A stretch of DNA of 38,641 nt from an uncultured Bacteroidia bacterium. GTDB lineage: Bacteria; Bacteroidota; Bacteroidia; Bacteroidales; UBA932. The translations under genes were made by a program, and so were the position numbers. The stretch is from positions 1 to 38,641 of the forward strand of contig CACXMA010000016.1 of the NCBI GenBank assembly GCA_902768665.1, written 5' to 3'. How positions within the stretch are numbered: position 1 is the stretch's first letter; each line of letters opens with the position of its first letter. A model generated the notes under the pieces. It had not been told where the DNA came from. It searched no databases and saw only the letters and a program-made list of their open reading frames with translations. Positions 1-38,641 of this stretch are shown in pieces.

Positions 1-1
1 T

Positions 2-244
2 TGCATGAGCGACCTCAACACCCGTCGCGGCATGATCATGAACCAGGACATGGACAAGGGCTTCACCGTCCTCCACGCCCGCGTTCCGCTCGCCGAGCTC
101 TACCGTTACTCCACCGTCCTGAGCTCCCTGACCGGCGGCTCCGCGACCTTCCAGATGAAGTTCGCCGAGTATCAGCAGGTCCCGGCCGACGTCCAGACGA
201 AGCTTCTCGCCGAGTACGCCGCCCAGGAGCAGGAGGAGGACTAA
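2..244 (+). CDS. Elongation factor G-like protein, C-terminal end only (partial)
   Basis: This is the last 80 or so codons of a translational GTPase of the EF-G family, cut by the window edge; the reading frame is already open at base 2. The segment MSDLNTRRGMI followed by HARVPLAELYRYSTVLSSLT and a GG-ATF-MKFAEYQQVP stretch matches EF-G domain V, the fold that enters the ribosomal A site. A complete, canonical fusA lies at 35939-38059, so this is a second, divergent paralogue. Bacteroides species are known to carry an EF-G2 of this kind; whether this one keeps GTPase function cannot be judged because the G domain is outside the window. It ends in an acidic EEQEED-like tail 19 bases before the next gene. 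Confidence 0.85.
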   Translation, partial: CMSDLNTRRGMIMNQDMDKGFTVLHARVPLAELYRYSTVLSSLTGGSATFQMKFAEYQQVPADVQTKLLAEYAAQEQEED

Positions 245-263
245 TCCCCTTATCATCAACCGA

Positions 264-791
264 ATGAGAAAGAGTCTTATACTGATCGCAGCGGCGGCCA
301 CCCTGATGGTCGCCGCCTGCGGCAACAAGACGGCCAAGAAGGCTGAGGCCCGGGAGCAGGTCGCCGAAGCGGCTGTCCTGCCCGAGGATTTCCTCGATTT
401 CACGGCTTCCCTTCCGGGAGGCGGCACCGCCAAGCTGTCCGACTTTGTCGGTCACGGCAAGTACATCCTTGTAGATTTCTGGGCATCCTGGTGCGGCCCA
501 TGCCGCCGGGAGATCCCGAACATCAAGAATGTCTACGAGACCTACCACGGCGATCTTTTCGACATCGTCAGCGTGGCTGTCTGGGATAAACCCGAGGACA
601 GCCTGGAGGCTATCGAGGAAGAAGGTCTCGTGTGGAACCAGCTCATCGACGCCGGCCGGGTCCCGACGGACCTCTACGGCATCGAAGGCATTCCGCACCT
701 GATTCTCTTCGGTCCTGACGGCACCATCGTCGCCAGCGACATCCGCGGTCCGGAGATCGGCGCCGCCGTCGCGAAGGCTCTCGGCAAGTAG
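264..791 (+). CDS. TlpA/ResA-type thioredoxin-fold lipoprotein
   Basis: A 175-residue predicted periplasmic thiol-disulfide oxidoreductase. The N-terminus is a lipoprotein signal: a charged MRK, a hydrophobic run, and a lipobox ending in Cys19 (VAAC). The mature part carries the thioredoxin active site WCGPC with Cys77 and Cys80, in the context FWASWCGPCRREIPN, and a cis-Pro region GIEGIPHLILFGPDG, all typical of the AhpC/TSA-Redoxin (TlpA, ResA) group that reduces or oxidises exported proteins, often during cytochrome c maturation. There is no cytochrome gene next to it here, so the substrate is unknown. Length fits the family. The ATG at 264 is 19 bases after the EF-G-like gene, so the two may be co-transcribed. 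Confidence 0.88.
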   Translation: MRKSLILIAAAATLMVAACGNKTAKKAEAREQVAEAAVLPEDFLDFTASLPGGGTAKLSDFVGHGKYILVDFWASWCGPCRREIPNIKNVYETYHGDLFDIVSVAVWDKPEDSLEAIEEEGLVWNQLIDAGRVPTDLYGIEGIPHLILFGPDGTIVASDIRGPEIGAAVAKALGK

Positions 792-824
792 ATTGCCCGC
801 ATCCGCCGGCAATGACGTTTAACC

Positions 825-851
825 GTCATTCCACGGCTTGTCCGTGGAATC
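825..851 (+). repeat. Hairpin repeat, copy A (forward)
   Basis: A 27-base element built from a 9-base arm (attccacgg), a 5-base loop (cttgt) and the complementary arm (ccgtggaat), flanked by gtc and c. It lies between the thioredoxin gene and uvrC, 5 bases before the uvrC start. A second palindrome, aatgacg...cgtcatt (811-830), abuts it. It is the reference copy of a family seen at six further places in this window. Confidence 0.85.
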
Positions 852-855
852 TTTT

Positions 856-2646
856 ATGACCGTTCGCGAGAAAATAGCATTATTCCCCCATTCCCCCGGC
901 GTCTACAGATACTATGACGCCGAGGGAAAAGTTATTTATGTAGGTAAGGCCAAGGACCTCCACAAGCGGGTGGCGCAGTATTTCGTACCGCCGGAGCGGC
1001 TCAACACGAAGACCCGCATCCTGGTCAGCAAAATCGCCGACGCACAGTATTCCGTGGTCGATTCCGAGGCGGACGCCCTGCTGCTGGAGAACAACCTCAT
1101 CAAGCAGTACAAGCCCCGCTACAACATCCTCCTCAAGGACTCGAAGACCTATCCCTGGATCTGTGTCACCGGCGGGGATTTCCCCCGCGTGTTCATCACG
1201 CGGCGGATCGACAAGGGCAACCGCTACTTCGGCCCCTACAGCAGCGCCCTGCATGCCCGCGGGTTTGTCGACTTCTTCCATGAAGTCTATGCCCTCCGCA
1301 CCTGCAACCTCAAAATCACCTCCGACGCCATCCTCCGCGGGAAGTTCCGCCCGTGCCTCAAGATGCATATCGGAAAATGCAAGGCCCCCTGCGTCGGCAA
1401 GATCTCCATGGCCGCTTACCAGGCCGACATCGACGAGATCGTACGTATCCTCAGCGGCCGCGGCGGGGAAGTCATCCGCCACTACAAGGCCCTCATGGCC
1501 GAAGCCGCCGAGCGCCTCGATTTTGAGACGGCGCAGGAGTACAAGCTCAAGATCGGCACCCTCGAGCGGCACTACGCCAAGTCCGTCATCACGCAGGCGG
1601 CCGACACCGACGCCGATGTCTTCTCGATGGTCTTCGACGGGGGAGAGGCCTTCGGCAACTTCCTCCGCATCCGCGGCGGTGCCATCGTCCAGTCCCTCAA
1701 TCTCGGTTTCCGCAGCCAGATCGAGGAGGAAAAGGAAACCCTCCTCGCAACCTTCATCGGCGAGATCGAGGACAAGTTCGGCGCCCTCTCCGGCGAGGTC
1801 ATCGTGCCGTTCCTGCCCGATGTCGAGATTCCCGGCGTGGAGTTCCGCATCCCCCAGCGCGGCGACAAGCTGTCCCTGCTGGAGCTGAGCGCCAAGAACG
1901 CCCGCGAGTTCTATGCCGGCAGCCTCCGTCAGCGCGAGCACACAGATCCCGACAGCTACAAGATGTCGGTGATGGAGGACCTCCGCAAGGCTCTCGGTAT
2001 GAAGGAGCTGCCGCGCCACATGGAGTGCTTCGACAACTCCAACATCCAGGGCACCAACCCCGTCGCCTCCTGCGTCGTGTTCCGCGACGGCGTGCCTTCC
2101 AAGAAGGATTACCGCCGCTTCAAGATCAAGACCGTCATCGGCGCCAACGACTTCGCCTCCATGAAGGAAGTCGTCAACCGCCGCTACGCCCGCATGCTGC
2201 AGGAGAACCCGGATGACCTGCCGCAGCTGATCGTCATCGACGGCGGCAAGGGCCAGCTCGAATTCGCCTACCAGGCGCTGCTGGAGCTGGATGTCCTCGA
2301 CCGGGTGACGGTCGTGGGCCTGGCCAAGCGCCTTGAGGAGGTCATCCGCGTCGGCGACCCCTATCCCCTTTTCATCGACCGGAACTCGCAGGCTCTCCGC
2401 GTGCTGCAGCAGATCCGTGACGAGGCCCACCGCTTCGGCATTACCTTCCACCGCAATCTCCGCTCCAAGGCGGCCATCCACAGCGCGCTCCGCGACATCA
2501 AGGGTGTCGGCGAGAAGACCGAGCAGCGCCTGCTGCTCCACTACGGCTCCGTCGCCCGCATCGCCGCGGCTCCGCTCGAAGACCTTTCCGCGCAGGTCGG
2601 CGCCGACCTCGCGATGCGTATCCACGATTATCTGAACAGTGAATAA
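856..2646 (+). CDS. uvrC: UvrABC excinuclease subunit C
   Basis: UvrC makes the 3' and 5' incisions on either side of a DNA lesion during nucleotide excision repair, after UvrAB has located it. The 596-residue product shows the family order: an N-terminal GIY-YIG nuclease (PGVYRYYDAEGKVIYVGKAKDLHKR split around residues 14-38), a UvrB-binding UVR segment (AAERLDFETAQEYKLKI), the C-terminal RNase H-like nuclease (MECFDNSNIQGTNPVASCVV and VIDGGKGQL), and a terminal helix-hairpin-helix (IKGVGEKTEQRLL). A TTG start at 838 would add MSVESF, but those codons come from hairpin repeat copy A, so the ATG at 856 is chosen. The gene is bracketed by inverted copies of that repeat. No promoter is evident. 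Confidence 0.97.
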   Translation: MTVREKIALFPHSPGVYRYYDAEGKVIYVGKAKDLHKRVAQYFVPPERLNTKTRILVSKIADAQYSVVDSEADALLLENNLIKQYKPRYNILLKDSKTYPWICVTGGDFPRVFITRRIDKGNRYFGPYSSALHARGFVDFFHEVYALRTCNLKITSDAILRGKFRPCLKMHIGKCKAPCVGKISMAAYQADIDEIVRILSGRGGEVIRHYKALMAEAAERLDFETAQEYKLKIGTLERHYAKSVITQAADTDADVFSMVFDGGEAFGNFLRIRGGAIVQSLNLGFRSQIEEEKETLLATFIGEIEDKFGALSGEVIVPFLPDVEIPGVEFRIPQRGDKLSLLELSAKNAREFYAGSLRQREHTDPDSYKMSVMEDLRKALGMKELPRHMECFDNSNIQGTNPVASCVVFRDGVPSKKDYRRFKIKTVIGANDFASMKEVVNRRYARMLQENPDDLPQLIVIDGGKGQLEFAYQALLELDVLDRVTVVGLAKRLEEVIRVGDPYPLFIDRNSQALRVLQQIRDEAHRFGITFHRNLRSKAAIHSALRDIKGVGEKTEQRLLLHYGSVARIAAAPLEDLSAQVGADLAMRIHDYLNSE

Positions 2647-2647
2647 A

Positions 2648-2674
2648 GATTCCACGGACAGGCCGTGGAATGAC
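2648..2674 (-). repeat. Hairpin repeat, copy B (reverse)
   Basis: Same 27-base element as copy A in the opposite orientation; it differs only by one loop base. It begins two bases after the uvrC stop and ends six bases before the pnuC start, so it fills the whole intergenic gap. Confidence 0.85.
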
Positions 2675-2679
2675 GAATT

Positions 2680-3417
2680 ATGACGGAAAAAGTATTCAAC
2701 AGATGGTTTAACATCTTCATCCTGGCGGGAATGACGATCGTCACCTGCCTGGTTACCTGGTTCAAGCTGGCGGATGCCGCCGGCGGCAGCGAGAAGGCCT
2801 GGCTCCTCCTGGCGGCCTTCGGGTCGCTGATGGGCGTGCTCGCGACCGTCTGCTCGGCCAACGGATGGATCATCACCTTCCTCTTCGGTTTTCTGGACGT
2901 CGCCATCTACGGCGTGGCCTGCTGGGTAAACTGGCGGGGCGGCGGGTCCGGCCTTGGGAATGCCATCCTCCACTTCGCCTATTTCGTTCCGATGCAGCTC
3001 GTCGGTTATCTCCAATGGCGCCGCCGCGGGGCCAAGGCCTCCTCGCAGGTGAAAGCCCGTCGGCTCCGTCCCTTCATGCGCTGGACCTGGCTGGCCATCA
3101 CCCTCGTCGCAACCGTCGTGCTGTATCTGATCCTGGCCCGCTTCGACCGAAGCGCCGCCGACAGCTTCCTCAAGGTGGCCGTGCTGCTGGATGCGATTCC
3201 GCTGGTGTGCAACATCATCGGACAGCTCCTTATGTCGACGGCCTACATGGAGCAGTGGATCTTCTGGCTGGCGGTCAATGTCACTTCCATCGGTATGTGG
3301 CTGTTCTCCGACAAGTCCTTTGCATCGGTCTATATCGTCAAGTACTCCTTCTACCTGATCAATGCCCTTAACGGCCTGAGAATCTGGCTGAAACTGAGCC
3401 GGCCCGAGGCAAAATAG
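2680..3417 (+). CDS. pnuC: PnuC-family vitamin-precursor transporter
   Basis: A 245-residue polytopic membrane protein with about seven hydrophobic segments, the first at residues 12-28. It fits the PnuC family, SWEET-like facilitators that let nicotinamide riboside (PnuC) or related vitamins such as thiamine (PnuT) enter the cell, where phosphorylation traps them. Family-like features are the long helix with SANGWIITFLFGFLDVAIYG, the WRRRG basic loop after helix 4, and the C-terminal QWIFWLAVNVTSIGMWLF and VKYSFYLINALNGL stretches. No TPP riboswitch fits in the 33-base gap upstream and no thiamine gene adjoins, so substrate is undecided between NR and thiamine. It follows uvrC closely, separated only by a hairpin repeat. 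Confidence 0.82.
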   Translation: MTEKVFNRWFNIFILAGMTIVTCLVTWFKLADAAGGSEKAWLLLAAFGSLMGVLATVCSANGWIITFLFGFLDVAIYGVACWVNWRGGGSGLGNAILHFAYFVPMQLVGYLQWRRRGAKASSQVKARRLRPFMRWTWLAITLVATVVLYLILARFDRSAADSFLKVAVLLDAIPLVCNIIGQLLMSTAYMEQWIFWLAVNVTSIGMWLFSDKSFASVYIVKYSFYLINALNGLRIWLKLSRPEAK

Positions 3418-3456
3418 CCTTCCCGTTCGTCGGCTTTTTCGGCAAAGATTTTCATA

Positions 3457-3480
3457 TTTGGGAAATTTTTCGTTACTTTG
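3457..3480 (+). promoter_or_regulatory. Promoter of acpP
   Basis: A Bacteroidota-type promoter: TTTG at 3457-3460 and TTACTTTG at 3473-3480 (seven of eight positions of TAnnTTTG), followed by CAG. The start site would fall near 3487, giving a leader of about 65 bases that is AT-rich before acpP. Confidence 0.6.
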
Positions 3481-3552
3481 CAGTCTGTATGCGTGGAGCA
3501 TGCATTAATATTGAAAGTTACTATTAAATAAATAAATCTAAACTTTACGATT

Positions 3553-3804
3553 ATGACACACGAAGAAATCGTTGCCAAGGTGAAAGAAATCATCGTCGAC
3601 AAGCTTGGCGCTGAAGAGTCTGAGGTTACCGAAACCGCTAACTTCACCAACGATCTGGGTGCTGATTCCCTCGACACCGTCGAGCTCCTTATGGAATTCG
3701 AGAAGGTTTTTGACGTCCGTATCCCGGATGAGGAGACCAGCGGCATCGCTACCGTCGCCGACGCTATCGCCAAGGTTGAAGAAAAACTCGCTGCCAAGGA
3801 GTAA
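3553..3804 (+). CDS. acpP: Acyl carrier protein
   Basis: The 83-residue acidic carrier that holds growing acyl chains during fatty acid synthesis and supplies lipid A and phospholipid synthesis. The phosphopantetheine attachment site is the serine in [16 protein letters not shown]. Three to four helices and the [16 protein letters not shown] segment are standard. In many Bacteroidota acpP is followed by fabF; here it stands alone, with its own promoter at 3457-3480 and a terminator at 3831-3860. Highly conserved and short, so the identification is firm. Confidence 0.97.
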
Positions 3805-3830
3805 TTCCCCTGCGATTTTTCACATACGAA

Positions 3831-3860
3831 AGAGACTGACCTTCCGGCCAGTCTCTTTTA
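3831..3860 (+). terminator. Rho-independent terminator after acpP
   Basis: Stem agagactg (3831-3838) pairs with cagtctct (3849-3856), followed by a short T run. A nearly identical hairpin lies at 4438-4470. Confidence 0.8.
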
Positions 3861-3866
3861 GTTTTA

Positions 3867-3898
3867 TTTGGTTTTTACATTCTTACTCCTTATTTTTG
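3867..3898 (+). promoter_or_regulatory. Promoter of the AT-rich lipoprotein gene
   Basis: TTTG at 3867-3870 and a perfect TAnnTTTG match, TATTTTTG, at 3891-3898, 20 bases apart. It lies just after the acpP terminator, so the next gene is probably an independent transcription unit. Confidence 0.5.
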
Positions 3899-3942
3899 AA
3901 GAAAAAATGGTCCACATCGTTCTGTGGTTATTGTAGATAGAT

Positions 3943-4407
3943 ATGAGGAATACCACATTGCTTCTATTATTATTGGCTTCTTTCCTTCTTGTCTCATGTG
4001 TATTAATTGCAGATCGTATTTATATCTTTACTTTTACAAATAATTCATCTGAACCGATAGGGATTATTGCAGATTTTTCACCTACAGATAATGCTATAAC
4101 CCGCGGGAGCTATTATGTAAAAGGGATTGCCCCGGGTGTGAAAGAAGCCGTGGATGACGACAGCAGTTGGAGAAAGAGGGTAAAAGATTCTATGCACTTT
4201 TATGTGGTAAGAGTGATACCAAGCCTCTCTGAGAAAAAGCAGCAAACACAATTATCAGAGTCGGATATTGAAAGGATATCCAACGAAGATATATATGCGA
4301 GGATAACGTACACAAAGAATGAATTTAAAGCCAGAGACTTTTGTTTTCCTCCGCCAAAAGGAACCAAGATTATTTATTATCCCGCATACTCAAATCTAAA
4401 GGAATAG
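3943..4407 (+). CDS. Small lipoprotein of unknown function
   Basis: I do not recognise this 154-residue protein. It begins with MRNTT, a poly-leucine hydrophobic core and a lipobox ending at Cys19 (LVSC), so it should be a lipid-anchored envelope protein. The mature part starts with a probable beta-rich stretch (RIYIFTFTNNSSEPIGIIADF) and later has a charged helical segment (SLSEKKQQTQLSESDIERIS). Base composition is visibly AT-rich and codon use differs sharply from the GC-rich neighbours (many TTA, ATA, AGA codons), which suggests recent acquisition. It lies exactly between two near-identical terminators and has its own promoter. Confidence 0.72.
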   Translation: MRNTTLLLLLLASFLLVSCVLIADRIYIFTFTNNSSEPIGIIADFSPTDNAITRGSYYVKGIAPGVKEAVDDDSSWRKRVKDSMHFYVVRVIPSLSEKKQQTQLSESDIERISNEDIYARITYTKNEFKARDFCFPPPKGTKIIYYPAYSNLKE

Positions 4408-4437
4408 CGAATCATCAGAAGAAGCGAGTATCTTGTT

Positions 4438-4470
4438 AGAGACTGACCTGCCGGCCAGTCTCTTTTTTTA
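4438..4470 (+). terminator. Rho-independent terminator after the lipoprotein gene
   Basis: Stem agagactg (4438-4445) with cagtctct (4456-4463) and a seven-base T run. It differs from the acpP terminator by a single base across the hairpin. Confidence 0.82.
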
Positions 4471-4496
4471 GATGTCCTGCATGCGCTGGGCATGAC

Positions 4497-4523
4497 GTCA
4501 CCCCACGGCTTGTCCGTGGGGTC
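4497..4523 (+). repeat. Hairpin repeat, copy C, with compensatory changes
   Basis: Same 27-base element as copy A, but TT in the left arm has become CC and the matching AA in the right arm has become GG, so the hairpin is fully paired. It overlaps the last base of the DUF4270 stop codon and could serve as the 3' end of that minus-strand transcript. Confidence 0.82.
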
Positions 4524-6163
4524 TATTCCTTCGGAATCGCGTAGGTGAGCGTCAGGGTCGGGACGCGGCCGCCGGGGGCGGAGGGGCCGAGGAGGCGGGC
4601 GCTGTAGTAGCGGTCGCGGTCCAGCTCGGTCGTGGTCGTTGTCGATGAGGATGAAGAATTCATCATCGCGGCCATCATCGCGTAATTATAATAATTGTAG
4701 TAGCTGTTGTAGCCGTATCCGCCGTAACCGTATCCACCATATCCGCCGTAACCGCCATAGCCGCCATAGCCGCTGTAGAGGCTGTTGAGGTAGCTGTAGT
4801 AGGCGAGATTCTGGTAATAGCTGTTGTCGGTGGTGTTGGCGGTCGTTTCCGTTTCCGTGGCCATGATCAGCAGCCAGATGTCGAAGTTGGACATATCCGT
4901 CCCTTCCTCCATCCGCAGAAGCTGCTGGAGATGGTGCGCTACGTCGGGGGAGTAGCAGAGGCGGTCGCGGTGGAGGCTGCCCTGGTCCTCATCCTTGGCG
5001 CTGGAGTCCGACAGTCCGGCGAAGCTCGCGCCGACTCCGTCGGTAATGATCCGGCAGGTAGGGCTGAGCACCGGCGGGAAGAAGGTCCCGAGGGCCTTGT
5101 AATCCCCGTCGTACTCGAACGGAAGGCTGATCTGCGCGCGGCTGATGACGGCCTTGGCCGGGTCTCCGTACTGGCCGATTTCGGCCTTGGCGGCATCCAG
5201 CAGGGCCTGGGCGTCGATGACGGGCTTGAGTCCGCCGCCGCCCTCGACCAGAAGGTCTGCGCCGGCGAGACCGGCCGCAGGGGCGCTCTCATGGCCGGTG
5301 AGATTGCAGGCGTACTGCGGGAATTTCTGCTTGTTGTTGATATAGGTCGCCTCGTCGAGGAAATCGGGCTCGCCGTAGATGAACAGGAAGCTCGTGTCCT
5401 TGCGGACGCCTTCATACTCGGCGTTGAAGTTGAGCCGGACGCAGTTGCCGTTGAGGAGATAGGTGCCGTAAGAGGCGCTGTAGGTCAGGCAGCCGAGCTC
5501 GAAGAGATTGATGCGGCCGCCGTTGCCGGTCGGGGGCTCGATTTCGAGGTAGAGGCCCGGGAAACGCTTGGTGAAGTTCGGGAGCGTGTCGGTATCCTCC
5601 TTGGTGATGGTCAGATAGCGCTCGGCGAACTTGCGGGAGAAATTGAAGCTGAGGGAATCCCCGCCGCCGTAGACGATACCGCCGTCGGTGATGGGCTCGC
5701 CCTTGTGGGGGACGGTGGCGTTGGTGCGGATCTTGGCGAGGTCGACGGGCTCGGCAAGTTCATAGACGCGCACGTTCTGGATGAGGTATCGGTCCGCCTC
5801 GGTCGCGACGGAAACGGTGTCGAGCGCCGCTGCGAAATGCATGTTCCGAAGGACGGGGTCCTTGCCGAAATCGAGATCCTCGAAGGCGGGAAGGAGCGTC
5901 AGCACGCAGCTTCTTGTCGTCAGTCCGAAACGGTCGTCGCGGACGGCGCCGAGGGCGATGCGTTTGGAAGACAGGCCGGACAGGCTGTCCGCCATCTCCA
6001 TCCGGATGCCCGTCAGGGGAATCTCGGCGGTGTGGATGTCGAACATCTGGTCGGTGGCGATCAGGTCTTTTCCGAGATTCTCATCTACGGAGACGCAGGA
6101 TGCACCGGTGAAAAGGGCAGCCGCAAGGGCTGAAAGGATTCTTACGGAAGTTTTGAGGTTCAT
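4523..6163 (-). CDS. DUF4270 domain-containing lipoprotein
   Basis: A 546-residue secreted lipoprotein with a signal peptide and lipobox ending at Cys23 (GASC). The DENLGKDLIATDQMFDIHTAEIPL start and the repeated beta-rich body match DUF4270, a Bacteroidota family typically encoded next to the short glycogen synthase, as it is here; its role is not established. Near the C-terminus is a low-complexity tract: tandem GGY units, then NYY repeats, MMAAMM, five serines and five threonines, before a conserved-looking end (LTLTYAIPKE). Start: the open frame reaches back to 6391 inside the upstream gene, but the ATG at 6163 gives the signal peptide and lies 4 bases after that gene's stop, so the two form an operon. 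Confidence 0.85.
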   Translation of the reverse strand: MNLKTSVRILSALAAALFTGASCVSVDENLGKDLIATDQMFDIHTAEIPLTGIRMEMADSLSGLSSKRIALGAVRDDRFGLTTRSCVLTLLPAFEDLDFGKDPVLRNMHFAAALDTVSVATEADRYLIQNVRVYELAEPVDLAKIRTNATVPHKGEPITDGGIVYGGGDSLSFNFSRKFAERYLTITKEDTDTLPNFTKRFPGLYLEIEPPTGNGGRINLFELGCLTYSASYGTYLLNGNCVRLNFNAEYEGVRKDTSFLFIYGEPDFLDEATYINNKQKFPQYACNLTGHESAPAAGLAGADLLVEGGGGLKPVIDAQALLDAAKAEIGQYGDPAKAVISRAQISLPFEYDGDYKALGTFFPPVLSPTCRIITDGVGASFAGLSDSSAKDEDQGSLHRDRLCYSPDVAHHLQQLLRMEEGTDMSNFDIWLLIMATETETTANTTDNSYYQNLAYYSYLNSLYSGYGGYGGYGGYGGYGYGGYGYNSYYNYYNYAMMAAMMNSSSSSTTTTTELDRDRYYSARLLGPSAPGGRVPTLTLTYAIPKE

Positions 6164-6167
6164 GCCG

Positions 6168-6998
6168 CTAGCCAAGGAACTGGTCGTAAAATTCGTTGTA
6201 CTCGTCGATATACCGGCCGTTTTCCTGAGCGATTTCGTTGAAAGGAAGGACGGGCAGGCCCAGTTCCTGTTCCCCATAACGCACGAGCTCCGGATCCACC
6301 TCCCCGTCGCCGAGGATAATGCCGTCGGAATACCGCTCTGCCAGTTTAGCAAGAGCCGTGCCATCGGGCTTGTCTCCGAGGATGGCGACATCCTTCGGCG
6401 TCACGGTCCCGAAGAGGATGCTCCGGGCCAGCTCCGGGGAGAAATGCTCCTTCGGCGTGTCTCCGTATAGGGACAGGACTACCTTGCTCTGCGAGAAGAT
6501 CGGGTCGTCCTTGTAAGCTTTCTTGAGGTAGAGGGGCAGGACATGGGAAATCCAGCCGTGGCAGTGGATGATGTCCGGGGCCCAGCGCTGTTTCTTGACC
6601 GTCTCCAGGACGCCGCGGGCGAAGAAGATGGCTCTTTCGCCGTTGTCCTCGAAGAACTTTCCGGAAGCGTCGGCAAAGGTCTGCTTGCGGCGGAAGTAAT
6701 CCTCGTTGTCGATGAAATAGACCTGCAGGCGGGCGGCGGCGATGGACGCGACCCGGATGACGAGCGGGCGGTCGACGTCGTCAATGATGATGTTCATGCC
6801 GGAGAGGCGGATTACCTCATGCAGCTGGTGCTTCCGTTCGTTGATGCAGCCGTAGCGGGGCATGAACGGACGGACTTCCTTGCGTCTTTCCTGGATTCCC
6901 TGCGGAAGGTATCTTCCGATGCGGGCAATCCGGGACTCCGGGAGGTAGGGTTCTATCTCGGAATTGACGAAGAGGACTCTTTTGACGGTATCGGCCAT
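6168..6998 (-). CDS. Short glycogen/starch synthase-like protein (GT5 N-terminal domain)
   Basis: A 276-residue protein related to the N-terminal half of GT5 glycogen synthase, which transfers glucose from ADP-glucose or UDP-glucose to glycogen. It has a Rossmann-type start (RVLFVNSEIEPYLPES) and the PDIIHCHGWISHVLPLYLK motif of the family. Full GlgA proteins are about 480 residues; this short form lacks the C-terminal nucleotide-sugar binding domain with its KTGGL-like motif. Short forms like this are common in Bacteroidales beside a DUF4270 gene, so it is not a local truncation. Whether it catalyses glycogen synthesis is doubtful. A minus-strand -7 box lies at 7019-7026. Confidence 0.82.
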   Translation of the reverse strand: MADTVKRVLFVNSEIEPYLPESRIARIGRYLPQGIQERRKEVRPFMPRYGCINERKHQLHEVIRLSGMNIIIDDVDRPLVIRVASIAAARLQVYFIDNEDYFRRKQTFADASGKFFEDNGERAIFFARGVLETVKKQRWAPDIIHCHGWISHVLPLYLKKAYKDDPIFSQSKVVLSLYGDTPKEHFSPELARSILFGTVTPKDVAILGDKPDGTALAKLAERYSDGIILGDGEVDPELVRYGEQELGLPVLPFNEIAQENGRYIDEYNEFYDQFLG

Positions 6999-7018
6999 AC
7001 TTTTCTTCTTTATTCCTA

Positions 7019-7026
7019 CAAAGATA
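7019..7026 (-). promoter_or_regulatory. -7 box for the glycogen synthase-DUF4270 operon
   Basis: On the minus strand this reads TATCTTTG, a perfect TAnnTTTG. It sits inside a small palindrome (ttccta 7013-7018, taggaa 7025-7030). The -33 element is not clear. The start codon is about 20 bases downstream. Confidence 0.5.
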
Positions 7027-7058
7027 GGAATTTTTTTCCATAAAACTGCGATAATTGC

Positions 7059-7066
7059 TATCTTTG
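7059..7066 (+). promoter_or_regulatory. -7 box for the ftsX operon
   Basis: TATCTTTG, a perfect TAnnTTTG, 20 bases before the ftsX ATG. With the box at 7019-7026 it forms a compact divergent promoter region. Confidence 0.5.
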
Positions 7067-7086
7067 GAGCGAATTTGGGACATTGT

Positions 7087-7971
7087 ATGCCGAAAAGAGA
7101 GAACAGAAAAACCGTGCGCCGGCTGCTTTCAGCCTACCTTTCCTCCGTCATCAGCATTTCCCTCGTGCTCCTGCTTCTCGGGATCGCGACGGCCCTGCTG
7201 CTGAACGCCCGGAAGGTGTCGGACTACATCCGCAGCAACATGCAGGCGGAGGTTTTTCTCGCCGAGGGGGTGACCCCGGCGCAGGCGGAAATCTTCGCCC
7301 GGAAGCTCTCGGACGTGAGCGGCGTTTCGTCCGTCCGTCTCGTTTCCGAGGAGGAGGGGCGAAAGGAGCTGCTGGAGACCTTCGGCGAGGACTTTCTCGA
7401 CGTGTTCGAGGAGGTCGCTATCCCGCTTTCCTGCGAAGTAACCCTCGAGCCCGGTTATGTCTCGTCGGACAGCCTCGCCCGCGTCGGGGAGCGGATTTCG
7501 GCCTTCCCGGAGGTGGAATCCGTCAATTATCCCGCCGCTTTTGTGGACAAGCTCAACGACAACCTCGGCAAGATCGGCCTCGTGCTGGGCCTGCTGATCG
7601 CGGCGAGCCTGTTCATCTCCTTCGTGCTCATCGGCAACACCGTCCGCATCAATGTCTTCAACCGCCGCTTCACGATCCATACGATGAAGCTCGTCGGTGC
7701 GACGAAAGGCTTCATCCGCCGGCCGTTCATGGTCCGAGCGGTCTTCCAGGGGCTGGCTTCGGCGCTGCTGGCGCTCGGCTGGATGGCCCTGCTGCTGCTT
7801 CTGCTGCGGCACGAGTCCGCCGGCGGCTATGCGCTGCTGCTGGCCGACCGCGAGACGCTGCTGGCGGTGGCGGGCGTAGTGGTCGCCGCGGGTGTGGTCC
7901 TCTGCCTGGTGAGCACCTACTGGAGTGTCAACCGGCTTCTCGCCATGAAAAAGGAACAATTGTATTATTGA
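7087..7971 (+). CDS. ftsX: Cell-division ABC transporter permease FtsX
   Basis: FtsX pairs with the ATPase FtsE and, at the septum, activates peptidoglycan hydrolases from across the membrane. The 294-residue product has a cytoplasmic basic N-terminus, a first helix (SVISISLVLLLLGIATALLL), a large extracytoplasmic loop of about 120 residues, and three C-terminal helices with the family motif RFTIHTMKLVGATKGFIRRPF between helices 2 and 3. An in-frame upstream start at 6964 would add 41 residues but runs through the promoter box, so the ATG at 7087 is preferred. ftsE is not adjacent. The next gene, DUF3098, begins 3 bases after the stop, a common Bacteroidota arrangement. Confidence 0.93.
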   Translation: MPKRENRKTVRRLLSAYLSSVISISLVLLLLGIATALLLNARKVSDYIRSNMQAEVFLAEGVTPAQAEIFARKLSDVSGVSSVRLVSEEEGRKELLETFGEDFLDVFEEVAIPLSCEVTLEPGYVSSDSLARVGERISAFPEVESVNYPAAFVDKLNDNLGKIGLVLGLLIAASLFISFVLIGNTVRINVFNRRFTIHTMKLVGATKGFIRRPFMVRAVFQGLASALLALGWMALLLLLLRHESAGGYALLLADRETLLAVAGVVVAAGVVLCLVSTYWSVNRLLAMKKEQLYY

Positions 7972-7974
7972 TAT

Positions 7975-8241
7975 ATGAGTAAGAAAAATACCGCCTCGGA
8001 GGCCTCCAGGCCCATGCCGCTGACCGCCCGGGGACTGAAATACCTGCTGATCGGGCTCATCGTCATGCTCTCCGGCATCATCCTGATGATCGGCGGCGGC
8101 AGTGACGACCCGAACGTGTTCAACTACGCGATGTTCGACTTCCGCCGTCTCGTCGCGGCGCCGCTGGTGCTCCTTGCGGGCGTGGCCATTATGATCATCG
8201 CCATTGTCAAGGTCCCGAAGGACAAAAAGGAGGATCGGTAA
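7975..8241 (+). CDS. DUF3098 two-helix membrane protein
   Basis: An 88-residue protein with two hydrophobic helices (about 23-42 and 61-77) joined by a loop GGGSDDPNVFNYAMFDFRRLVAAP that is characteristic of DUF3098. The function is unknown. The family is found in Bacteroidota, typically just after ftsX and before uppP, suggesting a link to envelope growth. Its TAA shares its last base with the ATG of uppP, so the two are translationally coupled. Confidence 0.88.
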   Translation: MSKKNTASEASRPMPLTARGLKYLLIGLIVMLSGIILMIGGGSDDPNVFNYAMFDFRRLVAAPLVLLAGVAIMIIAIVKVPKDKKEDR

Positions 8242-9056
8242 TGGATTGGTGGCAGGCGCTCATTCTCGGTCTCGTCCAGGGACTGACCGAGTTTCTCCCC
8301 GTCTCGAGTTCGGGGCATCTGATTATTTTCCAGCACTTGACCGGGACGGACGTGAATCCGGATTCCTTCCTGGGGTTTACCGTACTGGTCCATTTCGCGA
8401 CGGTCTGCAGCACCCTCGTGGTCTTCTGGGCCGCGATCTGGAAGCTGCTGAAGGGTCTTTTCCGCTTCCGCTACAACGACGAGACCGACTATGTCGCCAA
8501 GATTCTCGTGTCCATGATTCCGGTCATGGTGGTGGGACTCTTTTTCAAGGATGCGGTCGAGGACCTCTTCGGTGAGGGACTTATCGTCGTAGGCTGCTGC
8601 CTGCTCATCACGGCCCTGCTTCTCTGGCTGTCGGATCTGTTTGGCAGCCGCAAGGGGGCGAAGGAGCATCGCAACGGCATTTCCTTCGCGCAGGCGTTCA
8701 CGGTCGGCATCGGACAGGCCTGCGCCGTGGCTCCGGGCCTGTCCCGCAGCGGCACCACGATCGCGACAGGTCTGCTGACGGGCGTCCGCCGCGACGTGAT
8801 GGCCCAGTTCTCCTTCCTGATGGTGCTGGTGCCGATTGTCGGCGAGCAGCTGCTCAGCGTGCTGAAAAGCCTTCATGGCGGCGACCCGCTGTTCGGCCCC
8901 GAAGTCTCGGCGCTCTCGCTGGCGCTCGGTTTCGTGGCGGCCTTCCTGTCGGGCCTTTTTGCCTGCCGGGCAATGGTCGCGCTCGTTCGCCGCGCCAAGC
9001 TCTACTGGTTCTCCATCTACTGCGTTCTGGCCGCCGTGCTTTGCCTGTTCCTGTAG
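8241..9056 (+). CDS. uppP: Undecaprenyl-diphosphatase
   Basis: UppP (BacA) dephosphorylates undecaprenyl pyrophosphate so that the lipid carrier can be reused for peptidoglycan and glycan export; overproduction gives bacitracin resistance. The 271-residue, multi-helix protein has both signature motifs: QGLTEFLPVSSSGHLII near the N-terminus and APGLSRSGTTIATGL in the middle. An AAGGAGG sequence at 8227-8233, inside the DUF3098 gene, is well placed 7 bases before the ATG, which is unusual for this phylum. It is the third gene in the ftsX operon. Confidence 0.96.
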   Translation: MDWWQALILGLVQGLTEFLPVSSSGHLIIFQHLTGTDVNPDSFLGFTVLVHFATVCSTLVVFWAAIWKLLKGLFRFRYNDETDYVAKILVSMIPVMVVGLFFKDAVEDLFGEGLIVVGCCLLITALLLWLSDLFGSRKGAKEHRNGISFAQAFTVGIGQACAVAPGLSRSGTTIATGLLTGVRRDVMAQFSFLMVLVPIVGEQLLSVLKSLHGGDPLFGPEVSALSLALGFVAAFLSGLFACRAMVALVRRAKLYWFSIYCVLAAVLCLFL

Positions 9057-9059
9057 CCG

Positions 9060-9797
9060 ATGACGGGACTTAAGCGCATATATTTCGCTTCCGATGTCCA
9101 TCTCGGCATGGATATCCTGGACCCGAAGGCCCGGGAGGCCCGATTTGTGGCTTTCCTGAAGTCCATTCCCGTGGAAAAGACCGAGGCGCTCTACCTTCTC
9201 GGGGACATCTGGGATTTCTGGTATGAGTACAAGCACCTCGTCCCGAAGGGGTTCGCGCGGGTGCTTGCCGCATTGGAGGACCTGACCGAAGCGGGCGTGA
9301 AGGTCTATTTCTTCCAGGGGAACCACGATATCTGGGCCTACCGCTATTTCGAGGAGATCGGCATCACCAAGATTCTCAGGCAGCCATACGTGTTCGAGTA
9401 TGGCGGCAAGCGCTTCTGCATCGGCCACGGCGACGGGCTCGGCCCCGGTTTCCGTGTCTACAAGGTGATGCGCTGGGTGTTCCACAACCGCTTCTTCCAG
9501 TTCCTCTTCAGTCTCGTTCCGTCACGGCTGGCGTTCTGGATGGGCAACACCTGGTCGCGCCGTACGCGTACGCACCGAAAGCCCTATGTCTGGAAGGACG
9601 ATAAGGAGCCTTTATATATATATTGTAAGGAGTTCCAGGCGAAGCAACCGGTCGACTACTTTATCTTCGGGCACTACCATCTCGAGGTGGACATGCCGGT
9701 CGAGGGCGGAGCGGAGCTTCGCGTGATGAAGGATTGGTTCGAGGGGTCCTACTATCTGTATTTCGACGGGATTTTGACCCGCGGCGGCTCCTCGTAA
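9060..9797 (+). CDS. lpxH: UDP-2,3-diacylglucosamine diphosphatase-type metallophosphoesterase
   Basis: A 245-residue calcineurin-like phosphoesterase most similar to LpxH, which hydrolyses UDP-2,3-diacylglucosamine to lipid X in lipid A synthesis. The metal-binding motifs are in order: SDVHLG, LGDIWDFW, GNHDIW, GHGDGLG and FGHYH. It starts 3 bases after uppP and so lies in the same envelope operon. An AT-rich run of TAT codons (9610-9625) stands out in the gene. The last 46 bases overlap the convergent DUF4294 gene. A different UDP-sugar substrate cannot be excluded. Confidence 0.88.
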   Translation: MTGLKRIYFASDVHLGMDILDPKAREARFVAFLKSIPVEKTEALYLLGDIWDFWYEYKHLVPKGFARVLAALEDLTEAGVKVYFFQGNHDIWAYRYFEEIGITKILRQPYVFEYGGKRFCIGHGDGLGPGFRVYKVMRWVFHNRFFQFLFSLVPSRLAFWMGNTWSRRTRTHRKPYVWKDDKEPLYIYCKEFQAKQPVDYFIFGHYHLEVDMPVEGGAELRVMKDWFEGSYYLYFDGILTRGGSS

Positions 9798-10429
9798 TAG
9801 ATGGAATAATAGAGGGCCGGGAATTCCCCGCTTTCCCATTTCTCGACCAGGCTTTCCGTGATGGCGTCGTCCCCCGTGGGGTCGTAACGCTTCTTCAGGT
9901 CGTTGTCGAACAGGCTCGCCACGCCGTTCCAGAACTTGGCGGCGATGCCGTTCTTGTAGTCCTTGATGATGTCGTAGGAGGATTTCCCGATCTCGCGGTC
10001 GATGAGCTTGACAAGAAGCTTTCCCTGCGAGTAGGTCATTTTCCGCATGGGCTTTTCGAAGACGTCGAAAAGCTCTTTCTGTTTCTTGTCGATAAAGCGC
10101 TCGCGCTTACGGCCCGACAGGTCTTTGCCGGCGATTTCCCGGTCGGCCTCGCTCAGGATCTTTCGCGCGACGATCGCATAAGGATATACCTTGTTGAAAT
10201 TATAGACGAGCTTGTAGTACTGGCGCATGCTCTTGCTGGCCTGGCGCCCGCGGGGGAAGATCCAGATCGGGTCGATGGAGTCGAAGTAGAGCGTGTCTCC
10301 GTTTACGACCTTGATGGCGAGCCAGCCGCCCTTGTCGGGCTCCGTCTTCTCGCCTTTACGCTGCGCAAACGCGGCTTCGGAAAGAAGAAGCAGCAGCGCG
10401 GCGGTCAGTATGAACGTCAGTTTTTTCAT
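9752..10429 (-). CDS. DUF4294 domain-containing secreted protein
   Basis: A 225-residue exported protein of a Bacteroidota family of unknown function. The signal peptide is MKKL plus a leucine-rich core ending AFA-Q. The body has the family-like segments LAIKVVNGDTLYFDSIDPIW, RQYYKLVYNFNKVYPYA and YSQGKLLVKLIDREIG. The frame is open up to 10531, but that extension would read through a hairpin-like repeat and the promoter box, so the ATG at 10429 is used. Its 3' end overlaps the end of lpxH by 46 bases with no visible terminator between them. Confidence 0.83.
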   Translation of the reverse strand: MKKLTFILTAALLLLLSEAAFAQRKGEKTEPDKGGWLAIKVVNGDTLYFDSIDPIWIFPRGRQASKSMRQYYKLVYNFNKVYPYAIVARKILSEADREIAGKDLSGRKRERFIDKKQKELFDVFEKPMRKMTYSQGKLLVKLIDREIGKSSYDIIKDYKNGIAAKFWNGVASLFDNDLKKRYDPTGDDAITESLVEKWESGEFPALYYSIYYEEPPRVKIPSKYR

Positions 10430-10447
10430 GTCGGAGGCATGGATATG

Positions 10448-10455
10448 CAAAGATA
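10448..10455 (-). promoter_or_regulatory. -7 box for the DUF4294 gene
   Basis: Minus-strand TATCTTTG followed by CA, a perfect TAnnTTTG, 18 bases before the ATG at 10429. No clear -33 element. The leader would be very short. Confidence 0.5.
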
Positions 10456-10483
10456 AGGCCGTTTTTTGAAAAAAGCATACCCT

Positions 10484-10515
10484 GTCATTTCGAGCGGGCG
10501 CATTGAGTCGAGAAA
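10484..10515 (-). repeat. Dispersed repeat of a second family (intergenic copy)
   Basis: Read on the minus strand it runs from tttctcgactc to gctcgaaatgac. A related sequence, starting atttct and ending gtcgaaatgac, occurs in frame inside the transglutaminase-like gene at 22588-22623 directly before a hairpin repeat. Such elements are widespread in genomes of gut bacteria. Confidence 0.55.
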
Positions 10516-10641
10516 GCTGTATAGGTGCCATGTCGAAAATGCGGGTAAAAACTTTTCAACAATATTTGTAACTCGCGAAAAAACAATAAGATAACTTGCA
10601 AAAAACATTGTCGAAAATGTTTAAAAATTTTTGAAAAAGTA

Positions 10642-10671
10642 TTTGTTTTCCGGAATTTTTTTGTAACTTTG
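10642..10671 (+). promoter_or_regulatory. Promoter of the rplP-rplQ ribosomal operon
   Basis: TTTG at 10642-10645 and a perfect TAACTTTG at 10664-10671, 18 bases apart, followed by CAG. It drives the entire downstream ribosomal block. The first transcribed bases (CC, A6, TG, GG) resemble those of the rpsL operon. A weak CCAA (10699-10702)/TTGG (10730-10733) pairing is possible in the leader. Confidence 0.75.
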
Positions 10672-10759
10672 CAGTCCTAAAAAATGGGGTGAAACGCGCC
10701 AACCAGCTGAGCCTCAATGAGTTAGGTAATTGGAAATATATTTTAAAAGGAATACAGCA

Positions 10760-11182
10760 ATGTTACAACCTAAGAGAACCAAATTCAGAAGGGAACAGAA
10801 AAACCGCATGAAGGGTAATTCCGGTCGTGGAAACCAGCTTGCGTTCGGTTCCTTCGGTCTGAAGACCCTTGAAAACTGCTGGCTTACCGCTCAGCAGATC
10901 GAAGCGGCCCGTCAGGCTATTTCGCGCCGCATGAACCGTGAGGGTCAGATCTGGATCCGCATCTTCCCTGTCAAGCCGTTCACCAAGAAGCCGCTCGATA
11001 CCCGTATGGGTAAAGGTAAGGGTGATCCTCAGGGCTTTGTCGCTCCCGTGACCCCGGGCCGTATCCTCTTTGAGGCTGAAGGTGTTGCGCTCGCTACCGC
11101 TAAGGAAGCCATGCGTCTCGCCGCCCAGAAACTCCCTGTCGCCACGAAGTTCGTCGTCCGTCGGGATTATGTTGAAGAATAA
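10760..11182 (+). CDS. rplP: 50S ribosomal protein L16
   Basis: L16 (uL16) sits near the A site and peptidyl-transferase centre of the large subunit. The 140-residue product has the standard start [20 protein letters not shown] and the [27 protein letters not shown] segment. The ATG at 10760 is chosen over an upstream in-frame ATG at 10730 because homologues begin MLQPKR. Uniquely here it is the first gene of its operon; in most bacteria it follows rpsC in the middle of the S10 operon. Confidence 0.97.
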
Positions 11183-11201
11183 TTGATTTGGAGGAAGAAA
11201 A

Positions 11202-11399
11202 ATGAAAATTTCCGAAGTACGCGAAATGTCGATTGCTGACCTCCGCGACCGCATCGAGGTCGAACAGCGCAATCTCGACACCATGAAGATCAATCACGCC
11301 ATCTCCCCGATGGAAGATACTTCTAAATTCAAGAAGACTCGGCAGGACATCGCCCGTATGCTCACCATCCTTGCTGAGAAAGAAAAACAGCAGAACTAA
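11202..11399 (+). CDS. rpmC: 50S ribosomal protein L29
   Basis: L29 (uL29), 65 residues, a two-helix protein at the polypeptide exit tunnel. The EMSIADLRDRIEVEQRNLDTMK and FKKTRQDIARMLTILAEKE helices are typical. It has a clear Shine-Dalgarno GGAGGA at 11190-11195, six bases before the ATG, unlike most genes of this operon. Confidence 0.95.
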   Translation: MKISEVREMSIADLRDRIEVEQRNLDTMKINHAISPMEDTSKFKKTRQDIARMLTILAEKEKQQN

Positions 11400-11414
11400 A
11401 GTTAAGTAAGTCCT

Positions 11415-11669
11415 ATGGAAAGAAATCTTCGCAAGGAAAGAATCGGTATAGTGGTCAGCAACAAGATGGACAAGACCATCGTCGTTGCTGTCAAGCGCCA
11501 TGAGAAACATCCCATCTACGGCAAGTTCGTCAAGAAGACCACGAAGTTCGTCGCTCAGGATGAGAAGAATGAGTGCAGCGAGGGTGACACCGTCCGCATC
11601 ATGGAGACCCGTCCCCTCAGCAAGACCAAGAACTGGAGATTAGTCGAAATCATTGAAAAAGTCAAGTAA
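11415..11669 (+). CDS. rpsQ: 30S ribosomal protein S17
   Basis: S17 (uS17), 84 residues, an OB-fold protein binding the 5' domain of 16S rRNA. The segments [27 protein letters not shown] (in two parts) and [22 protein letters not shown] are diagnostic. It follows rpmC by 15 bases and precedes rplN by 2. Confidence 0.97.
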
Positions 11670-11671
11670 TT

Positions 11672-12037
11672 ATGATACAGCAGGAAACACGTTTACAGGT
11701 GGCCGACAACAGCGGTGCTAAGGAAGTCCTCTGCATCCGCGTGCTGGGCGGTACCCACCACCGTTATGCGACCGTGGGCGACAAGATCGTCGTCACAGTC
11801 AAGAGCTCCATCCCGGGCAGCGATGCCAAGAAGGGTACGGTCTCCAAGGCTGTCGTCGTTCGCACGAAGAAAGAAATCCGTCGTCAGGACGGTTCCTATA
11901 TCCGTTTCGACGAAAACGCCTGCGTTCTTCTGAACAATGCCGGCGAACTCCGCGGTACCCGTATCTTCGGTCCCGTGGCCCGCGAGCTCCGCGAGAACTA
12001 CATGAAGATCGTTTCACTGGCACCGGAGGTCCTTTAA
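11672..12037 (+). CDS. rplN: 50S ribosomal protein L14
   Basis: L14 (uL14), 121 residues, a beta-barrel at the subunit interface that contacts L19. Key segments are [20 protein letters not shown] near the start and [14 protein letters not shown] near the end. It starts 2 bases after the rpsQ stop. Confidence 0.98.
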
Positions 12038-12050
12038 AAGAGTAGAGAGT

Positions 12051-12368
12051 ATGAAAAAGTTACACATCAAGAAAGGCGATACCGTTTTCGTCAATGCCGG
12101 TAACGACAAGGGCAAGACCGGAAAGGTGCTGGCCGTGTATCCGGAGAAGGACCGCGTCATCGTGGAAGGTATCAACATGGTGTCCAAGCACACCAAACCC
12201 AATAGCAAGAACCCTCAGGGCGGCATCGTCAAGCAGGAGGCCGGCATCCATGTCTCCAACCTGCAGCTGATCGACCCCGTTTCCGGCAAGCCGGTTAAGG
12301 TTACCTACAAGATGGAAGGTGACAAGAAGGTTCGTATTTCTAAAAAATCTGGAGAGGAGATCAAGTAA
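12051..12368 (+). CDS. rplX: 50S ribosomal protein L24
   Basis: L24 (uL24), 105 residues, an early assembly protein of the large subunit. The KOW motif [20 protein letters not shown] and [20 protein letters not shown] are present. Two bases separate it from rplE. Confidence 0.97.
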
Positions 12369-12370
12369 TT

Positions 12371-12970
12371 ATGGCAAAGAAGACTAACAAGCCCGCCGAA
12401 GTGCAGGCCCTGCCCACCGGCTACGTTCCGACCCTGAAGAAGGTCTACAAGGAAGAGATTGTTCCGGCCCTGGTCAAGCAGTTCTCTTATACGACCGTCA
12501 TGCAGGTTCCCCGTCTGGTCAAGATCACCCTCAACGAAGGTGTCGGTGACGCGACCCAGGACAAGAAACTGGTCGAGGAAGCCGCTGAAGAGCTCTCCAC
12601 CCTCACCGGTCAGAAGGCGGTCATCACCGCTTCCCGTAAGGATATCTCCAACTTCAAGCTCCGTAAGGGCATGCAGGTTGGTGCGAAGGTCACCCTCCGC
12701 GACGTCAAGATGTACGAGTTCCTCGAGCGCCTCATCCGCGTCTCCCTCCCGCGTATCCGTGACTTCAACGGTATCGCCGAGAAGATGGACGGCCGCGGCA
12801 ATTACACGCTCGGTATCAAGGAGCAGATCATCTTCCCCGAGGTTGATATCGACAAGAACCCGCGCATCCACGGTATTGAGATCACGTTCGTTACGACCGC
12901 CAAGAGCGACGAAGAGGCACACGCCCTCCTCAAGGCCTTCGGTCTCCCGTTCAAGAAACATAATAACTAA
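12371..12970 (+). CDS. rplE: 50S ribosomal protein L5
   Basis: L5 (uL5) binds 5S rRNA and contacts S13 across the subunit interface. At 199 residues it is longer than the usual 179-185 because of a lysine-rich N-terminal extension ([18 protein letters not shown]) before the conserved [17 protein letters not shown]. Core motifs [20 protein letters not shown] and [19 protein letters not shown] (in parts) are intact. Translation starts in the context ATTATGGC, which recurs through the operon. Confidence 0.97.
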
Positions 12971-12981
12971 TCGATAGCATT

Positions 12982-13251
12982 ATGGCAAAAGAATCCATGA
13001 AAGCCCGCGAAGTCAAACGCGCGAAACTGGTTGCTAAGTATGCCGAAAAGAGAGCTGCCCTGAAGGCCGCCGGCGATTACGCCGCCCTCGACAAGCTCCC
13101 GAAGAACGCGAGCCCGGTCCGTCTCCACAACCGCTGCTCCCTCACCGGTCGTCCGAAAGGATATATGAGGGACTTCGGTCTGAGCCGTATCCAGTTCCGT
13201 GAGATGGCGTCTTCCGGCCTCATCCCGGGCGTGAAGAAAGCTTCCTGGTAA
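12982..13251 (+). CDS. rpsN: 30S ribosomal protein S14 (zinc-free type)
   Basis: S14 (uS14), 89 residues, of the longer, cysteine-poor 'C-minus' form that does not need zinc. [16 protein letters not shown] and the end [20 protein letters not shown] are typical. Only one cysteine is left in the region where zinc-binding forms have a CxxC pair. It is followed by an unusually long 117-base gap before rpsH. Confidence 0.96.
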
Positions 13252-13368
13252 AATACAATACCGCAAGCTGCGGGGTTTCGGCCCTTCGGCTTGCATACTA
13301 TTTAATAATATAACAACAATCGGATATCGGGCGTCCCCTGAGGCGCCGGTCCACAAAAAGACAAAAAA
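13252..13368 (+). other. Structured gap between rpsN and rpsH
   Basis: This 117-base spacer is by far the longest inside the rplP-rplQ operon; most are 2-35 bases. It contains a hairpin gcaagc (13263-13268) with gcttgc (13289-13294) plus an inner GC-rich pairing, an AT-rich stretch (13295-13317), and a second possible ggcg...cgcc stem near 13338-13355. It could be a regulatory leader for rpsH or a processing site. No promoter of the TAnnTTTG type is evident in it. Confidence 0.5.
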
Positions 13369-13764
13369 ATGACTGATCCTATTGCAGATTTTCTGACCAG
13401 AATCCGTAACGCTTACCTCGCCGGTAAGAAGGTCGTCGAGATCCCGTCCTCCAACATGAAGGTCGCCCTCACGAAGATTCTGTTCGAGAAGGGTTACATC
13501 CTCAGCTGGAAACTCGTTGAGGGTGAGCCGTTCAACACCATCAAAATCGCTCTTAAGTACCATCCGCAGACCAAGACCCCCGCGATCAAGCAGATCCAGC
13601 GCGTGTCCACCCCCGGTCTTCGCAAGTACGCTGACGTGAAGAACATGCCGCGCGTCCTCAACGGCCTCGGTGTCGCTATCCTTTCCACGTCCAAGGGTGT
13701 CATCACCGACAAGGAAGCCCGTGAGCTCAACGTCGGCGGTGAGGTTATTTGCTACGTTTATTAA
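13369..13764 (+). CDS. rpsH: 30S ribosomal protein S8
   Basis: S8 (uS8), 131 residues, binds helix 21 of 16S rRNA and in E. coli represses the spc operon by binding its mRNA. MTDPIADFLTRIRNAYLAG and the C-terminal STSKGVITDKEARELNVGGE (in parts) are conserved. The long, structured spacer just upstream is notable in view of this regulatory history, though no S8 site is shown. Confidence 0.97.
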   Translation: MTDPIADFLTRIRNAYLAGKKVVEIPSSNMKVALTKILFEKGYILSWKLVEGEPFNTIKIALKYHPQTKTPAIKQIQRVSTPGLRKYADVKNMPRVLNGLGVAILSTSKGVITDKEARELNVGGEVICYVY

Positions 13765-13782
13765 TCTCAAACAAGTACAGTA

Positions 13783-14343
13783 ATGTCACGAATTGGAAAA
13801 CTTCCTGTAAACCTTCCGGCCGGCGTGAGCGTACAGCTCCTCGACGGTAACGTGGTGAAGGTTAAAGGACCTCTCGGTGAGCTGAGCCAGAAGGTTGACC
13901 CGGCCATCACCGTCAATGTAGAGGGTAACGTCATCACATTCACCCGTCCCAGCGACCAGCCGCGCTTCCGTTCCATGCACGGTCTCTACCGGGCTCTCGT
14001 CCACAACATGGTGGTCGGTGTCTCCGAAGGTTTCGAGATCCGTCAGGAGTTCGTCGGTGTCGGTTACCGCGTGGTTGCCGAAGGCCAGCTCGTCAAGATG
14101 TCCCTCGGTTACTCCCACGAGATCCAGCTTCTCCTCCCCGCTGAGGTGAAGGCCGAGACCCCGCAGGTCCGCAAGGGTGAGAACCCGCTCCTCATTCTCA
14201 AGAGCGCTGACAAGCAGCTCGTGGGTGAGGTTGCCGCCAAGATCCGCTCGTTCCGTCGTCCTGAGCCGTATAAGGGCAAGGGTATCAAGTTCGTTGGTGA
14301 ACAGCTCCGCCGCAAGGCCGGCAAGACTGCAGCCGCTAAATAA
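13783..14343 (+). CDS. rplF: 50S ribosomal protein L6
   Basis: L6 (uL6), 186 residues, two similar alpha/beta domains near the sarcin-ricin loop. MSRIGKLPVNLPAGV at the start and FRRPEPYKGKGIKFVGE near the end are family signatures. Eighteen bases after rpsH. Confidence 0.97.
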   Translation: MSRIGKLPVNLPAGVSVQLLDGNVVKVKGPLGELSQKVDPAITVNVEGNVITFTRPSDQPRFRSMHGLYRALVHNMVVGVSEGFEIRQEFVGVGYRVVAEGQLVKMSLGYSHEIQLLLPAEVKAETPQVRKGENPLLILKSADKQLVGEVAAKIRSFRRPEPYKGKGIKFVGEQLRRKAGKTAAAK

Positions 14344-14359
14344 TTAGGAGGATAAGATT

Positions 14360-14722
14360 ATGGCACTCAATAGAATTGAAAGAAGAAGAAGGATCCATTA
14401 CCGTATCCGCAAGGTGGTCAACGGCACGGCCGAAAGACCCCGCATGGTTGTCTTCCGCAGCAACAAGCAGATCTATGTCCAGGTCATCGACGACGAGCAG
14501 GGTAAGACCCTCGTAGCCGCTGCCTCCAACGACAAGGAACTGGCCGCCCAGACCAAGGGCAAGAGCGGAATTGAAGCTGCTGCCATCGTCGGCAAGGCGA
14601 TCGCAGAGCGCGCTCAGGCTAAGGGTATCAAGAAGATCGCGTTCGACCGCGGCGGATACCTTTTCCACGGCAGAGTTAAAAGTTTGGCTGATGCCGCCCG
14701 TGAAGCGGGTCTCGATTTCTAA
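14360..14722 (+). CDS. rplR: 50S ribosomal protein L18
   Basis: L18 (uL18), 120 residues, binds 5S rRNA with L5. The basic N-terminus ([14 protein letters not shown]), [19 protein letters not shown] and C-terminal [20 protein letters not shown] are typical. A good Shine-Dalgarno AGGAGG lies at 14346-14351, eight bases before the ATG, making it one of few such genes here. Confidence 0.97.
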
Positions 14723-14733
14723 TACTACAGACT

Positions 14734-15252
14734 ATGGCAAATACAAATGTTAAAAGAGTAAAGACCTCTGACCTTGAGCTCAAGGACAGACTGGTAGCCA
14801 TCAACCGCGTAACGAAAGTTACCAAGGGTGGCCGTCACTTCCGCTTTGCAGCCATCGTCGTCGTCGGTGACGAAAACGGTGTTGTTGGCTATGGTCTCGG
14901 TAAAGCGAACGAAGTTACCGCCGCTATCGCCAAGGGCGTCGAAGATGCAAAGAAGAACCTCGTCAAGATCCCGGTGATCAACACGACCATCCCCCACGAG
15001 CAGGAAGCTGCTTTCGGCGGTGCCCGCGTGTTCATGAAGCCGGCAGCGCCCGGTACCGGTGTCAAGGCCGGTGGTGCCATGCGTGCCGTGTTCGAGTCCG
15101 CCGGTATCCAGAACGTTCTCGCCAAGAGCAAGGGCTCTTCCAACCCTCACAACCTCGTCAAGGCCACGATCGCCGCTCTCACCGAGATGCGCGACGCCTA
15201 TACGGTTGCCGGTCTTCGCGGTGTCTCCATGAATAAGGTTTTTAACGGTTAA
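14734..15252 (+). CDS. rpsE: 30S ribosomal protein S5
   Basis: S5 (uS5), 172 residues, at the mRNA entry region and important for accuracy. [38 protein letters not shown] and the [20 protein letters not shown] segment are conserved. Starts 11 bases after rplR. Confidence 0.97.
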
Positions 15253-15265
15253 AAGAGAAAGCATT

Positions 15266-15448
15266 ATGGCAAAACTTAGAATCACCCAGACTGTTTCCAA
15301 GAACGGTGAGACCAAGCGTCAGATCGCCAATCTCCGCAACCTTGGAATCCGCAAGATGCATCAGACCGTCGAGGTTGAGGACAACGCCATCAACCGCGGT
15401 CGCCTCGAGAAAGTTCATCACCTCGTGGAATTTGAAGTAATTGACTAA
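15266..15448 (+). CDS. rpmD: 50S ribosomal protein L30
   Basis: L30 (uL30), 60 residues, a small globular large-subunit protein. It carries LRITQTVSKNGETKRQIANL and the RKMHQTVEVEDNAINRGRLE pattern of the family. The context ATTATGGC marks the start. Its stop lies 16 bases before the rplO ATG. Confidence 0.95.
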   Translation: MAKLRITQTVSKNGETKRQIANLRNLGIRKMHQTVEVEDNAINRGRLEKVHHLVEFEVID

Positions 15449-15464
15449 GAAGGAGGAAAGAAAG

Positions 15465-15914
15465 ATGAAACTTGAAAATCTGAAACCCGCAAAGGGTGCA
15501 ACCCACAATAGCAAGCGTGTCGGTCGCGGACAGGGTTCCGGTAAGGGCGGCACCGCCACCCGTGGTACCAAGGGCGCCCAGGCCCGTGCCGGTTACGAGC
15601 ACAAGATCGGCTTCGAAGGCGGTCAGATGCCTATCCAGCGCCGTCTGCCGAAGTTCGGCTTCAAGAACCCGACCCGCGTCGAGTACCAGCCCGTCAACGT
15701 CGCTGCCCTGCAGGCTCTCGCCGAGGCGCAGAACATCAGTGAAATCACCCTCACCACGCTTGTGGATGCCGGCCTTGTCAAGGGCGCGAATCCTGTGAAG
15801 ATCCTCGGTAACGGGGAGCTCACCGCGAAGCTTGACGTCGTCGCCAACGCCTTCTCCAAGACGGCTGTGGCCAAGATCGAGGCTGCCGGAGGTAAAACCA
15901 CTATCGCCCAATAG
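15465..15914 (+). CDS. rplO: 50S ribosomal protein L15
   Basis: L15 (uL15), 149 residues, an early large-subunit assembly protein with a glycine-rich N-terminus (VGRGQGSGKGGTATRGTKGA) that threads into rRNA. An in-frame ATG at 15441 lies inside rpmD; the ATG at 15465 is preferred because it gives the usual MKLENLKP start and is preceded by a strong AAGGAGG at 15450-15456. Secy follows after 2 bases. Confidence 0.97.
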   Translation: MKLENLKPAKGATHNSKRVGRGQGSGKGGTATRGTKGAQARAGYEHKIGFEGGQMPIQRRLPKFGFKNPTRVEYQPVNVAALQALAEAQNISEITLTTLVDAGLVKGANPVKILGNGELTAKLDVVANAFSKTAVAKIEAAGGKTTIAQ

Positions 15915-15916
15915 CA

Positions 15917-17251
15917 ATGAAGAAGATCATTGATACTATCAAGAATATCTTCAAGATTGAAGAGCTCCGTACCCGCCTGACGTACACCTTCCTGCTGGTG
16001 ATCATCTATCGCCTCGGATGCCAGATCGTCCTCCCGGGTATCGACGGCTACACCCTTGTCGAGCTGTCCAAGAACGCGGATAACAGCGGTCTTGTCGGCC
16101 TGCTCAACATGTTCTCCGGTGGTGCCTTCTCGAGCGCTTCCATCTTCGCCCTCGGTGTGATGCCGTACATCTCGGCATCCATCGTGGTGCAGCTGCTGGG
16201 CATCTTCGTGCCGTATTTCCGCAAGCTCCAGATGGAGGGCGAAAGCGGCCGTCGCAAGCTCAACCAGCTGACCCGCTACCTGACCATCGCAATCCTCCTG
16301 ATCCAGGCTCCGGCATACATGATGTCCCTGCCCCACCAGGATGTGCCCGTTCAGGCCTTCTTCGGCCTCGGCGTTCCTGCGAGCTGGTTCTCCGCTTCGA
16401 CCATGGTCAGCATGCTGATCCTCATCGCCGGCTCCATGTTCGTGATGTGGCTCGGTGAGCGCATTACAGACCGCGGTATCGGCAACGGTATCTCCCTGAT
16501 CATCATGATCGGTATCGTCGCCCGCCTCCCGCTGGCCCTCACCGCTGAAATCGGACAGAAACTCACCACCACCAACGGCGGTCTTCTGTTCATCATCATC
16601 GAATTCGTGATCTGGTTCTTCGTCCTGGCCGCCGCCATCGCGCTCGTCCAGGCAGTCCGCAAGGTCCCCGTGCAGTACGCCAAGCGTATCATCGGCAACC
16701 GTCAGTACGGCGGCACGAACTTCCTCCCGCTCAAGATCAATGCGGCCGGTGTCATGCCGATCATCTTCGCCCAGGCCCTGATGATGCTCCCGATGCTCTT
16801 CGCAGGTGTCAGCCCGACCCTCGCGTCGATGTTCAGTGATTATACCGGATTCTGGTACAACCTCGTATTCGGTATCCTCGTCGTTCTCTTCACCTACTTC
16901 TACACGGCCATCACGGTCAACCCGCAGATGATCTCCGAGGAGCTCAAGAAGAACGGCGGATTCGTTCCCGGTGTCAAGCCCGGCAAGAAGACGATGGAAT
17001 ACCTCGACAGCATCATGTCGAAGGTGACCCTCCCGGGTTCCATTTTCCTCGCCTTCATCGCCATCATGCCGGCATTCGCCCGTATGGCGGGTGTCAACCC
17101 TCAGTTCGCCAGCTTCTTCGGCGGTACCTCCCTCCTGATTACGGTCGGTGTGGTCCTCGATACGCTGCAGCAGATTGAAGGCTATCTTCTGATGCGTCAC
17201 TATGACGGACTCATGAAGACCGGCCGGCTTACCGGACGTTCCGGAATGTAG
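15917..17251 (+). CDS. secY: Preprotein translocase subunit SecY
   Basis: SecY is the channel subunit of the SecYEG translocon in the inner membrane, through which signal-peptide-bearing and membrane proteins pass. The 444-residue, ten-helix protein has the plug-region and helix-2 motif GGAFSSASIFALGVMPYISA, IVVQLLGIFVP, the helix-5 loop GERITDRGIGNGISLIIMIG, and the ribosome-contact loop KNGGFVPGVKPGKKTMEYL (in parts). It occupies its usual position between rplO and map. Confidence 0.98.
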   Translation: MKKIIDTIKNIFKIEELRTRLTYTFLLVIIYRLGCQIVLPGIDGYTLVELSKNADNSGLVGLLNMFSGGAFSSASIFALGVMPYISASIVVQLLGIFVPYFRKLQMEGESGRRKLNQLTRYLTIAILLIQAPAYMMSLPHQDVPVQAFFGLGVPASWFSASTMVSMLILIAGSMFVMWLGERITDRGIGNGISLIIMIGIVARLPLALTAEIGQKLTTTNGGLLFIIIEFVIWFFVLAAAIALVQAVRKVPVQYAKRIIGNRQYGGTNFLPLKINAAGVMPIIFAQALMMLPMLFAGVSPTLASMFSDYTGFWYNLVFGILVVLFTYFYTAITVNPQMISEELKKNGGFVPGVKPGKKTMEYLDSIMSKVTLPGSIFLAFIAIMPAFARMAGVNPQFASFFGGTSLLITVGVVLDTLQQIEGYLLMRHYDGLMKTGRLTGRSGM

Positions 17252-17276
17252 TTTTTTGAAATAAAGTCAGAGTAAG

Positions 17277-18056
17277 ATGGTTAGACCGAAAACTGAGGAA
17301 GAGATCGAGCTTCTCCGCATCAACGGAGATCTCGTGTCCCGGACGCTGGCGGAAGTCGGTAAGGTGGTCGCCCCTGGTGTGACAACGCTTGAGTTGAATA
17401 GGGTGGCCGAGACTTTCATCCGCGACAACGGTGCAATTCCCTCTTTCAAAGGTTTTGAAGGTTTCCCCACAGCTCTCTGCATCTCCGTCAACGACGTCGT
17501 CGTCCACGGTTTTCCGTCGGACTACGTCCTTCAGGAAGGCGACATCGTGTCGGTAGACTGCGGAACGCTCTACAAGGGCTATAACGGTGACTCGGCATAC
17601 ACTTTCCCGGTCGGGGAAGTGGATGCCGCCACCCGGAAGCTCCTGGACGCCACCAAGGCGTCGCTCTACAAGGGCATCGAGCAGGCTGTGGACGGGCATC
17701 GCGTCGGTGATATCGGACACGCGGTGCAATCGTATGTCGAGCCGCTGGGCTTCTCCGTCGTCCGTGAGCTGGAAGGCCACGGCCTCGGTAAGAAGATGCA
17801 CGAGGATCCGGGTGTCCCGAATTACGGAAAGCCGGGCCGCGGTGCGAAACTTTGCAGCGGAATGGTAATCTGTATTGAGCCGATGATCTGCGCAGGAACG
17901 CGCGGTGTGTATGTCGCAAGAAATGGTTGGGCGATCCACACGGCGGACCATAAGAACGCGGCACATTACGAACTTACGGTTGTTGTCCGGAAAGGCCATG
18001 CCGAGCAGCTGTCGACCTTTGATTATATCGAGAAGGACGGTACGATCAATTTTTAA
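17277..18056 (+). CDS. map: Methionine aminopeptidase, type I
   Basis: Removes the initiator methionine from nascent proteins whose second residue is small. The 259-residue protein has the full set of metal ligands: two Asp in VSVDCGTLYKGYNGDSAYTF, His in GHGLGKKMHEDPGVPNYG, and Glu in CIEPMI and the later catalytic region. It follows secY by 25 bases, the standard position in the spc operon of Bacteroidota. Confidence 0.96.
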   Translation: MVRPKTEEEIELLRINGDLVSRTLAEVGKVVAPGVTTLELNRVAETFIRDNGAIPSFKGFEGFPTALCISVNDVVVHGFPSDYVLQEGDIVSVDCGTLYKGYNGDSAYTFPVGEVDAATRKLLDATKASLYKGIEQAVDGHRVGDIGHAVQSYVEPLGFSVVRELEGHGLGKKMHEDPGVPNYGKPGRGAKLCSGMVICIEPMICAGTRGVYVARNGWAIHTADHKNAAHYELTVVVRKGHAEQLSTFDYIEKDGTINF

Positions 18057-18083
18057 GTGTGACACGTAAATTTAGTATAGACA

Positions 18084-18302
18084 ATGTCAAAACAAGTAGC
18101 TATCGAACTGGACGGCACCGTCGTTGAGACCCTCCCGAACGCGATGTTCCGCGTCGAGCTGGACAACGGCCACGTCATCCTCTGCAACATCTCAGGGAAG
18201 ATGCGGATGAACTTCATCCATATCCTCCTCGGTGACAAGGTCAAAGTTGAAATGTCACCTTATGATTTGACCAAAGGAAGAATTACCTTCAGATACAAAT
18301 AA
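18084..18302 (+). CDS. infA: Translation initiation factor IF-1
   Basis: A 72-residue OB-fold protein that occupies the ribosomal A site during initiation together with IF-2 and IF-3. The sequence [35 protein letters not shown] and [15 protein letters not shown] is near the consensus for the family. Confidence 0.97.
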
Positions 18303-18314
18303 AAACGCAATACA

Positions 18315-18431
18315 ATGAAAGTCAAAACATCCATCAAAAAGCGCAGCGAGGATTGCAAGATCGTCAAGCGCAAAGGCCGTCTCTACGTGATCTGCAAGAA
18401 GAATCCGAAGTTCAAGATGCGCCAAGGATAA
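18315..18431 (+). CDS. rpmJ: 50S ribosomal protein L36
   Basis: A 38-residue large-subunit protein, easily missed because of its size. It begins [15 protein letters not shown] and ends NPKFKMRQG, the family pattern. The classical form binds zinc through three Cys and one His; here Cys14 and Cys27 remain but position 11 is Ser and the histidine position is Phe, so zinc binding is probably lost. It sits between infA and rpsM as expected. Confidence 0.93.
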
Positions 18432-18468
18432 TCGTCAACTTGTATAACAAATTAGCACTAGATAAATT

Positions 18469-18846
18469 ATGGCAAGAATCGCCGGTGTAGATTTACCGAA
18501 TAACAAACGTGGAGAAATAGGCCTGACCTATATCTTCGGTATCGGTCGCAGCTCCGCCCAGTCCATCCTGGACGCTTGCGGCATCGATCGCAGCATCAAG
18601 GTCGGTGACTGGAATGACGAACAGGTCGCCGCCATCCGTACCCTCATCGCCAACGAATACAAGATCGAAGGCGAGCTTCGCTCCGCTGTCCAGATGAACA
18701 TCAAGCGTCTGATGGATATCGGTTGCTATCGTGGCATCCGCCACCGTATCGGTCTCCCCGTCCGCGGTCAGAGCACCAAGAACAATGCCCGTACCCGCAA
18801 GGGCCGCAAGAAGACCGTTGCCAACAAGAAGAAAGCAACCAAGTAA
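18469..18846 (+). CDS. rpsM: 30S ribosomal protein S13
   Basis: S13 (uS13), 125 residues, in the head of the small subunit where it contacts L5 and the P-site t[43 protein letters not shown] and the basic tail [15 protein letters not shown] are diagnostic. Starts in the context ATTATGGC. Confidence 0.98.
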
Positions 18847-18858
18847 GCGTAGAAAGTT

Positions 18859-19248
18859 ATGGCAAAGAAAACAACAACCACCAAGAAAAGAGTTGTCAAA
18901 GTCGAAGCCCTCGGCCAGGCCCATGTGTCTTCCACTTTCAACAACGTCATCGTTTCGCTCACCAACGCCCAGGGCCAGGTTATCAGCTGGTCTTCCGCAG
19001 GTAAGTGCGGTTTCCGCGGTTCCAAGAAGAACACCCCTTACGCCGCCCAGATGGCTGCTGAGGACGCCGCCAAGACGGCTTTCGACGCCGGTCTTCGCAA
19101 GGTGAAGGTGTACGTCAAGGGTCCCGGTGCAGGCCGTGAGTCCGCTATCCGTACCATCAACAACGCCGGTATCACCGTCACCGAGATCATCGACGTGACC
19201 CCGATGCCGCACAATGGTTGCCGCCCGAAGGGACGCCGTAAAGTTTAA
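18859..19248 (+). CDS. rpsK: 30S ribosomal protein S11
   Basis: S11 (uS11), 129 residues, lining the platform near the mRNA exit. It has a lysine-rich N-terminal tail, then [20 protein letters not shown] and the C-terminal [18 protein letters not shown], which is nearly invariant across bacteria. Confidence 0.98.
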
Positions 19249-19271
19249 TTAACCCTTAAAGAAGAATCATT

Positions 19272-19874
19272 ATGGCAAGATATACCGGTCCCCAGACCCG
19301 CATCGCCCGCAAATTCGGCGAGCCCATCTATGGCCCTGACAAGAACTTCGAGAAGCGCAACACCCCTCCGGGACAGCATGGTCTCGCAGCGAAGCGCAAA
19401 AAACAGAAGGAATACGGTACCCAGCTCAAGGAGAAGCAGAAAGTCAAATATATGTACGGTGTGCTCGAGCGCCAGTTCCGCAACACCTACGAGAAGGCTT
19501 CCCGCATGAAGGGCCAGAAGGGTGAGAACCTCCTCTTCCTCCTCGAGTCCCGTCTCGACAACGTCGTTTACCGTCTCGGTATCGCTCCGAGCCGTCCGGC
19601 GGCCCGTCAGCTCGTCCTTCACCGCCACATCACCCTCAACGGCGAGATCTGCAACATCCCGTCCGCTCAGGTGAAAGCCGGTGACACCGTCGCTGTCCGC
19701 GAGCGTTCCAAGAGCCTTGAGGTCATCCAGGCCAGCGTTGCCTCCGCCAACAAGTATGCTTGGCTTGAGTTCGACGCCAACACCCTCGTCGGCAAGTTCC
19801 TCAACATCCCGGCCCGCACCGAGATCCCCGAGAACATCAACGAGCAGCTGATCGTCGACCTCTACTCCAAGTAA
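19272..19874 (+). CDS. rpsD: 30S ribosomal protein S4
   Basis: S4 (uS4), 200 residues, a primary 16S-binding protein at the mRNA entry channel. The N-terminus is the zinc-free type ([20 protein letters not shown]). An S4-type RNA-binding domain follows ([38 protein letters not shown]). In E. coli S4 represses the alpha operon; no such site is shown here. Confidence 0.98.
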
Positions 19875-19895
19875 CCGATAAACACCAGAATAATT

Positions 19896-20903
19896 ATGGC
19901 AATCTTAGCATTTCAAAAACCGGACAAAGTGATCATGCTCGAAGGTACCGATACCCTCGGCCGGTTCGAGTTCAGGCCGCTTGAGCCTGGCTACGGAACG
20001 ACCATCGGTAACGCCCTCCGCCGCATCCTCCTTGCGTCCCTCGAAGGTTTTGCCATCTCCTCCATCAAGATCTCCGGCGTCAACCAGGAGTTCGACACCA
20101 TCCCGGGTGTGATCGAGGGCATGCAGGACATTATCCTCAACCTCAAGCGCGTCCGCGTGAAGAGGATGGTTGAGACCGTGGACAGCGAGACGGCGAACAT
20201 TACCATCAGCGGCAAGCAGGAGTTTACCGCCGATGATATCTCGAAGGGATTGTCTTCTTTCCAGGTGTTGAATCCGGAACTGCACATCTGCTCTCTCGAA
20301 CCTTCCGTCAAGCTCGAAATCAACCTGACCATCACCAAGGGCCGTGGCTATGTCCCCGCCGATGAGATGCGCGATGAGAATACCCCCATCGGCACCATCC
20401 CCGTGGACGCCATCTACACCCCGGTCGTGAAGGTCAACTGGACTGTCGAGCCCTGGCGTGTCGAGCAGAAGACCGACTATGAGAAGCTCAACCTCGAGAT
20501 CCGCACCGACGGCTCCATCAGCCCGAACGCCGCTCTCCAGGATGCAGCCAACATCCTCATCTATCACTTCAAGCTCTTCACCGACGACAAGAAGCTCACG
20601 CTCGAGAGCCCGGTCGAGACCGAATCCAAGGAACTCGACGAGGAATCCCTCCGGATGCGTCATCTCCTTCTCACCAAGCTTTCCGACATGGGTTTGAGCG
20701 TCCGCGCTTACAACTGTCTGAAGGCCGCCGAGATCGATACTTTCGCCGACCTTGTCTCCTACCAGAGAAGCGAACTGATGAAGTTCCGCAACTTCGGCCG
20801 CAAGTCCCTCAACGAAATCGACCTCCTCGTGGAGAAGATGAAGCTTTCCTTCGGGATGGATGTCACCAAGTACAATATTGAACCCAAGAAAAAGAACGAT
20901 TAA
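19896..20903 (+). CDS. rpoA: DNA-directed RNA polymerase subunit alpha
   Basis: A 335-residue subunit that dimerises to nucleate RNA polymerase assembly. The N-terminal domain shows [20 protein letters not shown], and the C-terminal domain, which contacts UP elements and activators, shows LGLS-like [18 protein letters not shown] and [20 protein letters not shown]. Both domains are complete. It lies between rpsD and rplQ as usual. Confidence 0.98.
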
Positions 20904-20905
20904 AA

Positions 20906-21397
20906 ATGAGACACAATAAAGCCGTCAATCATCTGGGTCGCAAGAGCGGTCACCGCAAAGCCCTTCTCGCCAACATGGCCTGCTCTCTCATCATCAAGAA
21001 GAGAATCACGACCACCGAGGCCAAGGCTAAGGCCCTCAAGGAGTACGTTGAGCCGCTGATCACCAAGTCCAAGGATGACTCCACCCACTCCCGCCGCGTC
21101 GTCTTCAGCTACCTGAAGGACAAATACGCAACGGCCGAGCTCTTCCGCACCGTCGCTCCGAAGGTCGCTGACCGTCCCGGTGGATACACCCGTATCCTCC
21201 ACCTCGGTTTCCGCCAGGGTGACGCCGCTTCCGTCGTCATGATGGAGCTGGTCGACTTCAACGAAGCCGCCCTCGCCTCCGCCAAGAAGGAAGCCAAGAA
21301 GACGACCCGCCGCAGCCGCGCCAAGAAGGCCGAGACTGCTGCCGAGGCCCCCGCAGTTGAAGCTCCCGCCGCCGAGGCTGAAGCTCCCGCTGAGTAA
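20906..21397 (+). CDS. rplQ: 50S ribosomal protein L17
   Basis: L17 (bL17) lies near the exit tunnel. The conserved first 120 residues start [20 protein letters not shown] and include [20 protein letters not shown]. The 163-residue length reflects a low-complexity tail, first lysine/arginine-rich and then alanine/glutamate/proline-rich, as often seen in Bacteroidota. Two bases after rpoA and last gene of the operon. Confidence 0.96.
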
Positions 21398-21481
21398 TCG
21401 GGCACGGAATCGGGCATTTTCGTGCCCGAACAGAGAATTTTTCCCCAATCGGGCACAAAAATGCGTTTTTTTGTGCCCGAT
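21398..21481 (+). terminator. Nested palindromes closing the ribosomal operon
   Basis: The sequence tcgggcac or its complement gtgcccga occurs five times in 84 bases, with slight truncation. Two hairpins are evident: cgggca (21411-21416) with tgcccg (21423-21428), and a perfect 14-base arm pair 21448-21461 with 21468-21481 around a six-base loop. The second has A-rich then T-rich arm ends and could end transcription from either side. Confidence 0.65.
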
Positions 21482-21498
21482 TTCGTATATTCGTCTCT

Positions 21499-24204
21499 AT
21501 GAAAAGAATCTGGATCCCTATCGTGGCGCTGATCGTCGGTGCCTGCAGCCCGAAAGAAGTGCACTTTCTGAGCGACGAGGGCTACCGCGCGGCGGTGGAG
21601 GAGGCGCTGGAGGAGCGGCTTTCTGCCCATGACGGCGCCCTGCGGCCGTTCTGCGCCATCCCGGAAGATGCGACCCTTCGCGAAAAGGAGGCGCTGGAGT
21701 TCCTCTATGCCTACATGCCGTTGGCGGACCTGACGGATTATCCGACAGCGTTCTATCTGGATAATGTCCGGGCCTCGCTGCGGACGGCGGAGGAGATGGG
21801 CTGGAATGTCCCCGAGCGGGAGTTCCGCCATTTCGTGCTGCCGCTGCGGGTCAACAACGAGAATCTGGACTCATCCCGCGTGGTTTTCTACCGCGAGCTG
21901 AAGCCGCGGGTGGAGGGCCTGCCGATGCGGGAGGCCATCCTGGAAGTGAACCACTGGTGCCACGAAAAGCTGACCTACCAGCCGTCGGATGCCCGGACGC
22001 TGTCGCCGCTGGGGTCCCTGAAAAACGCGCTCGGCCGCTGCGGCGAGGAGTCGACTTTCTGCGTCGCCGCCCTTCGCAGCGTCGGCATTCCGGCGCGGCA
22101 GGTTTACACGCCGCGATGGGCCCACACCGATGACAACCATGCCTGGGTTGAGGCCTGGGCGGACGGACAGTGGTACTTCATGGGCGCCTGCGAGCCCGAG
22201 CCGGTGCTGAATCTTGGCTGGTTCAATGCGCCCGCTTCCCGCGCCATGCTCATGCACACGAAGGTGTTCGGCCGCTACGACGGCCCCGAGGAGAAGGTGT
22301 TGGAAAGCCCGAATTACACGGAAATCAACCTCATAGACAATTACGCCAAGACCGCGAAAGTGGACTTCACCGTGATCGACGGAGACGGCGCACCGGTCGA
22401 GGGCGCCCGCGTCGATTTCTGTATCTACAACTATGCGGAGTTCTATCCGGCGCTGAGTAAATATACGGACGCGGAAGGCCGCACGAGCCTTTCCGCCGGC
22501 CTCGGCGACCTGCTCGTCTGGGCGTCGAAGGAGGGGGCGTTCGGCTATAAGAAGGCCTCGTTCGGGAAGGACGGGGAGGTGCGGATTGAGATTTCTCCGC
22601 TCGCTTCGCTCGGTCGAAATGACAATCCGTCATTCCGCGGCTTGTCCGTGGAATCCGTGACCGTCGTGCCGCCGCCGGAGGGCGCGAACATCCCGCCGGT
22701 AACGCCCGAGCAGCGCGCGGAGAACGATCGCCGCTTTGCCCGGGAGGATTCCCTCCGCCATGCCTACGAGGCGACGTTCCCGACCCACGACGAGGCCCTT
22801 GCCTTCGTGCAGGGGCAGGGTTATGGCCACCACATGGCCGCTCCGATCCTCGCTTCCCGCGGCAACTGGGAGACCATCGAGGCCTTCATGCCCATGAGCG
22901 GCAACCACGAGCGGGTCGAGCAGGTGCTGACGGCCCTCAGCGGCAAGGACCTGAAGGATGCCCCGCTGGAAGTCCTGCAGGACTACTATGCCGCGGACCG
23001 TTTCCTCGGCGCCCGTGTCGAGAATGAGTTCCTGACGCCTTTCTACGGCTACTTCCGGGAGCATTTCACGGACGCGGTCGCTTCGCCGGAGGCGCTTGTG
23101 GAGTGGGTCCGGAACCATGTTACCGTCCTGGACAGTCCGCTTGCCTGGAACATCCCCATGAGCCCCGCCGCGGTGTTCGAAAGCGGTCTGGCCCTGCCCC
23201 GCAGCCGCGACATCTTCTTTGTCTCGCTGGCCCGGGCGCTCGGTTTTGAGGCGCAGAAGGATCCCGTCACCGGCAAGGTCCAGTACCGGCAGGACGGCGA
23301 GTGGTTCGACGTCCACTTCGACGGCGCCCCGGCGGCCAAGGCCCCGACCGGCATCCTGCGGCTCAGCTATTCGCCGACCCGCGCCATCCCGAATCCCGGC
23401 TACTACAGCCACTTTACGATTTCCCGCCTCGTCAGTGGCCGGCCGCGGCTGCTGACTTTCGATGAGGGCGAAGTCGACATGGGCGGCGGCGTGGACTGGG
23501 AGCATGTCTTCCGCTCCGGCTATCCGCTGGAGACGGGGCAGTATCTGCTGGTGAGCGGCAACCGCAGCTCCGACGGCTCCGTGCCCGTAACGATGAAGTT
23601 CTTCTCGATCAAAGAGGGAGAGACTACGACCGTCGATCTCGTCATCCGCGAGGAGGAGGGGAAGGTCGGCGTGATCGGCAGCTTCGACGCCGAGACGCTG
23701 TACACACAGATGCCCGATCAGGTCGGGCATGACGACTCGTCATTCCACGGGGTAGGGCATGACGACCCGTCATTCCACGGCTTGTCCGTGGAATCTATCC
23801 CCCGCCAGTCTGTCCTTTCCGCCGTCGGCCGCGGCTTCTATGCCCTGGCGGTCGTGGAGCCCGGCAAGGAACCGACCAACCATTTCCTGCGGGATCTGGC
23901 GGCTGTCCGGGAGGCGATGGAGACGTGGGGAAGGCCGATCCTGCTGCTGACGGAAAGCACGGCAGCTATGGAGAAACTGACGGCGGAAATCCGCGCCGGT
24001 CGCTATGGGAAGCTGCCGGCAACGGTACTTTTCGGCATCGATACCGGCGGGATCCGTGGATCGATCACGTCATCCGGCGGCTTGGCCGCGGGATCTCTTC
24101 CCGTGGTCATCCTCGCCGACAGCTTCAACCGCGTATTCTTCAGCTCCGAGGGCTACTCCATCGGTCTCGGCGCCCGGCTTTGCGATGTCATCAACCGCCT
24201 GTAA
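21499..24204 (+). CDS. Transglutaminase-like domain lipoprotein with in-frame repeat insertions
   Basis: A 901-residue predicted envelope lipoprotein (lipobox ending at Cys16, VGAC). Residues about 150-240 form a transglutaminase-like (papain-fold) domain with Cys181 in GRCGEESTF and His214 in DDNHAWVEAW; the third acidic residue is probably in GACEPEP. A carboxypeptidase-regulatory-like beta domain follows (VIDGDGAPVEGARVDF). The rest is a large region of unknown role. Similar large proteins occur in Bacteroidota; substrates are unknown. Three segments encoded by dispersed repeats lie in frame at residues about 364-386, 738-766 and 857-866, reading PSFRGLSVES or PSFHGLSVES. A weak -7 like box (TATATTCG, 21487-21494) lies very close to the ATG. 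Confidence 0.83.
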   Translation: MKRIWIPIVALIVGACSPKEVHFLSDEGYRAAVEEALEERLSAHDGALRPFCAIPEDATLREKEALEFLYAYMPLADLTDYPTAFYLDNVRASLRTAEEMGWNVPEREFRHFVLPLRVNNENLDSSRVVFYRELKPRVEGLPMREAILEVNHWCHEKLTYQPSDARTLSPLGSLKNALGRCGEESTFCVAALRSVGIPARQVYTPRWAHTDDNHAWVEAWADGQWYFMGACEPEPVLNLGWFNAPASRAMLMHTKVFGRYDGPEEKVLESPNYTEINLIDNYAKTAKVDFTVIDGDGAPVEGARVDFCIYNYAEFYPALSKYTDAEGRTSLSAGLGDLLVWASKEGAFGYKKASFGKDGEVRIEISPLASLGRNDNPSFRGLSVESVTVVPPPEGANIPPVTPEQRAENDRRFAREDSLRHAYEATFPTHDEALAFVQGQGYGHHMAAPILASRGNWETIEAFMPMSGNHERVEQVLTALSGKDLKDAPLEVLQDYYAADRFLGARVENEFLTPFYGYFREHFTDAVASPEALVEWVRNHVTVLDSPLAWNIPMSPAAVFESGLALPRSRDIFFVSLARALGFEAQKDPVTGKVQYRQDGEWFDVHFDGAPAAKAPTGILRLSYSPTRAIPNPGYYSHFTISRLVSGRPRLLTFDEGEVDMGGGVDWEHVFRSGYPLETGQYLLVSGNRSSDGSVPVTMKFFSIKEGETTTVDLVIREEEGKVGVIGSFDAETLYTQMPDQVGHDDSSFHGVGHDDPSFHGLSVESIPRQSVLSAVGRGFYALAVVEPGKEPTNHFLRDLAAVREAMETWGRPILLLTESTAAMEKLTAEIRAGRYGKLPATVLFGIDTGGIRGSITSSGGLAAGSLPVVILADSFNRVFFSSEGYSIGLGARLCDVINRL
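22588..22655 (+). repeat. Composite insertion: second-family repeat plus hairpin repeat copy D
   Basis: Bases 22588-22623 resemble the repeat at 10484-10515 (starting gagatttct, ending tcgaaatgac). Bases 22629-22655 are the 27-base hairpin element with one arm change that keeps a G-T pair. The whole is in frame within the transglutaminase-like gene. Confidence 0.75.
23710..23795 (+). repeat. Composite insertion with hairpin repeat copy E
   Basis: It begins with a 21-base palindrome (atgcccga, loop tcagg, tcgggcat; 23710-23730), continues with a truncated start of the hairpin element (gtcattccacgg, 23739-23750), then a further gggcatgacgac unit, and ends with a full 27-base hairpin element at 23769-23795 identical to copy A. 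All in frame, giving the repeated peptides VGHDDSSFHG and VGHDDPSFHG. Confidence 0.8.
24069..24095 (+). repeat. Degenerate hairpin repeat, copy F
   Basis: It matches copy A at 21 of 27 positions. Two of the changed arm pairs are compensatory (T-A to C-G, A-T to G-C), and eight of nine arm pairs remain. It encodes SSGGLAAGS within the transglutaminase-like protein. Confidence 0.55.
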
Positions 24205-24205
24205 T

Positions 24206-24829
24206 ATGGAGAAGAAAGACTATCAGGGAAAGGAGGTCCGTCTGTGCGAGGACGGGAAATACCGCTGGCTCTATGAAATGAACATGTTTCGGAACCCGAC
24301 CATCATCCTGACGGTCGCGAAGGTCCTCGGCGGGGTGCTTCTCGGTCTGTGGCTCGTGTTTGGGCTGCTTCTCAGTGCCATCGAGGGGAACTGGGACGGA
24401 CTGCTGGGAATGACCAGGGTGCTAGGCATCGTGATGGGGGTGATGGCCGTGCTGCTCGTCATCGCCTATCTGATCCTCTGCTGGATGTACCATGGCAAGT
24501 ATATCGTCCTCTTCGAGATGGATGAGAAAAGCATCAAGCATATCCAGCTCCCGCGCCAGTTCAAGCGGGCGCAGGCGATGGGCCTCATCACCGCGCTGGT
24601 GGGCCTTGCCGCCAAACGGCCGACCACGGCCGGCGCCGGCCTTCTCTCCGCGACCAGACAGGCCTCGACCTCCGATTTCAAATACGTCAAAAAAGTGAAG
24701 GCCTATCCCCGCCGGCACCTCATCAAGGTCAACGAGACCCTCAATAAGAACCAGGTCTACGCTGCGACGGAGGACTTCGACTTCGTCCTCGACTGGATCC
24801 GCACCCGTTGTATCAATGCAAAGTCTTAA
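24206..24829 (+). CDS. Two-helix membrane protein of unknown function
   Basis: I do not recognise the family. The 207-residue product has a charged N-terminus (MEKKDYQGKEVRLCEDGKYR), two hydrophobic helices at roughly residues 32-55 and 72-92, and a cytoplasmic C-terminal half of mixed alpha/beta character with YIVLFEMDEKSIKHIQLP and basic stretches, reminiscent of small bacterial PH-like membrane proteins, but this is only an impression. Start: ATG at 24206, one base after the preceding stop; an in-frame ATG at 24005 lies inside the upstream gene. ksgA starts 3 bases after its stop, so the three genes probably form an operon. Confidence 0.75.
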   Translation: MEKKDYQGKEVRLCEDGKYRWLYEMNMFRNPTIILTVAKVLGGVLLGLWLVFGLLLSAIEGNWDGLLGMTRVLGIVMGVMAVLLVIAYLILCWMYHGKYIVLFEMDEKSIKHIQLPRQFKRAQAMGLITALVGLAAKRPTTAGAGLLSATRQASTSDFKYVKKVKAYPRRHLIKVNETLNKNQVYAATEDFDFVLDWIRTRCINAKS

Positions 24830-24832
24830 TAT

Positions 24833-25681
24833 ATGGAAGTACGAGCAAAAAAGGCCCTCGGCCAGCATTTCCTTACCGATCAGAAGGTCGCCCGCGCCAT
24901 TGTCGACGCGCTTCAGATTCCACGGACGAGCCGTGGAATGACGGATTCGTCCTGGCCGGCGGATGCGGAGACGCCGTTCCCCGTTCTGGAGGTGGGTCCC
25001 GGCATGGGCGTTCTGACGCAGTATCTGCTGGAAAGGGCGGATGTGGACCTGCGGCTGGTGGAGATCGACACCGAGTCGGTGGAATACCTGCTGACCCATT
25101 TTGCGGGGATGCAGGGCCGGCTGATGGAGGCCGATTTCCTGACCCTGAAGCTGGAGAAGATCTTCCCGGAGCAGTTTGCCGTCATCGGAAACTTCCCCTA
25201 CAACATCTCCTCGCAGATCTTCTTCAAGGTCCTGGACTACCGGGAGCGGATTCCGCAGGTGGTCGGTATGGTCCAGAAAGAAGTGGCCGAGCGCATCGCA
25301 GAGAAGCCCGGTTCGAAGACTTATGGCATCCTCTCCGTGCTCCTGCAGGCCTGGTATGACATCGAATACCTCTTCACGGTCGGCTCGGGCTGCTTCGCCC
25401 CGCCGCCGAAGGTGGAATCCGCCGTCATCCGCCTGACCCGCAACGGTCGGAGCGCCCTCGGCTGCGACGAGGCCCTGTTCACGACCGTGGTCAAGACCGC
25501 TTTCGGCCAGCGCCGGAAAATGCTCCGGAACCCCCTCAAACCGCTTGCCCGCGCCAAGGCCGACCGGCTCGGCTGGAGCGAGGAGCAGCTGACGGAATTC
25601 CTGGCCGCGGAGGTCTTCTCGCGCCGTCCGGAGACGCTGTCCGTCGAGGATTTTGTCGCGCTGACAAACCTTCTGGCATAA
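24833..25681 (+). CDS. rsmA: 16S rRNA (adenine1518/1519-N6)-dimethyltransferase with a repeat insertion
   Basis: RsmA (KsgA) dimethylates two adjacent adenines in the 3' hairpin of 16S rRNA, a late check in 30S assembly. The 282-residue product has the N-terminal VRAKKALGQHFLTD, SAM motif I VLEVGPGMGVLTQYLLE, and the catalytic NFPYNISSQIFFK. Between the first helix (ARAIVDAL) and motif I lies extra sequence starting QIPRTSRGMTDSS, encoded by a reverse-orientation hairpin repeat at 24916-24942; homologues normally have only a few residues here. The frame stays open and the C-terminal RNA-binding domain (RPETLSVEDFVALTN) is intact, so the enzyme is probably functional. Confidence 0.95.
   Translation: MEVRAKKALGQHFLTDQKVARAIVDALQIPRTSRGMTDSSWPADAETPFPVLEVGPGMGVLTQYLLERADVDLRLVEIDTESVEYLLTHFAGMQGRLMEADFLTLKLEKIFPEQFAVIGNFPYNISSQIFFKVLDYRERIPQVVGMVQKEVAERIAEKPGSKTYGILSVLLQAWYDIEYLFTVGSGCFAPPPKVESAVIRLTRNGRSALGCDEALFTTVVKTAFGQRRKMLRNPLKPLARAKADRLGWSEEQLTEFLAAEVFSRRPETLSVEDFVALTNLLA
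24916..24942 (-). repeat. Hairpin repeat, copy G, inside ksgA (reverse)
   Basis: The 27-base element in reverse orientation, with perfect 9-base arms (24917-24925 and 24931-24939) and a single loop change relative to copy A. It is read in frame as IPRTSRGMT. Confidence 0.87.
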
Positions 25682-25723
25682 AAGGTCCGGTCGAGCCCGA
25701 TTTTTGCAGCGAAAAAACACCCA

Positions 25724-26839
25724 ATGAAACTGACCACATCTATGCAACGTAACCTATACTGCGTTATCATGGCGGGCGGCGGCGGAAACAATTTCTGGCC
25801 CGTCACCCGGGAGGACCACCCCCAGCACGTTCTCAGGGGCAGAACCATCCACAAAGAGTCCTTCCTGCGCGGCACGTTCAGCCGTTTCGCCGAATTCATC
25901 CCCAAGGAAAACATCTTCGTCGTCACGCTCTCGCGTTTTGCCCTGCTCGTGCACGAGGAGATTCCGGAGCTGCCGCACGCGAATATCATCGAAGAGCCCA
26001 TCGGCCGCAAAACGGCCCCCTGCATCGCCCTGGCCGCCTGCAAGATCCGGGAGCGCGATCCCGAGGCCATCATGATCGCCACCCCGTGCGACCACATCAT
26101 TTCCGAAGGCCCCGAATTCGCGGCCTCCATCCTCAAGGCCGTGGAGCATGTCAACGCCGAGCCCGTCCTGATGACCATCGGCATCATCCCCACGGCGCCG
26201 AAGACCGACTACGGCTACATCCAGGTCCACGGAGGCCGTCAGGCCCGGAACACCACGGAGCCGATCCCGGTAAAGACCTTCACGGAAAAGCCCGACGCCG
26301 AGGTCGCCGAAGCCTTCTTCTCGAGCGGCGAATTCTTCTGGAACTCCGGTATCTTCGTCTGGCGCAACGAGACCATCCTCGCGGAACTCTCCCGCTACGT
26401 CCCCGTTCTCGGGAACATGATCGACGGCTGGCCGGAAGTGGCCGGCACCGAGAATGAAGAGCCCTTCCTTGCCCGCATGTACGCCGACTGCGAGAAGGTG
26501 TCCGTGGACTATGCCGTCATGGAAAAGACCGACAAGGCCTGGCTCTGCCCGGCGCAGTTCGGATGGGACGATATCGGCGACTGGGACGCGGTCTACCGCA
26601 ATGTCCCGGAACGCGACGGTGCCGGCAACGCCGCCAACACCGAGCACACCTATGTCCGGGATGCCCGGGGGAATCTCCTCGTCACCGACAATGGCGAGAA
26701 GCTCATCGCGGTGTGCGGGCTGAAGGACTATATGGTCGTGGACACGACGGATGCCCTTCTCATCTGCCCCCGTGACGACAAACGGTACCGGGACTTCATC
26801 GCCGGCATCGCCCTGCCGGGCTACGAGGATTATCGGTAA
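25724..26839 (+). CDS. ManC-like nucleotidyltransferase with altered active-site signature
   Basis: By overall pattern this 371-residue protein belongs to mannose-1-phosphate guanylyltransferases, which make GDP-mannose: EEPIGRKTAPCIALAA, PCDHII, DYGYIQV, KTFTEKPD, EFFWNSGIFVWRNET, SVDYAVMEKTD and FGWDDIGDWDAVY are all family segments. However, the normally strict N-terminal signature GGxGSR-WP-SR...PKQ reads GGGGNNFWPVTREDHPQHVL, so the nucleotide-contacting Arg is Asn23 and the Lys is Gln34. It may therefore be inactive or have another role. There is no C-terminal isomerase domain. ATG at 25742 is an alternative start. It stands alone, 42 bases after ksgA. Confidence 0.82.
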   Translation: MKLTTSMQRNLYCVIMAGGGGNNFWPVTREDHPQHVLRGRTIHKESFLRGTFSRFAEFIPKENIFVVTLSRFALLVHEEIPELPHANIIEEPIGRKTAPCIALAACKIRERDPEAIMIATPCDHIISEGPEFAASILKAVEHVNAEPVLMTIGIIPTAPKTDYGYIQVHGGRQARNTTEPIPVKTFTEKPDAEVAEAFFSSGEFFWNSGIFVWRNETILAELSRYVPVLGNMIDGWPEVAGTENEEPFLARMYADCEKVSVDYAVMEKTDKAWLCPAQFGWDDIGDWDAVYRNVPERDGAGNAANTEHTYVRDARGNLLVTDNGEKLIAVCGLKDYMVVDTTDALLICPRDDKRYRDFIAGIALPGYEDYR

Positions 26840-26873
26840 GAAGCAGTTTTTTTGCGAAATTTTTAATTTTTTA

Positions 26874-26903
26874 TTGTTTTTCAATAATTAATTATTAAAT
26901 TTG
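26874..26903 (+). promoter_or_regulatory. Promoter of the nfeD-flotillin operon
   Basis: TTG at 26874-26876 and a perfect TAAATTTG at 26896-26903, 19 bases apart, in an AT-rich stretch. A hairpin acccga (26914-26919)/tcgggt (26925-26930) lies in the leader. Confidence 0.65.
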
Positions 26904-26957
26904 CGAAAAAGATACCCGATCCGTTCGGGTAAGGAGATACACAAATACCTATATACT

Positions 26958-27569
26958 ATGTTTGCATTTTGGGCTTCTCTTACAGTCGGAATGAAAATCC
27001 TCTGGGGCATCACGATCGCCGTGTCGCTGATTTTCCTCATCCAGACCGTCGCCACTTTCCTCGGCGCGGATGCGGACGGCTCCCTCGACGGCGGTGCCGA
27101 CTTTGACGTCGACGGGATTCCCGACGATCCTTCCTTCGCGGATGTCCATTCATCCGGGATGAACCTGCTCACTTTCCGCAACTTCATCAACTTCCTGCTC
27201 GGATTCGGCTGGTCCGCCGTGCTGCTGACGAACATCCCCTGGGGCTGGCGCATGGTCATCTCCGTGGCCATCGGCTGCGGCCTCGTCGCGCTGGTGATGT
27301 ACCTCTTCAAGTGGCTCAGCCACATGCAGCAGTCCGGCAACATCAACGTCTACCGCTCCGCCGCCGGCTGCACTGGCACGACCTATCTGACCATTCCGGG
27401 CGCCCGCGCGGGCGAGGGAAAGGTCCAGATCACCATTGGCGGCGCCGTCCGCGAGTACGGAGCCGTCACGGACGGGGACACCCTGCCGACCGGCACGCGC
27501 ATCCGCGTGGTCGAGGTTGTCGACCCCAACACCCTCCTTGTCGAAGAAGTCAACACCTTAATCGTATAA
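26958..27569 (+). CDS. NfeD-like membrane protein
   Basis: A 203-residue membrane protein with one N-terminal helix (about 9-28), an acidic loop (DADGSLDGGADFDVDGIPDD), two further helices (about 77-115), and a C-terminal OB-like domain (GCTGTTYLTIPGARAGEGKV, DTLPTGTRIRVVEVVDPNTL) as in NfeD proteins. NfeD proteins are regularly encoded beside flotillins and are thought to act with them in membrane organisation; the pairing is seen here with 6 bases between genes. A TTG start at 26901 overlaps the promoter, so the ATG at 26958 is preferred. Confidence 0.82.
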   Translation: MFAFWASLTVGMKILWGITIAVSLIFLIQTVATFLGADADGSLDGGADFDVDGIPDDPSFADVHSSGMNLLTFRNFINFLLGFGWSAVLLTNIPWGWRMVISVAIGCGLVALVMYLFKWLSHMQQSGNINVYRSAAGCTGTTYLTIPGARAGEGKVQITIGGAVREYGAVTDGDTLPTGTRIRVVEVVDPNTLLVEEVNTLIV

Positions 27570-27575
27570 CCCCAT

Positions 27576-28964
27576 ATGGAACAGAACGAAATCTTCCTTA
27601 TCCTGATCATTGTCGCCGTCGTCATCGTCACGCTGTCGGCGATCCTCAGACGCTATCGCCGCTGTCCTTCCGACCGCATCCTCGTGATCTACGGTAAGAC
27701 CGGCCGCCAGTCCTCCGCCAAGTGCATCCACGGCGGTGCCGCCTTCATCTGGCCTGTCTTCCAGGATTACAAGTACCTCGACCTCAAGCCGATTTCCATC
27801 GAGTGCAACCTGACCAACGCCCTGTCCAAGCAGAACATCCGCGTCGACGTCCCGTGCCGCTTCACCGTCGGTATCTCCACCGAACCCGAGGTCATGACCA
27901 ACGCCGCCGAGCGTCTGCTCGGCCTGACGACCGACAGCATCCAGAGCATCGCGACGGATATCCTCTTCGGTCAGCTGCGTCTTGTCATCGCGACGATGGA
28001 CATCGAGGAAATCAACGCCGACCGCGACAAGTTCCTCGCCAGCGTTTCCGCCAACGTCGAAGCCGAGCTCCGCAAGATCGGTCTGAAGCTCATCAACGTG
28101 AACGTCACCGATATCCGCGATGAGTCCGGTTATATCGAGGCCCTCGGTAAGGAAGCCGCCGCCAAGGCCATCAACGACGCGAAGAAGTCCGTCGCCGAGC
28201 AGAACCGTTTCGGTGAGACGGGTAAGGCCATGGCCGACAAGGACACCCGTGTCAATGTCGCCGCCGCCGACGCCGATGCCGTCAAGGGTGAGAACAGCGC
28301 CAAGATCGAGATCGCGAACTCCGACGCCCTCCGCCGCCAGAAGACCGCCGAAGCCGACCGCCTCGCCGTCGCCGCCGAAAAGGTCCAGGCCGCCAAGGCC
28401 CTCCAGGAGGCATACCAGAGCGAGCGCGACGCGGAAATCGCCCGTGCCGAACGCGAGAAGGCGACCCAGCAGGCCAACATCGTCGTGGCCGCCGAGATCG
28501 ACAAGGAAAAGCGCATCATCGAGGCCGAGGCCGAGGCCGAGCAGGCCCGTCGCAGGGCCAAGGGTGAGGCCGACGCCATCTTCGCCAAGATGGACGCCCA
28601 GGCCCGCGGTATCTTCGAGGTGCTCACCAAGCAGGCCGACGGTTTCAAGAACCTCGTCGGTGCGGCCGAGGGCGACGCCCAGAAGGCCGTCCTCATGATG
28701 ATCGCCGACAAACTGCCCGAGCTCGTCAAGACGCAGGTCGAGGCCGTCAAGGGCATCAACATCGACAAGGTCACCGTCTGGGACACCGGCAGCGGCACCG
28801 ACGGCAAGACCGCCACGTCGAACTTCATCTCCGGGATGATGAAATCCGTTCCCCCGCTGAACGACCTCTTCCAGATGGCCGGCATGGAACTGCCGAGCTA
28901 CCTGAAGGCGCCGAAGAAGGAGGAAGATGCTCCCGCAAAGCCCGAGGAACCGAAAAAGAAGTAG
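27576..28964 (+). CDS. Flotillin-like SPFH protein
   Basis: A 462-residue flotillin of the FloT/YuaG type. One N-terminal membrane helix (IFLILIIVAVVIVTLSAIL) is followed by the SPFH/PHB domain (residues about 30-200, with VDVPCRFTVGISTEP and INADRDKFLASVSANVE) and a long alanine/glutamate-rich coiled coil (about 200-370) with AEAEAEQARRRAKGEADAIF. The tail is proline and lysine-rich. Flotillins oligomerise in the membrane and organise functional microdomains. It follows an NfeD-like gene and precedes a small HTH gene by 6 bases. Confidence 0.92.
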   Translation: MEQNEIFLILIIVAVVIVTLSAILRRYRRCPSDRILVIYGKTGRQSSAKCIHGGAAFIWPVFQDYKYLDLKPISIECNLTNALSKQNIRVDVPCRFTVGISTEPEVMTNAAERLLGLTTDSIQSIATDILFGQLRLVIATMDIEEINADRDKFLASVSANVEAELRKIGLKLINVNVTDIRDESGYIEALGKEAAAKAINDAKKSVAEQNRFGETGKAMADKDTRVNVAAADADAVKGENSAKIEIANSDALRRQKTAEADRLAVAAEKVQAAKALQEAYQSERDAEIARAEREKATQQANIVVAAEIDKEKRIIEAEAEAEQARRRAKGEADAIFAKMDAQARGIFEVLTKQADGFKNLVGAAEGDAQKAVLMMIADKLPELVKTQVEAVKGINIDKVTVWDTGSGTDGKTATSNFISGMMKSVPPLNDLFQMAGMELPSYLKAPKKEEDAPAKPEEPKKK

Positions 28965-28970
28965 TCAGGG

Positions 28971-29183
28971 ATGGCCATTATCGTTAACGTAGATGTCATG
29001 CTGGCCCGCCGGAAAATGTCTTCCGGCGAGCTGGCCGAGAAAATAGGCATCTCCCCGGCCAACCTCTCCATTCTCAAGACCGGAAAGGCCAAGGCCATCC
29101 GCTTCTCGACCCTCGCTTCCCTATGCGGAGCGCTGGACTGCCAGCCGGCGGACCTGTTGGAATACACGCCGGACGACAACTGA
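28971..29183 (+). CDS. Small XRE-family HTH regulator
   Basis: A 70-residue single-domain Cro/CI-type DNA-binding protein: MLARRKMSSGELAEKIGISPANLSILKTGKAKAIRF (in parts) spans the helix-turn-helix, and TLASLCGALDCQPADLLEY is the usual helix 4-5 segment. It resembles YozG-type regulators that are often next to a DUF2975 membrane gene, but none is present here. It starts 6 bases after the flotillin stop and is probably its operon partner, so autoregulation of nfeD-flotillin is possible but unproven. Confidence 0.88.
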   Translation: MAIIVNVDVMLARRKMSSGELAEKIGISPANLSILKTGKAKAIRFSTLASLCGALDCQPADLLEYTPDDN

Positions 29184-29190
29184 TGATTCA

Positions 29191-29224
29191 TTCGGGGGCA
29201 AAGCACCAGTGTTTTGCCCCCGAA
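29191..29224 (+). terminator. Strong inverted repeat after the HTH gene
   Basis: Arms ttcgggggcaaa (29191-29202) and tttgcccccgaa (29213-29224) are perfectly complementary around a 10-base loop. There is no T run, so it may be a 3' stabilising structure or a bidirectional or factor-assisted terminator. Confidence 0.65.
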
Positions 29225-29283
29225 CTGTATCCGATTGTGTCGGCTTTTGGCCTGCGGGGTTACAATATACCGCGGATTATTGC

Positions 29284-29291
29284 TATCTTTG
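29284..29291 (+). promoter_or_regulatory. -7 box for aspS
   Basis: TATCTTTG followed by CAG, a perfect TAnnTTTG, 32 bases before the aspS ATG. No convincing -33 element is seen at the expected spacing. Confidence 0.55.
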
Positions 29292-29323
29292 CAGACTGTT
29301 TTGAAGATAGATAAAACAACGAT

Positions 29324-31102
29324 ATGTACAGAACACACACCTGCGGAGAACTCCGCATCGAGAACAAAGGACAGCAGGTAACGCTCGCCGGATGGGTCCA
29401 GAAAGCCCGCAAGCTCGGCGGCATGACCTTTATCGACCTCCGTGACCGTTACGGCATCACGCAGCTTGTCGTCGAGGCGGACGCCCCGGCGGAGCTCGTG
29501 GAGACGGCGACCTCCCTCGGCCGCGAATTCGTCATCCAGGCCTGCGGCGAGGTGGTCGAGCGCCAGGCGAAGAACCCGAAGATGCCGACCGGCGACATCG
29601 AGATCAAGCTCAGCGCCATCACCGTGCTCAACAAGTCCGTCACCCCGCCCTTCACGATCGAGGACGAGTCCGACGGCGGCGAGGACCTGCGGATGAAGTT
29701 CCGCTACCTCGACCTTCGCCGGGGTCCGCTGAAGAATGCCCTGATGCTGCGCCACCGCATCGCTCACGAGGTCCGCAACTACCTCGACGGCCTGGGCTTC
29801 ATGGAGATCGAGACCCCTTACCTGATCAAGTCCACCCCGGAAGGAGCCCGCGACTTTGTCGTCCCGTCCCGCATGAATCCGGGTCAGTTCTACGCCCTGC
29901 CGCAGAGCCCCCAGACCTTCAAGCAGCTGCTGATGGTGGCCGGTTATGACCGCTACTTCCAGATTGTCCGCTGCTTCCGCGACGAGGACCTCCGCGCGGA
30001 CCGTCAGCCCGAGTTCACGCAGATCGACTGCGAAATGTCCTTCGTGGAGCAGGAAGACGTCCTGAACACCTTCGAGGGCATGATGCGGACCCTGTTCAAG
30101 AACGTGCTGAACGTCGATATCCCGAACCCGCTGCCGCGCATGAGCTGGTACGACGCCATGGACAACTACGGCTCCGACAAGCCCGACGTGCGCTTCGGCA
30201 TGGAGATCCACGAGATCACCGACGTCGCCAAGGGCAAGGGCTTCGGCGTCCTCGACGGTGCGGCCTACATCGGCGCGATCTGCGTCCCCGGCGCCGCGGA
30301 ATACACCCGCAAGCAGGTGGACGAGCTGACCGAGTGGGTCAAGCGCCCGCAGGTCGGTGCCAAGGGCCTGATCTATATCCGCGTGGCCGAAGACGGCAGC
30401 TTCAAGTCCTCCATCGACAAGTTCTATGCTCCGGAAGACCTCGCGAAGATCGCCGCCAGGGCGGAAGCGAAGCCCGGCGACCTCATCCTCGTGATGAGCG
30501 GCGAGGCCAAGCGCAAGGTCCAGACCATGCTCGGCGTGCTCCGTCTCGAGATGGGCGGCCGCCTCGGCCTGCGCGACCCGAAGGTCTTCGCGCCGCTGTG
30601 GATCGTCGACTTCCCGCTGCTCGAGTGGGACGACGAGACCCAGCGCTTCTACGCCATGCACCATCCCTTCACCGCCCCGAAGCCGGAGCACGAGAAGTGG
30701 TTCTACAGCAATAAGAAGGAAGATCTGGAGCGCGTCTGCGCCAACGCCTACGACTTCGTCCTCAACGGCAACGAGCTCGGCGGCGGCAGCATCCGTATCC
30801 ACAACGCTGACATGCAGAAGCGCATGTTCGAGGTGCTCGGCATCGGTCCCGAGGAAGCGGAATACAAGTTCGGCTTCATCATCCATGCCTTCCAGTTCGG
30901 CGCCCCGCCTCACGGCGGCCTCGCCTTCGGTTTCGACCGCGTATGCGCCCTCTTCGGCGGCCAGGATACCATCCGCGACTACATCGCCTTCCCGAAGAAC
31001 AACCAGGGCCGCGACGTGATGATCGACTCCCCGTCCGAGATCGACCAGGTCCAGCTCGACGAGCTGCAGATCCGGACGGACGTCAAGCAGCCGCAGCAGT
31101 AA
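29324..31102 (+). CDS. aspS: Aspartyl-tRNA synthetase
   Basis: Class II synthetase charging tRNA-Asp. The 592-residue protein is the long bacterial type: N-terminal OB-fold anticodon-binding domain ([20 protein letters not shown]), class II motif 1/2 regions ([40 protein letters not shown]), an inserted GAD domain (about 290-420), and motif 3 ([16 protein letters not shown]). Transcribed from its own promoter. Whether it is discriminating (Asp only) or also serves tRNA-Asn depends on gatCAB elsewhere. Confidence 0.98.
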
Positions 31103-31114
31103 GCGCTTCGCACT

Positions 31115-31933
31115 ATGGAACTTTTCGGCTTCCTGAAGATCGGTTTTATCGATGTCATCGACGTTCTGGCGGTGGCACTGATGATCTATTTCGTCTTCCG
31201 GGCCATCAAGGGCTCGACGCTGGTGACGCTCTTCGGCATCCTGCTCCTGCTGATGATCCTCCGGGTCGTCTTCGGAGCGCTGGAGATGCGGATGACCAGC
31301 CGGGTCTTCGACGCCATCCTGGATGTCGGTATCATCGGTCTGATCGTCATCTTCCAGCCGGAAATTCGCCATTTCCTGATGCGGCTCGGCTCGAACGCCA
31401 CCCGGGCGCGGAAAAGTTCCGCCTTCTGGCGCCGCCTCTTCGGCGGTACGCAGGAAGCCCTCGGAGGCGAGACGGTGAAGGAAATCACCGAGGCCTGCCG
31501 GCAGATGTCCGCCGAGAAGACCGGCGCCCTGATCGTCCTGCGGCACGGGAATGACCTCCAGTCGATCATCGAGACCGGCGACCGCATCGACGCGGCCATC
31601 AACCGCCGTCTGATCATGAACCTCTTCTTCAAGAATTCGCCGCTGCACGACGGCGCCATGATCATCGGCGGGAACCGCATCATCGCCGCCCGCTGCACGC
31701 TCCCGATTACGGAACGGACCGACATCCCGGCGAGCTACGGCATGCGCCACAAGGCCGCCATCGGCATCTGCGAGGAGTCCGACGCCGACGTCATCGTGGT
31801 CTCCGAAGAGACGGGCCACATCCTTTTCGTCAGCGGACAGAACCTCCAGGAAATCCACAACATCAACGAACTCAATCTGCTGCTGGGCGCTTCCCTCCCG
31901 GAGGAGGGCAAGGCTCCCGAGCAGAAATCCTGA
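31115..31933 (+). CDS. cdaA: Diadenylate cyclase CdaA
   Basis: Makes cyclic di-AMP from two ATP; c-di-AMP controls turgor and potassium handling. The 272-residue protein has three N-terminal helices (within residues 10-80) and a DisA_N catalytic domain. The DGA motif is at 179-181 (SPLHDGAMIIGG). The second catalytic motif, normally RHR, reads RHK at 211-213 (YGMRHKAAIG), a conservative change. The ENSEETG-like segment IVVSEETGHILFV is present. Twelve bases after aspS and six before mutS2, so likely co-transcribed with both. A CdaR partner gene is not seen. Confidence 0.93.
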   Translation: MELFGFLKIGFIDVIDVLAVALMIYFVFRAIKGSTLVTLFGILLLLMILRVVFGALEMRMTSRVFDAILDVGIIGLIVIFQPEIRHFLMRLGSNATRARKSSAFWRRLFGGTQEALGGETVKEITEACRQMSAEKTGALIVLRHGNDLQSIIETGDRIDAAINRRLIMNLFFKNSPLHDGAMIIGGNRIIAARCTLPITERTDIPASYGMRHKAAIGICEESDADVIVVSEETGHILFVSGQNLQEIHNINELNLLLGASLPEEGKAPEQKS

Positions 31934-31939
31934 TCGAAT

Positions 31940-34486
31940 ATGGCCGGCGGGGAGATTGACAGGAGGCTGGAAGCCAAGCTCGGTTTCGACCGGATCCGCG
32001 AGATGATCGCGGCCCGGACGATGACCGCCTATGCCGACGGCCGCGTCCGCACCGAGACTTTCTCGACGCGCCCCGACGAGATCCGCCGCCGCCTGCTGCT
32101 GACCGACGAGATGCGGCTCGTGGTGATGTTCGAGGAGAACTTCCCCATGGCCGGGTACATCGACTGCCGGGACTTTCTCGAGCCGCTGGAGAAGTCGGGA
32201 TCGATCGACCTTCTGTCCCTCGGCAAGCTGAAAACGCTCCTCGAGACGGTCCGCCGGATCACCCATTTTTTCAGCGGGGTCAAGGACGGCGTCTATCCCA
32301 ACCTCAAGCGGATGGCCTCGCGGGTGCTCTATTTCGCCGAAGTGACGCGCCGCATCGACACGATCCTCGACAAGTTCGGCGAGGTCAAGGACACCGCCTC
32401 CGACGACCTCTACAAGATCCGCCGCGACATCCGCCAGGCCGAGGCCGACATCTCCAAGCGCATCGGCCAGATCCTCCGGAAAGCGCAGCAGGAGGGCATC
32501 GCCGACGCCGACGCCTCGGTGGTGGTCCGCGACGGCAAGATGCTGATTCCGGTGGCGTCCGCCCACAAGAAACGCCTCTCCGGCTTTGTCTGGGACGAGT
32601 CCGCGACCGGAAAGACCACCTTCATCGAACCGGCGGAAATCGTTGCGCTGCAAAACGACCTTTCCGAGCTCCGCTTCGCCGAGACCCGGGAAATCGCCCG
32701 GATTCTCCGCGAGTTCACGGAATTCCTGCGCCCGTACATCCCCGACCTTCTGGTCAGCGCGGATTTTGTCGGCGAGATCGATTTCCTGCTCGCCAAGGCC
32801 CAGACGGCCCTCGACATGATCGCGGGCATGCCCGTGATTTCCGACGACGGCGCCGTGCGGATCCGCAAGGCCCGCCACCCCCTGCTGGAGCGCGCCCTCC
32901 GCAAGGAAAAGAAGGAGATCGTGCCGCTGACGGTCACGCTCGACCAGGGCAAGCACATCCTTCTCATCTCCGGCCCGAACGCCGGCGGCAAGTCCGTCTG
33001 CCTGAAGACCGTGGGTCTGCTGCAGTATATGTTCCAGTGGGGCATGCTGGTCCCGACCTCCGAGACTTCCGAGCTGATGGTCTATGACCGGATCATGGTC
33101 TCCATCGGCGACGACCAGTCCCTCGAGAACGACCTTTCGACCTACAGCTCCTTCCTCGCCGACATGCGCCGGATGCTGGCGGAGGCCGACGGGAACACGC
33201 TCGTGCTCATCGACGAATTCGGTTCCGGCACCGAGCCGGCCGCCGGCGGCGCCATCGCCGAGGCCATCCTCGCGGAGCTGGACCGCCGCGGCGTCTATGC
33301 CGTCATCACGACCCACTACTCGAACCTCAAGTTCTATGCGGCCGGGCAGGACACCGGCGTCGTCAACGGCGCCATGCTCTTCGACGCCAAGAACATCACC
33401 CCGCTCTTCCAGCTGGAAATCGGCCTCCCGGGCAATTCCTTCGCCTTCGAGCTGGCGCGGAAGATGGGCCTCCCCGAGGCCATCGTCCATGACGCCGAGG
33501 AGCGTGCCGGGGAGAGTTTCGTCGCCGTCGAGCGAAACCTGAGGAAAATCGCCCGCGGCCGCCGTGCCCTCGACGAGAAGCTCCAGAAGGTCAAGGCCGC
33601 CGACAAGACCCTCGACACCCTTACCGACAAGTACCAGAAGGAGCTGGAGGACATCCGTTCCCAGCGCAAGGACATCCTCGAGGGTGCCAAGCGGGAGGCG
33701 GAAAACATCATCCGCGGGGCGAACCGCCAGGTCGAGAATACCATCCGCTCGATCAAGGAATCCCAGGCCGAGAAGGAGGCCACGAAAGAGGCCCGCAAGG
33801 GGCTGCAGGACTTTATCCAGGCCCTCGGCGAGACCAAGCGCGTGCAGGAAAAGAACCGCGAGGCCTACCTCGACGAGAAGCTCCGCCAGGTCGAGGCGCA
33901 CAAGGCCCGCGAGCAGGCCCGTCGCCTCCGCCGCGCCCCGAAGGAGGAGCGCACGGCCCTGGAGAGCACTTCCGAGGAGCAGAAACGCCTCGAACAGTTC
34001 CGCACTTCGCCCCTGAAGGCCGGTGAGAAGGTCCGCATCAAGGACAACGGCCTCGTGGGCGAGGTCTCCAAGGTCTCGACCAAGGCCGTGACCGTCATCG
34101 TCGGCAACATCCAGACGAAGCTCCCGCTCGACCGCGTGGAGAAGATCACCGCCAACGAGTTCCGCGCCGCGGAGAAGAAAGCCGCGCCGAGCCGCGTCCC
34201 GCTCCAGAAGATCGACGTGTCCATCCAGAACCGGAAACTCAACTTCCAGCCTGAGCTCGACGTCCGCGGCCAGCGCGTCGGCGAGGCGCTCGAGAACGTC
34301 ATGCGCTATGCCGACGACGCGCTCATGCTCTCGGTCGGCCAGGTCCGCATCCTCCACGGCAAGGGCACGGGCGCCCTCCGCGAGGAGATCCAGAAATACC
34401 TCCGGACCGTCCCCGGTGTGGTTTCCGTCGCCGACGAGGATATCCGCTTCGGCGGGTCCGGCGTCACCGTCGTCAAATTCGGCTGA
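31940..34486 (+). CDS. mutS2: MutS2-family ATPase/nuclease
   Basis: A MutS paralogue without mismatch-recognition domains; MutS2 proteins suppress recombination and, in Bacillus, act on collided ribosomes. The 848-residue product has the clamp/core region, Walker A GPNAGGKS at 345-352, Walker B LVLIDEFGSGTEP, a long coiled coil (about 515-680), a KOW-like segment (AGEKVRIKDNGLVGEV), and a C-terminal Smr nuclease domain with LDVRG at 773-777 and HGKGTGALRE. All expected domains are complete. Confidence 0.96.
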   Translation: MAGGEIDRRLEAKLGFDRIREMIAARTMTAYADGRVRTETFSTRPDEIRRRLLLTDEMRLVVMFEENFPMAGYIDCRDFLEPLEKSGSIDLLSLGKLKTLLETVRRITHFFSGVKDGVYPNLKRMASRVLYFAEVTRRIDTILDKFGEVKDTASDDLYKIRRDIRQAEADISKRIGQILRKAQQEGIADADASVVVRDGKMLIPVASAHKKRLSGFVWDESATGKTTFIEPAEIVALQNDLSELRFAETREIARILREFTEFLRPYIPDLLVSADFVGEIDFLLAKAQTALDMIAGMPVISDDGAVRIRKARHPLLERALRKEKKEIVPLTVTLDQGKHILLISGPNAGGKSVCLKTVGLLQYMFQWGMLVPTSETSELMVYDRIMVSIGDDQSLENDLSTYSSFLADMRRMLAEADGNTLVLIDEFGSGTEPAAGGAIAEAILAELDRRGVYAVITTHYSNLKFYAAGQDTGVVNGAMLFDAKNITPLFQLEIGLPGNSFAFELARKMGLPEAIVHDAEERAGESFVAVERNLRKIARGRRALDEKLQKVKAADKTLDTLTDKYQKELEDIRSQRKDILEGAKREAENIIRGANRQVENTIRSIKESQAEKEATKEARKGLQDFIQALGETKRVQEKNREAYLDEKLRQVEAHKAREQARRLRRAPKEERTALESTSEEQKRLEQFRTSPLKAGEKVRIKDNGLVGEVSKVSTKAVTVIVGNIQTKLPLDRVEKITANEFRAAEKKAAPSRVPLQKIDVSIQNRKLNFQPELDVRGQRVGEALENVMRYADDALMLSVGQVRILHGKGTGALREEIQKYLRTVPGVVSVADEDIRFGGSGVTVVKFG

Positions 34487-34488
34487 TC

Positions 34489-34896
34489 ATGGAAGCGGCT
34501 TCCGGCAAACTGCAGGGAAAACGCGCTGCGGGACAGCTGGGCGAGGACATCGCCTGCCGCTATCTCGAGCAGCAGGGACAGACCGTCCTGGCGCGCAACT
34601 GGCGGAGCGGCCACCTCGAAATCGACATCGTGACCTCCGACCGGGAGGGGAATCTCCGTTTCGTGGAGGTGAAAACCCGCATCGAGCCGGTCGCCCTCGC
34701 GCCCGAGGAGCAGGTGAACGCTACCAAGCAGCGCCGCCTTGCCGCCGCGGCCCGGGCTTATCTCAACGATTCCGGGGCGCCGAAGCCCCTCGCCGGCAGC
34801 GGCGAATCCTTCTTCGACATCGTCTCCGTCGTTCTCGGCGGCGGCCGGCAGGAAGTGGAGTATTTTCCCGCCGCTTGGGTGCCCATGTATGTGTAA
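34489..34896 (+). CDS. YraN/UPF0102-family predicted nuclease
   Basis: A 135-residue protein of the YraN family, with a restriction-endonuclease-like fold. Motifs GQLGEDIACRYLEQQGQTVL, EIDIVTSDREGNLRFVEVKT (with the D...E-x-K catalytic pattern) and the later FFDIVSVVL are in place. The role is unknown; related proteins bind or process Holliday-junction-like DNA or help transformation in some bacteria. It starts 2 bases after the mutS2 stop. Confidence 0.9.
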   Translation: MEAASGKLQGKRAAGQLGEDIACRYLEQQGQTVLARNWRSGHLEIDIVTSDREGNLRFVEVKTRIEPVALAPEEQVNATKQRRLAAAARAYLNDSGAPKPLAGSGESFFDIVSVVLGGGRQEVEYFPAAWVPMYV

Positions 34897-34932
34897 ATGA
34901 GCACGAACAGCCGGGTCCGTGCTGTTGAAAAC

Positions 34933-34963
34933 TTTGTTAATTAAATAATTTTACGTATCTTTG
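34933..34963 (+). promoter_or_regulatory. Promoter of the str operon
   Basis: TTTG at 34933-34936 and a perfect TATCTTTG at 34956-34963, 19 bases apart, followed by CAG. The initially transcribed region closely resembles that of the rplP operon. Confidence 0.75.
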
Positions 34964-34966
34964 CAG

Positions 34967-35003
34967 CCCAAAAAATGCGGAAACATAAGAGCCGCTGCTT
35001 GGG
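34967..35003 (+). promoter_or_regulatory. Leader hairpin of the str operon
   Basis: Two nested stems at the very start of the transcript: cccaa (34967-34971) with ttggg (34999-35003), and gcgg (34977-34980) with ccgc (34992-34995). It is a candidate site for ribosomal-protein feedback or for 5' end stabilisation. Confidence 0.5.
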
Positions 35004-35036
35004 AAGTAACTATAATTTATTTATTTACAAACATTT

Positions 35037-35420
35037 ATGCCCACAATTCAACAACTTGTCCGCAAAGGACGCGAGACCATTGAAGTAAAGAGCAAGTCTC
35101 GTGCGTTGGATGCTTGTCCTCAGAAGCGTGGCGTGTGTCTGCGTGTTTACACGACGACCCCTAAGAAGCCGAACTCCGCGATGCGTAAAGTCGCCCGTGT
35201 CCGTCTTTCCAACGCCAAAGAGGTCAATGCCTACATCCCCGGTGAGGGCCACAACCTCCAGGAACACAGCATCGTGCTGGTCCGCGGCGGCCGTGTGAAG
35301 GACCTTCCGGGTGTCCGTTACCACATCCTTAGAGGAGCTTTGGATACCGCTGGCGTAGAAGGCAGGACCCAGTCCCGTTCTCTCTACGGTGCGAAACGCC
35401 CGAAGAAATCTAAGAAGTAA
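35037..35420 (+). CDS. rpsL: 30S ribosomal protein S12
   Basis: S12 (uS12), 127 residues, at the decoding centre. [20 protein letters not shown] at the start, the [19 protein letters not shown] loop with the wild-type streptomycin-sensitive lysine, and [16 protein letters not shown] are conserved. First gene of the str operon, about 70 bases after the promoter. Confidence 0.98.
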
Positions 35421-35447
35421 TCATTTACCTTATTAATTTATTTCACA

Positions 35448-35924
35448 ATGAGAAAAGCGAAGCCTAAAAAGAGGATTCTACTTCCTGATCCGAAGTTCCA
35501 CGATGTGGAGGTTACCCGTTTCGTGAACAATCTTATGCTCCAGGGGAAGAAGAGTATCGCGTATTCTATTTTTTACGATGCCATTGACATGGTAGGCGAG
35601 AAGATGAAAGATTCTGAACAGGCTCCTCTCGATATTTGGAAGAAAGCCCTCGAGAACGTGACCCCTCAGGTTGAGGTCAAGTCCCGTCGTATCGGTGGTG
35701 CGAACTTCCAGGTGCCGACTGAGTTGCGCCCGGAACGGAAGGTCTCCGTTTCCATGAAGAACCTGATCTCCTTTGCTCGGAAGCGTTCCGGCCACTCTAT
35801 GGCAGAAAAACTTTGCGCCGAAATCGTCGCCGCTTACAACAGTGAGGGTGGCGCCTTCAAGCGTAAAGAGGATATGCACAGAATGGCAGAGGCCAACAAG
35901 GCATTTGCACACTTCCGTTTTTAA
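35448..35924 (+). CDS. rpsG: 30S ribosomal protein S7
   Basis: S7 (uS7), 158 residues, a primary binder of the 16S 3' domain. [40 protein letters not shown] and [19 protein letters not shown] are diagnostic. In E. coli S7 regulates the str operon; no such site is shown here. Confidence 0.98.
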
Positions 35925-35938
35925 TTCCGACAAGCTAA

Positions 35939-38059
35939 ATGGCGAACAGGGATCTTACATTCACCCGTAACATCGGCATCATGGCGCATATCGATGCCGG
36001 CAAGACGACGACCTCGGAACGTATCCTCTACTATACTGGGAAAACCCACAAGATAGGAGAGGTCCACGAGGGTGCCGCGACCATGGACTGGATGGTCCAG
36101 GAGCAGGAGCGTGGTATCACCATCACCTCCGCCGCGACAACCGCGTTCTGGCACTATGCAGGCAAGGTTTATCAGATCAACCTGATCGATACGCCCGGCC
36201 ACGTAGACTTCACCGTTGAGGTGGAGCGTTCCCTCCGTGTACTTGACGGAACGATTGCGACATTCTGCGCCGTCGGCCGTGTCCAGCCCCAGTCCGAGAC
36301 TGTCTGGCGCCAGGCCGACAAATACGGCGTGCCGAAAATTGCGTACGTGAACAAGATGGACCGGGTCGGTGCCGATTTCCTCTCCTGTGTGGAGGAGATC
36401 CGCACGAAGCTCGGTGCGAACGCTGTTCCCGTCTGCCTCCCTATCGGTGCGGAGGACAAATTTGAAGGCATCGTCGACCTGCTCTCCCGCAAGGCCATCT
36501 ACTACGACAATTCCGAGGAACTCGTCAACTACCGTGTTGCCGAGATCCCGGCGTCGATGGAGGCCGAGGTCGCCGAGTGGAGGGACAAACTCCTCGAGGC
36601 GGCGGCAGAGTGCGACGAAGCGCTGATGGAGAAATATTTCGAGGATCCTGATTCCGTTACGGAGGAGGAGATCATCGCGGCGATCCGCAAGGGTACCATC
36701 GCGATGCAGATCGTCCCCGCCTGCTGCGGATCATCCTTCAAGAACAAGGGGGTCCAGTTCCTCCTTGACGCCGTCATGCGTTACCTTCCGTCCCCGCTCG
36801 ACAAGGGTGCCGTTACCGGAACCAATCCGAGAACGGGTGCCGAGATCGAGCGCAAACCGTCGAACCAGGAGCCTTTCTGCGCCCTTGTGTTCAAGATCGC
36901 GACCGACCCGTTCGTGGGCCGTCTCGCCTTCCTCCGGGCTTATTCCGGACGGCTTGACGCCGGTTCCTATGTCTATAACACGCGTACCGCCAAGAAGGAA
37001 CGTGTGGCCCGTCTGTATCAGATGCACTCCAACCACCAGAACCCGATCGAGTTCGTGGAGGCGGGTGATATCTGCGCAGCCGTCGGCTTCAAGGACCTCC
37101 GCACCGGCGATACGGTCTGTGTCGAAGACCACCCGATCGTCCTGGAATCCATGGAATTCCCGGATCCGGTCATCGGTATTGCCGTCGAGCCCAAGACCCA
37201 GCAGGATCTTGACAAGCTCGGCATCGCGCTCGGCAAGCTGGCCGAGGAAGACCCGACGTTCACCGTAAAGGCCGATCCCGAGACGGGTCAGACCGTCATC
37301 AGCGGCATGGGTGAGCTGCACCTCGACATCATCGTGGACCGTCTCCGCCGCGAGTTCGGCGTGGACATCAACCAGGGTGCGCCGCAGGTCAACTACAAGG
37401 AAGCGATCACCAGTGAGGTGGAGCTCCGCGAGGTCTTCAAGAAGCAGACGGGCGGACGCGGCAAGTTCGCGGACATCATCGTAAGAATCTCTCCCGCAGA
37501 CGAAGGCGTCAACGGTCTGCAGTTCGTCAACGAGGTCAAGGGCGGCAACATCCCCAAGGAGTACATCCCGTCCATCGAGAAGGGCTTCCAGGCAGCCATG
37601 GCAAATGGCGTCCTGGCCGGCTACGAGGTGCCTTCCCTGAAGGTGACCGTGCTCGACGGATCGTACCACCCGGTGGATTCCGACCAGCTCTCGTTCGAAA
37701 TCGCAGCCCGCATGGCCTTCCGTCATGCTTGTCCGAAGGCGCATCCTGTCCTGATGGAGCCCATCATGTCCCTCGAGGTCGTGACCCCGGAGGATTACAT
37801 GGGCGACATCGTCGGCGACCTCAACCGTCGCCGCGGACAGATTGTCGCCATGGATTCGACATCCAACGGCGCCCGTATCGTCAAGGCTTATGTTCCGCTC
37901 GCCGAACAGTTCGGTTACGTCACCGTCCTGAGGACCCTGTCCTCCGGCCGTGCCACGAGCACGATGACGTTCGACCACTACGCCGAGGTCCCGGCGAATC
38001 TCGCCAAGGACATCGTCGAGAAGAGCGGCTACAGCAGACGTTCCGCCGAGGAAGAATAA
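35939..38059 (+). CDS. fusA: Elongation factor G
   Basis: EF-G drives translocation of tRNA and mRNA using GTP. The 706-residue product has intact G motifs: [20 protein letters not shown] (G1), [10 protein letters not shown] (G2), DTPGHVDF (G3) and [10 protein letters not shown] (G4). Domains II to V follow, ending with [15 protein letters not shown], the domain V counterpart of the sequence at the start of this window. This is the canonical copy in the str operon. Confidence 0.98.
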
Positions 38060-38087
38060 TTTGTAGAAATCTAAAAATGTTTTTGAT

Positions 38088-38393
38088 ATGAGTCAGAAAA
38101 TCAGAATCAAACTGAAATCATTCGATCACATGCTCGTCGACAAGTCGGCCGCCAAGATCGTTGATACGGTGAAGTCTACAGGTGCAAAGGTCAATGGTCC
38201 CATTCCGCTGCCTACCCACAAGAAGATCTTTACCGTGAACCGCTCGACCTTCGTCAACAAGAAGTCCCGCGAGCAGTTCGAGCTTGACTCCTACGTCCGC
38301 CTGCTCGACATTGACGACAGCAACGCCAAGACCGTTGATGCCCTCATGAAGCTCGAGCTTCCCTCCGGCGTAGAGGTTGAGATCAAAGTCTGA
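38088..38393 (+). CDS. rpsJ: 30S ribosomal protein S10
   Basis: S10 (uS10, NusE), 101 residues, in the 30S head and also a partner of NusB in antitermination. [40 protein letters not shown] and the end [10 protein letters not shown] are typical. In most bacteria rplC follows at once as part of the S10 operon; here a hairpin and a tRNA follow, so rpsJ is the last protein gene of this unit. Confidence 0.98.
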
Positions 38394-38414
38394 GAGTAAT
38401 CTTGTCAGAGAAAG

Positions 38415-38445
38415 CGGGGCTGTTTCTGTATCAGAAGCGGCCCCG
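38415..38445 (+). terminator. Hairpin between rpsJ and the tRNA
   Basis: Outer stem cggggc (38415-38420) with gccccg (38440-38445) and an inner stem tttctg/cagaag. There is no T run, so it may be an RNA processing signal that separates the tRNA from the mRNA rather than a full terminator. Confidence 0.5.
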
Positions 38446-38450
38446 TGACC

Positions 38451-38524
38451 GGTCCCTTAGCTCAGTCGGTTAGAGCAGCGGACTCATAATCCGTGGGTCG
38501 TGGGTTCAAGTCCCCCAGGGACCA
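38451..38524 (+). tRNA. tRNA with CAU anticodon (tRNA-Ile2 or elongator tRNA-Met)
   Basis: A complete cloverleaf: acceptor GGTCCCT with AGGGACC and discriminator A; D arm GCTC/GAGC; anticodon stem gcgga/tccgt with CAT at 38485-38487; five-base variable loop; T loop TTCAAGT. CCA is not encoded. The sequence CCCTTAGCTCAG, GACTCATAATC and GGTTCAAGTCC closely resembles the E. coli tRNA-Ile2 that is converted to read AUA by lysidine, so Ile2 is slightly favoured over Met. The T stem has one apparent T-C mismatch (38501/38515). Confidence 0.92.
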
Positions 38525-38598
38525 CAAAAAAGGAGATGCAGGCGCGAGGGCACTGAAAAAGGTGCCTAACCAGAAGGCCTCTGACAATTAAGACAATC

Positions 38599-38636
38599 GA
38601 AGGATATCGAGATATTTCGGTATCCTTCATTTTTTT
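38599..38636 (+). terminator. Rho-independent terminator at the end of the str-tRNA unit
   Basis: Stem gaaggata (38599-38606) with tatccttc (38621-38628), followed by A and seven Ts. The 75 bases between the tRNA and this hairpin hold no gene; a small ggcac/gtgcc hairpin (around 38549-38566) is visible. Confidence 0.85.
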
Positions 38637-38641
38637 CGATT

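Follow-up and report, generated by a model that had tools for sequence, protein, structure and literature searches.

A species-specific CGTC-tagged hairpin repeat, probably amplified recently in a Bacteroidales genome

According to the available part of Di Nocera, De Gregorio and Rocco (2013; PMC3733652), Bacteroidetes are among the hosts of the CGTC-tagged REP superfamily; no dedicated transposase was known for this class, and its mobiliser was stated to be open. In the open-licence literature, we found no answer to this question from after 2013. The same text describes clusters of GTAG repeats with tandem reiteration of units and flanking DNA, and different REPs near the same recB site in two Xanthomonas species. 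For the palindromic elements (RPEs) of Rickettsia, the available part of PMC3767692 reports solvent-exposed insertion sites.

Here, we analyzed a 27-nt hairpin found in a window of 38,641 nucleotides (the whole stretch of DNA under study, contig CACXMA010000016.1) from a bacterium that probably belongs to the genus Cryptobacteroides. The hairpin is a genuine genome-wide amplified repeat, and it fits the CGTC-tagged REP superfamily as far as that class is described in the accessible sections of PMC3733652, with a Bacteroidales as host. We assign a probability of roughly 0.75 to the reading that it represents a species-specific CGTC-tagged REP hairpin family which multiplied recently in this genome and spread via a folded single strand. 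The repeat class itself is already known.

Copies in the window and across the genus

An initial sequence-only reading had listed seven 27-mers and a truncated copy at 23739, all of which were recovered at the same positions and strands. These copies, their partner hairpins and two host genes are:

791..816, minus strand: partner hairpin of copy A, GTCATTGCCGGCGGATGCGGGCAATC type, head-to-head
825..851, plus strand: full copy A, with a thioredoxin-like gene on one side and uvrC on the other, and its head-to-head partner at 791-816
2648..2674, minus strand: full copy B, beginning 2 nt past the end of the uvrC stop codon
4471..4496, minus strand: partner hairpin of copy C, head-to-head
4497..4523, plus strand: full copy C, with compensated ACCCC/GGGGT arms
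21499..24204, plus strand: transglutaminase-like gene (PF01841), host of full copies D and E (both firm), a half copy and the doubtful copy F
22590..22623, minus strand: partner hairpin of the GTCATTTCGA... type, head-to-head, also in frame
22629..22655, plus strand: full copy D, in frame within the transglutaminase-like gene
23709..23733, minus strand: partner hairpin GTCATGCCCGACCTGATCGGGCATC, which sister species G102 also has, with its own half-copies
23739..23768, plus strand: half copy (left arm only) with duplicated upstream flank, a stutter unit
23769..23795, plus strand: full copy E, in frame within the transglutaminase-like gene
24069..24095, plus strand: degenerate copy F, doubtful, 8/9 pairs, common to G102, with mixed length evidence
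24833..25681, plus strand: ksgA/rsmA gene with insert (TIGR00755, 252 bits)
24916..24942, minus strand: full copy G, in frame within ksgA/rsmA, peptide QIPRTSRGMT
24949..24972, plus strand: degenerate head-to-head partner of copy G within the same ksgA insert, judged by eye

Copies thus occupy both intergenic and intragenic sites. The double change of copy C (TT/AA to CC/GG) and the G-T pair of copy D hold as described before, and differences among the remaining copies, 24069 excepted, are confined to the loop (CTTGT, CCTGT, CTCGT). Copy F does have the two compensatory pairs attributed to it, but also a G-G mismatch that had been omitted. It may be an old insertion or possibly a chance match, because it is shared with G102 and the congener lengths are mixed: the region spans 41 residues here, 43-49 in 4/11 congener rows and 31-32 in 7/11. 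Its loop in G102 is CTTGT, and the other three coding sites compared in that sister differ.

The genome (G000), a draft of 26 contigs with 88% completeness, carries 61 exact stem copies against a chance expectation of about 2e-7 in 2.03 Mb; the prospect, raised earlier, of few or no further copies did not materialize. Allowing up to two mismatches, 81 copies were found, spread over at least 18 contigs. Across the 400 genus genomes searched, the exact stem is nearly absent: 15 copies occur in G102, one copy in each of four congeners and none in 394/400. A looser pattern (GTCATNCC, a spacer of 10 to 15, then GGNATC) yielded 693 matches in 25 genus genomes versus 11 for the reversed control, with 164 in G000, 83 in G003 and 78 in G019. 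The compared genomes are draft assemblies, and movement is deduced from sequence comparison. Viral contigs searched with the exact stem gave 0 matches, leaving phage carriage unsupported. An Rfam scan of the window returned no family matching the element at gathering score, its sole match being a tRNA.

Hairpin fold, tag and partial copies

The pairing of the arms is kept among divergent copies. In an alignment of 35 of the 37 distinct 27-nt sequences (two without a GTC/ATC start and the six-nt-loop copies were excluded), 96.2% of cells were paired compared to 87.2% after shuffling, double-changed cells in the arms numbered 29 versus 5.0 in shuffled data, and 0/500 shuffles scored as high. An excess of compensatory changes, on which the sequence-only reading had staked its claim of a folded form, is therefore present.

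Of the 102 full copies, 95 have a CGTC foot, the tag of the class (which also admits TGTC and CCTC), while the others show TGTC (4), CATC (2) or CTTC (1). The stem is 9 bp (8-9 bp in the class), with pair 1 being A-T in 35/35 distinct copies and pair 2 T-A in 28, C-G in 6 and unpaired in 1. Loops measure 5 nt in 93/102 and 6 nt in 9/102 copies, compared to 4-5 nt in the class, the filter having excluded 4-nt loops. The 3' tail reads CTN in 91/102 and CCA in only 3/102; since the source says that most tails fit CCA (PMC3733652, available part), CTN was treated as a variant, non-exclusive feature. A strict head-to-head partner within 60 nt was detected for 28/101 copies versus 0 in a control region, a count that misses degenerate partners. 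Based on high copy number, arm covariation, unpaired 5' tag and partial head-to-head pairing, the REP/BIME-like interpretation suggested at the outset gains support. Its MITE-like alternative (70-300 bp, terminal inverted repeats, target duplication) is not supported, as the element is 27 nt long, lacks internal sequence and shows no obvious target duplication.

Truncation is strongly one-sided: outside exact full copies, we counted 40 exact left 12-mers and 6 right 12-mers. In 19 half copies outside the islands, 94/114 spacer bases match the upstream flank, and this repetition suggests slippage at the hairpin. Half copies end in the loop in 33/34 cases, a proportion conditional on copies chosen for an intact left arm; with an 8-base seed, 30/139 occurrences already diverge within the left arm, in a set where other stem variants are mixed in without sorting. 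Neither this regular pattern of truncated copies nor the CGTC-tagged class had been noticed in the sequence-only reading. Long repeats that pair element arrays about 300-800 nt apart were also considered as a possible larger mobile unit, a reading we did not retain; the 12 regions compared share modules as palindrome-rich mosaics.

In-frame copies and orthologous sites

By a strict test, 26/102 full copies lie in frame inside genes, in addition to the ksgA/rsmA copy of the window; overall, about a quarter of copies fall within reading frames, in either orientation. The test used 102/149 matches (after removal of half copies, of matches with a 4-nt loop and of those below 7 pairs) and a coding score calibrated on its own training genes. 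It scored the ksgA copy as non-genic, probably owing to a too short upstream flank, and the copies at 23769 and 24069 as ambiguous. One reading frame accounts for 16/26 coding copies (nominal p 4e-6 against 1/5, some copies sharing a gene). Many in-frame copies sit in genes that appear intact. It had been overlooked before that the copies at 22629, 23769 and 24916, the truncated copy and the doubtful one at 24069 are inside coding genes. In alignment with solved KsgA chains, the extra residues of the ksgA insert precede immediately the GPGxG motif, which we take to be the SAM-binding motif.

Related genomes, whose inspection had been proposed earlier, hold orthologous sites that are shorter or occupied by another GTC-tagged repeat. 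The insert in the P-type ATPase gene is exactly 30 nt, giving 45 residues here versus 35 in 22/22 relatives read (28 loci); no obvious target duplication was seen at this site, where the relatives have diverged. Altogether, 23/29 ATPase and 29/30 hutI loci were read. For the transglutaminase-like gene (16 loci picked from 30, usable frame in 12), the copy D region has 41 residues here versus 28-37 in 11 congener rows, and the copy E region 55 versus 27-42 in 11 rows. The pair of hairpins at 22590 and 22629 is absent from G102, where some of the 15 exact copies occupy sites common with G000 and some do not; some sister comparisons are poorly alignable (C1:142219 region). A different GTC-tagged repeat occupies the same loop in orthologues of ksgA, hutI and rsmE, and the ksgA loop holds other inserts in G005, G019 and G102. 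As with Rickettsia RPEs, the element thus appears to have inserted in frame at places where orthologues are without it.

Possible routes of spread and relation to known repeats

Two Y1/RAYT-like genes are present in this genome (C5:20694 and C11:379). A dedicated transposase beside the element was rejected as far as these two genes are concerned, since neither is flanked by its copies, and the earlier suggestion to look for a Y1/RAYT-type gene with its own flanking copies was not borne out. The absence of a transposase flanked by copies accords with CGTC REPs for these two genes only, while the RAYT/REPtron arrangement, a RAYT gene bracketed by the same REP with a GTAG/GTGG foot, was not found. 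In keeping with the earlier statement that the window has no transposase, no Y1 gene was found on the contig, and of 20 window ORFs given to Pfam, a subset of those present, none matches a transposase family (5 of the 20 match no family at all). Y1 number did not correlate with repeat load (Spearman 0.17, n 25; incomplete genomes weaken this comparison). Among 19 Y1 loci inspected, 11 were without a model from the gene finder.

One of these two proteins could nevertheless act in trans and mobilize the element in single-stranded form, making it a RAYT-dependent REPIN, a possibility that we regard as tentative. Both proteins match NF047646, below its cut-off, and both retain, in our reading, a HuH motif together with a Tyr that is a candidate catalytic residue. 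RAYT enzymes read a hairpin with an unpaired tag (PMC6006769, available part), 28/101 copies are arranged head-to-head, and congener G008 carries a GTC-tagged hairpin 77 nt past a Y1 gene, with none on the opposite side. However, the C5 gene is bracketed by different hairpins of its own with GTGG/GTAG feet, and no pair brackets the C11 gene within 300-odd nt upstream or downstream; the element copies nearest to it sit in a DNA alkylation repair gene, some 480 nt downstream. Moreover, G009 has 4 Y1 hits and 0 looser-pattern matches, whereas in G001 and G014 (74% and 70% complete) the pattern matches 21 and 22 times without any Y1 hit. Spread without any transposase, by template switching or hairpin-primed replication or repair errors, i.e. 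the process behind the stutter arrays, seems doubtful to us. Template switching is mostly local, which is at odds with copies on at least 18 contigs and with clean gains at distant places, for instance the 30-nt insert in the ATPase gene, even though half-copies with duplicated flank, the in-place swapping of repeat types at orthologous sites and a class without known dedicated transposase (PMC3733652, available part) speak for it.

That the hairpin is a functional RNA element, a terminator or mRNA stabilizer selected for its folding, is improbable: arm covariation and the copy at 2648 immediately after the uvrC stop would agree with it, but the quarter of copies inside reading frames in either orientation, the species restriction with same-site turnover and the lack of an Rfam match for the window element at gathering score would not. 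An assembly or binning artefact is extremely unlikely. The draft state of the genome and the congener contig G236:C62, whose 99.9% identity with this genome across 1.1 kb suggests mis-binning there, are outweighed by the number of contigs carrying copies, the partly shared, partly unshared copies of G102 and the 394 congeners without the exact stem.

Under the reading we prefer, a species-specific CGTC-tagged REP family, copies would be pasted into new places via a folded single strand by a trans-acting factor, with the unpaired (C)GTC acting as guide. Gene-breaking copies would be lost, so that survivors would remain in permissive loops and tolerated frames. Local growth could then result from replication stalling in the hairpin and slipping backwards, so that the upstream flank and left arm are copied twice. 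Against this explanation stand the CTN tail, the unbracketed Y1 genes, a Y1 number uncorrelated with repeat load, and strict partners for only 28/101 copies in a class said to consist mostly of dimers (PMC3733652, available part).

Extending this to the genus, we consider it an even bet that several species bred their own GTC-tagged hairpins, which replaced one another in housekeeping proteins, each time within the same permissive loops, and spread by an enzyme or by replication error leaving left-half stutters. If true, this would be a gut-bacterial counterpart of the coding palindromes of Rickettsia and a tractable place to find the CGTC REP mobilizer. Palindromic insertion into proteins is in any case seen here at large scale outside reduced intracellular genomes. 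For this genus, at least 400 species genomes are available, a number of which have a variant of their own, and they provide element-free sites, sister differences and in-frame insertions; a comparative screen for a gene tracking repeat load is therefore possible.

Among known systems, the CGTC-tagged REPs, as described in the available part of PMC3733652, share with the element the unpaired CGTC foot, a 9-bp stem whose first pair is A-T and whose second is mostly T-A, a 5-nt loop, head-to-head partners, intragenic units, no adjacent transposase and an uneven species distribution. The stem here is ATTCCACGG, compared with the class through the text of that paper. The element differs in its CTN instead of mostly CCA tail and in having partners for only 28/101 copies; its arrays of left half-copies and the exchange of repeats within one loop among congeners met no counterpart in the available part of that paper. 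Neisseria dRS3 (CGTC-1) belongs to the same superfamily by tag, but has an 8-bp stem, a 4-nt loop and large clusters in Neisseriae (PMC3733652, same part). RAYT-linked REP/REPINs (PMC6006769, available part) likewise combine a short hairpin, an unpaired 5'-foot tag and RAYT-like genes in the genome, whereas the tag here reads CGTC instead of GTAG/GTGG, and the element does not bracket the RAYT-like genes. Rickettsia RPE-4, RPE-6 and RPE-7 (PMC3767692, available part) resemble it in in-frame gene insertion and an ATGAC (= GTCAT) motif, and RPEs also in the occurrence of different element types at one place in orthologues; yet they measure 84 to 142 in the table rows available, compared to the clean 30-nt ATPase insert, and their host is an obligate intracellular alphaproteobacterium, the present one a gut Bacteroidales of high G+C content.

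Abundance and arm covariation of the element

Inspection bore out the contents of the eight window positions described by the sequence-only reading for this 27-nt hairpin (825, 2648, 4497, 22629, 23769, the degenerate 24069, 24916 and a truncated copy at 23739). The genome-wide count that it had proposed gave 81 matches at up to two mismatches across the 2.03-Mb genome under study (G000; other G-numbers are congener genomes, C-numbers contigs and L-numbers fetched loci). Two perfect arms with flanking GTC and C account for 61 exact occurrences, and a search at up to three mismatches returned 106 matches, including some opposite-strand readings of one palindrome, against one for the reversed control. 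Within 223,079 bases fetched around element copies, a survey at up to six mismatches found 149 matches, where three random resamplings estimated 8, 10 and 14; by our own rule, the 149 comprise 113 full hairpins, 35 left halves and one right half.

The earlier claim that the arms co-vary also stood. Across 35 distinct copies, 29 double-changed cells were counted against 5.0 after shuffling (0/500 shuffles as high) and 96.2% of cells were paired against 87.2%, counts open to inflation by shared descent among copies. Slid controls fell well under the real alignment in score and in the numbers of paired and double-changed cells, and the signal from further pair types was weaker (10 against 8.0; 40/500 shuffles as high). 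In each of the 12 full copies that differ by exactly one change per arm, the two changes fall at partner positions and compensate each other; of the eight with two changes per arm, five are fully compensated and three wholly uncompensated.

Copies inside genes and repeat turnover at orthologous sites

Gene invasion is clearly evident in this bacterial genus. A test that demanded coding signal to either side placed 26 of 102 full copies in frame within genes (in 23 reading frames), left 10 ambiguous and scored 66 as not genic. In the window, a transglutaminase-like gene holds the copies at 22629 and 23739/23769, and ksgA holds that at 24916. The coding copies encode the following peptides:

SFHGLSVES or variant, 16/26 coding copies
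DSTDKPWND or variant, 5/26 coding copies
IPRTSRGMT or variant, 3/26 coding copies
HSTACPWN, 2/26 coding copies

One of the six frames of the element contains a stop, so the skew of coding copies towards a single frame (nominal p 4e-6 against 1/5) is compatible either with purifying selection on the peptide gained or with a preference at insertion, two readings that these data do not tell apart. A DNA alkylation repair gene (C11:1175-1993; PF08713) carries a triple element array and a second repeat type in frame, and 7 nt separate the end of its frame from the frame of a RAYT-like gene.

Comparison with relatives gives clear evidence of repeat turnover at fixed loops in this genus. The P-type ATPase gene (C12:42381; TIGR01525) has 45 residues between two motifs against 35 in 22/22 relatives read, a gain of exactly 30 nt, i.e. 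the 27-mer plus 3. The transglutaminase gene has 41 residues around 22629 and 55 in the region 23739-23795, against 28-37 and 27-42, respectively, in 11 congener rows. In a galactarate/altronate dehydratase-like gene (C6:121566), the loop measures 44 residues against 37-38 in most relatives read, and loops of 43, 58 and 60 residues in three relatives hold other palindrome-like inserts. The ksgA inter-motif distance is 44 in G000, against 25-26 in G003, G017, G041 and G044 and up to 110 in other congeners; in G019 and G005 this loop is occupied by GTC-tagged repeats of other kinds. Among 29 hutI loci read, other GTCAT-type repeats occur in the loop of G044, G019, G056, G053 and G006, and the loop is short in many of the remainder; non-GTC-tagged palindromes fill ksgA/hutI loops in some congeners. 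Other palindromic inserts were seen in congener genes (L262, L267, L294, L215, L291, L268). Related GACTTTGGCCCTTACGAACAGG-bearing inserts lie in two different congener genes, with the reverse-complement form in L262, and one insert type is present twice in ksgA of G017.

The sister species (G102), roughly 80-95% identical to G000 at the nucleotide level in the stretches found, was compared at six G000 places picked for a nearby G102 copy, a non-random sample; two of eight fetched G102 loci lacked a match in the fetched G000 stretches. Apparently common places are C9:69489, C1:85076, C14:89198 and C1:194890, the last in a repetitive stretch, and C1:145087 was not alignable. At the rsmE copy (C1:183166; TIGR00046) and at C1:143719, G102 bears a GTCATTTCGA-type repeat at the matching position. 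Of the window copies, 24069 is common to both genomes and the hairpin pair at 22629 is missing from G102, which has at 23709-23795 the partner (a head-to-head second hairpin) only, accompanied by its own two half copies, and in the ksgA loop a different, longer insert. In G102 (L374, G102:C33, against window 24810-29273), the block containing ksgA (24831-26839) lies in inverted orientation and has changed places with 26852-29176, and an element copy lies at one breakpoint (G102 C33:9880).

Half copies and means of spread

In the fetched stretches, 69 exact left 12-mers lie in exact full copies and 40 outside them, together with 6 right 12-mers outside, some of these outside 12-mers merely having a mutated other arm. 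In 33 of 34 half copies the break point is in the loop or among the first five right-arm bases, and in one it is at the left-arm end, this set having been chosen for an intact left arm, which hides breaks within it. Among 139 occurrences of an 8-base seed, 30 diverge inside the left arm (including other stem variants, unsorted), 39 in the loop or as far as base 22, and one at base 26. For 19 half copies lying beyond the 40-nt island arrays, the following spacer equals the upstream flank at 94/114 bases; the stutter unit then combines that flank with the left arm, making it a tandem duplication that has one end in the hairpin and would most simply arise by replication pausing and slipping there. 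The upstream-flank match is weak for most of 15 island units, which may be older or have spread as modules. Regions several hundred bases long at C11:9900-10800, C21:1-1500, C2:102050-102750 and elsewhere are built as mosaics from shared modules rich in palindromes, together with element arrays.

A Y1/RAYT gene with flanking element copies, as the sequence-only reading had suggested looking for, was not found for the two genes returned by a Pfam Y1_Tnp search of G000: the C5 gene has its own GTGG/GTAG-foot hairpins and the C11 gene lacks any bracketing pair. The hairpin pair of the C5 RAYT-like gene (C5:20299-21639; L079 6300-7640) flanks it on either side (GTGGCTACCCTCC...GGAGGGTAG) and has no relation to the element. 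A frame was found at eight of 19 Y1 loci examined, and six of the eight have hairpins of a different type close by; G008 additionally has a GTC-tagged hairpin 77 nt beyond the Y1 gene. A Y1 protein acting in trans is a tentative candidate for the mobiliser, against which stand this lack of bracketing and the lack of correlation between Y1 number and repeat load across 25 genus genomes, many of them incomplete. Spread by replication-based copying is a slightly less likely, equally tentative alternative. No transposase for CGTC repeats is named in the accessible parts of the open-licence literature searched.

Distribution and relation to known repeat classes

A search for GTCATNCC-gap-GGNATC, a pattern specifying no more than the two ends of such a hairpin, gave 693 matches across 25 genomes of the genus, against 11 for the reversed control. 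Other stems, for example ATGCCCGG or ATCCCCGG, are among the matches listed; the load among 40 relatives ranges from 0 (G009) to 83 (G003). A further GTCATTTCGAGCG-type repeat lies at window 10484-10518, near where the ribosomal protein cluster begins. The window's exact stem was found in 6/400 genus genomes:

G000, 61 copies
G102, 15 copies
G056, G098, G236 and G263, 1 copy each

The G236 copy may be mis-binned: its contig (L361, G236:C62), from a genome assigned to a different species, is 99.9% identical to G000:C14 over 1.1 kb, likely through mis-binning or very recent transfer. The host genus is probably Cryptobacteroides. By uvrC, the closest named relatives belong to uncultured Bacteroidales, the top one, from roe deer abomasum, showing 87% identity and Candidatus Cryptobacteroides 72-73%.

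We conclude that the element is a new species-specific member of the known CGTC-tagged REP class. Its unpaired CGTC foot (95/102 full copies), 9-bp stem and 5-nt loop (93/102) agree with that class as described in the available portions of PMC3733652, whereas its tail is CTN in 91/102 and CCA is the commonest there; on CGTC repeats, the accessible text of PMC5896051 only cites that study. According to the accessible sections of PMC3767692, the Rickettsia palindromic elements RPE-4, -6 and -7 are likewise palindromes inserted in frame, orthologues holding different types at one position, and share an ATGAC motif, the complement of GTCAT in this genus.
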